This document shows positions 1-64,000 of a DNA stretch of 64,000 nt, piece after piece. The notes below the pieces were generated by a model. It did not search any database. It had not been told where the DNA came from and saw nothing but the letters and a program-made list of their open reading frames with translations. Position 1 is the first letter of the stretch; every line of letters starts with the position of its first letter. The translations under genes and the position numbers were made by a program. Source of the DNA: Xestospongia bergquistia (lineage: Eukaryota; Porifera; Demospongiae; Haplosclerida; Petrosiidae); assembly GCA_963965975.1 (NCBI GenBank), contig OZ014421.1, forward strand, positions 6,315,413 through 6,379,412, read 5' to 3'.

Positions 1-307
1 AAAAACTTTGTTTATGTGTCCTGACATGTAATGTAAATTACAAGTAATTTTGTATACTACTGGTATTTAAAGAGAAAGATAATTATTTACAACCTTAGAC
101 ATTGACTCCATACATCATGTGCAGTCACGTGAAGTCATTCAAAAATAATATTTTATTTTAAAAAAAGAATGGAGACTAGTAATAAAAAAAATTTCTACAA
201 AAATTAAAAATTTCATCACAGTTATGTCAAACTGAAGCCCCTCTGCCTGGTAGTTCAGTAATGACGTAGTATGTTTCCGGTCGCTCGCTAGGTACTCAGG
301 AAAAAAG
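1..307 (+). promoter_or_regulatory. Upstream region of gene A
   Basis: AT-rich non-coding DNA before the gene A start codon. The last 70 bases are less AT-rich and carry a CRE-like TGACGTA near 263-269 and an ETS-core-like TTCCGGT at 275-281, about 27 bases before the ATG. The same TTCCGGT lies shortly upstream of the ATG in genes B and C. No TATA box is evident. The transcription start cannot be placed from sequence alone. Confidence 0.4.
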
Positions 308-3300
308 ATGTCTTCGACTCTTGTTTCTCTGCCTTACGCTAAGGACCCTATCCCCCTTTCTGTCGAGGATAAAGTTACAATAGCGAGTGATTTATGGAGG
401 TATGCTGCTGAAACTATCAACAGTGTAGAAAGCGAATATAATTGGCTGTCTCGCGATCTCCCGGATCCTGCTATCACTGGTGTAGTAAGATGGTTGGGAA
501 CATTGCCTTCTATTAGTGATACGCAGTTATTTGCTGGAATACAGACGGTAAGTATTATCATATTTTTATACTTTTCTATTCCTTTTAATTTCACAAAAAT
601 TGATCATTGCAAAGCGGTCTGCTTTTTTGCAATATTTTGCATATATAGTGCGACCTATATATTTAGTGCTAGCCAGCACCTCCCACAAAAGAAACGGGAG
701 AGCCTGGTGCTATTTAACTGTTGCATTTAGAGTGGTTCGAGATTTTTACCAAATTAAACCTAGAGCTTGATGCAAGTACTAGCTAGCTATAGATATGTAT
801 AGAATTGAAAAGAGAAGATTATATTAATACAGTACTAGTACTAGCACTTGCATTTTGAGTGGCCAATACATTTATCATCAACAAAATTGTTAGTTGCAAA
901 CTTGTATGTTCCAATCAATATTGGTAGAATAGATCTCATGAATGATCAGCACATGCAGCTGAAATACTTTTCAGTTTCTTTGTTCATTGTCAGTCATGCA
1001 CCCTGTTGCTTGCATTCTTTGTTGTGTATTAATTGAAGCCACATTTGTTAAGGCCTGATTGCAAACTTTAGCTCTTTTAAAATGTGGCTGATGGTTTTAT
1101 GACAGTTTTAGTTGGTCTGCTTATAACAATTAATTACTGCAGATTACTGTATAGCTGGTAAAATTCAAAGGTCCTAATTAATTTTTGCAGTTGATCAAGA
1201 AAGAAGATATTTCATATAATTCGTGGGGAAAATTTCATGAGTGTGTGGCTATTAGTTGTTTCACATGTCCTAGCTGAATATTTACAAAGCATGATGTGGC
1301 TTCAAGATTTATAGGAAAATTTGAGTGCTTGAAACTGGTGGGAAACTGGAGTATATAGATCTAGAAAATTGTCAACAGACCTCAGATACTTGTAAGGAGA
1401 CATAACTGGACACACTTTATAGTCTCACACGGCCAGACATATAGGAATGTACTTCTCCTGTATACTTACTGTGTTAATATTAATCATTACTAGAAAGACC
1501 ATGCGCAATTGTGGTTTTGGTCAGTTTATTATCCAAAAAAACATGAAAGTTTGAACCCCTCAAATTTTACCAACTAACATTTTCAGTTTTTTTGATACAA
1601 TCATATGAAGATATTTGTTGTAATAATCATGTTTTTAAGTAAGAAATTAGCCATCTTGATAATGAACAATCGAATTGATTTACTAAATTAAAGACAATGA
1701 ATACAATTAGTGTCAGGTTATTGATAAGTTACTTTCGCGAGTTAGAACAGTTATAAACTGCTCTAACCCAAGAGAGTAACTTGCTTATTTATTTATTCAA
1801 TTGTTCACTTACTATAATATTAAAAGAATATTAGTACACCTACTTATTATCGACCTGACACTAAGTGTATTCATTGAGTTATTAATTAAATCGATTATTC
1901 ATTATTAAGATGGCAACTTTCTCACTTTTAGATACTGTTATTGCGATTTTGGATTCTATGGGTAATGTGGCAACCTGATGACAAGTTCAGAATAGAAAAC
2001 GGTCAATAGTTAGCAACATATAATAATAACACAGTGATTAAAGTAAGCAAGATTTATAGCTTTGTAAAAGTGTCAAAAATTATCGTAGAAATTGACTTCA
2101 TCAAAATTACATTTCTGCAAAATACTTGGTTAAAACATGATTAACTATTACAACAAGTATCTTCATATGATTGTATCAAAAAAGGCTAGAAAAAATTTCT
2201 ACCTGGTAGAAATATCAGAAATTTTTTTACTTGTAAATGCTCTATCATACAAATTATTATTTTTATGCAATTTCTTGACTTGAACAAAGCCATAAAGAAA
2301 CCAAAGTTATTCTTCTGTCCTTGGTGCTTTTGTATATAGTTAAAACAAATCTTACCCACAATGGGCCAATTTTAAAGTTGTTCCAGTGGCAAAGCTACAT
2401 CATGTCTGGATCCTATAAGCATCTACCTGATAAAAGTCTCCATGCAGTGTCCTGAAAAAATTTGTCATCTTTGTTTACAGATATGCCTATTGTATATAAG
2501 TAGAGTCACAAAGGTGTATAATGCTTACAAACAATTGTCATATTTTCAATGTTTTTTTCAGTGCAAAACAACATCAATTATAATAATTATTATATTATAT
2601 TTTAAGGACTTATATTGAGGCTTGAAGCTACTGTAAATGTCTTTGAGTGACACCATAGCTTTAACCAACTCTCCAGTCTTCATACTTCACAAAATATATT
2701 AGTCCCATGCAGCAACAACTGTACCATCAAAACATAATTTTTTACAGTTATTATTTTGTTATATTTTCAATTTTAATCTTGTTTTATCTATAGGACATCC
2801 CAGTCTCTACTGACCATGTCTTTTGTAGTGGTACTTATGCTGATCAGACATATTTTACTTGTCCTAAAGGATATGGAGTCTTCCTTCCAGTGGAATATGT
2901 AGTCCTTCATTCTAAAGATATAAAAGAGATACCAACACCAGCTTATCCTATGAATGCTAGACCACATGGTATTGCATTAGTGATCATATTTCAAAGTGGT
3001 CGCAAATTAAAGGAAGTTGAACTTGATGCTGAGAGTTTCATCTCTACTTTCAACTACTTACAATACACAGTTCAACCTTATAACAACAATGTTACTAGTT
3101 CACAGATGATACAACTAGTAGAAGAGATAGCTACTAAGGATCACACAGCTTATGACAGTTTTGTCTGTTGTATATCAGCCCCTGGAGCCAATGAGCACTA
3201 TATACGATGTAATGATAACGAATATGTAAATGTCTATGAACTAGTAGACATAGTACAACAGTGTCCTACACTTCAAAGAAAACCAAAACTCTTCTTTTTT

Positions 3301-6300
3301 GCTAGTGGCCGGAATTCAACTAATAAAGCACCTGCTGCCTCCTCTTCCTTTAAGATCGGCCTAGATACACTCGTAGTGTGGTCAACTCAGAAAAATAAAA
3401 GAAATAGTTACTATCAAAATTTTGGATCTAAATTTGCTACATCTTTTAAGAAGACTTTGCAGTTTAAATCAAAGAACTCTACACTCTTATCAATGATGTA
3501 TGATTTATCTGCATTTTTGTGTATGTTTCCACCAAGAGATTTTAAAAGAGCTGGTATTAAAGAAGGTCAATGTCCAGAAATTGAGTCACAATTAAAAGGT
3601 GATGTCCTTTTCTTTCATGAAGAAGAAATACCTGGTAAGTATAATATAGTTTGAGCATAATCTAAATTTGAATGATAAAACTCAACTTAGTTTGGCATGC
3701 ATCTTTCATGCATGCAGAACATTGACAATCCTTGACTTATTAAGACTGGTCAGTTATCCTAGGTGTGATAGATTAAGTAATTATTGTTAACTTTTACTAT
3801 CAAAGTGTTTTCGATTAAACACACTGACATAAGCATAATAATTACCAGTAACCTTGAATGATTTCATGGTATGAATATTTTTGTTTGACAGATTACTCTG
3901 GGTTGCTGAACAAAGCTCTTGATGAAGGCTACATCACTGTAAAGTGGACCCAGCTTGCCCTCTCTGGTCCTCCTGGATCTGGAAAATCCTGCTTTCTAAA
4001 GCTACTACTTGATGAACCTCCACCCAAAGTACATAACAGTACTCCAGTAACCACGACACCTGTAGTGAGGATGTTGGGGACTACTGGTCTAATGTCAAGA
4101 AGAGAGAAGACTGGTCAGCCATGGGTAAAGGTAGATGATCAGTCCTTAAAAACCATGATTGCTCAGACACTGAAAGAAGGAAATCTTAGAGGGCCAATAC
4201 TTGAAGAAGAAGAGGAAAGTGATGAAGAAGAGGATGATCAAGATGCTTCCCTTAGTTCTGATGCAACTGGAATCCGTCAAAGCATGAGAATATCATCATC
4301 TCTTTCTAATATTTCTGCAGCACAGAATGAGATAGTTCAACTCTTGCCTATAGTACAGAAGTCTTCTGAGCTTTTTCAAATGCATTGGATTTATGCTACT
4401 GATTCTGGGGGTCAGGCTGCATTTTTAGATATTGCTCCTGCTCTGCTTCGTTACAATTCAGTCAACATTCTTACACACAAGTTAAACGAGAAGCTTCAAG
4501 ACAAACCAAAATTTTATTTCAGTGTTAAAGGAAAACAAATTGGTGAGCCAGTAGAACGGCAGATGACACACCTACAACTTCTTGAAGGATCATTTCGGTC
4601 ATTAACATCAAGAGATTCACGTACTTTACCCAGGATTTACACCAAAATTTCCCATACTGAACCTCAGCTTATAGTACTGGGGACATTCCTTGATAAGATC
4701 CACGAGTGTAATGAGTCTCTGGATAAGAAAGATGCTATCCTCTTTGAGAAGTTAGAGCAATATAGTGAGATGAGACTAGACTATTGTGATTACGAAGACA
4801 AGATCATCTATCCCATTAATACAACTGCTAGAGATGACAATGAAACTAAAATGGCTAGTGAGATTCGTAGTAGAATATGTAAGTCTTACATTGAAGCAGA
4901 AATTCCAGCTCGATGGTTCTTGTTCAAGCTAGATTTAGACCATTTTCAGAAGACCACTAAAGACATGATTGTCAGCAAGTCAAAATGCTTGGAGATTGGT
5001 GCAGCTCTCAAGATGGATAGTGCAGATGTCGAAGCATCTCTAATGTATTACCATGATCTGACCATCTTTCTCTACTTTCCTGATATACTTCCTAATGTTG
5101 TATTCCTACATCCACAACCACTTTTTGATAAACTGTCTGAGTTGATCAGTATATCTTTTGCTGATGCTGTTGGACACTTAGTGGATGAGGGTACCTTTCT
5201 TCCTCCAGGAGCACACAAGAAGCTGAAAAATGAAGGAATCTTTCATCTCAACTTGTTGACATCATATCTATCAAGTGGATTTTCTAATGATTTTTCACCA
5301 TCTGACTTCTTAAAGTTGTTGGAAAATTTATTTATTGTTGCCCCCTTGTCTCAACCTGGAGAATATTTTCTTCCAAGTGTCCTCCCTACTGGAATACTTT
5401 CTGAGGGAATGAAAGCTCTTTTTATGCAAAATGTTGACCCCCTTATTCTGACGTGGAAAATGAAACCACTTCCTCAAGGTATTTTACCTGCATTATTCAT
5501 CAATCTTCTTAGACGCCAACAGTCACCAAAATTTGAATTGAAACTTCTAGAATCTTATGCTATGGCACAATATCGTAATGCTATCCAGTTAGACTGTATT
5601 GGTCCAGGAGGTGCTGTTCTATTAGTTGATGCTATTTACTGGCTAGAGATTTATTACTCTGGTCATCCAACTCGGTGCTCTGATATTCGCAGTACAATAT
5701 ATGAAGGGATTGACCAGGTTGTTGAGAAGTTCCATTATAAACCAATTCTGTCTATGCCTCAGGAGTATTTTTATTGCACAATGCACAAAACAACTGATCA
5801 TCTTTGTCGTCCAGATAATGAGAAAGAGAATTTACTATGTTGTGAAGATAGAGTATCAATCACTCAATTAGATGAATCACGTCAACAACCTTGGTTCCAA
5901 GAGATAACTGGAGGTTAGCTGTTACACAATTCAATGATTCATCTGATTATTTTACAATATCAATCATTTAAATTATTTTTCATTTTTAGATATTACTGAA
6001 GTGCTACATAAAATCCCAGATACTAAAGACATACTTAATCTTCTAGTAAACATTGAACACAAGTGGGAAAATATTGGAAAAGAACTTGGAGTTAGTGAAA
6101 GTGACCTAATAGCTGTATTTCGAGACAACAATGATGACAGAGCAAGATTGTCTTCAGTACTTACTAGCTGGAAAGAGAGTAAATCTACCCCTACCACTTG
6201 GGAGACTATCATTGAAGTAATGGAGAACCTCAAGGACAACTCAACAGCTAACAAGATACGTCAATTTCTAGCCAAGCATAGTTTTAAATATGCTCATTTG

Positions 6301-7764
6301 AATGACATACCAGTACTTCCAGGTGAGTTGTTCAATTAATCAATGTGCTTACAGTAAGTACATTTATGAAGCTAGAGATATTTGAAGTGAACAAGTGAAT
6401 CAGGTATGAACTAGAAATTGATCATGAGACATAACCAAGCCTTCTATTCTAATTAACAACTGTCTTGTGCATAGAGAGTTTTAGTTTAAGGTGTGACTGT
6501 TTCGACTAGTGTAATTGCCAATTGAATGTATAGGATATGACCTATTATTACAAAAGTTTCATGGTGTTGCAGATGACAAGTTTAGATGAGCCTATCTTGT
6601 TTTGTCTTGTAACATTATAGGATTTAGTCATTCCAGTCTATAGTTTAGAATGTAGTCAGTATCTTTAATATATCTACACCTTTATTACAAAAATTATGTA
6701 TATTGGAAACAACAGATTGGTATCTAGCATATTCCTGGTCATTTTCACTGTTTGAAAACATTTATAGTTGCATAATTATCACATGGAATACCACAACTAC
6801 ATTGTGGTAAATGAGTTTATATCAAATGCAAAAGCATATCTTTAACAGCTTCTACCCACATAGAAGTTTGTACTTGCTCCTACAATTTACAGACTTCCTA
6901 TTTGTCTTATGTGATTATTATTTTAATTTATTATGTAGATATTACTGCAGTGTTACAGAAGGTCCCGGATACTGCAGATTTACTTGGCCTACTAGGTAAC
7001 ATTGAAAATGAGTGGGAAAAAATTGGAAAAGCACTTGAAATCTTTGGAGATGATTTGATAGCTGCATTTCGAGACAACAACGATGACAGATCAAGACTGT
7101 CTTCAGTACTTGCTAGCTGGAAAAAGAATAAATCTATCCCCACCACTTGGAAAACTATCATTGAAGTAATGGAGAACCTCAAGCACAATCCAACAGCTAA
7201 CAAGATACGTCAATTTCTTGCCAAGCATGATGTCTTTTCTAAATATGCTCATATGAATGATTTCGTCAAAGATGTGCCACTCCCATCAGGTAAAATGTAC
7301 ATATGAAACATAGAGTGCAATTTACATAATACTGTGATCATCTATGCACACACATAGAAATCTCTCTATATAAGCAAATTTAATTTTTGTACACAAGTAC
7401 AAGTCTTATTGGTTTCTATTGTCTTATACATTATTATAAATACAAAACAAACTAATAAATCGTCTATTTTTATTGTGTAGTTATTACAGACATGTTGCAT
7501 AATGTACCAGATACCAAAGACCTATTTGATCTACTAGCTGATGTTGAACACAGGTGGGAAGATATTGGGAGAGCACTGAAAGTTCGTGGAAGTGTCCTAA
7601 TGACAGCATTTCGAGATCATAGTGATGCCAGTTCAAGACTCAACGTAATACTTAATGGCATTGAATCTATGAACATTACTTGGGAAAAAATTATTGATGT
7701 AATGGAGAGTCTTGGGGAATTTTCAACTGCAAAAAAGATAAATCAGTTTGCAAGCGCACAATAA
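308..7764 (+). CDS. Gene A: CAP-Gly / pseudo-caspase / GTPase-COR / 3x Death domain protein
   Basis: Six exons: 308-547, 2794-3634, 3892-5913, 5990-6322, 6939-7289, 7481-7764; they sum to 1356 codons. Order of parts: a CAP-Gly domain split by intron 1 (GVVRWLGTLP in exon 1; YFTCPKGYGVFLP in exon 2); a caspase p20/p10-like region (residues about 135-355, with DSFVCCIS and KPKLFF) whose His and Cys sites read APG and ASGRN, so it should be inactive. Then comes a P-loop GPPGSGKS (about 386-393), an acidic linker, a G3-like DSGGQ (about 531), a G4-like VLGTFLDK and a COR-like YYHDLTIFLYF. A Cys/His cluster follows, then three Death domains, one per exon, each with phase-1 borders. The ROC-COR-Death order recalls the DAPK1 C-terminus; CAP-Gly plus dead caspase is unlike it. 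A signalling scaffold is inferred. The start is the first ATG, in a context shared with the paralogs. Confidence 0.85.
1587..2183. mobile_element. Foldback (long inverted repeat) element in gene A intron 1
   Basis: The outer ends are inverted copies of each other: TTTGATACAATCATATGAAG at about 1591-1610 reads back from about 2160-2180, and the match continues inward. A second, inner inverted repeat of about 70-80 bases (about 1650-1730 against about 1845-1915, both containing GTGTCAGGT) gives a nested hairpin with a loop near 1740-1840. There is no coding capacity, so this is a non-autonomous MITE or foldback element. The family and target duplication could not be set. Confidence 0.7.
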
Positions 7765-8488
7765 AACAAAGATACTAAATATTCTCTTGTTATGAACTTT
7801 GTACCCTTTATTACTTTGATATATATATATTGATTTTAAATGTAATGATACTATTGACTTGTGATTTTACTGACTATATTTATAATTAGTAGTGTGCTAT
7901 GTAATAGAAAATTTAAAATGGCAAAGAAGCTGAACAAAAAAATGTATTTTGAAATCATCAAAGTTTTTAAAAATTTATCAACATGTTGAAATCATTGTGT
8001 AAGGTCAGAGGGAGGTGTGGCTAATACACATTGTAATTTCTTTTAAATTTTACAGACTAATTAATATATAGAATCATTAAATTCTGTATAGTTCTCTGCT
8101 ATGCACATTTATTTATTAACTTTGCTTTATTGTTTCAACATTATAATAACTTTAACAATATTTGCTATTAATAATGACAACTTGAAGAAAGTTGTCACGC
8201 TTAACGAGTACTGTTTGTTAAAGAGACAAGTAATATGACAAAATAGGAATTTGAACCTGTTGTAAAATAAAACTTAAAAGCAGATCAGCACAAGGTCCAT
8301 TTTGAGGAGGTGTGATTCTTTTAGTGCTAAAAATTATTATGTTAATTAATACATTTAAATACATAATAAAAAAATAATAGTAACAATAGATGTATTGATT
8401 AAAAACATAACACATTAACAATTCAATATAATAATAATATTAATTAATTTTAATCATGGACACAGTACCAGATATAATAATATCTGTT
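7765..8488. other. 3' flank of gene A, duplicated in the 3' flank of gene C
   Basis: No gene seen. From about 8100 the sequence matches 29375-29760 behind gene C (shared phrases such as ATGCACATTTATTTATT and TTTGCTATTAATA). It is therefore part of one segmental duplication carrying the end of the paralog gene and the neighbouring PHPT1 gene. Confidence 0.7.
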
Positions 8489-8896
8489 CTAATAACCTGC
8501 ATTACTAAAAGTAATATTGTCTGCTGGATAATGGGGAAAGTTCCATAAAGTAATATTAAATATATAATGTTTTTGTATTGCTCTTGTGTCTTATTCTACC
8601 ACTGCCCACACAGTCATAAGTTAGACCTTTCTCACGTAATCATGGAGCAACCCGATCTAATTAAAATGTCCGCTATAAGAAAAAATGCATAAATAGAACT
8701 GTTTATGATAACAAAAACATATAGTACATGTACACAGAAGATCTATAAGTAAGTTTACTGTTTTAATGAAGTAACATAAGTTACTACATACCATGAAATT
8801 CTACTCACTCGTATCCTCTAACAATAGTTTTAGTCAATCCTTGTTTGTCTTTCAGCTTAATTAGTACGTACTTGAAGACACCATTAGCATCAATAT
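8489..8896 (-). pseudogene. PHPT1 pseudogene copy
   Basis: A decayed copy of the PHPT1 gene at 29763-30616. Three kinds of damage are visible. The first exon has lost its start codon and first 12 or so codons (the match breaks near 8896). The Trp codon of the YEWAEYH active-site motif has become TGA (8805-8807). Exon 2 carries a 4-base insertion near 8659-8662 that shifts the frame. The beginning of exon 3 and the intron before it are deleted (join near 8545). The terminal codons ending AGY-stop remain. It arose with the gene A/gene C duplication. Confidence 0.88.
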
Positions 8897-9050
8897 ATAT
8901 CATTTGATGATAGTATTCACATAGTGATTGCCATTTTCTAAGTATTTTTTTGATAATCTTTCATATAAAAAGGAATTACTTCTGTCTGCAAAGTCAAATT
9001 GAATGGGGCATAGTTATTATAACAATAGGAGATGTAACTGTAGATTAAAA

Positions 9051-9087
<37 letters not shown>

Positions 9088-9943
9088 TGTGTGTTGACTT
9101 ACATATTGTTGAAAACCATAAGCAGTATCATATCTATCAGAAGATAATTCGATTAATTTCTTTGCTGTTTTCAGAGGTGTTTCTACCTATATGTGTATAA
9201 AACATGAAGGAATGTTATACTCAGGGGAAACTCACCTCTTTAATGTATGCTTGATAATTCTGGTCTCTTCTTTGATGGCTAACATCATCAATTTTTATCT
9301 GATCATAAGATAAAATTTATGGATACTCCATCAAATTTTGTAACTCACTACTAGCACTTCAGCAAAAGCAGATGTGTCTTGAAAGGTCTCCTAAGTCATG
9401 AAATCATTATAAATTAGTTTGCAGTTCAGATTTAAATGAGTATTTGTGTTTCAGTGTAAGTTCTTAATACTGACTCTGTCTCTTCTGTTAACCTAAGATC
9501 ATTGGTTGATTTGAACTCAGTATACTAAGAACATATTGTCAGTATACTATTAGTATACTGTTATCTTGTCTTATAATTATTATTAGTACAATTACTTCAA
9601 AATATTTAAAGAGTAATATCAAATAATTATACTAACTAACCAAATATGACTAGCAGGATTGGCGGTACCATGCTGTCGGGTGTGGTTTATTTACTATTTT
9701 AGGGGAGGGGCTAGCTTATTTCTAGGATCTGCACTACATCAACTATAATTGATTCAACAATTTTATTTCTTTAATAATATCTGCAGCTCCTGATTTTTAA
9801 ATGTGTTCATTTTAAAGAACGGCAATTTGATACATCATTTTTTAAAAAAATCTGCTATACAGCTTCAATAATGTAATAGGTTTGGTCTCAGGTGTGGTTG
9901 CATGGGTTGTGGTTAGCTCCTGTGACGTTCGTTATAAACAAAA
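8897..9943. other. Intergenic region before MAN2B1
   Basis: No gene recognised. It holds a (CT)n(GT)n microsatellite at about 9049-9094 and otherwise AT-rich sequence. The last 250 bases contain GTGTGG / GGGGAGGGG (CACCC-type) motifs and are the likely MAN2B1 promoter. Confidence 0.5.
9049..9094. repeat. (CT)n(GT)n microsatellite
   Basis: About ten CT units followed directly by about twelve GT units. A 65-codon reading frame across it is an artefact of the repeat. Confidence 0.95.
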
Positions 9944-12900
9944 ATGTCTACAGTTGTCAGCACCTTGTTTCTCTTGTTCTTCTCGAGGACATTAGGGCGT
10001 CCCTTGTTTGACAAGGAGGCCACAACTGAGCCACTTAATGTTCATCTTGTACCACACAGTCATGATGATGTAGGTTGGCTTAAAACAGTCGATGAATATT
10101 ATTATGGAGGTAATACTATTTAACATTTCTATAGCACTTTTTCTATAATATAGTTATTATCTTACTGATTATAATTTGGTAGGAAAGGGAACATTAGATT
10201 AACAAGAAAGTAACAAACATTAAATTTAAGATAGTATTAGAGTGTTGGTAAGGGAATATTGTACTTTAATGCAAAATTAATGCAAGGAAGTCTAACATGA
10301 GGCAGAATTGAATACTAGATTTCAACGATTTATTTGTGATTTCAAAAATTTACTGATCTCTAAGTTAATCTACAGACATAAACAGGTTTTTTCAGTGATT
10401 TCAGATGAAGATTTCTGATTTCAACAGTTGGAGTCCACAAGGTTTCAGCTTTGTATCGGATCCCTCAATTTAACACAAATGGGTTCTGATGTTAAAAGTT
10501 TAGTGTATAAGACATAGAGATCCATTGATGATATAATTATTGTGTGGTTATGTAGAGATATTACTTATTATTATTATATCTTTCTTTAGCTGATAATAAT
10601 ATTGTGTGGTTATATAGAGAAATTACTTATTATTATTATATCTTTCTTTAGCTGATAATAATATTCAACATGCACGTGTTCAATTTATTATTGACTCTGT
10701 TGTTGAAGAACTCATGAAAGATAAAGAAAGGAAATTTATATATGTTGAGATGGCCTTCTTTACAAGATGGTGGAATGAACAGACTGACGAAACTAGAGAA
10801 AAGGTTAATACCTACATAAGTTAGTTTTGTATGTAATAATAAGATAACAATAAATATGAAAATAGTATTTACACATTAGGTATCATTTTTTGAATTTATG
10901 GTCTCATAGGATTTGTGATATATTTATGCTAAAATGGAGGTACATGTACCTTAATAAATTCCTGTGTATTATTTATTTCTTTATTGAGTCAGTATATAAA
11001 GTCTGACATACATCTGGGATTCATCAATGACATATGTTGTATTTTAATTATAGGTATACCAGCTGGTTCAGAATGGACAATTGGAGTTCATTAATGGTGG
11101 ATGGTGTATGAATGATGAAGCCTCCACTCATTATAATGCTATCATTGATCAAATGTCAATTAGACTAAGGTTTATATCTAATACATTCAATGTTCATCCA
11201 TCAGTTGGATGGCATATTGATCCCTTTGGACATTCAGCTGTTCTAGCCAGCCTTTTTTCTTTAGTAAGACACAATAACTATTATTTTATTATGAAAAGAA
11301 AGGAGACTTGACTCTTTGGCTGTGGTATGTAAATTTTTTTATCTATAGATGGGATTTGACAGTTTCTTTTTTGGTCGGATTGACTATGATGACAAGCGAC
11401 TTCGTCTCAACAATTCTGAGATGGAAATGATATGGGAGGGCAGTCAGTCTCTCGGAAAAATTGCTGATATTTTTACTGGAGTACTTTATAATACTTATTT
11501 TCCTCCTAAAGGTTTTTGCTTTGATTCAATGTGCAGTGACCCTCCAATTATGGTAAACAAAATACATATACATGTTTTTGAAATGTCTAATAACTTTTAA
11601 TAGGATGATGACAAATTATTTGGATATAATGTAAAACAGAGAATAGAGGATTTTGTCAAAGCAGTTTATGATCAAGTAAGATTTCCAAAACATGTTTACA
11701 AATACAAGCAAACATAATATTTCTATAGTCATAATACATGTGATGTCATGTTTACACATGTTTTCATGTACTTTATATGTACTTTCCCACACTATTTCAA
11801 AGTTATCTAGACATTCTTTTTCACTATAGGCCAAGCATTATAAAACTAACAATATAATGATGACAATGGGAGGAGATTTCCAATATGAAAATGCTGAGGA
11901 ATGGTACACAAACTTAGACAAACTCATCAAATATGTCAACATGTATATGGTATTACTAACATAGAAATAATAATATGTTAACTATGAGTTTGTCTTTCTT
12001 TTTTCTTTCTCTCCTACTTCTATCTCTTTCCCTCTCCTCTCCTTATCTCCTTTCATTAACTTTCTAGAATGGATCAGTCAATGTTATGTATTCAACTCCT
12101 TCACTTTATACTCAATATATCAATAAAGAAAAAAATATGACTTGGTCTGTTAAAAGTGATGATTTCTTTCCATATGCTGACAAACCCTGGTCTTTCTGGA
12201 CTGGTATGTAATGATAAATTAATAATATATTATTAAATGATGTTTTATAACTGTTAGGTTACTTTACTAGTCGACCTGCTCTAAAAGGATATGTTAGACG
12301 TTGTAACTCTCTTTTACAAGCTTGTAAGCAGCTGGAAGCCATTCATAATGGACTAAATAATGGACTATCTTCTATTAAACTACGTAAGATTGATACTAAC
12401 ATTGACTAGTTACATTTTAGCTGTGATCAGTATATATAGTACTAACTACTTCAGCTGCATTGATGTATAGCACATGAGCAATGTATTGTTGTCATAATAG
12501 CTGGTCTATTTTGTAATTTACAATTGTATTTAGGGGTGTGGTTAAGGTTAATTTTTATTATATAGAACAAGCAATGGGTGTGGCTCAACATCACGATGCT
12601 GTCTCGTAAGTTTATTATATGTAACATAGTATGTAAAATATCATAGAAATCCATTTTAGTATGATTTATAGTTAAGTCTATAGTTAAGGTTTATCTTAAC
12701 AGTTTATATCATTATAATATAGTCCTGTTTATGAGACATTACTTAAACTATATGTTGTGTTGTCAAGTATTTCAGTTAATACATGTAGTTTCAGTTTCAA
12801 CTTCATTATTAACCCTTACTGTATTGTTGACTTTATTATTAATCCTTAATGTATTGACATCTTCATTATTAACCCTCATTATTGATGTATTATTATTTAG

Positions 12901-15900
12901 AGGTACAGAGAAACAACATGTAGCTGATGATTATGCTGAGAGACTTCATATTGGTCAAGTAGAATGTCAAGAGGTTATGGCAACAGTACTTAATGATCTG
13001 TTTGTAAAGACTAATGCGCCAAAAATGGACTTATCATTTTGTGAATATCTCAACATCAGTGTCTGTCCTATCACTGAATCTGGAAATGTAAGAAAAATAC
13101 TACCTAGTTACTGTGTAGTAATATAATACAGCTGCTTTATTATACTTTAATATACAATTCTCTCAAATTACTAGACTGTAGTATAATTGTGAACATGTTG
13201 TATATATACATGTTAGATTTTAACTTGTGACTCTCTTTCTCATTGTACCATTTAGTTTAATATGGTGATCTATAATTCATTAGCTCGTCAATGGACTGGT
13301 ATGGTACGTGTTCCAATAATCAAAGAGACAGTCATAATCACTGATCCTGATGGAAACCCAATTCCAGTTCAGGTATAGTAACTACTATAGAAGAAAGGCT
13401 TATGATTTTTATAGAGTCAGTGTATAATGTGTCATAATTACTAACAGTTTAACACATGGCATTATTCTTTTCTTACTAGCTCGTTCCCATTAGTAATATT
13501 ACTAAAGGGATAAGAAGGCATATTAAAACTAATGTTTCTGCTGAAGTGGAGGCAGTGTTTCAAGTCACTGTATCACCTCTGGGATATGCTATATATACTG
13601 CTAGACCAAGTAACAAACAAGGTCAGCAGACTTTAGTACATTACAATAGAATTGAACTTGATGATCATAATATCAATGTAATTAATTATTTGGTAATATA
13701 AAATGTTATAACATCAAACTGCACACAAAACATCTTTATATCATATAATGACTGAAATGTTGTTATTATTTTAGAATTAACTCAAATGTCACAGATAATA
13801 GACAATATTAATGATGACTTAACAGTCAGTAATGATGTGAGTTAATTCACTATAACACTAAATCAGTATATTTTCTCTATAGTATTATAAAGTTGTATTT
13901 GATGGGACATCAGGACAAATTAAGACTGTTACTAATTTAATGTCTGGTATTAGTAGTTCTATTAATCAACAGTTCTATTGGTATCTATCCAGTACTGGTA
14001 ATAAGAACAGTACACAAGTAAAGAGACTTGATAAGTATATTAAATGATAGTGTTGTCTCTCTTTAGGCCTCAGGAGCTTACATATTTCGTCCAAAGGTTT
14101 CAACTGTTTTTCCTGTTAATGACAACAATAATAAAGCACATGTGTCTGTGATAGAGGTAGTTAGTTTAAAATGGAGTATGTATCTTTCACTTTCTTGTCC
14201 TCTTAGGGTAACCTGGTGACAGAAGTCCATCAAGTTTTTGCTCCTTGGGTCACTCAAGTGAGTTACATTGAATTATTAGTTACTTTATTTAATCAATTTA
14301 TCAGGTTGTACGTTTATATCAAAAAATGCCAGCTGTTGAACTTGAGTATACTGTAGGACCCATTCCATTCAAGTCAGTATTTGTAAATGTGTGCAAAAAA
14401 CTAGATCCTCCTCTTCTCCTTAGTAAAGAGAAGGATCTTGTTTGATAGACTAATAACAGCTGCTACTGACAATATGTTTTCTTTATTTTAGTGATGGATT
14501 TGGTAAAGAAATAATTAGTCATTTTCAGACAGATCTCAAAACCAATGGAATTTGGTATACTGATGCTAATGGAAGAGAGATGCAAAAGAGAGAGTAAGTA
14601 CATGTACATGTTAGAATGTTTAATGAATTCTGATTACTCTCTTATTTGTTGGATTTTTCGAAGTTAATATTTGTTGTATATTAAATTGTAGACCAGATGA
14701 TGAGTTAGTTTTATTCTTCTTACAAAATACTATCATATCTGTAGGAGAAACTATCGTCCAACTTGGAAATATAACAATACATGTCCAATAGCTGGTAATT
14801 ATTATCCTGTTAATAGTAGGATCTTTATTAAAGTAAGTGTGTGTATTTTATTAACTACTTTAACAATAACATCACTCACTTATAGGATGAGAGTAGAAAT
14901 GTTCAGTTCACTGTACTTAATGACAGATCTCAAGGTGGTTCTAGTATAGTAGATGGATCTGTGGAGTTAATGGTTAGTATCATTGATTGTAATATCTACT
15001 TTGATAAGATACATGTTCAACATCAGTTCACTTTATATACATGTACTATAAGTAGTTATTATAAAGTCAATTTAGACAGATAGTCTTTATCAATTACAAC
15101 ATTGATGTCAATAGTATGAATTATTTGATGTGACTATTTGTTATACTAGTTTCATATCATTGTGGTTAGTTTTCCTCCATCTAGTGGTGATGGTCTTGTA
15201 AACAGATACCATATATAACCTGTGTGTGGGTATTTTTTGATTTTTTGAGTAATTAAATAATTAAATTTCTATTGATAGTATTTTTAAGAAGTGATGGTTT
15301 CCTCATACCTAGTTCCATTAGGTGTGTAAACAGATACCACATATAACATGGGTGGGTATTACTGTAGTTTTTTGAGTAATAAATAATTAAATTTACTTTG
15401 ATAGTATTTTAAGAAGTGATGGTTTCCTCATACCTAGTACCTTTAGCTGTCTAGACTAATGACACTAACTATGCAAGTAATTAATTGAGAAACCATCAGA
15501 ACTAATGTTCACTCTGCTAAACTATTAATTTTGTATGGTATCTATTAAAGTTGTAGGGTCTCTATAATAAGAGAGATTGTTTTGGACAATAATTATGTAT
15601 CTATACCTGTATTTGTATAGGGTATATATATGTACCTGTATCTGTATAGGGTATATATGTACCTGTATTTGTATATGGTATATATGTACCTGTATTTGTA
15701 TAGGGTGTATATGTACCTGTATCTGTATAGGGTATATATGTACCTGTATCTGTATAGGGTATAATAAGTTATTTTGGTGAGAATAAATTTAGTGAATTGT
15801 GGCATTAAAAGATTACTGATGATTATTATTACAACAACATTAACTGATCTCAGAATGACTTTTACAATCATAATATTTTGTATAATAAAACAATATAATA

Positions 15901-17364
15901 ATAATAATTATTATTGTAGAAAATGACATAAATTAATTTCATTGTAGTAACTGATTTTTGTGTCTTTAGGTACATCGTCGTACTTTAAAGGATGATAATC
16001 GAGGTGTGCATGAACCCCTCAATGAGACTGGTCAATATGGAGATGGATTGATTATCCGTGGGAAGCACCTGCTGTTATTGGATGATACTATCAACTCAAC
16101 ATATCATCAACGTATGATGGCAGAGAAGTTGATGTTAGAACCAGAGTTGGCTTTTGGTAAAAGCAACGATGATTCATTTGATTCTCTCTTTAAAAACTAT
16201 AATGTAAAGGTGAGACATTATAATGTATCGTAAGTGTTTACTTGAAATATTGTGTTCATGATAGTTAACAATATTATCATTTCTGTTTATATTCATTAAC
16301 AATCTTGTTGTTATTAAGTTGCTATATTTCTCATCTAGTATACTGGATTGTCTACTGCTCTCCCTGATAATGTTCATTTATTGACATTGGAACATTTAGA
16401 TGACTCAACAGTCCTCCTTCGATTAGATCATCAGTTTGAAGCTAGTGATCCTCCTCCATGGTCAGCACCTGCCTCTGTTAAACTAAGAGTAAGTTAATAT
16501 ATTTCATAATAATGTTTACTGTTTACTAAGTCAACTATATGTGACCTGATTTGCAAAAGGACCACTACTGTCACAACATTTGTGACCTGATTTGTGAAAA
16601 AAACACTGTTAAGACATAACAATAAACAGTTTTACATACTTGTAGAATAGTTATGCATATCTATCAACTGTATGTATACAAAACTGAGATGTTTAAGATG
16701 TTTTAACAGTAGTTTGTTTAAAAGTCAGGTCACAAATGTTTTGACAGAAGTGGTCCCTTTTTGCAAATCAGGTCACATATATGTACATTACTTTACAGGA
16801 TTTATTTAATGGTATTAATATCAAAGATGTAACTGAGTTAGCTCTAGGAGGTAATGTTCCACTCTCCTCAATTAATAAACTACAATGGATGACAAGTAAT
16901 AAAGAAATAGGTAATGTTATATAGTCATTTGTTTGAAACTAACTTATGACCACACCCAGTTATTATGATATTGCATGTGAGAAGGAGCGCTAGTTTTAGC
17001 ACATATTTCTCTCTTGACTAGTTATTACAAATAGGTACTGAATTGTTAAGGTTACTTGAGTAATTTCTATAATAATGGTCAATACTAATGTCAGTATCAA
17101 TGTATTAGTACATGAACTGTTAGCACTAGTTATTAAAGTATTTATTAATAGTATATCATATTTTCAAATTAATTGAAGGCAGTATATTCATACATTTAGT
17201 TGATAGTAGTTTGGACATACTTTGTGTTAACTGAAATGTACTCTTATTATCTTATAGTTCCCAGTCCTTTACAGTTTCCTGCAGTAAAAGGACCTGATTA
17301 TATTGTACTCCTTTCTCCCATGATGATTCGTACTTTCAATGTGACTGTAGAGTTCACCTCATAG
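9944..17364 (+). CDS. MAN2B1: Lysosomal alpha-mannosidase (GH38)
   Basis: Removes alpha-linked mannose from glycoprotein glycans in the lysosome. Twenty-four exons: 9944-10109, 10652-10803, 11054-11263, 11349-11552, 11604-11675, 11830-11949, 12068-12203, 12258-12383, 12566-12605, 12901-13087, 13256-13372, 13480-13621, 13775-13836, 13883-14017, 14067-14156, 14207-14257, 14305-14372, 14492-14593, 14745-14832, 14886-14972, 15970-16209, 16339-16488, 16799-16910, 17258-17364. They sum to 987 codons, near the vertebrate length. A hydrophobic signal peptide ([13 protein letters not shown]) starts the protein. Zinc ligands appear in HSHDD and HHDAVSG, the nucleophile Asp in HIDPFGHS, and [13 protein letters not shown] is typical of the lysosomal branch. 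The late match SQGGSS confirms the C-terminal part. The end of exon 12 is the least certain border. Confidence 0.95.
10541..10664 (+). repeat. 62-bp tandem duplication spanning the MAN2B1 exon 2 acceptor
   Basis: Two adjacent 62-base copies (10541-10602 and 10603-10664) each contain the T-rich tract, TTTCTTTAG and the first bases of exon 2. Only the downstream acceptor (exon from 10652) keeps the frame; the upstream one (from 10590) runs into TAG. Confidence 0.9.
15195..15446. repeat. Two ~125-bp direct repeats in MAN2B1 intron 20
   Basis: The phrases AAACAGATACCA, TTTTTTGAGTAAT and GAAGTGATGGTTTCCTCATA recur in the same order about 125 bases apart, indicating a local tandem duplication inside the intron. 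Confidence 0.8.
15597..15766. repeat. Minisatellite, about six units of 27 bp
   Basis: Unit approximates GTACCTGTATCTGTATAGGG plus TATATAT. It creates reading frames on both strands rich in ICIGYIC or YRYIYT, which are repeat artefacts. It lies in MAN2B1 intron 20. Confidence 0.93.
16541..16776. mobile_element. MITE-like element, copy 1 (MAN2B1 intron 22)
   Basis: A 236-bp element beginning GTGACCTGATTTGCAAAA and ending with the inverted complement TTTTTGCAAATCAGGTCAC. The terminal inverted repeats are about 50 bp, and the GTGACCTGA phrase occurs a second time inside each arm. It has no coding capacity. The flanks TATAT / ATAT may be a short target duplication. Its right end lies only 22 bases before the exon 23 acceptor. 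Confidence 0.85.
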
Positions 17365-18184
17365 AAGAATGTGGGACAATATTTGAAGTCTATAACTGAC
17401 TCTAACACACAAAGGGCTCTTTTAAATCAAATCATGACTTACACGTCATCTTTCTATTTTAGTTCATAATACAATCATAGTTACTATGTTGTATGTATTT
17501 AGTTTTCATCAACTTTCTCTATTAATCAAAACCAACAACATCATAATGTGTATATCAACTTGATCATTATATTATAATGATTGAGTCAACATTACATGGT
17601 TTATTTGGACAGTCACTGACCCTAGTCTGAAGATGATATAGTTCTAACTATAAAGTATTAGTAACCAATTAAATTGTAAGCAATGTGTGAAATGAAAGAA
17701 TGTAATATGTGTTTAAATAAGGAAATGTAAATTACACTACTCCACATTCCAAGCTGCAAATGTGTATGGCAGGGCTGACACCTTAAGATAAAACAATTTG
17801 ACCAGCTGTTAAAGTATGAGGGAAGGCACACTTACACAAATTTTACTCTTAGCAGCTATGATAGAAAACCTATTGAATGTAGTACTCATGTTCCATGCAT
17901 GTGGCTTATTAAAAAAAGCAAAAGATGATATAGTAGCACTTGTGATCCATTACAACTGAGTAATTTTAATTGGATCTCATAGTAGAAAAAAGAAAGTCAA
18001 GTCAGTGTTTACTGTCTTTTGTAGCAAAGTATCTCTAAAGCTAGTTGTTCACTTTAGTTACATTTCAATTGGTATCTAGATTCATGAGTCTGATGTTTAC
18101 TGGTTGAAGTTTGCAGTTATGTCACTTAATTAAGTCTTGGTTACGTATTTTATACATCTGGTTAATTTTAGTTCAGTATAATGG
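17365..18184. other. MAN2B1 3' flank, no gene seen
   Basis: AT-rich 3' UTR and intergenic sequence after the MAN2B1 stop. No coding region or structured RNA was recognised. Confidence 0.5.
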
Positions 18185-18422
18185 GTGACCTGATTTGGAA
18201 AAAGGGACCACTTCTGTCAAAACATTTGTGACCTGACTTTTGAACAAACAACTGTTAAAACATCTCAAACATCTCAGTTTTGTATACATACAGTTGATAC
18301 ATATACATAACTATTCTACAAGTATGCAAAACTGTTTATTGTTATGTTTTAACAGTGTGTTTTTCACAAATCAGGTCACAAATGTTGTGACAGAAGTGGT
18401 CCCTTTTTGCAAATCAGGTCAC
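18185..18422. mobile_element. MITE-like element, copy 2 (intergenic)
   Basis: A 238-bp element of the same family as copy 1, in the opposite orientation: its right half read on the minus strand matches the left half of copy 1 closely. It shares the ~50-bp terminal inverted repeats starting GTGACCTGATTT. A 65-codon frame within it is spurious. Confidence 0.87.
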
Positions 18423-18866
18423 AATTATTATACTTAACTCTCTTTGATAAACAAAACACATTCAGATCCTAAAACCTCACAAACTAAAATGCCTCTTTCC
18501 TCTCCTTTTTGCATGACTCTAAGTATTCATTGAGATAAATGTAACCTTCAAGTTGGACTCATAGTCTTCCCAAGTGAATCCAAAATGCAAATTTTGTTAT
18601 ACCATCAAGTGTACACAATAACATGACTCCACACATTGAGATAATTTATACTGGGTATGTAATGCCCAACTGCAGTGTTACCCTCAATTTATTTCATGCA
18701 ACTGACTTGACTTGAGGTAGTCAGTGGTATTACCACATCTAAGGAGTCGAGGAGGTGAATTATTATGTAAAGGTTCACAATACATAGTTCCGTACACTCT
18801 TGTCCCACAGACGCCCACTTGCTATAACGCTTCCGGTTACGTACGTATACTATAGTACGCTAAACG
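18423..18866 (+). promoter_or_regulatory. Upstream region of gene B
   Basis: Non-coding, with no gene seen. The last 60 bases contain a CGCCC box and TTCCGGT at 18831-18837, 30 bases before the gene B ATG. This matches the position of the same motif before gene A. Confidence 0.4.
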
Positions 18867-21800
18867 ATGGTGGAAGAAACCGAAGTACAGCTCCCTTACG
18901 CTGCTGAGCCGTTGACTCTTTCTGTTGGTGACAAAGTCTCTTTACCGATTGAATCTACAGATGATATTGATGGAAAGAGCACTGAGCCTAATGGTACTAT
19001 TAAATGGTTAGGAATATTACCCACAATTAGTGAAAAACAATGGTTTGCAGGAATAGAAACCGTGAGTGCTTTAATTCTATGAAATTAAACTATTTCTTTT
19101 ACGTTCTCCTTTACAGGACAAAGAAATATCCTCAAGTTGTTGTGATGGTGCTTATGGTGTTCAGTATTATTTTACTTGTAGTAAAGGACATGGACTGTTC
19201 CTTCCAGTGGAATATGCAGTCCGTCACTCAACTAAAACAATAAAAGAAACAATTACACCAGCTTATTATATGAACACTAGACCACATGGTATTGCATTGG
19301 TTATTTCGTTAGAGAATGACAGTATAGACTCTAAGCACTTTGAAGAAACTTTTGAATATTTGCAGTATGCAGTTCAACACCACACCAGTATCTCAGAGAT
19401 GATGAAACTAGTGGAAGCTATAGATCACACAAATTATGACAGTTTTGTCTGTTGTATATCATCAGGTGGGGACAATTACCGTGCTAAAGAAATTGAAGAA
19501 GCAGACATCTATAAATTAGTAAATAAAGTGGAACGATCTCCTTCACTTAATGGAAAACCAAAGCTTTTCTTTATTCAATGTAGTCGAGTGGATAGTTCAC
19601 ACTCTTCATATGACATTGGTCCTGATGTTTTCGTTGCTTGGTCCAATCATAAAGGCAATGCAAGTCACTATGATTCTAAAGGTGGAAGTTGCTTTGTAAA
19701 AGCATTAAAGAGGGTATTCAAATATTACGCCAAAGATATCAACCTTGTAGTAATGATGGAGAAAGTATCAGCTATTATAAGCATGAGTCTATCAACACAA
19801 ACTGATACTGTGGGGCAATGTTGTGCAGTTGAATCCAAACTGAAAAAGAAAGTATTCTTTCTATCAAATTTTGGTAAGGCACTATAAATATTAGTAATTA
19901 TTAAATCTTCATTAATTATCTTTTGTTTGTAGATTACTCTCGTTTGCTTGACAGGGCTCATAATGAAGGTTATGTCACTGTTAAGTGGACCAAAGTCACT
20001 CTCTCCGGCCCTCCAGCAACTGGAAAATCATCTGTTATGAATTTATTGTTTGGTCTCAGTTTTCCAGATACTACATCATCTAAATTAAGGCCAATAGAGA
20101 CCACTTGTCTTATGTCAGTAAAAGAACAACCTGGGCCTTGGAATAAGGTAGACTATGAATCTTTAAAAGCTAAGGTTGCTCAAGCTATGAAGGAAGAACA
20201 CAGATCTCACAGCCCTATGCTGACAGCTGTAGAGGGGCAGTCTTCTGATGAAACTCCCAAGCAGAATAATAAGCCTTCTAATGAAGCTACACCACGTTCT
20301 CCATCTATAAAAGAAATAACCCAACTCTTACCTGCTGTAAAGAAATCTAATGAGCTTTATCAAGCTCACTGGATTTATGTCATTGACTCTGGGGGTCAGG
20401 CTGCCTTCTTAGATATTGCTCCAGCATTGCTACATTATAATTTGATCAATATAATTCCACTGAAGCTAAACAAGAAGCTCAAAGAAGACAAGCCTGAATT
20501 CTATTTTGATGTCAAAGGACAACTAATTCCTGAACCTGAGGAACGTCAGATGACCCATCTTCAACTGATTGAGTCATCATTTCGCTCACTAGCTTCAAGA
20601 GATCCACCTGATTTTCCTTGTGATGTCCATACTGATTGTTCATACAAAAACCCTCACTTGCTAGTTTTGGGTATATATTTTGACAAGATCACTGAGTCTA
20701 ATGAGTCTCTGGTTGAGAAAGATGCTATTCTCTGGAAGACATTAGAACAATTTGGTGAGGTACGACTAAACTATCGTGAAACCAGAGAGAAGGTGATCTT
20801 TCCTATCAATGCAATTGGTAGAGGTAAAGAGGAAATTAACATGGCTAATTTAATTCGTAACAGAATATGCCAGTCTTACATTGAAGCAAAAATCCCAGTT
20901 CGATGGTTCTTGTTCCAGCTAGATTTAGACTACTTCCAGAAGACCACTAAAACCATGATCATCAGCAAGTCAGAATGCTTAAGAATTGGCAAGGCTCTCA
21001 AGATGGACAGTAATGATGTTGATGCAGCCTTAATGTACTATCATGATCTGACCATTTTCCTATACTTTCATGAAGTCCTCCGTGATGTTGTATTTCTTCA
21101 TCCACAGCCACTTTTTAACAAGCTATCAGAGTTGATCAGTATATCTTTTGCTGATGCTGTGGATCATTTACAGGATGAAGGTATTCTTCTTCCTCCTTTT
21201 GCTCACAAGAAAATGAAAGCAGAGGGAACATTTAAACGAGAACTACTTAACTCCCTTAAAGATGGATTTTCTCCCATGTTTACTGCAGATAATTTTCTGG
21301 AGTTAATGGAGCATGTATTTATTCTTGTTAAGATGAATAATGATGAGTACTTTTTTCCAATTGCCCTTCCCATTACTGCTGACACCGAATCTTTGAGAGC
21401 TCCTTATAAGGGAAATGTTGATCCTCTTGTTCTAACATGGGATAAAAGTCCACTTCCTCCTGGTCTTTTTTCTGCATTGGTCATTAACCTTCTTAGCCGT
21501 AAAGTTTCACCAATGTTTAAACTTTTGCAGCCTTCAAAATCTCCAAAGGGGTTCTTCCAATTTCGTAATGCTATCCAGTTAGACTGTATTGGTCCAGGAG
21601 GTGCTGTTCTACTAGTTGATGCTGCCTACTGGTTAGAAATTCATTACTCTGATAATCCAAAAAAATGTCTTGTTATTCGAACTGCCATTGAGGAAGGGAT
21701 CAAGGTAGTTGCTAAGCAATTCCATTATAAGCCTATTGATTCAGACCCTCAAGAGCATTTTCACTGTACAATGCATAAAACAGATCCAATTCATCTGTGC

Positions 21801-22816
21801 CGTCCTAATGAAGATCACACAAGTCTCAGTTGTGGCACTTCTTCAGCTAATATTGACCACGTACGGCAGTTGCCATGGCTTTATAGTATAGCAAACAATC
21901 CAAATAAAGGTTAGGTGTTTGTAGTTGATAGTGGATATACATATGACAAAAGATAATAGATCAATCAATTTATAGCCAATAAAAGAAGCAGGTTTAATTT
22001 GTCAAGTACAAGTGTTTGCCAAACTTTTGTACAAAAATTGTTATCAATAATTACACTTCATGGGAGTTTGAAATTGCAAAGTTAGCTTTCCTTTATTGAT
22101 AGTTTGGCTCATTTATAAAAACTGTGATTTGACAGATTATACATAGCTGGTTGAGAAACATTGATTAATTACCCATGTGGCACCTGTCACTAGTTATAAG
22201 TTTTGATAATCACTAGTCTGCATGCAGGTATGTTACAGATTGATAATTCACTGTTAAAACTGTAGTTGCTGGGAGTCGACCTCTTGGGATTGTTATTATC
22301 TTGCAGTGAACTAGAGTAATTTAAAGCTATTACTAAGTTAATTATATATATAAACCTTCTATATATAAGAAAAAAGTGGGTATCCCATCGATAATATTTG
22401 TAGAACTTATATATTTCAGAAATACATGTAGTTGCCTAAACCAAACTAAATATCTAACAGGAGTTATATAACAAGATTTTTAAAAAATAATTTTCTTTTA
22501 ATTAACAACAGATAATTCTGCTGCTATATTTAAGCAAGAACCAGACACTTGTAAACTACTTGGTCTACTAACTGAGATTAACTATTTATGGGACAAAATT
22601 GGAGTTAGTCTTCAAGTTAAAAACAATATTATTGGAAGTTTGCACCGTAGTAGCAAGGATGATAGTTCTAAATTATATGAGATACTACAAAAATGGAAGG
22701 AATCTAAATCAAGTCCTGTGACATGGGAGAATATTATTACTGAAGTTGAAGGACCTATTGTGGGTAATTTTAAGAGAATAGCAGACAAGATTCGTGAACA
22801 TCTCATCTCTCAATAG
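18867..22816 (+). CDS. Gene B: CAP-Gly / pseudo-caspase / GTPase-COR / 1x Death domain protein
   Basis: Four exons: 18867-19061, 19117-19873, 19933-21909, 22512-22816; they sum to 1077 codons. It is the most diverged paralog. CAP-Gly is split by intron 1 (TIKWLGILP; YYFTCSKGHGLFLP). The caspase-like region has DSFVCCISSGG and KPKLFFIQCSR. A Cys is present, but one position before the catalytic site, where Ser stands, and the His is Gly. GTPase: GPPATGKSS, then IDSGGQ and LVLGIYFDK. COR-like: YYHDLTIFLYF and LPPGLFSALVINLL. The linker between P-loop and G3 is Ser/Pro/Asn-rich rather than acidic as in A, C and D. The Cys/His cluster reads HCTMHKTDPIHLCRP. The single Death domain exon is divergent (TWENIITEVEG). 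Its stop is only 169 bp before the gene C start codon. Confidence 0.85.
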
Positions 22817-22985
22817 TATAAATGAACTATGTCTTATTTTTCGTATGTATAATTTATGTGTATTAATAATGATTTTTGTTATTATAAAAGTAATTCTATT
22901 ATTATATTTATATTTCCGGTTGGCGAACGGAAGGATCGATGTATAAGTAGTATGCGTGCAGCAGCTTGCGACGGAGAGTTTGATA
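22817..22985 (+). promoter_or_regulatory. Short intergenic gap and promoter of gene C
   Basis: A 169-bp spacer between the gene B stop and the gene C start. It contains TTCCGGT at 22914-22920, then a GC-richer stretch with GGCGAACGG. The 3' end of B and the promoter of C must both fit here. Confidence 0.45.
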
Positions 22986-25900
22986 ATGGCACTGCAAAGG
23001 CCTGTCCGAGTTTCTCTACCTTGCGTCAATGATTACACCCTTTTCTCTCTGTGTGTAGGGGACAAAGTTATTATTCCAACTGATGTTTGGGAGTATGCTG
23101 CAACAACTATTAACAAAACAGAACAGAAACGTGTTTGGCTCTCTGATGACCTACCTCCCACTATCACTGGTGTAGTAAGATGGTTGGGAACATTACCTAT
23201 TGTTGGAGATACACAGTTATTTGCTGGAATACAAACAGTAAGTATTTTATACCTGTCTGTTGCAAAATTTCAAGGCTGTATATATAACTAACCATCAACG
23301 ATTATGCAAGCTCTTCATCATCCAAATCCTTTGCTCTAAGCTTTTCAATCATGTAGCTTATTCATTTTAGTCTACTATGCTTTGTTCAAATTGATGACTG
23401 TGATATCACAGCACGCATGCACAGTTGCATACATGAAGAAATGATCATGCCGTTTGCAATTTAAGTGAGGAATTTAATTTCATGTTGGCCATAGGAACAG
23501 GGCCTGCCCCCCCCCTCCCCCCCAAAAAAGTTGACTCAAGCGTATGTATATACATATATCTTTCTTGTTACAAGACTAGTTCAACATAGTCTAGTGAGAT
23601 CATATATATTTTTTGCCATCTTGTGAGACCATAATATTCATTGCATGCGCAAACAGCTACATAAAGCTTTTAATTTCCTAAGGAGTCTCTGTTGGAGGAC
23701 CAACATATACATTATAGTATTATGGGCTAAATCTACATGTTACATACTAGGTACTTTCATGTTCTTAATTATAATATTAATTTACAGGACGGTCCAGTAG
23801 TTTATATTAACAACCGTTATCCCAGTGGTACTTATGCTGATCAAATATGTTTTACTTGTCCTGAAGGACATGGAGTCTTCCTTCCAGTGGAGTATGTAGT
23901 CCGTCATTCTAAAGATATAAAAGAGACACCAACACCAGCTTATCCTATGAATGCCAGACCACATGGTATTGCATTAGTTATAGTGATTGAAGAATACAGA
24001 AGTGGTTACAAACGTAAAGGAGCTGAATTTGACACTCAGAATTTCATTTCTACTTTCAAGCACTTACAATACACAGTTCAACCTTATAACAAAGTTACTA
24101 GCTCACAGATGATACAACTAGTAGAAGAGATAGCTAGTATGGATCATACAGCTTATGACAGTTTTGTCTGTTGTATATCATCCACTGGAGCCAATAATCA
24201 CTATGTACAGTGTAGCGATTCTGAAGTTGTTAATGTCTATCAACTAATAGATAAAATACAACAATGTCCTACCCTCCAAGGAAAACCAAAGCTGTTCTTT
24301 ATTGCCATTGACCGCCATATGACTACTGCAAAAACTGTTCCACCCGCTTCTTCACATGAGATTGGTCCTGATTCGCTTATTGTTTGGTCAACTCAGAAAG
24401 AAAAAAGTAATTCTTTATATCGTAGCAGTGGTACTAAATTCACTATAGCTTTGAGTAATATTTTAATGCTTAAATCAAAGAGCTCGACACTTCTATTAAT
24501 GATTGACGAAGTATCTGCATTTGTGAGTATGTTTCCGCCAAGATATTCTAGAAGAACATGTGTACTTTACGGGCAGTGTCCTGAAATTGAGTCACAATTA
24601 AAGAAGAGTGTTTTCTTTTTTCGTGAAGAGGAAATATCTGGTAAGTAACTTCTACCTTTTGTTTTTCAAGTGACTATCAATATCAATAAAACAGTATTTG
24701 TCAAAATAAAATTGGTACCAAGTCCTGCAATAGCTAGTGTTGAACCAAAGAGGCACAAAATTATTATTAATGATAATTTGTTATCTAATTGTTGAATTTA
24801 CAATCTTCCCTGAAGTTTTTTTGCTTACCCCCTATACTTTGAAAATGTCACTGCTTGCATTATTGCATGATGTCAATATATTTGTGACAGCTATAATACC
24901 ATCGTTATAGTTAGCTGATTGAATTATATTTCAAAAACCTATTAAATCATGGTTCTTTGCATTAACCAAGATCCTATGTGTATGTAGATCCTGATAGATC
25001 TGTTACTAGCATGTAAATGTACTAGGATAGGCAATAACATATTGTACATGTTGCAAGTAATATACTGCTAATATAATTATTCATAAATTTGAGGAAATTA
25101 ACTTAGCAATGTGCAACTTAACATACTTTTTTGTCTAATAGATTATGCTTACTTATTGAACCGAGCTCTTGATGAAGGCTATGTCACTGTTAAATGGACA
25201 AAATTAACCTTGCTTGGTGCTCCAGGTACTGGAAAGTCATCTGTTTTGAAGCTCTTGCTGGGTGAAGGTCCTCCTGACCACCATCATAGCACTTCTGTCA
25301 TTACAGCACCTGAAGTAAGGAAGGTAGAGATCAGTGGTTTCATAGCAGGAGAAGACACCCAATCTTGGAATAAAGTAGATTATGAGTCTCTGAAAGCTAT
25401 GATTGCTGGGACCATGAAAGGAGGCATCAAGTCTGGACCATTGTTAGAATTACCGGATGCAGACAACAGCTCATCACTAGTTGAAGATTCTGATGATGAC
25501 TTTGAGGATGACGATACAATTCATGATAACTCGACATGTAGCCCAGAAAACCCTCAATTTAAGAAAATTCTTTCCTTACCTATTCCATCTTCTGCAGCAA
25601 AGGAAGAGGTGGCTCAACTATTACACACTGCACCAAAGTCTGATGAGCTTTATAACACTCATTGGATCTATGCTATAGATTCAGGGGGTCAGGCTGCATT
25701 TCTAGACATTGCGCCAACTTTGCTTCGCTATAATTCAGTCAACCTTCTTACACTCAAGTTAAACGAGAAGCTTCAAGATCGACCAAAATTCTACTTTAGT
25801 ATTAGAGGGAAACAAATTGGTGAGCCAGTAAAGCGACAGATCACAAATCTACAACTTCTTGAAACATCCTTTCGTTCACTATCATCTGTAGATCCACCTA

Positions 25901-28900
25901 ATCTTCGGGGCATTTACAAAAATTGTTCCCACAAGCAGCCTCACCTTATAGTACTGGGGACATACTATGATAAGATTAGTGAGTGTAGTGAGTCTCTGGA
26001 TGAGAAAGATGCTACCCTTTGGTCCTCTTTGGAGCGATTTGATGAGATACGACTAAACTATCGTGAATCCAGAGAGAAGGTGATCTTTCCTATCAATGCA
26101 ATTGGTAGAGATAAAGAGGAAATTAAAATGGCTAATTTAATTCGTAACAGAATATGCCAGTCTTACATTGAAGCAGAAATCCCAGCTCGGTGGTTCTTGT
26201 TCCAATTAGATTTAGACAAGCTACACAAGATCTCCAATACCACAATCATCAGCAAATCTAAATGTTTGGAGATTGGTAAGGCTCTCAAGATGGACCGCAA
26301 AGATGTTGAAGCATCTCTAAGGTATTACCATGATCTGACCATCTTTCTCTACTTTCCTAAAGTCCTTCCTAATGTTGTATTCCTACATCCACAACCACTT
26401 TTTGATAAACTGTCTGAGTTAATCAGTATCTCTTTTGCTGATGCTGTGGATTATTTGGAGGAAAGACATATCTTTCTTCCCCCAGGAGCTCACAGGAAGC
26501 TCAAAGATGAAGGAATGTTTCATCAAGACTTGCTGATATCTTCTTTGTCAAGCGGCTTTACTGAAGATTTTTTAGCAGCTGATTTCTTAAAGTTGCTAGA
26601 GGATTTGCTTATCGTTGCCCCTCTACATGGAGAATATTTTCTTCCAAGTGTCCTCCCTACTAAAATTCTTGAAAATAAAATGAAAGGTTCATTCAGCCAA
26701 AATGTTGATCCTCTTGTTCTGACGTGGGAAATGAAACCACTTCCTCAAGGGATTCTACCTGCATTAGTTGTCAATCTTCTCAGCCGCAAATGGTCACCAT
26801 TGTTTGACATGAATTTTCTAGATTCTGATGCTATGATAAAATATCGCAATGCTATCAGTTTAAGATGTGTCAGACAAGGAGGTGTAGTTCTATTAGTTGA
26901 TGCTATTTATTGGCTGGAGATTTATTACTCTGGTCATCCAAGTTTGTGTCCTGTTATTCGCAGTGCAATATATGAAGGAATTAATATAGTTGTTAAGAAG
27001 TTTCAGTATAAGCCAATTGTCTCAGTGCCTCAAGAACGTTTTCATTGTACGTTTCATGCAGCAATTGATCATCTTTGTCGTCCAGATGATGAAAAACAAA
27101 CGTTAAAATGCTGCAAAGATCGAGTATCAACTGCTCAACTAAATTCACGTCAGGAATCTTGGTTCCTAGAGATAGTTCCTGAAACTGGAGGTTAGATAAT
27201 TTGCATGCAGACATGAAGTAAATAATTAAAATTGATGTGCCAATTCTACTATATGAATTATTTTGTTCTTTTTTGTAGATATTACTGAAGTGTTACAGAA
27301 GGTCCCTGATACTGAAGAATTGCTTGGCCTACTAGCTGATGTCGAACATAAGTGGGACAAGATTGGAACAGCACTTAAAATTAGTGGTAATAATTTGATA
27401 GCTGCATTTCGAGACAACAATGATGACAGAGCAAGACTGTCTTCAGTACTTACTAGCTGGAAAGACAGTAAATCTACCCCTACCACTTGGGAGACTATAA
27501 TTGACGTAATGGAAACTCTTGAATGTAACTCAACAAAAACAAAGATTCAGCAATTTCTCAAAAAACAGGAAGTTTATTCGAAATATGCTCGTATGAAGGA
27601 TTTTGTCACCAATGAGGCTGTACCACTAGGTAAATTGTTTACTTTTGATTAAAAATTTAAACATACATACATGTGTATGTAAATGTAGCCAGCTGGTTTT
27701 TGGCTTGCTATGTGTCTGCAATGTTAACATATTGTACTATCATTTAATTGGTATACAGTCACCAAATTTTAAAGTTGATTATTTTTACAAATTTATATTA
27801 TGTGTAATAGTATGTTAAATTATGTTTCGCAAGTAGAGCATAGCTTCCCACCTCATAAATGAAGGATGAAATGAAGCTATAGTTATTAGTAATTTCAATA
27901 TTTTATCTAACTATTCATCTGTCTTTTATTTAATATCAGATATCTCTACAGTACTACAGAAGGTTCCAGATCCTACAGATTTACTTATTCTATTAGCTGA
28001 TGTTGAAGACAAATGGAACAAGATTGGAAAGGCTCTGAAAGTCAGTCAAAATGTCTTGACAAAAGCATTTCAACAAGACAGCGATGATGACAATGGAAGA
28101 CTCTCTTTAGTACTCTCTAGTTGGATTGAAACTAAACCTACCCCTACCACTTGGGAGACTATCATTGATGTCATGAAGACTCTTAAACTTCAGTCTACAT
28201 CAGACAAGATTCAAGAATTTCTAATTAAGGGAGAAGTACACACAAAGTATGCTAATACTGAGGATTTTGGATCTCTACATGTAATACAGGGTAAGTTATG
28301 TTATGTTAATATTTCCTTTATGAGAATGACCATCTCTCACTTTAACTCAAAGCATTGCCTATAGCAGACAGTTCTTATTTTGTTGGTTGGTCCAGTATAA
28401 TTACGCAATAGAGTATATGCCTATCTACAATACCAACAGTCACTTTTGTTAAATCAGTTTTAGTGTTATAATAGCTATATTAGCAGCTGATATTTTATTT
28501 GAATTGAATTGCCTCATATAATTCCTCTCTGTATAGATATCTCTACAGTACTACAGAAGGTTCCAGATACTACAGATCTACTTGATCTATTAGTTGATGT
28601 TGAAGACAAATGGAACAAGATTGGAAGGGCTCTGAAAGTCAGTCAAGATGTCTTGATTGAAGCATTTCAACAGGACAGCGATGATGACAATGCAAGACTC
28701 TCTTTAGTACTCTCTAGTTGGATTGAAACTAAACCTACCTCTACCACTTGGGAGACTATCATTGATGTCATGAAGACTCTTAAACTTCAGTCTACATCAG
28801 ATAAGATTCAAGAATTTCTATCAAAGGAAGAAGTATATTCAAAGTATACTGATACTGAGGATTTTAAGTCTCTGCACGTAATACAGGGTAAGTAAGTGTT

Positions 28901-29265
28901 ATAAGATGTCTTTAATAAGGTAAATGATTTCTATAGATATTACTGCAGTGCTACGGAAGGTCCCAGATACCATGGATTTACTTCGACTACTATCTGATGT
29001 TGAACATAAGTGGGACAAGATTGGAAAGGAATTGAAAGTTAATAAAACTGTCCTGGCAGCTGCTTTTCTAGACTGTGATGATCACAGATCAAGATTCTCT
29101 TTAGTACTTCGTACCTGGAAGGATACCAAGACTACCCCCGCCACTTGGGAGACTATCATTGATGTCATGAAGAGTCTTAATCATAATTCTATAGCTAATA
29201 AAATTCGCCAATTCCTAGCAAAGGAAGAAATTTACTCAAAGTACACTGGCAGTAGTACCTGGTAA
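22986..29265 (+). CDS. Gene C: CAP-Gly / pseudo-caspase / GTPase-COR / 4x Death domain protein
   Basis: Seven exons: 22986-23237, 23788-24640, 25142-27190, 27279-27629, 27940-28290, 28537-28887, 28937-29265; they sum to 1511 codons, the longest paralog here. Parts as in gene A: CAP-Gly (GVVRWLGTLP; CFTCPEGHGVFLP); caspase-like domain with CISSTG and KPKLFFIAIDR in place of the His and QACRG sites; P-loop GAPGTGKSS; an acidic linker; IDSGGQ; VLGTYYDK; COR-like region; Cys/His cluster RFHCTFHAAIDHLCRP. Four Death domains follow, each on a phase-1 exon starting D-I-T/S-x-V-L. Exons 5 and 6 (both 351 nt) are nearly identical, a recent duplication. An ATG-less upstream extension was rejected; 22986 is the first ATG. 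The stop (TGGTAA) falls where the other repeats have a splice donor, so an alternative 3' end is possible. Confidence 0.85.
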
Positions 29266-29762
29266 ATAATATGCTAATTGATTTAATTGTCTGTACATGA
29301 TCATATCTCTGTTATCTACAGATATTGGACAAGATAAAGTATGGGTTTGTTACAAGATTGAAATTTGTAGTTCCCTACAATGCACATTTATTTATTTTAT
29401 TACCTTTTTTGGTTTTAATATTATAATAATTTTATTGATGTTTGCTATTAATAGTGATAATATAAGAAAGAACCTGTCTCTCTCAGTAAGTACTGTTTGT
29501 TAAAGAGGAATACAATATGACAAAGAGGGAATTTAAATGTATTGTACTTCAAAGCAGTCCAGCATAAGATTAATTTTAAGGAGGTGTGGTTGTTTTTAGT
29601 GCTAAAAATTATTGTGTTAGTTAATACATTTTAAACACACAATAAAAATAATAGTAACAATAGATGTATTGATTAAAAACATAACATATTAATAATTTAA
29701 TATGATAATAATATTAATTAATTTTGATCATGGACACAATACCAGATATAATGATATCTGTT
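29266..29762. other. 3' flank between gene C and PHPT1
   Basis: No confident gene. Matches the gene A 3' flank (8100-8488). A possible acceptor at 29321 opens a 60-codon frame with a hydrophobic run, but no good in-phase donor joins it to gene C. Confidence 0.5.
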
Positions 29763-30616
29763 CTAATAACCTGCATTACTAAAAGTAATATTGTCCGCTG
29801 GATAATGGGGAAAGTTCCTTTTCAAAATATCTACAGTTATTCTATGATTAGCTTGACCAAAACCCTACAAAGAATTATAAAAGATAAATAAACTAAAGAC
29901 ATTATAAATAACTGAAAAACACATTTAATTGAATATTATTATAGGGTTGAATTTTATGCTGGGTCCTGTCAACAGAGTATCCAATACAATTTCAGATACT
30001 ATCTAAACAAGTCTAACTTGATAAAGATTGAAGTAAGTGTATATAGACTATAGACATTATAGTAATCTGTGACACTGTAGTCTATGGTCTATAAAGAACA
30101 ATATTTGATTTTAAGGTAACAAGGTGTACTACAGGATTAACTATTAAGTGGTAAAGTTCATAATATATTGAGTACTATATGTACATACTGGGTCCTAACA
30201 ATAGTAAACATTTTAAGTTCCTATTCCTAACTTACCACAGAGTATCCATAAATATATAATGTTTTTGTATTGCTCTCGTGTCTTATTCTACCACCGCCCA
30301 CACAATCATAAGTTAGACCTTTCTCACATAATCGTGGAGCAACCCGATCTAAAATGTCCGCTATAAGAAAAAATGCATAAATAGTAACCATTTATGATAA
30401 CAAAAACATATAGTGCATGTACACAGAAGATCTATAAGTAAGTTTACTGTTTCAATGAAATAACACAAGTACTATATATGTACCATGATATTCTGCCCAC
30501 TCGTATCCTCTAACAATAGTTTTAGTCAATCCTTGTTTGTCTTTCAGTTCAATTAGTACGTACTTGAAGACGCCATTAGCATCAATGTCCACTTCTGGAA
30601 CCTTTTCTAAAGCCAT
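29763..30616 (-). CDS. PHPT1: Phosphohistidine phosphatase (14 kDa family)
   Basis: Cytosolic protein phosphatase removing phosphate from histidine. Three exons on the minus strand: 30484-30616, 30236-30360, 29763-29864; 119 codons, close to the usual ~125. The active-site His lies in YEWAEYHADI, and VFKYVLI, CVGGGRI and YIYGYS are family signatures. It starts 61 bp from the STX18 start codon on the other strand, so the two probably share a promoter. A dispersed repeat (29990-30179) occupies most of intron 2. A broken copy lies at 8489-8896. Confidence 0.94.
29990..30179. repeat. Dispersed repeat, copy 1 (PHPT1 intron 2)
   Basis: About 190 bp, nearly identical to 52833-53023 in the same orientation. 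It contains an interrupted palindrome (TATAGACTATAGAC ... GTCTATGGTCTATA). No coding capacity. Probably a non-autonomous mobile element. Confidence 0.85.
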
Positions 30617-30677
30617 TGTCTAAAGGAAGCACTGATAGAAATCAGCAATATTTAATAAGGGGGTGTGGTATGTCACG
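30617..30677. promoter_or_regulatory. 61-bp bidirectional promoter PHPT1/STX18
   Basis: The two start codons face away from each other with only 61 bases between them, so the 5' UTRs and core promoter must be very short or overlapping. A GGGGGTGTGG (CACCC-type) box is present near 30659-30668. Confidence 0.6.
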
Positions 30678-32771
30678 ATGAACCAAACAGATCTATTCAA
30701 AGATAGAGTAAAGGCCTTAAGACTTGAACTACATACTCAACAAAAGCTAACAGGCTCCCTAAACGACTCCCCTTTGTTTCCTAAATCAAGTTCCAGGAAA
30801 ATTACAGAATTTTCTACATTAGCCAATGATGCTGTGAGACAATATATGATGACAACCACTGATAAATGAATGGTTCTATTTTTAATAGGTAGTTCATGTG
30901 ACTAAACTGAAGGAGTTCCTTCTCAAACACAGAAAGGATTACATTGATTCATCTGGGTAAGAAAGAACACAACAGATTAATATAGTTTGTTGTCTATTAA
31001 AGATGTTATTGATAAATTAAATTAACAATTGATTAACAACTGATTAACAATAGATTAACAATTGATTAACACTAGAAATTAAAGTAATTTTTAATTTCTA
31101 AATATAACAATAATATATTAAATTCTGACATTATAATTGACAAATTGGTAAAGTAATATTGTCTGGTTGTCTGAGACTAATTAGTTTCCTGTACATCTGA
31201 TCATGGGAGATCAAAATGTTCATTTTTAAGTATCATTTCTTTACAGGTACTTAGCAACTGAGTTCTCTTCAATGACAGATCAAGAACGTGATTTAATTGA
31301 TAATGCTGCACAAGATATTATTAAACAATGTTCTGAATTAATTAACAGAGTACAGTCAACAAGTATGGACAGATAGTAATGAATGGACAGATGGGAGGGA
31401 CATATTCCAGTATCAATGGATACATGATAATAGTTGAATGGACAAACAGGACTGATGAAATGGACAGATACAAATATGAATGGATATTCTATTCTTTCCA
31501 GTGGTCCAGGACACCTCATGTGGAGAGCAATGTCGTCAACATAGAACAGCTGTAATAGAATCATTACATAGGTATTTGAAAGGTAAGCAAATTGAGTCAA
31601 AGTTGTACTTTATTTAATGCAATGTAGATGTTTGTAGATTGTATAGTGAACAAAAGGCAATTCGTGTTAAAAGAATAGTTGATAAGAAAAGAGTGTAAGA
31701 TATTGTTGCCTTTAAATAAATTAGTAGTTACTCTCTTGTCCTGTCTCTCCTCGCTAGTTCTCGGCTACAACCTGAAGGTCTTAAGAGATCTGCATTACTT
31801 TCTCATGTTACGACCTCTGGAAGTATCAATGAATCACAAACTGGTCGTGTGGAACCGCTAGAAGAGACTCACTCTCCAACTATTCAGAACAGACTTGTTC
31901 CTAGACTTCCAGTCTTTGACATAACAGCATTTGAAGAAACATTAACATCAGAAGAAGAAGCTACAGTAAGTTACTAATAGTAACTATCCTAACTCACTGT
32001 GTGGTAAGTACTAATGTTCACTAGTCTAGAGCTTACTAATGGTAGCTATCATAGGTCACTGTGGTAAGTACTGATGTTTACTAGTCTAGAGCTTACTAAT
32101 GGTAGCTATCATAGGTCACTGTGGTAAGTACTGATGTTTACTAGTCTAGAGATTACTAATGGTAGCTATCCTAGGTCACTGTGGTAAGTACTGATGTTTA
32201 CTAGTCTAGAGCTTACTAATGGTAGCTATCCTAAGTCACTGTGGTAAGTACTGACATTTTTTCCCTCTAGTTTCAACAAGAGAATGCAACGATGATGGAA
32301 CATATGAACTCATTAGTTGATGAAGTACGTCAAATTGAAGGGAAAGTACTAGCTATTACTAAACTACAAGAAACATTTACTGAAAAAGTGCTACAACAGG
32401 TACAATGAGATCTATTGATCCATTCACCAAACATGTTTATCCATTCCAATGTCTGTCTGTCCATCAATCTACCCACCCATCCATCCATTCATTCATCTAT
32501 TGATCAATCATTCATCCATTTCTAGGCAGATGAATTGAACCAGATTCATCGTTTAACAGTGACATCAACAGAAAATGTTAGAGAAGGCAATGAACAGATA
32601 AGAAATGTAAGTATCATATATTAAACAAATCATAGTTATCATATTAAGACTCCCTATACTATGACCATTCCTTATTAGGCTATCAGAAATCAAGGGAGTC
32701 TTCGTATGTGGATATTGTTTATCCTCATAGTTTGTTCTTTTACACTTCTCTTTCTTGACTGGTACAGCTAA
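30678..32771 (+). CDS. STX18: Syntaxin-18 (ER Qa-SNARE)
   Basis: Tail-anchored Qa-SNARE for Golgi-to-ER retrograde fusion. Nine exons: 30678-30833, 30889-30956, 31247-31362, 31502-31582, 31628-31694, 31758-31965, 32271-32399, 32526-32606, 32679-32771; 332 codons, matching the family length. Family matches: [23 protein letters not shown], then the SNARE helix ([22 protein letters not shown]) and a C-terminal membrane anchor [20 protein letters not shown]. The start is the ATG at 30678; the in-frame GTG upstream is not needed. Intron 6 holds a 60-bp minisatellite. Confidence 0.95.
31972..32265. repeat. 60-bp minisatellite, four to five units
   Basis: Near-perfect 60-bp units with ACTAGTCTAGAG and CACTGTGGTAAGTACTGA, inside STX18 intron 6. 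Every unit carries a GTAAGTA that resembles a splice donor. Confidence 0.95.
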
Positions 32772-32950
32772 TATATCATAATAGGACACATTATATGATA
32801 AATCAGGAACTATTTGGTATGTACCACTTACTAGTTAGGTACAATATTTTATATATAAGGTCATTTCATTACATGTCATTACACAGTTATAATTATTTTA
32901 ATTAAAGAGTGATTTAATAAATTAGAAAAGGTGTTGAATTCATAAAAAAA
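32772..32950. other. Tail-to-tail spacer STX18/CIAO1
   Basis: Convergent 3' ends 179 bp apart, AT-rich, no gene. Both UTRs must end here or overlap. Confidence 0.6.
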
Positions 32951-34845
32951 TTATATTTGATCAATTTTCCATATTTTAATAGTTCTATCATCTGAACATG
33001 ATGCTAATAATGTTGGATTGGTAGGATGCCATGAAACACAATTGACATCATTAGAATGAGCCTATTAGAATAGAGGAGATAAATGAACAAAAGGAGTAAG
33101 GAAGGGATAGAGAGATTGTTAATTGAATGATGAAGTTATTGAATAGGCAGGTTGGTGATTGGGTAAGTAAGTTGTAAAGTAAGTACTGTCTACCTGGTTC
33201 TCTTGCCACACTAAACTAAAGTTAGGTTGATTAGGGTCCTGAGTTATATCCTATTGATAATATAGTAATTAAACAGATTATATATCACTTACTTCTCTAT
33301 ATATTCTGATAGCATCATCACCACATCCTGTAGCTATCAAACCAGTACATGATGACCTAATAAGTAAGGAGAGCACATCAAACAACATGATGTACAACTC
33401 ATCACCAGTTATTACTACCTTACCAATCAATACTATAAATAGACCTGTCATGATGTCCAGACAATGTACACACACACTTCCATACTGTCTCATTGTCAGG
33501 AGTAGGAATACCTAATAAATAATATGTATTTGTTAATACTGTTAGGATATTATACAGTATAATGACATTATACATCATTACAAGTAACCCTATAATAAGA
33601 TTTGGTAGTAGTTTTAAAAGGTTTCTAATAGAGCCTGATCTAATATGAGGCAATATAGTAAATACCAGGGGACTAATGATGTACATATTTATCATAGGTA
33701 TCTAGTGAAGTAATATTCATCTACTTACCATCAATATTACCAGGTTTATAAGCTCTCCATATTTTAACTGTTTGATCAGCACTAGAAGATGCTTAACAAG
33801 AAAAAACAAAATATATTTACATATCCTATATCTGTTGTATGCTGAGTTGCTGACCTAGTCTTGTTCCCATATGTTCAAATGCTATACTCCAGACTGTAGA
33901 TGTGTGACCTTCTAAACTACAACAACAAGACCTATAGAAAGAGGATGCTCCTTTAATAACGAGTACTTATTAGACCACACCCTATACCAATCATCATCAT
34001 CTTCCTTATACATTTTAATAGTGTCATCATAACTGGCTGAAGCTAGAACCTGAAACATCACAAACAGTTCATGTGACAGTCACATGACACACAGACACAC
34101 CTCTTCCTGTGGATTCCAACGTACACACTTGACATCTTGTGTGTGATTAGTAAGTACTCCAACACACTCATACTCCTGAGCATCACTGAGAACTAGACAA
34201 ATAGACACACACAAGACATGTTGATGCACATAACATATCATTTCTACCTTCCCATACCCAGACACTTTTATCTCGACTGCAGGTAGCTATGAAGGATCCA
34301 GAATGAGACCAGGCAACTGATTTAACCTCATTCTCGTGTCCCTCTAACACACTACTACATTGAAATTCTGAGAGAGGGAGTCACATTTACTTCACAGACA
34401 GTATACCTCCTTGACGTTTATCCCATATTGTCACTGTAGCATCAAAACTTGCAGCTGCCATCATATTACCACATGGAGACCATCCCACTAGAGGAAAGGT
34501 TACAAACCTCATTGTACATGTACACATAATGTTAACCTGATCGTATGGTTCTATCATGTCCATCTGTCAATATAGTTTTACAAACCCACTTGTCACCCTC
34601 AGTACCCCATAATCTAATGTGTAATGAGTTAAGCTAAGTAACCACACCCACTATAATTAAATATTTGGTTCGGATATTGTTTTATCAGCTGCTGTACTTG
34701 CTAAAAGTGTTCCTGATGGATTCCAGGAAACTGACCACACTCTTTCTTGGTGACCTAAGTTTTAGAGAATAAGGGTCACATGATAATCATGTGATTACAT
34801 AAAAAGACCTTCTAAAGTTGCACAAGATGAAAGTTTGTATTCCAT
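32951..34845 (-). CDS. CIAO1: Cytosolic iron-sulfur assembly WD40 protein
   Basis: WD40 propeller of the cytosolic Fe-S targeting complex. Thirteen minus-strand exons: 34809-34845, 34678-34754, 34537-34618, 34407-34487, 34248-34367, 34101-34192, 33988-34049, 33855-33931, 33729-33791, 33424-33511, 33293-33356, 33194-33250, 32951-33061; 336 codons against about 339 in human. WD motifs visible: [71 protein letters not shown] and [11 protein letters not shown]. Intron 2 (34619-34677) has AT-AC ends with U12 signals; only that splice joins DKT to IRLWG. The gene faces PI4KB head to head. Confidence 0.95.
34619..34677 (-). other. U12-type AT-AC intron (59 nt) of CIAO1
   Basis: On the minus strand the intron starts ATATCCGA and ends TTACAC. 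A branch-site match CTTAACTC lies about 10 bases before the end. No GT-AG alternative restores the reading frame through the first WD repeat. Confidence 0.85.
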
Positions 34846-34961
34846 GCTGACTTCCGTAAATTAATAACTTACGTACAAATGGGCGTGGCTAATGATGGAA
34901 ACCACACTAGCACTAGTCAGCAGGGATGGAAAGTTAATATTTTACTAGTCTAGAGAGCAAA
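34846..34961. promoter_or_regulatory. 116-bp bidirectional promoter CIAO1/PI4KB
   Basis: Start codons of two conserved genes lie head to head 116 bp apart. The spacer holds an ETS-like ACTTCCG and a GGGCGTGGC (KLF/Sp1-type) box near 34879-34887. No TATA box. Confidence 0.65.
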
Positions 34962-40013
<5,052 letters not shown>

Positions 40014-40502
40014 TATAAGTTTGTTATTGTTTTTATGACGTTACAGTATTCATGTTGTGATATAATAATAAACAAATTATTTTTTCATCATTCAAATACT
40101 CTGTGGACTGATTTACATATTGTATGTCTATTTATTATTAAATGTACTTTATTATAGCAATCTTTATTTGGTTTTTGTAATTTGATAATGCAAGCTCAGG
40201 TATTATAAATAAATATATATATTCTATTTTGACCCTATGCCCTTACTGTTATTACCACAATTCAAGCAATAATATAATATACATTTGTTACAAAAACTTC
40301 ATCTTGCCTTGATCAGTAATGGTGTCAATAATATAAAAAAACAAACTTGTTATCCACAATATATCACTCTACATGACAAATTATCTATGATACATTACAG
40401 TATGATGCCTATTTAAATAAATACTATATTAACTAAAGTGAAGAAGGAGACTAAGACAGTATAGATTATAATGGTTCCTAAGGTGTGGTCTTGGTTTCTC
40501 TT
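40014..40502. other. Tail-to-tail spacer PI4KB/CYCS
   Basis: AT-rich convergent 3' regions with several AATAAA-like hexamers. No gene seen. Confidence 0.6.
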
Positions 40503-41116
40503 CTATTTAGTAGCTTCCTTTAAGTAAGCTATAAGATCTGTGTGAGAGAAAGAGAGTGAGAGAATGGCTGGATAAATATCAATTTATTTTAATTACCTGC
40601 TCTCTCGTTGGCTTTCTTGAGACCTGCGAAAACCATTTTAGTGCCAGGAATATATTTCTTTGGTGCTTCTAAATATATAAATAATGTATCTTCTCCCCAC
40701 GTAATACCTAGTGAGGGAAAAAGAGAGAAAGAGACAAGTACATCAGAGATAATATGTAAAGTATTGCTGTACCTTTGCTCTTGTTGGCTTGAGTGTAACT
40801 AAATCCAGGCATTTGTCCTGTTTTACGTCCAAATAGACCAAAAAGATTGGGTCCTGTTTTATGTTTCCCTCCCTAAAAGACACAATTACATGTACTAGTT
40901 TAATCCCATTACTACATGTTAAATACTGGTTGAACCAGTTTGACAAGATATACATTTAAATTACATTAAATGACAGGGCATCAGTACAAAGACCAGTCAA
41001 TCCAGTCAAACAAGTAAAACTAGTTTTATTACCTCTTCAACTGTGTGACACTGGGCACATCTTTGTTTAAATATTTTTGCTCCATTTGTAGGATTACCCT
41101 CTGGTATACCACTCAT
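40503..41116 (-). CDS. CYCS: Cytochrome c
   Basis: Mitochondrial intermembrane electron carrier and apoptosome trigger. Four minus-strand exons: 41033-41116, 40773-40872, 40597-40707, 40503-40537; 109 codons. Haem attachment CAQCH, ligand Met in PGTKMVF, and the signatures [14 protein letters not shown] and [13 protein letters not shown] splice acceptor (TTACTAG) sits directly before the ATG, so an untranslated first exon probably lies upstream, nearer MINDY3. Confidence 0.97.
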
Positions 41117-41766
41117 CTAGTAAGAAAAGTAAGAAAATAGAAGTTTGTGTGGTATCTCTATAATAAAGGATATGTTTATGAGAAAGTACTAGTGGGTGAG
41201 GTCAGAGTACACCAGTTTAAACATACTCTGATGATGATATATGATGTAATGATTGCATCATTTCTTTATTTACATTATTACAAACAACAATAGAGATAGT
41301 ATTCAAAGGCATTAACATGATACAACATGTTACAATTCACTATTCAAAATTCAAGTCTCTCACTACAATATGCTTGTTATAATAAAAGTACTACAGACAA
41401 CTCAATTTATATCTAGTAGTCTAATACAACATTTATATCTAGTAGTCTAATACAATGTTCTCATTAAATATTGGAGTAGAAAGTCACTGTTCTGATATCA
41501 ATGTTGTCTAACTGTCCCTCTAATCATCGTGTATTAACATTGTTAATTAATTATATTATATATTAATGAAATACCTTTGGAATTTAGATATGAAGTATTA
41601 GAACGAGAAGTGATAAGAACTGCTAGAGCCCCTTTCCTCTAATTTTCACTTTGAGTTTTACTGGAAATGATGTCTCCTTAAAGAGTCGCTTTGCTAACTC
41701 GACGCATGCGCAGTTGTCGAGCCACGCCCAATACCGCTCCCACTCACCGCCCAGTAATACAAAATA
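41117..41766. promoter_or_regulatory. Shared upstream region CYCS/MINDY3 with NRF1-like site
   Basis: 650 bp between divergent start codons, including the CYCS 5' UTR intron. A GC-rich island around 41695-41755 contains the palindromic core GCATGCGC (41704-41711) followed by AG, as in NRF1 sites known to drive vertebrate cytochrome c genes, plus CACGCCC and CCGCCC boxes. This is probably the core promoter for both genes. Confidence 0.55.
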
Positions 41767-44700
41767 ATGGAGAGGGCTCTCTCAGTGATTTGGGGTACTG
41801 ATATTCATGAGGATGTATTTCAACGTTGGAAGCAAGGTCAATATTGTAATGATTGCATTACAATTGTTACAAAATTTTAATAATATTTTTTGTTGATTTT
41901 CAGGATTTATTTTCAGTTCAAAGGAACCGCTAGCTTTGGTGCAATATAGTGGAGGACCATGTGCTGTACTAGCACCTGTTCAGGTAAATAATAGTCACGT
42001 GACTAATGTTTTACTTAATACAGTAATAGTGTTTAAAATGGATTTAGTACACCATGGTAATCTGAATGAGGAAATACAATGTGATAATTTTTTGTATCAC
42101 AGAAAGTTACTGTATATTATGTGAAGATAATCTTTGTAATGTGTGTGTATTTTTGTTGCAGGCTTTTATTCTACAAAAACATCTTTATGAGAACAGACTA
42201 GATGACAGCGATCTAGAGAGCAGTGACTGGAAGAATTGTACAGGTAGAGCATTGCTAATAAATGATAGGATGTCATCCCCCAGTAAATAGACAGATGGCT
42301 TAGATGATCTTAAGAGATAGATCATTGTATCTTGAAATAGAGATGAATAATTTTTTGACTAATAGCAATATAAAATTGGGAAATAAATACACAATTAGAA
42401 CTAAAGTTTTATTTATAGACAATTATTAAACTCATGTTATATAAATCTAAATTATCTCTTCAGATTCAAGTGTTCATAACTTACTGTTGTTAGCATTGAG
42501 TCATATATTAAAACAAGCAAGTACTAATGGCAGCTGTAAAATAGCAGTACTCAGTGACAAAACTCTCAACTATCAGAACTTGCCGGGTACTGAAACAATA
42601 GAGAGAGCAACACCCACTACAAAGATTGGAACTACCAGCACTTCTCGTACAAATACTGAGATTGGACTCAAGAGGAAACACCCATCTTCTTTGACAGATC
42701 CATCTGAGGAAGGCTTTAGCAGCAAACGAGACTCCATGTCTGGGGACTCTCCAATGCAATATGAAAGCATTACCATGGCAACAACTGAGTTAATTCCACA
42801 AGGTGCAATAGAATCTCTAATGAGACGAGCAGAAGACGATAGACAAAGAAGTAGGACTCATGAAAGTGGGCGTGGCAAAGTGACATTGGACTTACTGTCA
42901 TCAGCTTTATCTAATATTAACAGATCAGACTCTGAGAACCCATCATCGTCTACTTGTCATAATGAAAGTGGGTGTGATCAACCACGTGTTACACAAGACT
43001 TCTTATCATCAACTTTATCTAACGTTAAAAATACAGAGACAAGTATTATCAATTCAGAATCATCTGCTGATCAGAAAATATCACAAGCTCCACCCACTAC
43101 AAATTTGACACTTCCGCTTTTCACTAGTGTGACCACACCTCCTAGTACATCATTTCAAGTTGTCGATAGAACCTCTAAGAAAGGATTGAGAACAGACTCC
43201 AGTCAATTGTTTCATCTTAATACAAGGTTAATATTCTAATATATATGTATATATATATCAAATAATATATATACAATATATATACATATACATGTGTAGT
43301 TACCTTTATCCTCGTAGGATATGTGATTGTCCAGATGAGACTAGTACTATAAAATGCTTACAACATAACATGGGAGATTGGAAGGGACCATTTGGAGTCC
43401 TTTTATTTCTCTACTCTATTGTTCTTACTAAAGTAAGTGTTTTCTCTCTCATTTGATGTATCTCTTCATCCCTCCATTCATCCATACATCTCTTAGTTCA
43501 TCTATGTGTCCATTTATCTATTATTCGTCCATTACAGGGTGTTGATAAAATTTTAGAAGAGAGAGAAGAAGCTGAACAGCCTCTAATTGACCCTTTACAT
43601 GGACACGGCAGGTTAGGGTTAAAAATAAAGTCCCATCTTCATTTCTTTCTCATGCAGTCAGAGTCTAATTAATTTATTACTTGTCGGACGAGCAGTTACT
43701 AATGTGTTTGATTTAGATAAAGATCTTGGCGGAATTAGTAAGTGATAATAATCGCAAATCTGTCGTCTATCCATGGTTTTAGAATTACAAGGCATCCCTC
43801 AGCAATCTAGCGTTGGTTTTCTTACAATACTTGAAGCGCTACGATATTGTGAGGTAACTCCTATAATAATAATGTTAATAACTACATTTTATGATCTTAT
43901 AATTAAGGTTGGATCATTTCTCAAGGATCCACTTCATCCTGTCTGGTTAATAGGAAGTGAGACACATCTCACTGTCCTCTTCTCAACGGTAAGTCACAAG
44001 ATTAACTGACAAATTTGTTACTAAAGATTTTCCTCTTTGCTCCTGTTATGTTTGTTTAATCAGGAGACTAATTTGACATCATCAGATGATTCACAGACAG
44101 TTGCAAAAAGAGAATTTGCTTCCTTTGATCAAGAAGGTACACTAAGAGATCAAAGACTAAATACATTATATATTATATATTCTATATTATATATTATATA
44201 TTGTATATTGTATATTATATATTGTATATTATATATTATATATTGTATATTATATATTATATATTGTATATTATATATTATATATTGTATATTATATATT
44301 ATATATTGTATATTATATATTATATATTGTATATTATATATTATATATTGTATATTATATATTATATATTATATATTGTATATTGTATATTATATATTAT
44401 ATATTATATATTATATATTGTATATTATATATTATATATTATATATTGTATATTGTATATTATATATTATATATTATATATTATAGGTAGTGGATTTATC
44501 GCTACCAGTTTATTAGGAGAATTATTGAAGAAATTAGATTTGGAAACAGATTCTGATTAGTGAGTTTATTAATTAATTAATTAATGACACAGGCGATAAA
44601 TGAATGGAAATATGGACGAATAATAAATGTATGGACGAATAGTTGAATGGATGGACAACCTAATAAAGGAACAATTCACAAGAAGTTAGTACTAATATTA

Positions 44701-45446
44701 TTTCTTTATAGTGTCCATTATATGGAGTCAAGATTAGATCCAGAGAAAATTGGCATTATATTGTTAGAAAACTTTCTAAAAGAGTTCTTCCCTTATCCGG
44801 TAAGAGAGTAAATCCCTCTTATATTAATAATAGATTAATTATTAACAGATGGAGGTTGATAAACCAAAGGCATTTCCTCTCTATCATTACAATGGTCTAC
44901 AACCAGCTGCTACAAGAAATGAGGTATTAAAAGACAAAAACAAAATATTCTATGCACCATTACACAGCAGCTGTAAGATGTGCGAGAAACTTTCTCAATG
45001 ACGTCATAGTAAATTATAATATAAAGTGTCGAGAGTATTGTTTACCAGTAAATAGAATTAAGGAAACTCATTTTGGTTATTGTAGGGTTTGGCTTAATGT
45101 GTAATACTATTGATTAGTAGAGAATTAGTTTATAATTGCTATTAATAATATTATACCTCACGTCTGATTCAACAAGATGGCTGCCTTCTTTTTTAGCCAC
45201 ACCCATTATTAGAGGTCTTTTACTATCCTGTTAATGGTACAATTAACTATTAATATGTTTTCTCTATCTGTCCATTTGTTTTATTATATATCTATTTCTA
45301 AGGTTCAGTTTGTTCAAGGTAGTGCAGTCATACTTGGTGAAGAAGGTGGCACTAGTACAGAGACAAGTCTTTTAAATTGTCTTCATACAAAATGGCCAGC
45401 GTTAATAGTACATTGGGACTGTCAAACTGAACCTAAAATCATTTAG
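41767..45446 (+). CDS. MINDY3: MINDY-3 deubiquitinase
   Basis: Lys48-selective deubiquitinase of the FAM188/MINDY family. Fourteen exons: 41767-41836, 41904-41983, 42162-42243, 42464-43226, 43318-43432, 43538-43611, 43658-43737, 43783-43853, 43908-43988, 44064-44136, 44487-44559, 44712-44799, 44849-44923, 45303-45446; 622 codons against about 445 in human. The catalytic Cys lies in QYSGGPCAVLAPVQAF; other matches are KFGVLL-like PFGVLLFLYS, GSQSLINLLLVGRAV, the His-bearing GSETHLTVLF, YHYNGL and CLHTKWP. The excess length comes mostly from exon 4, a Ser/Thr-rich insertion. Intron 10 is almost entirely a TATA-type satellite. Confidence 0.94.
44163..44484. repeat. TATATTATATATTG-type satellite, ~320 bp
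   Basis: Tandem ATATTATATATTGT blocks filling MINDY3 intron 10. Frames full of ILYIIYC across it are artefacts. Confidence 0.97.
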
Positions 45447-46004
45447 TAGTAATGTTATTTTTAACAATAAAAATATTTCTTACTAGTATGTTTAAAATGA
45501 GAATACAATACAAAATTATTTGTTATTTTTACCTAATAATAATAATTAGAGATATTGTTAACTTGACTAAAATCCTCGACCTTCATTATAATACCATAAA
45601 TGTAGTACTATTTTCAATGTTGTTAACCTACCAGTTAATAATACTTAACAAATGATTATAATTACATTTAACAATTATAAATTAAAGTGTTTGACTCAAT
45701 CTGTTATGAGTATAGGATTCCAACAGCTGTTATTATTTTAATATTTTCTTTTATGAAGGAATGTATAAATTATATACAATGCTGTGTGTATGCATGGACA
45801 AGAAAATTTTACATGAAATGAAGAATGGAGTGAAGAACTAATTCAAAAAAACATGTAACATTATTATCATAATATCTATGACAAGTATAATGAAGTAAAT
45901 ATCATATGTATACACCAATATAAATTATATAATAATATTATTTACAACACATTTCATTTGAACACACACAAAATTAATGAAATAGTTAGTATTAAAAAAA
46001 GCCT
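45447..46004. other. Tail-to-tail spacer MINDY3/DENND1
   Basis: AT-rich 3' UTR sequence of two convergent genes. No gene seen; the 67-codon frame at 45452-45655 has no recognisable content. Confidence 0.6.
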
Positions 46005-49000
46005 TCAGCTGTCTTGATTCTTGGTTTTAATTGAGGCATATCCCTGAAGTCCATTGGGACCAAATATATCTGCTAGAGGGTCTGATGATGTCTTGGAAGG
46101 GTTCGTATCAACTTTGGAAACTTTTAAAGGGGTTAAAATGGCGCCTGGATTTGCTGCAAAAGTCTCCTCAAAAAATTTAAAACCAGAGCCAGAATAAGGT
46201 TGAGGTTTTAGGGGAGGTTTACGGACGTTGGAACCACCTGGTTTGAATGGATTTGAATCACCAGGTGAAGTTGTTGAAATTGGCTTCCATGGATCATTCT
46301 GCTCTGGTATTGTAGGCATATGACGTAGGTCTGTTGTGGTTGAATTAGTTGTTGACATGCCATCAGTAGAGAAATGAATAACAGGAAGACTTGATGACGA
46401 GGCATTATTTGTGAATTGTGTGTCTTTTAGAGTTAAATAAATGTCCTTACCAGTATTGGAGAGAGTATTAGCTGCTCCAGGATCACTTATTCGCCGTGAA
46501 GTATCAATTAAGGCATCTGCTATGGACGAACTGAAGTCATCTAAAGGAGAAGAACGAGAATCTAACTCAAAAACATCTCCTTTTGGTACTTGAGGGAAAG
46601 TTGTTTGATTAGAGTCTGTAACATATCGAACTGCTTCAGTTGGATTCCTCTTTTTACGAGGAGGAGGGATAGGGGGCGGGGCTGGTGACTCTATATTATC
46701 ATTTCTCAACACTTCCCAGTGTAAATTATTGGGAATGGATCCACTGCTACCACTACTGGAACTAATGATAGAGGCGGAGTCAGTCTCGCCTTCGTCAGAC
46801 ATAGAGGGTCTAATAATGACGGGGGTAGGCATCCTCTCGGTAATTTCTCCTAAATCCACTAATTGTCCCGTCACTACTTCAATAGAGTCCTTACTATCGA
46901 TACTGTTTGATTCATCTTCAATGCTTTGTTGATGATGTTGAGACAATGATAACAACATCCCACTGGATGGTGTAGACGTATCTATTAACGAGAGACGTTT
47001 CTCTTGAGCACGAAGAGTTTCATGTAATCTGGTAAGGCCGGCAATGTGTTTTTCATAAGGAATAACTGGAGGAGGTTCCCGTGGCTAAGAGAAAAGGAAA
47101 CGTTGTGATTATCAATAATGTTATCAATCATATTATATTGGTAGAAGGCTACAAAGTGAATCAGATGAGATTTGATGAACCTGTGACCTTTGATAACTAA
47201 TAACAAAGACACTGTATTATATCAACTAAGATACTAGAGTAATATACCAGTGGTTATATTTATAAGATAGACAGACTAGAGTAGTTATACATAGACATGT
47301 CATTGACTATGTAAGTATGTATAAGATAGACAGACTAGAGTCATTTATCCACGTACATGTAGTATGACCATAAAGTTGTCACTATTTTGGTATTATAAAT
47401 TACTTACTCTAGTTTGTCGTCCATCAAGTGTTAGTGACTTGGTACTTCTTATTAATCCTGGACTACTTTGTAATGAGGTATAGTAATCACCAGGACCTAT
47501 TTTCTCCTAATTTTAATAATTACACATAACAAGTAATTGACTGATATAGTATTTAGTCCATCCATCCATCCATCCATCTATCATCTATCTGTCTGTCCAT
47601 TGGTCCATCCATCCATCCATCTATCTGTCTGGCTGTCCATTGGTCCATCTATCTATCTGTCTGTCCATTGGTCCATCTATCTATCTGTCTGTCCATTGGT
47701 CCATCCATCTCTGATCCATCCATCCATCTATCTGTCTATTGGTCCATTATTCCATTTCCCTGTCCATCCATTTAATTCTTACATTAGTTCTTGCTCTAAA
47801 TGCATTTTTGGTATCTTTCATTAGTGACTTTGTATTTTTAGCTACTTTTGTGCTATGCTTTATAAGACTTTCCTATAAAACTCATAATCAATTAATTATT
47901 ATTATTACAGAGACATACTTTCATATCTTTAAAAGCCTCTTTCATATGATCCGAGGACCACTTACCGGCCTTTAATTCTGGCAAAAAATAAATAATTAAT
48001 GCACTTTTATTAGTTATTTTTAACCCTTACCTTCCTCATAAATAATAACTTCATCATCAAACAAGTCTCTCTCTTTATTAGACGCTAGTCTATTAATACG
48101 ACCATTTATAAATTGTTGGAAATGTTGAAAATGTAACAAGTTTTCTAAAAACTCCTCCATGTGGACACGAGACTTGAGAAAACTACAAGAAGAGAATGAA
48201 AGTTTAAAATGACAATAAATTAATAATCATAGACTTAATAAGTCATCAAAGTGATTTACAATATCAAACATAGTATTACTACTACTATCATGTCATTGTC
48301 ATATTATTGACTAAACTAGTGACTGTAAGTATATTCAGCAGCTGGGAGAATTTATGACATCATTACAACTCACTATCTACTACAATCAGTGTACATATAC
48401 ATGTACATGTACATGTATGGTTCACAAATGATTAACTATGTCTTCCTTAATAAACTGATAAGGTATGTAAACTACAGCTGGTACAAAGAGCCTATGTGTG
48501 CCCACCTTCTTTGGATTATATAGACAATTATTGTTTATCTAGTACTTACGCTTCTTCATCAAAGGTAACTTCTGAGTCTCCTTCTCTCATTTTTAGTGCC
48601 GATCGATATCCACCTAACAATGCTACATTAGCTTGTAAGAAAGCACGTGTTGCTGTATCTCCATATGCTGATGAACTCTTTTTAATGGCATTCTTTAACT
48701 GTGAAGAGATGTCCGGGGGTATCTTGAGAAGGTCCTCATAGTAAGGGGATTCAAGTTCACTTTGGTCTATGTCTAAGATGACAGCATCGTTGATGGGCAT
48801 TGAACGGACTTGTTCCATCATAGAGGAATGAATACCCATTAAAAATGGCATCGGTGCTCTGGAGAAGATAGTAAGATAGATCAGGATAGATGGATGGAGG
48901 GATAGATTGATGAATGGGAAAGAACAGACAGACAGGTAACTTACGTGCAGTAATCAATAAGATGAGGGGGAGTAATTGGTATAAAAATGTGTTGCCTAAT

Positions 49001-49164
49001 GTGAAGAGAGAGAGGTCAAATGAGAGAGAGAGAAAAGTAAACTTACCAATAGAGAGGAAACAGTAATAAAAGTGAACCATGTACTGCAGCAGAGAGCTAG
49101 AGAGAGAGAGAGAGGGAGAAAGAGAAAGAGAGAGAGAGAGGGGGGGAGAAAGAGAAAGAGAGAA

Positions 49165-49243
<79 letters not shown>

Positions 49244-50026
49244 CTCAATTAGTTATCACTTACAATCAAAATATACTACAAAATTTGTACAAAATTAATT
49301 GATCAATTCGTTAAACAAATTCTATTACATATTTAATAATTTTAATAATTCCTGATCTATTATCGTACCACTCATGAACAAACACAATTGTTAATTAGTG
49401 GGTGTGTCACTTACATTTGTTAAACTGCTGGAAGTGATAATAATTCTTCTCTCAAATAACATACTATAAAAAAACAATAACATAATTAATGTGGGCGTGT
49501 ATAATTGAATGGGCGTGGCAAGTCCACCTGCACAGAAATATAGATCAAACAGGGACTTTTGTACCATTTGGTTGCTAAGCAGCCATTTAATACAGGAAAC
49601 CAACCATAATTAATATCCTAATAGTACAACCATACAGTCTCCTCAATGGCTGGCTTAAAACAGAGACCATTTCTAACTATCACTTAATTGACACTTCTCA
49701 GTACATAATAACTAAACTAATAATATGTACTCACTTTGCAAAGAGACATAAAATGACTTGATGATGTAATGTGGGATAAAATATAGTTAAGTTATGCTGT
49801 AATAGAACAAGATAAATTATGTGCACATGTTAATCACATGTTAAACACATGTAAAATATGTTAGTACATGTACATGTGTAACAAGTGACAATACAGATAA
49901 TAAATATGTCCCTTACATCAGTGGGTATTTCTGGTAATCTCTTATGATTTGGAAGTGGGAATGTATAAACCTGACAAACACAGAGAGAGAGAGAGAGAGA
50001 GGGAAAGAGAGAGAGAAGGAGAGGGA

Positions 50027-50071
<45 letters not shown>

Positions 50072-53000
50072 CATACTATATTATCTAGTACTCAGACATA
50101 AAGGGTTAATATTAGGTTAAGTTACTACTAAATTATTATAAGTAAAGTCTTATAGTACTATTGATTACTATATGAGTATATTATAATACAATATAGTTGA
50201 TATAACAGGATCAATAGTTTAGCTTCCAACAACACTCTTGATCCTCTCATATACTAAGTCATTATTATAATGATATAATTAGACCAAATATGGTAATAGT
50301 AAAACTACTACTATTATTAAATGTACCTACCTGTCCAGTACTAATTCCCTCTGGTATAATGCTCATTATTGTGTCTGTACTTAAATCAGGTACAGGATGT
50401 TTGTGTAGACTAGTGAGAAATGGCTCTATTAGTTCAACCTGGGAGGAAGATGGGGGAGAGAGAGTGTGTGTAAGAACATCAATATAAATCTTTACTTGAT
50501 GGTCTAGATACATATCAGCCAACTTGTCAATTATTCTATAGAAAACTTTAAACCATGGGAGATCACTAGAGGAGAGAGAGAGAGAGAGAGAGAGAGGAGC
50601 AATGAAAATAAAAATGCTATAATAATTATAATACTTTGATGTCAATGTTCTAGACCTGACAGAAACCAGATAAATATAGATACATTAATAAGTTCTAATT
50701 ATCTGTTTTATCTGCCAATAGTCTAGTAACTTTTAATATACCAAAGTTTAATAAACACAATGTGTGAAAGAAAACAATAACATTGTGTACTCAACACTTT
50801 GGTTGGTAATAATAATAATAATAATAATATCATTACAATTACTATATACAGCTGTATCAGGAATGCCTGGAAAAACCCAACTACTTAATTTGTATAACAA
50901 TGCAGTAAATTAATAATGAGGGATACTATTATTAAAGGATGTGTTGTTTTGTTTACCTCAGAAAACATGAGCATACATCTCCTCGAGCTGGATAACGACA
51001 AAAACCAAAACGAAATGTTCCTTCCAGATCTGTGAGACAGAATGTGAAGTGTTCTTCAACAGTGTTACTAGAGAGGGGAGAGAGAGAGAGAGAGAGAGAG
51101 ATTTACATTGATATAGTAGATGACATTATACACACTAACTTGTTGTTCTCTCTGGTAGGAAAGACAAATTTTGGTAAGTTCTTTTTAGTATCCTGTACAT
51201 AAAAATAATTAAAGTTTATTCAAAATTAATAATTATTATAGAAATATTTATCAATCTGTTTGTTTGTTTTACCTCATCAAACTGATAATCCTTAGGGAAT
51301 AACATTTTCATCTCTGGGTCTGTAGAGAGAGACACACACACATACACAATGATGTAAAGTAATAGATTACATGTAATCATGTAATCATGTATCTATATAG
51401 TTGACTCCACCCACTATGATAATAATTGTTACTATAGATAGTCTGATCCACCTCAAAATTTATATACTACACACACACACTCTTTTACTAATCTTTTGAT
51501 GTAAATACTAATATCTCCTCTACACAATACATATTATGATATGTACCTCCGCCATCTTTAGGTCGTATGTATTCTACATAACACTCAAATATGCACTTGG
51601 GTTCTCTAATGGGAAGGAGGGAGGGAGGGAGGGAGGGAGAGGGAGAGGGAGAGAGAGAGGGAGGGAGAGAGACAGTGAGAAATTGAATATACATAAAGGC
51701 AAGTTGAATAGATAACATGTACATATTTAGTGAATTAGTATTGAAACAAGCTTCAATGTTATCATTTTCAAATTTACAGTAACGTGATATCCATCAACAC
51801 TATAATAAACGATACATTCTAACTTTCAAGAATGTCTACATAATTGAATCTATTAGAACATTAGTACCATCAACTAACTAACTACTGCCAATTGTTCTGA
51901 TATATTTCTATGCAACACAGTCTACAATGAATAGTTATTCTCATGAGTCAGACATAATATCACTCATACCATAGTTAAAATAACTTCATAAATACCTTAT
52001 CCATTACTACACAGTATGGTGGTAAACAGCCCTGTACAATAAAAGCTATTACAATAGTGATGATTGGCCTGTAGAGTCTAACCTTAAACAGTGTACATAC
52101 ACACACAGTACATGTTGTGTATACTTCATAAGCCAACCATTAATCTCACAGACATACCATAAAAGGTAGCATCATAAAAACATTGACTAAAACTCAAAGG
52201 AAATCAGACCAGCTACTAGTAGAGACACTCTGTGATCACGTGACTTATTTTAAACAGACAACTTAGAAATATTACCAGATGAGACTTTTATAAGATTTAA
52301 CAATCACCAAACATCTAGACATTATCCTGATGTGGCCTCTATTAAAGAGATTATTACTACAAAGCTTAAAATTATACCATGATCTGGTATCTTTAATAGT
52401 GAGATGTCCTCATAGACAGGTTCCATTGCTAGTTACATCATTCAGCAACAATAGCCTTTATCCCATTAGTGACTAGTAATGGTACATGTACACACTTATA
52501 GATTATAAGTATAGTGACACTTAGTTCATAACAGTGATACATGTATTACATCATTTGAAGTACATGTACATGTATTGTGGTATATGTACATGTACTTCAT
52601 GTATTGTGGTACATGTACATGTACTTCATGTATTGTGGTACATGTACTACATGTTTTTGATGTATATGTACATGTATTACATGTTTTGTTGGTATTTTAG
52701 CCCCTACACAAGTAATACTAAGTATAGTAAGGGGGAGATACATTATATATGGGGTGTGTGATAAGAACAGTGTCAATTCAAGGATGATATCATATCAATT
52801 AACACTATCAGATCTTTTTAGTTATAAATTCTATTTTAGATACTATATAAACAAATCTAACTTGATAAAGATTGAAGTAAGTGTATATAGACTATAGACA
52901 TTATAGTAATCTGTGACACTGTAGTCTATGGTCTATAAAGAACAATATTTGATTTTAAGGTAACAAGGAGTACTACAGGATTAACCATTATGTGGTAAAG

Positions 53001-53358
53001 TTCATAATATATTGAGTACTATAGTATGTATATTATAATTATTAATATAATGAATTTGAAGGAATCTATGAGGTTATCTGTTTGTAAATCTATTCTTTAA
53101 CTCCTTCATTAGCAACAGTCTATTACATTATTAGAAGTTGACAATCAGTAAACTCTACAACATGCTACTACTATATATAGCCCTCCATAGTGGGTGAGGT
53201 GAGTACATTATATTGGCACATTAAACTATAACAATAAGCTTACAGATGACAAGACAACTAATGAAATACATAACTAATATTATAATCAAGAAAATAAACA
53301 AATATGGAATCTTTGACATGAATTCTCTACTACTGGCTTACCTTATTCTAGAATCCAT
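46005..53358 (-). CDS. DENND1: DENN domain protein 1 (connecdenn), Rab35 exchange factor
   Basis: Eighteen minus-strand exons: 53342-53358, 51547-51605, 51273-51319, 51140-51192, 50957-51067, 50496-50565, 50331-50438, 49917-49970, 49735-49796, 49415-49463, 49047-49096, 48945-48995, 48550-48858, 48031-48182, 47919-47977, 47783-47872, 47408-47506, 46005-47084; 839 codons. uDENN/DENN/dDENN matches: start MDSRIREPKC, PKFVFPTREN, LPWFKVFYRIIDKLAD, LHKHPVPD, MLFERRIIITSS, YWQHIFIPITPPHLIDYC and GDTATRAFLQA. The C-terminal exon is disordered and bears Pro-rich PPPIPPPRKKR plus endocytic-type NDPWKP and NPFKP motifs, as in connecdenns. The 17-nt first exon is separated by a 1.7-kb intron. Vertebrates have three paralogs (A, B, C); this single gene predates that split by inference. 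Confidence 0.93.
47555..47762. repeat. CCAT/CTAT tetranucleotide satellite
   Basis: Irregular runs of (CCAT)n and (CTAT/CTGT)n with a higher-order unit containing CTGTCCATTGGTCCATC, in a DENND1 intron. The frame rich in HPSIHLSV is an artefact. Confidence 0.95.
49097..49241. repeat. (GA)n(CA)n microsatellite
   Basis: Long purine run then CA repeat, directly abutting the acceptor of DENND1 exon 11 (on the minus strand it forms a CT-rich polypyrimidine tract). Further (GA)n tracts precede other DENND1 exons at about 49981-50068, 50567-50597, 51076-51102 and 51611-51672. Confidence 0.95.
52551..52690. repeat. ACATGTACATGT-rich minisatellite in DENND1 intron 1
   Basis: About 30-bp units TGTGGTACATGTACATGTAC plus TTCATGTAT. 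The same ACATGTACATGT palindrome recurs at 54095-54420. Confidence 0.9.
52833..53023. repeat. Dispersed repeat, copy 2 (DENND1 intron 1)
   Basis: Close match to 29990-30179, same orientation, with the same interior palindrome. Likely a non-autonomous mobile element. Confidence 0.85.
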
Positions 53359-53663
53359 TCCACTCAACAGCCACCCAACCCCTCAAACGCGTTCTGATCA
53401 CTCTAAAGTTACTTCTAGATTATACACAGAAGACAAAGAAGACTTTTACAATCAACAAGAGATATTGACAGCTATGATATCTGGCCAATGCTGTGTGTCT
53501 TCCTCTCACTGGTAAAATAAACGGAAGTGCACGGAGTTAGTATTCTTTAAAGGGCTGGACCTCAACAATTGGTAATCTGAAACAGGCTCTGGTTCTTGGT
53601 TTCTGATCACTGGAATCAACGTTTGTTGTCATATGATAATCACGTGCCTTTTAATTAGAAAAA
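53359..53663. promoter_or_regulatory. 305-bp bidirectional promoter DENND1/hnRNP H-like
   Basis: Divergent start codons. The spacer contains CGGAAGTG (ETS-type) near 53522-53529 and CACGTG (E-box) near 53641-53646. Confidence 0.55.
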
Positions 53664-56762
<3,099 letters not shown>

Positions 56763-57181
56763 AGATATCATCCACACACACACACACACACACATAGTAA
56801 TAATATAGTACTTGTCATCTCATAATGTGTACATCAATGATACTGGATTGAAAATATGTCTTAGTTGAAAAAAAAATCACTTTTACAAAACTAATTAAAT
56901 AAGTAAAGGACACGATCAGTCAAATTAAATAGTTCACTACAATAATAATAATAATAATAATAAATAAATAAATAAAGGTCAAAATAAATGAACAAAAGTT
57001 AAGTCAACATGTTTATCATCAGATGAAGACACTCTTACATTGATGATATTAAGAATAAACAACTTTTATAAAACTAGAAGGACACAACTATTTGATCAGT
57101 CAAATTTACAAAACAAAAGTAAATAAAAGCAGTCAAATTAAAGGTACATCATAAGAAAATTTAAAGGGGAAAGATATGGCA
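56763..57181. other. Tail-to-tail spacer hnRNP-like/gene D
   Basis: Contains (CA)n at about 56776-56794 and (AAT)n near 56940-56970; no gene. The segment is duplicated at 62083-62497. Confidence 0.7.
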
Positions 57182-60100
57182 TCAGACAAAGTCCTTTTTT
57201 CCAAGGTATTTGGAATATACCTTAGGCTCACTCAAAAACTGTTGTATCTTGACAGCTGTTGATTTTTGGTCAACAATAGATCCTTCAACAGCTGTGATAA
57301 CTGTATCCCAAGTAACATCAGTTGACCTGGTATTCATCCAAGCCTCAAGTACTTCATATAATCGTGTACTGTTGTCCTTGTTACTTTGAGACAGACCCTC
57401 CAAATCACTGTGTTCTACTTCAAGTGCTATTCCAATCATTTTCCATTTATGTTTGATACAAGCTAATAAATCAAGTAAGTCACGAGGAACAGGTACTTTC
57501 TTTAAAATGGCAGAGATATCTGTGTTAATAAGAAAGAGAGAGAGAGAGGACATAATTGAACATGTAAATAATATGTACAAACTACAATATATAACAATGA
57601 ATTTTATAGTTTGAAAAAAACAAGTAATAGTTAGTATTTTCCTCAAGTCTACCTACAACTATAAACTGTTGTCATGTACACCTGTGGTTTAATACAAGAC
57701 TACTATCATATTGTAAAGCTAACAGTAAAATTGTTATTCTTTGATAAACTTGTGGAGTACATGAAGGCTTCATATGTGTACTGACTAGCAGTAAATTGTT
57801 ATTAAACTTGTGGTATGAGTAATGGAGTGAAATGTGATGAGTATGAGGGAATTTTATTATCTCCATATATGGTATTATCATTAATATTGAGGATTTGTTA
57901 AAACAAGGAAATACTAATTGTCTACAACTAATGTATTATAAATAAATTATAATAACTAAGTTACAAAGATTAAATAAACATCATCTTATTACTAGTTATT
58001 AAGTGATAACTTACTAACCTTGTTGTTCAATAGGTTTATTTGAGATAGTCATCTCTACAAGCCATGGTACTTGACGTGACTGGTTAATATCAGCCATTAA
58101 TGCATCGTCTTTACAACATGTTAGCTTCTTCTGATCTTCATTAGGACAACAAAGATGATCACTTGTAATTGCTTCATGTATCGTACAATGAAAATACTCG
58201 TGAGGTATAGATAGAGTAAGTTTGTAATGGAACTTCTTAACAACAGCTTTGACTCCTTCTTTAACTGAATGTCGAATAACACAGCATTTGTTAGAAGGAC
58301 CAGAGTAATAAATCTCTAACCAATAAATAGCATCAACTAATAGAACTGCACCTCCTGGACCAATACATTTCAAACGAATAGCATTACGATATTGTGGATT
58401 ACCAGATCCAAGATCAAATTGTGGTGAAGATTTGCGATTGAGAAGGTTGACAACCAAAGCAGGAAAGAGACCTTGAGGAAGTGACTTCATATCCCACGTC
58501 AAAATGAGAGGGTCTGTATTAGATGTAAAGATGGCTTTAGAACTTTCTGAGAGAGTAGCAGTAGGAAGGACACTTGGAAGAAAATACTTTCCTGGATGAG
58601 GTAGAGATGCAATAATAAATACATCTTCCATTAACTTTAGAAAATCATCAATTGAAAATTCAGCAGAAAATCCTTGTGACAAGCATGATTCTAGCAACCT
58701 CTTTTCAAAGGTTCCTTCATTCTTGAGTTGTCTGTGAGCTCCTGGAGGAAGATAGATGTTACACTCATCTTCTAAATGATCCACAGCATCAGCAAAAGAG
58801 ATACTGATCAACTCAGACAGCTTATCAAAAAGTGGCTGTGGATGTAGGAATACAACATTAGGGAGGACTTTGTGAAAGTAAAGAAAGATGGTCAGATCAT
58901 GATAATACTTCAAGGCTCCTTCAACGTCATGAACATCCATCTTTAATGGTGCACCAATCTCCAAACATTTAGATTTGCTAATAATCATGGTATTATGGGT
59001 CTTGTGTAGTTGGTCTAAATCTAACTGGAACAAGAACCATCGAGCAGGAATTTCTGCTTCAATGTAAAACTGACATATTCTGTTACGAATTATATTGGCC
59101 ATTTTAATCTCATTATCTCCTCTGCCAATTGCATTGACTGGAAAGATTACCTTCTCTCTACCTTCACGATAATTTAGTCGTACCTCATCAAATCGCTTCA
59201 GAGTGCACCAAAGGGTAGCATCTTTATCATCCAGAGACTCACTACACTTACTAATCTTATCATAGTATGTCCCCAGTACTATATGGTGAGGCTCAGTGTG
59301 GGAAAATTTGCTGTAAATGTTACGAAGATTAGGTGGATTTACAGATGATAGTGAACGAAATGATGCTTCAAGAAGTTGTAGGTGTGTCATCTGTCGTTCC
59401 ACTGGCTCACCAATTTGTTTTCCTCTAACACTGAAGTAAAATTTGGGTTGATCTTCAAGCTTTTCATTTAACTTGAGTGTAAGAATGTTGACTGGATTAT
59501 AATGTAGCAGAGCAGGAGCAATGTCTAGGAATGCAGCCTGACCTCCAGAATCTATAACATAGATCCAGTGAGTGTTATAAAGCTCATCAGACTTTGATAC
59601 AGTAGGTAATAGTCGAGCCACCTCTTCTCTTGCTGGAGAAAGTGGAGTAGGTAAGGAAGTAACTTCAGGACTTTCTTTGGTAGGTGTGGTCAATACAGCA
59701 TCTATATCGTCATCATCAGTGTCATCATCACCAGTCTCCTGTAAACTGTTGTCTACATCTTCTCCTTCTGACACTGATGGTTTACACTTAATACCTCCTT
59801 TCATTGTTCTAGTAACCATAGCTTTTAGAGACTCATAGTCTACCTTATCCCAACACTGGGTACTAGATGAACCAGTTGGTTCTCCTCCTGCTACAAGACC
59901 AGCAATCTCTACCTTCCTTACTTCAGGTGCTTTGATAACAGGAGTACTATGATGGTTGTCAGGTGGAGGTTCATTGAGTAGTAACTTGATAATGGAGGAC
60001 TTTCCAGTAGCTGGTGCACCAGACAAGGTAAGTTTGGTCCATTTAACAGTAACATAGCCTTCATCAAGAGCTTTTTCCAGTAAACCAGAATAATCTAATG

Positions 60101-61390
60101 ATAATAATAATATAAGTTTCTATTATTATAACATTAATATACTTACCAGGTAATTCATCTTCATAGAAAAAGTAGACTTTACTTTTTAATTGTGACTCAA
60201 CTTCAGGACATTGTGCTGTATATTTCCCAGTACGACTAGATATATGTGGAGGGATCATACTCACAATTGTAGATACTTCATTTGTCATTGAAAGGAGGTC
60301 AGTGGTCTTTGATTTTAATTTGATAACCTTCATTAAATGAAACACAAAATAGCATCCAATGGTATAAGAATTCACACTAGTGGAACGTTGCTTTTGAGTT
60401 GACCACACGATAAGTGTATCAGATCCACTTTGGTGAGGAATAGGTCCAGGTCTATGTGCACCTTTTAAACGATTACATCTAATTAAAAAAATCTTTGGTT
60501 TTCCTTGAAGTGTAGAACACTGTTGTATTTTGTCTACTAGTCCATAGACATTAACATATTTGTCATCACTACATGCTACATAGTGGTTATTACCTCCAGG
60601 TGCTGATATACAACAGACAAAACTGTCATAAGCTGTATGATCCATAGTAACTATTTCTTCTACTAGTTGTATCATCTGTGAACTAGTAACATTGGTATAA
60701 GGTTGAACTGTGTATTGTAGGTGCTCAAAAGTAGAAATGAAATTCTGAGTATCAAATTTACCCCCAGTGACCTTTCTACCATCTGAGTATTCTTCAATCG
60801 GCATAATCAATGCAATACCATGTGGTCTGGCATTCATAGGATAAGCTGGTGTTGGTGTCTCTTTTATATCTTTAGAGTGACGGACTATATACTCCACTGG
60901 AAGAAAGACTCCATGTCCTTTAGGACAAGTAAAATATGTTTGATCACCATAAGTACCACTGGGATAACGGTTGTCAGTAGAAATTGGAGTGTCCTGTAAA
61001 TGTAAGTGTAGTAAACACAGCGAACTATGAAAGACAGCCATACTTTATTGTTAAATTAATGTTTAAGGTTTAGGATTTATAGTATTAATTTCACAGATGT
61101 CTTGCACTTACTGTCTGTATTCCAGCAAATAATTGTGTATCACTAATAGGAGGTAATGTTCCTAACCATCTTACAACACCAGCTATAACAGGATCTGAGA
61201 CATCTGATAACCAGGTATGAGCTTTTCTGTTATTAACATAGCCAGCTGCTAAGTTCCAAAATTCAGTTGGTATAGTAACTCTATCTCCTACAGAGAGGAG
61301 GATAGGTTCATCATCATAAGGTAGAGAGACAGGCACAGATAATAGACTCTCCTGTCCTGCAGCCCTTGCTACCTCGCTCGCTACGGCCAT
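57182..61390 (-). CDS. Gene D: CAP-Gly / pseudo-caspase / GTPase-COR / 1x Death domain protein
   Basis: Four minus-strand exons: 61112-61390, 60147-60993, 58019-60094, 57182-57519; 1179 codons. CAP-Gly: GVVRWLGTLPPISD and YFTCPKGHGVFLP. Caspase-like: DSFVCCISAPGG and KPKIFLIRCNR; Asn replaces the catalytic Cys and Pro the His. P-loop GAPATGKSS; acidic linker (DDDTDDDDID); IDSGGQ; VLGTYYDK; COR-like YYHDLTIFLYF and LPQGLFPALVVNLL; Cys/His cluster YFHCTIHEAITSDHLCCP. One Death domain exon (DLLDLLACIKHKW, VTWDTVITAVEG), closest in sequence to the gene E exon. Opposite in strand to A-C. Confidence 0.85.
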
Positions 61391-61504
61391 ATCACTATTG
61401 TCATAATAGAATGCAATTATCTCTAATATTACAATTACTCATATTATATTATCTAGGTAGGTGTATATTTCTCTCTCAATTCGAAATGAACTTTCTTCTT
61501 ACAG

Positions 61505-62082
61505 TTACATCATATTGACTATGATTCTTGTGGCCAAACCTCAGAAGGAAGAGAGGTATGACTCAACATTCATGAAGATCCTATAACAGCGCTAGCTAGC
61601 AATGAAGAAAGACAGAAGTCATATAGGTAATATTGTACTACAGTCTACAGTATAAGATGATATATTATATAGGATCAAGATATGTTGAATTATTTCATCT
61701 CCTGTTCAACAATACTCCTCATCACAACAGTCTTATTATAATAACTGGTCTACATCTACTACTAGTAGTGGTAATGATCAATATGGTAGCTATCAATCTA
61801 TAACTCCAGTATGTTAATATATACTAATAACATCAAAAGAATTATATCTCTTTATATAGGATCCTCGTACTCAACACCAGTCTAGACCTCAGTCCTATTC
61901 TTCATATCCTCATACCCAATCCACTAGTTATCCAGCTCCAGTCCCTTATGGCACTAGTAGTAGTGGTACAATGAACTATTCTACTCAACAACAACAACAA
62001 TATGGTCAACAAGGAGGAGGAGTTTATAGCGGACAAACTTATAATAGTACACAACATACTACATCAAGTTCATCATGGTATT
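61505..62082 (+). pseudogene. hnRNP H/F-like 3' fragment (exons 7-9 copy)
   Basis: A degraded copy of 56180-56762. Relative to the parent, a Trp codon in GEVWF has become TGA, a 10-base insertion (around 61590-61600, GCTAGCTAG) and a 13-base deletion (after TTATTTC in the exon 8 copy) shift the frame, and exons 1-6 are missing. The last exon copy is almost unchanged. It marks the second copy of a duplicated tail-to-tail block. Confidence 0.9.
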
Positions 62083-62244
62083 AGAGATATCATCTACACA
62101 CACATAGTAATGATATAGTACTTGTTATCTCATAATATGTACATCAATGATACTGGATTTAAAAAAATTTTGTTGAAAAAAAATCACTTTTACAAAACTA
62201 ATTAAATAAGTAAAGGACACAATCAGTCAAATTAAATAGTTCAC

Positions 62245-62286
<42 letters not shown>

Positions 62287-62497
62287 AATAAAGGTCAAAA
62301 TAAATGAACAAAAGTTAAGTCAACATGTTTATCATCAGATGAAGACACTCTTACATTGATGATATTAAGAATAAACAACTTTTATAAAACTAGAAGGACA
62401 CAAAAATTTGATCAGTCAAATTCACAAAACAAATGTAAATAAAAGCAGTCAAATTAAAGGTACATCATAAGAAAATTTAAAGGGGAAAGATATAGCA
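62083..62497. other. Duplicated spacer before gene E
   Basis: Copy of 56763-57181 with a longer (AAT)n tract and a shorter (CA)n. No gene. Confidence 0.75.
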
Positions 62498-64000
62498 TTA
62501 GACAAAGTCCTTTTTTCCAAGGTATTTGGAATATACCTTAGGCTCACTCAAAAACTGTTGTATCTTGACAGCTGTTGATTTTTGGTCAACAATAGATCCT
62601 TCAACAGCTGCGATAACTGTTTCCCAAGTAACATCAGTTGACCTGGTATTCATCCAAGCCTCAAGTACTTCATATAATCGTGTACTGTTGTCCTTGTTAC
62701 TTTGAGACAGACCCTCCAAATCACTGTGTTCTACTTCAAGTGCTACTCCAATCATTTTCCATTTATGTTTGATACAAACTAATAAATCAAGTAAGTCACG
62801 AGGAACAGGTACTTTCTTTAAAATGGCAGAGATATCTGTGTTAATAAGAAAGAGAGAGAGAGAGACATAATTGAACATGTAAATAAAATGTTTAAACTAC
62901 AATATATAACAATGAATTTTGTAGTTTGAAAAAAAACAAGTAATAGTTAATATTTTCCTCAAGTCTACCTACAACTATAAACTGTTGTCATGTACACCTG
63001 TGGTTTAATACAAGACTACTATCATATAGTAAAGCTAACAGTAAAATTGTTATTCTTTGATAAACTTGTGGAGTACATGAAGACTTCATATGTGTACTAA
63101 CTAACAGTAAATTAAACTTAGTAGTTTGAAAAAAAAGAAACAAAGAAAATATTTATTTTACTCAAGTCTATCTACAACTATTTTATCAATGACTAAACTA
63201 TTAATATACTCTATTAAAAATATCATAATATATCAGTAACTACTGTTAGTGTTAATGTGACTATAAGAAAGACTTCATATGTGTTCTAACTAACAGTAAA
63301 ATTGTTATTCTTTGATAAACTTGTGGTATGAGTAATGAGTGAGTACATGAAATGTGATGAGTATGAGGGAATTTTATTATCTCCATATATGGTATTATCA
63401 TTAATATTGGGGATTTGTTAAAACAAGGAAATACTAATTGTCTACAACTAATGTATTATAAAATAAATTATAATAACTAAGTTACAAAGACTAAATACAC
63501 ATCATCTTATTACTAGTTATTAAGTAATAACTTACTAACCTTGTTGTTCAATAGGTTTATCTGAGACAGTCATCTCTACAAGCCATGGTATTTGACGTGA
63601 CTGGTTAATATCAGCCATTAATGCACCTTTCTCACAACATGTTAGCTTCTTCTGATCTTCATTAGGACGACAAAGATGATCACTTGTTTTATGTATCATA
63701 CAATGAAAAAGCTCTTGAGGTATTGATAGAGTAAGCTTGTATTGGAACTTCTTAACAACAGCTTTGACTCCTTCTTTAACTGAATGTCGAATAACACAGC
63801 ATTTGTTAGAAGGACCAGAGTAATAAATCTCTAACCAGTAAATAGCATCAACTAATAGAACAGCACCTCCTGGACCAATACAGTCTAACTGGATAGCATT
63901 ACGATATTGTGGATTCCTAGATCCAAGATCAAATTGTGGTGAAGATTTCCGAGTGAGAAGGTTGACAACCAAAGCAGGAAAGAGACCTTGAGGAAGTGAC
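62498..64000 (-). CDS. Gene E (partial): GTPase-COR / Death domain paralog
   Basis: Only the last two exons are in the window: 62498-62835 (Death domain) and 63540 to the right edge (end of the COR-like exon). Very similar to gene D, including stop position and intron; the intron (62836-63539) is longer through a local insertion and duplication near 63110-63300. The Cys/His cluster is present (LFHCMIHKTSDHLCRP). Differences from D in that cluster are mostly synonymous or conservative, so it looks functional. The N-terminal parts lie beyond the window. Confidence 0.8.

Follow-up and report, generated by a model that had tools for sequence, protein, structure and literature searches.

Clustered sponge genes predicted to join CAP-Gly, a catalytically dead caspase fold, a GTPase-COR core and Death domains in one chain

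The window, by which we mean the whole stretch of 64,000 nt analysed here, contains four complete gene models (A to D) and part of a fifth gene (E), laid out as follows.

Gene A, 308-7764, + strand, open frame of 1356 aa
308..547, +, exon 1, CAP-Gly first half (gene model; Pfam on joined exons)
2794..3634, +, exon 2, CAP-Gly second half and dead caspase domain (Pfam, gene model, catalytic-site check)
3892..5913, +, exon 3, Roc-like GTPase, COR, Cys/His region (gene model, G motifs, COR-A)
5990..6322, +, Death exon 1, phase 1-1 (Pfam, gene model)
6939..7289, +, Death exon 2, phase 1-1 (Pfam, gene model)
7481..7764, +, Death exon 3, last exon with stop (identity to other Death exons, gene model)
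Gene B, 18867-22816, + strand, open frame of 1077 aa
18867..19061, +, exon 1, CAP-Gly first half (gene model; Pfam on joined exons)
19117..19873, +, exon 2, CAP-Gly second half and dead caspase (Pfam, gene model, catalytic-site check)
19933..21909, +, exon 3, GTPase-COR (gene model, COR-A)
22512..22816, +, sole Death exon with stop (gene model; Pfam below cut-off)
Gene C, 22986-29265, + strand, open frame of 1511 aa
22986..23237, +, exon 1, CAP-Gly first half (gene model; Pfam on joined exons)
23788..24640, +, exon 2, CAP-Gly second half and dead caspase (gene model, identity to A/D, catalytic-site check)
25142..27190, +, exon 3, GTPase-COR (gene model)
27279..27629, +, Death exon 1 (gene model, Pfam)
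27940..28290, +, Death exon 2 (gene model; Pfam below cut-off)
28537..28887, +, Death exon 3 (gene model, Pfam)
28937..29265, +, Death exon 4 with stop (gene model, Pfam)
Gene D, 57182-61390, - strand, open frame of 1179 aa
61112..61390, -, exon 1, CAP-Gly first half (gene model; Pfam on joined exons)
60147..60993, -, exon 2, CAP-Gly second half and dead caspase (Pfam, gene model, catalytic-site check)
58019..60094, -, exon 3, GTPase-COR (gene model)
57182..57519, -, Death exon with stop (gene model, Pfam)
Gene E, - strand, partial
63540..63999, -, 3' part of GTPase-COR exon (inner end set by analogy with D; remainder outside window)
62498..62835, -, Death exon (3' end set by analogy with D)

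All introns of genes A to D are GT-AG, their phases (0, 1, 1) are identical in the four models, and each model runs from CAP-Gly through a caspase fold, a Roc-like GTPase, COR and a Cys/His region to Death domains, of which A has three, B one, C four and D one. A preliminary description of this DNA had proposed five paralogs sharing one exon plan and this domain order with one to four Death domains; Pfam and the gene models bear out the order in A to D, and the shared plan holds for these four complete copies, E being only partial here, with the 3' part of its GTPase exon and its Death exon inside the window and its 5' half past base 64000 (the continuation is L020). Other genes occupy about 29.3-57.1 kb, where no family exon was found among the matches listed. 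As a sequence-based prediction, the architecture of CAP-Gly, dead caspase, GTPase-COR and Death is solid.

Joining exons 1 and 2 is needed to bring the CAP-Gly domain past the Pfam cut-off of 26.5 bits, and the scores are then 35.4 in A, 37.7 in B, 32.7 in C and 42.4 in D; exon 2 alone, scanned in A, B and D, scores 20.0, 17.9 and 21.2 bits. The GKNDG motif that marks microtubule-end CAP-Gly proteins occurs in 0/4 of models A to D. At the other end of the chain, the gene models place a Death domain after COR, a DAPK1-type feature. Six of the eight Death exons scanned with Pfam exceed the cut-off of 22.6 bits, those below it being that of B (20.2 bits) and the second of C (19.3 bits), and the third Death exon of gene A was assigned by its 44-50% identity to the remaining Death exons.

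Peptidase_C14 is matched at 65-88 bits in A, B and D, and the caspase exon of C is 64-66% identical to those of D and A. The predicted caspase fold spans p20 and p10, and caspase-3 is the top PDB match (E 1.7e-27, profile positions 50-277); where its loops begin and end, and what its residues do, is taken over from caspase-3. Neither the catalytic His nor the catalytic Cys is kept in any of the 25 family copies examined, as compared with two ordinary caspases encoded in this genome, which have both intact. The intact-site caspases L031a and L032 lie on the same contig about 0.3 Mb away, L031a being, at 39% identity, the nearest caspase row outside the family and L032 having DED matches in an upstream frame; L031b, a third non-family caspase, is without both catalytic residues. 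The caspase p20/p10-like domain of the preliminary description is upheld by sequence as a predicted fold and abandoned as an enzyme: activity is ruled out for the 25 copies read, and it is very unlikely that the family domain serves as a protease.

The exon that follows carries the P-loop GK[ST] in 23/25 copies, DSGGQ in 23/25 (the exceptions are L030 and L027, the latter with NSGGQ) and the G4 Asp in 23/25. Neither C13 copy has the P-loop Lys or the G4 Asp, and one also lacks DSGGQ; in L014 and L017 the exon is split across two frames. Some 145 residues, partly acidic and of low complexity, separate the P-loop from DSGGQ. With a limit of E 0.01, Pfam finds COR-A in 12/14 copies (best E 2.5e-10; gene B alone scores 34.6 bits, slightly below the cut-off of 35.3) and COR-B in 1/14 (E 0.0037). 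The Pfam Roc model was not matched in the 14 copies with a limit of E 0.01, or in the A and B exons with a limit of E 1. The name Roc therefore depends on the G motifs and on the COR-A next to them, and the GTPase with COR that had been proposed stands on these features and not on a Roc match. There was no NCBIfam match in 4 exons and none to peptide patterns of the gene A GTPase exon in a scan of viral contigs; NACHT and NB-ARC ATPases were likewise without a match in models A and B and in the 14 GTPase exons, which sets the family apart from NLR/STAND receptors. A PDB profile search with 4 GTPase-COR sequences returned weak LRRK1 and Rab-family matches (E 0.12 to 0.49); these vanished with 14 sequences, which left only weak P-loop or chance matches (best E 0.23), and we therefore find no solved GTPase-COR relative by sequence. 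A search for a silicatein-like active-site pattern, as a clue to the phylum, gave 0 matches, a result that speaks neither for nor against a sponge.

A GTPase exon lies downstream of the caspase exon at 34 of the 36 family caspase loci, which are all those examined for it. Among the 31 copies in which both rows are present, 24 have the two exons 55-58 bp apart; the introns measure 52-59 bp where splice sites were placed, and the order from caspase to GTPase is constant in copies on three contigs. Because of this gap, this order and the conserved phases of the four models, a single predicted polypeptide from CAP-Gly to Death is well supported. The single-polypeptide switch suggested earlier accordingly retains its one chain; a switch that cuts itself is not supported, since His and Cys are kept in 0/25 copies, and a sensor or scaffold role for the caspase-like domain fits better.

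In the C11 array, the fastest-evolving part of the caspase domain is the former substrate-groove loops. Their mean entropy is 1.08 against 0.42 for the remainder, a difference matched by 0/232 circular shifts; variable surface loops are, however, common among proteins, and the comparison here is confined to the family's own caspase domain, its loops against the rest. Of the selected sites in the caspase exon, 15/19 fall in the groove loops, and in the CAP-Gly exon, where M2a is also favored over M1a (2dlnL 35.4), one stretch is fast-changing. Distances in the caspase and GTPase exons are uncorrelated across the 11 copies (Spearman -0.10), which points to exchange between array copies.

Our preferred reading, to which we give a probability of roughly 0.38, is that these are intracellular receptor-like proteins built on a ROCO-Death chassis, with CAP-Gly and the dead caspase as the sensor and perhaps as an integrated decoy. 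The dead caspase would be a bait or sensor for factors that bind the active sites of caspases, for instance inhibitors made by microbes or viruses; ligand binding would release or lock the Roc-COR switch; GTP-dependent assembly would gather one to four Death domains; and these could seed a Death-domain complex and draw in caspases further down the pathway, with L031a and L032 as examples. We infer, as had been suggested beforehand, that COR would dimerise in a GTP-dependent manner and that the output would be death or immunity. The C13 and frame-broken GTPase copies lower our confidence in the receptor or decoy explanation because the switch is not intact everywhere. More doubtful is the full extension of this reading, in which a large clustered immune-receptor family has a ROCO-Death chassis in place of an NLR one, and the groove of a diversifying, disabled caspase reads pathogen factors that target caspases, with Roc-COR fixing the threshold and the Death tail triggering cell death.

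A regulator in the manner of cFLIP is one rival, though a rather unlikely one. Here the dead caspase would pair through its dimer strand with active caspases, either blocking or allosterically activating them, and the Death tail and Roc-COR would time and place this action. The beta-6 dimer strand is indeed conserved in a domain whose active site is dead (in the C11 array its entropy is 0.14, compared with 0.64 for the domain; across all 24 aligned copies the values are 0.80 and 1.19), and candidate partners with intact His and Cys are encoded on the same contig. By itself, however, this proposal leaves unexplained both the expansion to 36 loci and why change is fastest in the groove loops and a CAP-Gly stretch. 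cFLIP itself has DEDs and neither CAP-Gly nor a GTPase, whereas the family has no tandem DED before its dead caspase, DED being absent from models A and B; CAP-Gly stands in that position, and Death domains and Roc-COR are present.

Quite unlikely, in our estimate, is a history of relaxed constraint, in which the caspase-like domain became a structural spacer, its loops drift neutrally and function resides in GTPase-COR-Death. Pooled dN/dS in the C11 loops is 1.11, a value near 1 that could reflect relaxed constraint after the loss of catalysis; the GTPase dN/dS is far lower (0.32 vs 0.66), and stops interrupt the caspase exon at 2/36 loci (L015 and one C12 locus). Against this, the core of the domain is conserved (0.47), the caspase exon is open in 24/25 copies read, and in C11 M2a is favored over M1a for that exon (2dlnL 81.7) with 12% of codons at omega 3.5, the site model being significant in each half run separately. 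The GTPase exon, used as a control, is not clean, though: M2a is significant there too (2dlnL 68.8, 5% of sites, with 6/17 selected sites in the acidic linker), and since this exon is conserved, the site-model signal may be inflated by recombination or alignment error.

That two adjacent genes, CAP-Gly-caspase and GTPase-COR-Death, were mistaken for one is very improbable and, although an exon-wise reading cannot by itself show joined transcripts, we reject it in view of a gap too short, in 24/31 copies, for a gene boundary, phase 1 conserved on both sides, identical order on three contigs and the lack of any stop ahead of the donor in the 4 window models.

Among known proteins, CYLD has CAP-Gly in a cell-death or NF-kB context, and the family shares this domain; models A and B differ in having no match to the USP deubiquitinase at E up to 0.1. 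DAPK1, of the ROCO group that carries a Death domain (according to the parts of PMC6337361 consulted), has Roc-COR and then a C-terminal Death domain, and so does the sponge family, with up to four Death domains. Models A and B differ from DAPK1 in having no kinase match over their full length at E up to 0.1 and no ankyrin, in place of which stand CAP-Gly and the dead caspase. Brown-algal LRR-ROCO proteins, as presented in the portions of PMC11378527 consulted, are candidate immune receptors that have expanded and diversify their N-terminus on a GTPase-COR core. The sponge family resembles them in its expansion, variable N-terminus and GTPase-COR core and differs in that their variable part consists of LRR exons, against CAP-Gly, a dead caspase and a Death tail here. 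Bacterial AP-GTPase-COR conflict systems, so far as the consulted part of PMC8195603 describes them, likewise join GTPase and COR to a fast-evolving recognition part and carry variable effectors, including caspases; there recognition is by LRRs and the caspase is one of the variable C-terminal domains, whereas in the sponge family it is N-terminal and dead. The architecture was not described in the titles and abstract openings of the open literature among the matches listed, a scope outside which subscription journals and protein databases lie, so that this is weak evidence of novelty.

Human ROCO GTPases number four, LRRK2 and DAPK1 among them (PMC11378527 and PMC6337361, as far as consulted). 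At least 65 ROC-COR exon loci lie in this genome, and one of their branches has CAP-Gly and a dead, fast-diversifying caspase instead of ankyrin. If our preferred reading were correct, GTP switches would here fill a role normally ascribed to NLRs, and the branch would be an animal example of an integrated decoy derived from a cell-death enzyme. The family would also be a natural panel for studying by what means Roc-COR links a sensor at the N-terminus with output from Death domains.

The preliminary description overlooked that the GTPase-COR exon is part of a far larger family with differing upstream modules. Elsewhere in the genome, 35 scored GTPase-COR rows are without a caspase. The two such relatives read, in C1 and C2, have an ankyrin exon upstream, in the manner of DAPK1 and joined by position only, and a Death exon downstream, and they have in common with the caspase-bearing family a phase-1 acceptor and the Death exon.

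Four complete family genes, A to D, were modelled in the window (contig C11, 6315413-6379412) from long frames on both strands that were compared with each other, with splice sites set where paralog similarity stops:

308-7764, plus strand: gene A, 1356 aa model, three Death domains
18867-22816, plus strand: gene B, 1077 aa model, one Death domain
22986-29265, plus strand: gene C, 1511 aa model, four Death domains
57182-61390, minus strand: gene D, 1179 aa model, one Death domain

A fifth paralog, E, is truncated by the window end, and its N-terminal exons lie just beyond, in the fetched stretch L020. All introns in the four models are GT-AG, with intron 1 in phase 0 and introns 2 and 3 in phase 1, and every non-terminal Death exon is phase 1-1, so that gaining or skipping a Death domain would leave the frame intact. 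An unrelated gene lies between the clusters, seen as a frame at 34938-35657 (plus strand) that matches the PI4KB accessory domain weakly (24.4 bits, cut-off 27), and exons at 54440-54871 and 56062-56316 (plus strand) encode RRM-type RNA binding and belong to an unrelated gene. A Tyr/Ile/Leu/Cys simple repeat forming open frames at 44025-44557 (plus strand) is probably a microsatellite and not a gene.

Pfam scans of single exons gave Peptidase_C14 at 69.6-87.8 bits in A, B, and D, together with partial CAP-Gly, COR-A close to its cut-off, and Death. CAP-Gly rises above its cut-off of 26.5 bits only when exons 1 and 2 are joined (35.4 bits in A, 37.7 in B, 32.7 in C, and 42.4 in D), which supports that splice. 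COR-A was matched in 12 of 14 scanned GTPase exons, with a best E of 2.5e-10, and found no match in full model A searched as a single chain (E up to 0.1). The Pfam Roc model matched none of the GTPase exons scanned, and we assign Roc because COR-A follows and the G motifs are present: the first set of 21 exons has the P-loop in 21, DSGGQ in 20, and the G4 Asp in 21, and each is found in 23 of all 25 once L014, L017, L029, and L030 are included. The P-loop and DSGGQ are about 145 residues apart, with a partly acidic, low-complexity sequence between them, and a conserved Cys/His region lies C-terminal of COR.

The genome (146 Mb, 21 contigs) was then searched with single exons. The caspase exon of D returned 61 rows, of which 36 loci are family members as judged by identity (at least 42% in that search) and location, 20 on contig C11, 14 on C12, and 2 on C13. 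The GTPase exon of C returned at least 66 rows at no fewer than 65 loci, a lower bound because 65 of 617 first-look candidates were scored. A scored GTPase row lies immediately downstream on the same strand at 31 of the 36 caspase loci, 55-58 bp away in 24 of these and 71-988 bp away in the others; a GTPase exon is also visible in the fetched DNA of L017, L029, and L030, and the remaining 2 loci, both on C12, fall outside this count. Among the 21 copies fetched from outside the window, all have the caspase followed by the GTPase, 20 have an upstream CAP-Gly exon (the exception is L030), and 20 have a downstream Death match (the exception is L033, which is followed by the CAP-Gly exon of the next gene). 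In L023 and L030 a stop interrupts the top-scoring Death match. A reading in which the caspase and GTPase exons belong to two genes is very unlikely, since a space of 55 bp leaves no room for them to be separate.

The caspase exon profile matches caspase-3 across p20 and p10 (E 1.7e-27), yet other residues or gaps stand at the catalytic His and Cys positions in all 25 copies (4 in the window, 21 fetched), while the ordinary caspases L031a and L032 of the same genome retain both; a third caspase outside the family, L031b, lacks both. Of the residues that we take to form the caspase-3 pocket, Arg64 is kept in 9 of 24 aligned copies, Gln161 in 4, and Arg207 in none. The strand presumed to be the dimer-forming one of known caspase structures is conserved, with an entropy of 0.14 versus 0.64 for the domain in the C11 array (the clustered minus-strand copies) and 0.80 versus 1.19 across all 24 copies. 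Judged from these residues, the domain is dead but kept. L015 has a stop within its caspase exon. The GTPase exons of L014 and L017 retain all three G motifs, but their reading is split across two frames, and these are probably broken copies within the C11 array. The divergently placed C13 copies L029 and L030 (2.28-2.29 Mb) lack the P-loop Lys and the G4 Asp, L030 also lacking DSGGQ, and because the GTPase is degenerate there as well, neither enzyme fold of the chain looks active.

Rates of change were compared within the C11 array, using 12 to 14 sequences depending on the exon. Median dN/dS falls from 0.85 in the CAP-Gly exon to 0.66 in the caspase, 0.40 in the Death, and 0.32 in the GTPase exon; pairs exceeding 1 number 39 of 91, 2 of 78, 10 of 78, and 0 of 66, respectively. 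With groove loop limits that we assume for caspase-3, the loops cover 75 of 233 columns and have a mean entropy of 1.08 versus 0.42 elsewhere in the domain, a difference matched by none of 232 circular shifts; of the 46 sites that vary most, 34 fall in them, and pooled dN/dS is 1.11 in the loops versus 0.47 in the remainder. In our own implementation of the M1a versus M2a site test, M2a was favored for the caspase exon (2dlnL 81.7; omega 3.5 for 12% of codons; exon halves run separately, 47.1 and 42.7, both significant) and for CAP-Gly (35.4; omega 4.3, 15%), with 15 of 19 selected caspase sites inside the groove loops, including the Arg64 and Gln161 positions. The GTPase exon is also significant (68.8; omega 4.0, 5%), the acidic linker holding 6 of its 17 sites, and across 11 copies the caspase distances show no correlation with those of the GTPase (Spearman -0.10), so exons have apparently been exchanged among copies and the site test may be inflated. 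We therefore trust the clustering of change within the loops more than the likelihood ratios, and relaxed constraint is kept as a rival explanation of the loop change. Silent divergence of the caspase exon in L013-L025 of this array is about twice that of its neighbors (median dS 0.22 versus 0.11); gene conversion may keep the GTPase exons alike, with the caspase exons remaining diverse.

The best-supported reading of these sequence patterns is a receptor-like switch, in which GTPase-COR would be the conserved core, the Death domains the output, and the CAP-Gly and caspase half a sensor that has lost its enzyme function and varies at places where an enzyme would be conserved. This sensor could act as a decoy for pathogen factors directed against caspases. 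The closest competing reading is that of a cFLIP-like protein that partners active caspases, in favor of which the intact-site caspases L031a and L032 share contig C11 (6.69-6.71 Mb); the 2 readings are mutually compatible. At that place L031 comprises one intact and one degenerate caspase adjoining each other, with L032 nearby, and a frame upstream of L032's intact His/Cys pair has DED matches (120 bits).

By plan, the nearest known protein is DAPK1, whose group is described in excerpts of PMC6337361 as Death-domain ROCOs without LRR; unlike DAPK1, models A and B have no Pfam match to kinase or ankyrin. Bacterial AP-GTPase-COR proteins, according to excerpts of PMC8195603, have fast-evolving recognition repeats and caspases among their effectors, and the term CAP-Gly is absent from that paper's main text. 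The CAP-Gly/caspase/GTPase-COR/Death architecture is undescribed in the titles and abstract openings of the literature searched.

Elsewhere in the genome, 35 of the at least 66 GTPase rows (34 loci, on C1, C2, C3, C4, and C9) have no family caspase exon nearby; most are open over 670-763 aa, with 50-58% identity, and they are counted, like all 65, as ROC-COR exon loci and not as proven genes. The 24 other caspase rows compared are all more than 20 kb from any scored GTPase row. Of the 34 loci without a family caspase exon, four were partly read. Those on C1 and C2, with exons grouped by position, have an upstream ankyrin exon (Pfam Ank, 40.2 and 38.9 bits), the same AG|AT phase-1 acceptor before the GTPase exon, and a downstream Death exon 50 and 46% identical to that of D. 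The C3 copy (L042) has a Death exon upstream and, downstream of ROC-COR at 2385-3065 (minus strand), a ZU5 match of 21.4 bits (cut-off 21), a combination that recalls UNC5/PIDD-type proteins. The C4 copy has upstream a Death-like exon 39% identical to that of B, with no Pfam match. Since the partner exons differ, the CAP-Gly and dead-caspase half looks, from exon order, like one among several modules on a common GTPase-COR chassis. Death-domain matches are a rich set genome-wide, at least 150 (all 150 scored, of 983 candidates). An isolated match, 62% identical and limited to the CAP-Gly part of exon 2, lies at G000:C2:5376437-5376571 (plus strand) and is either a stray exon or a different user of the CAP-Gly module.
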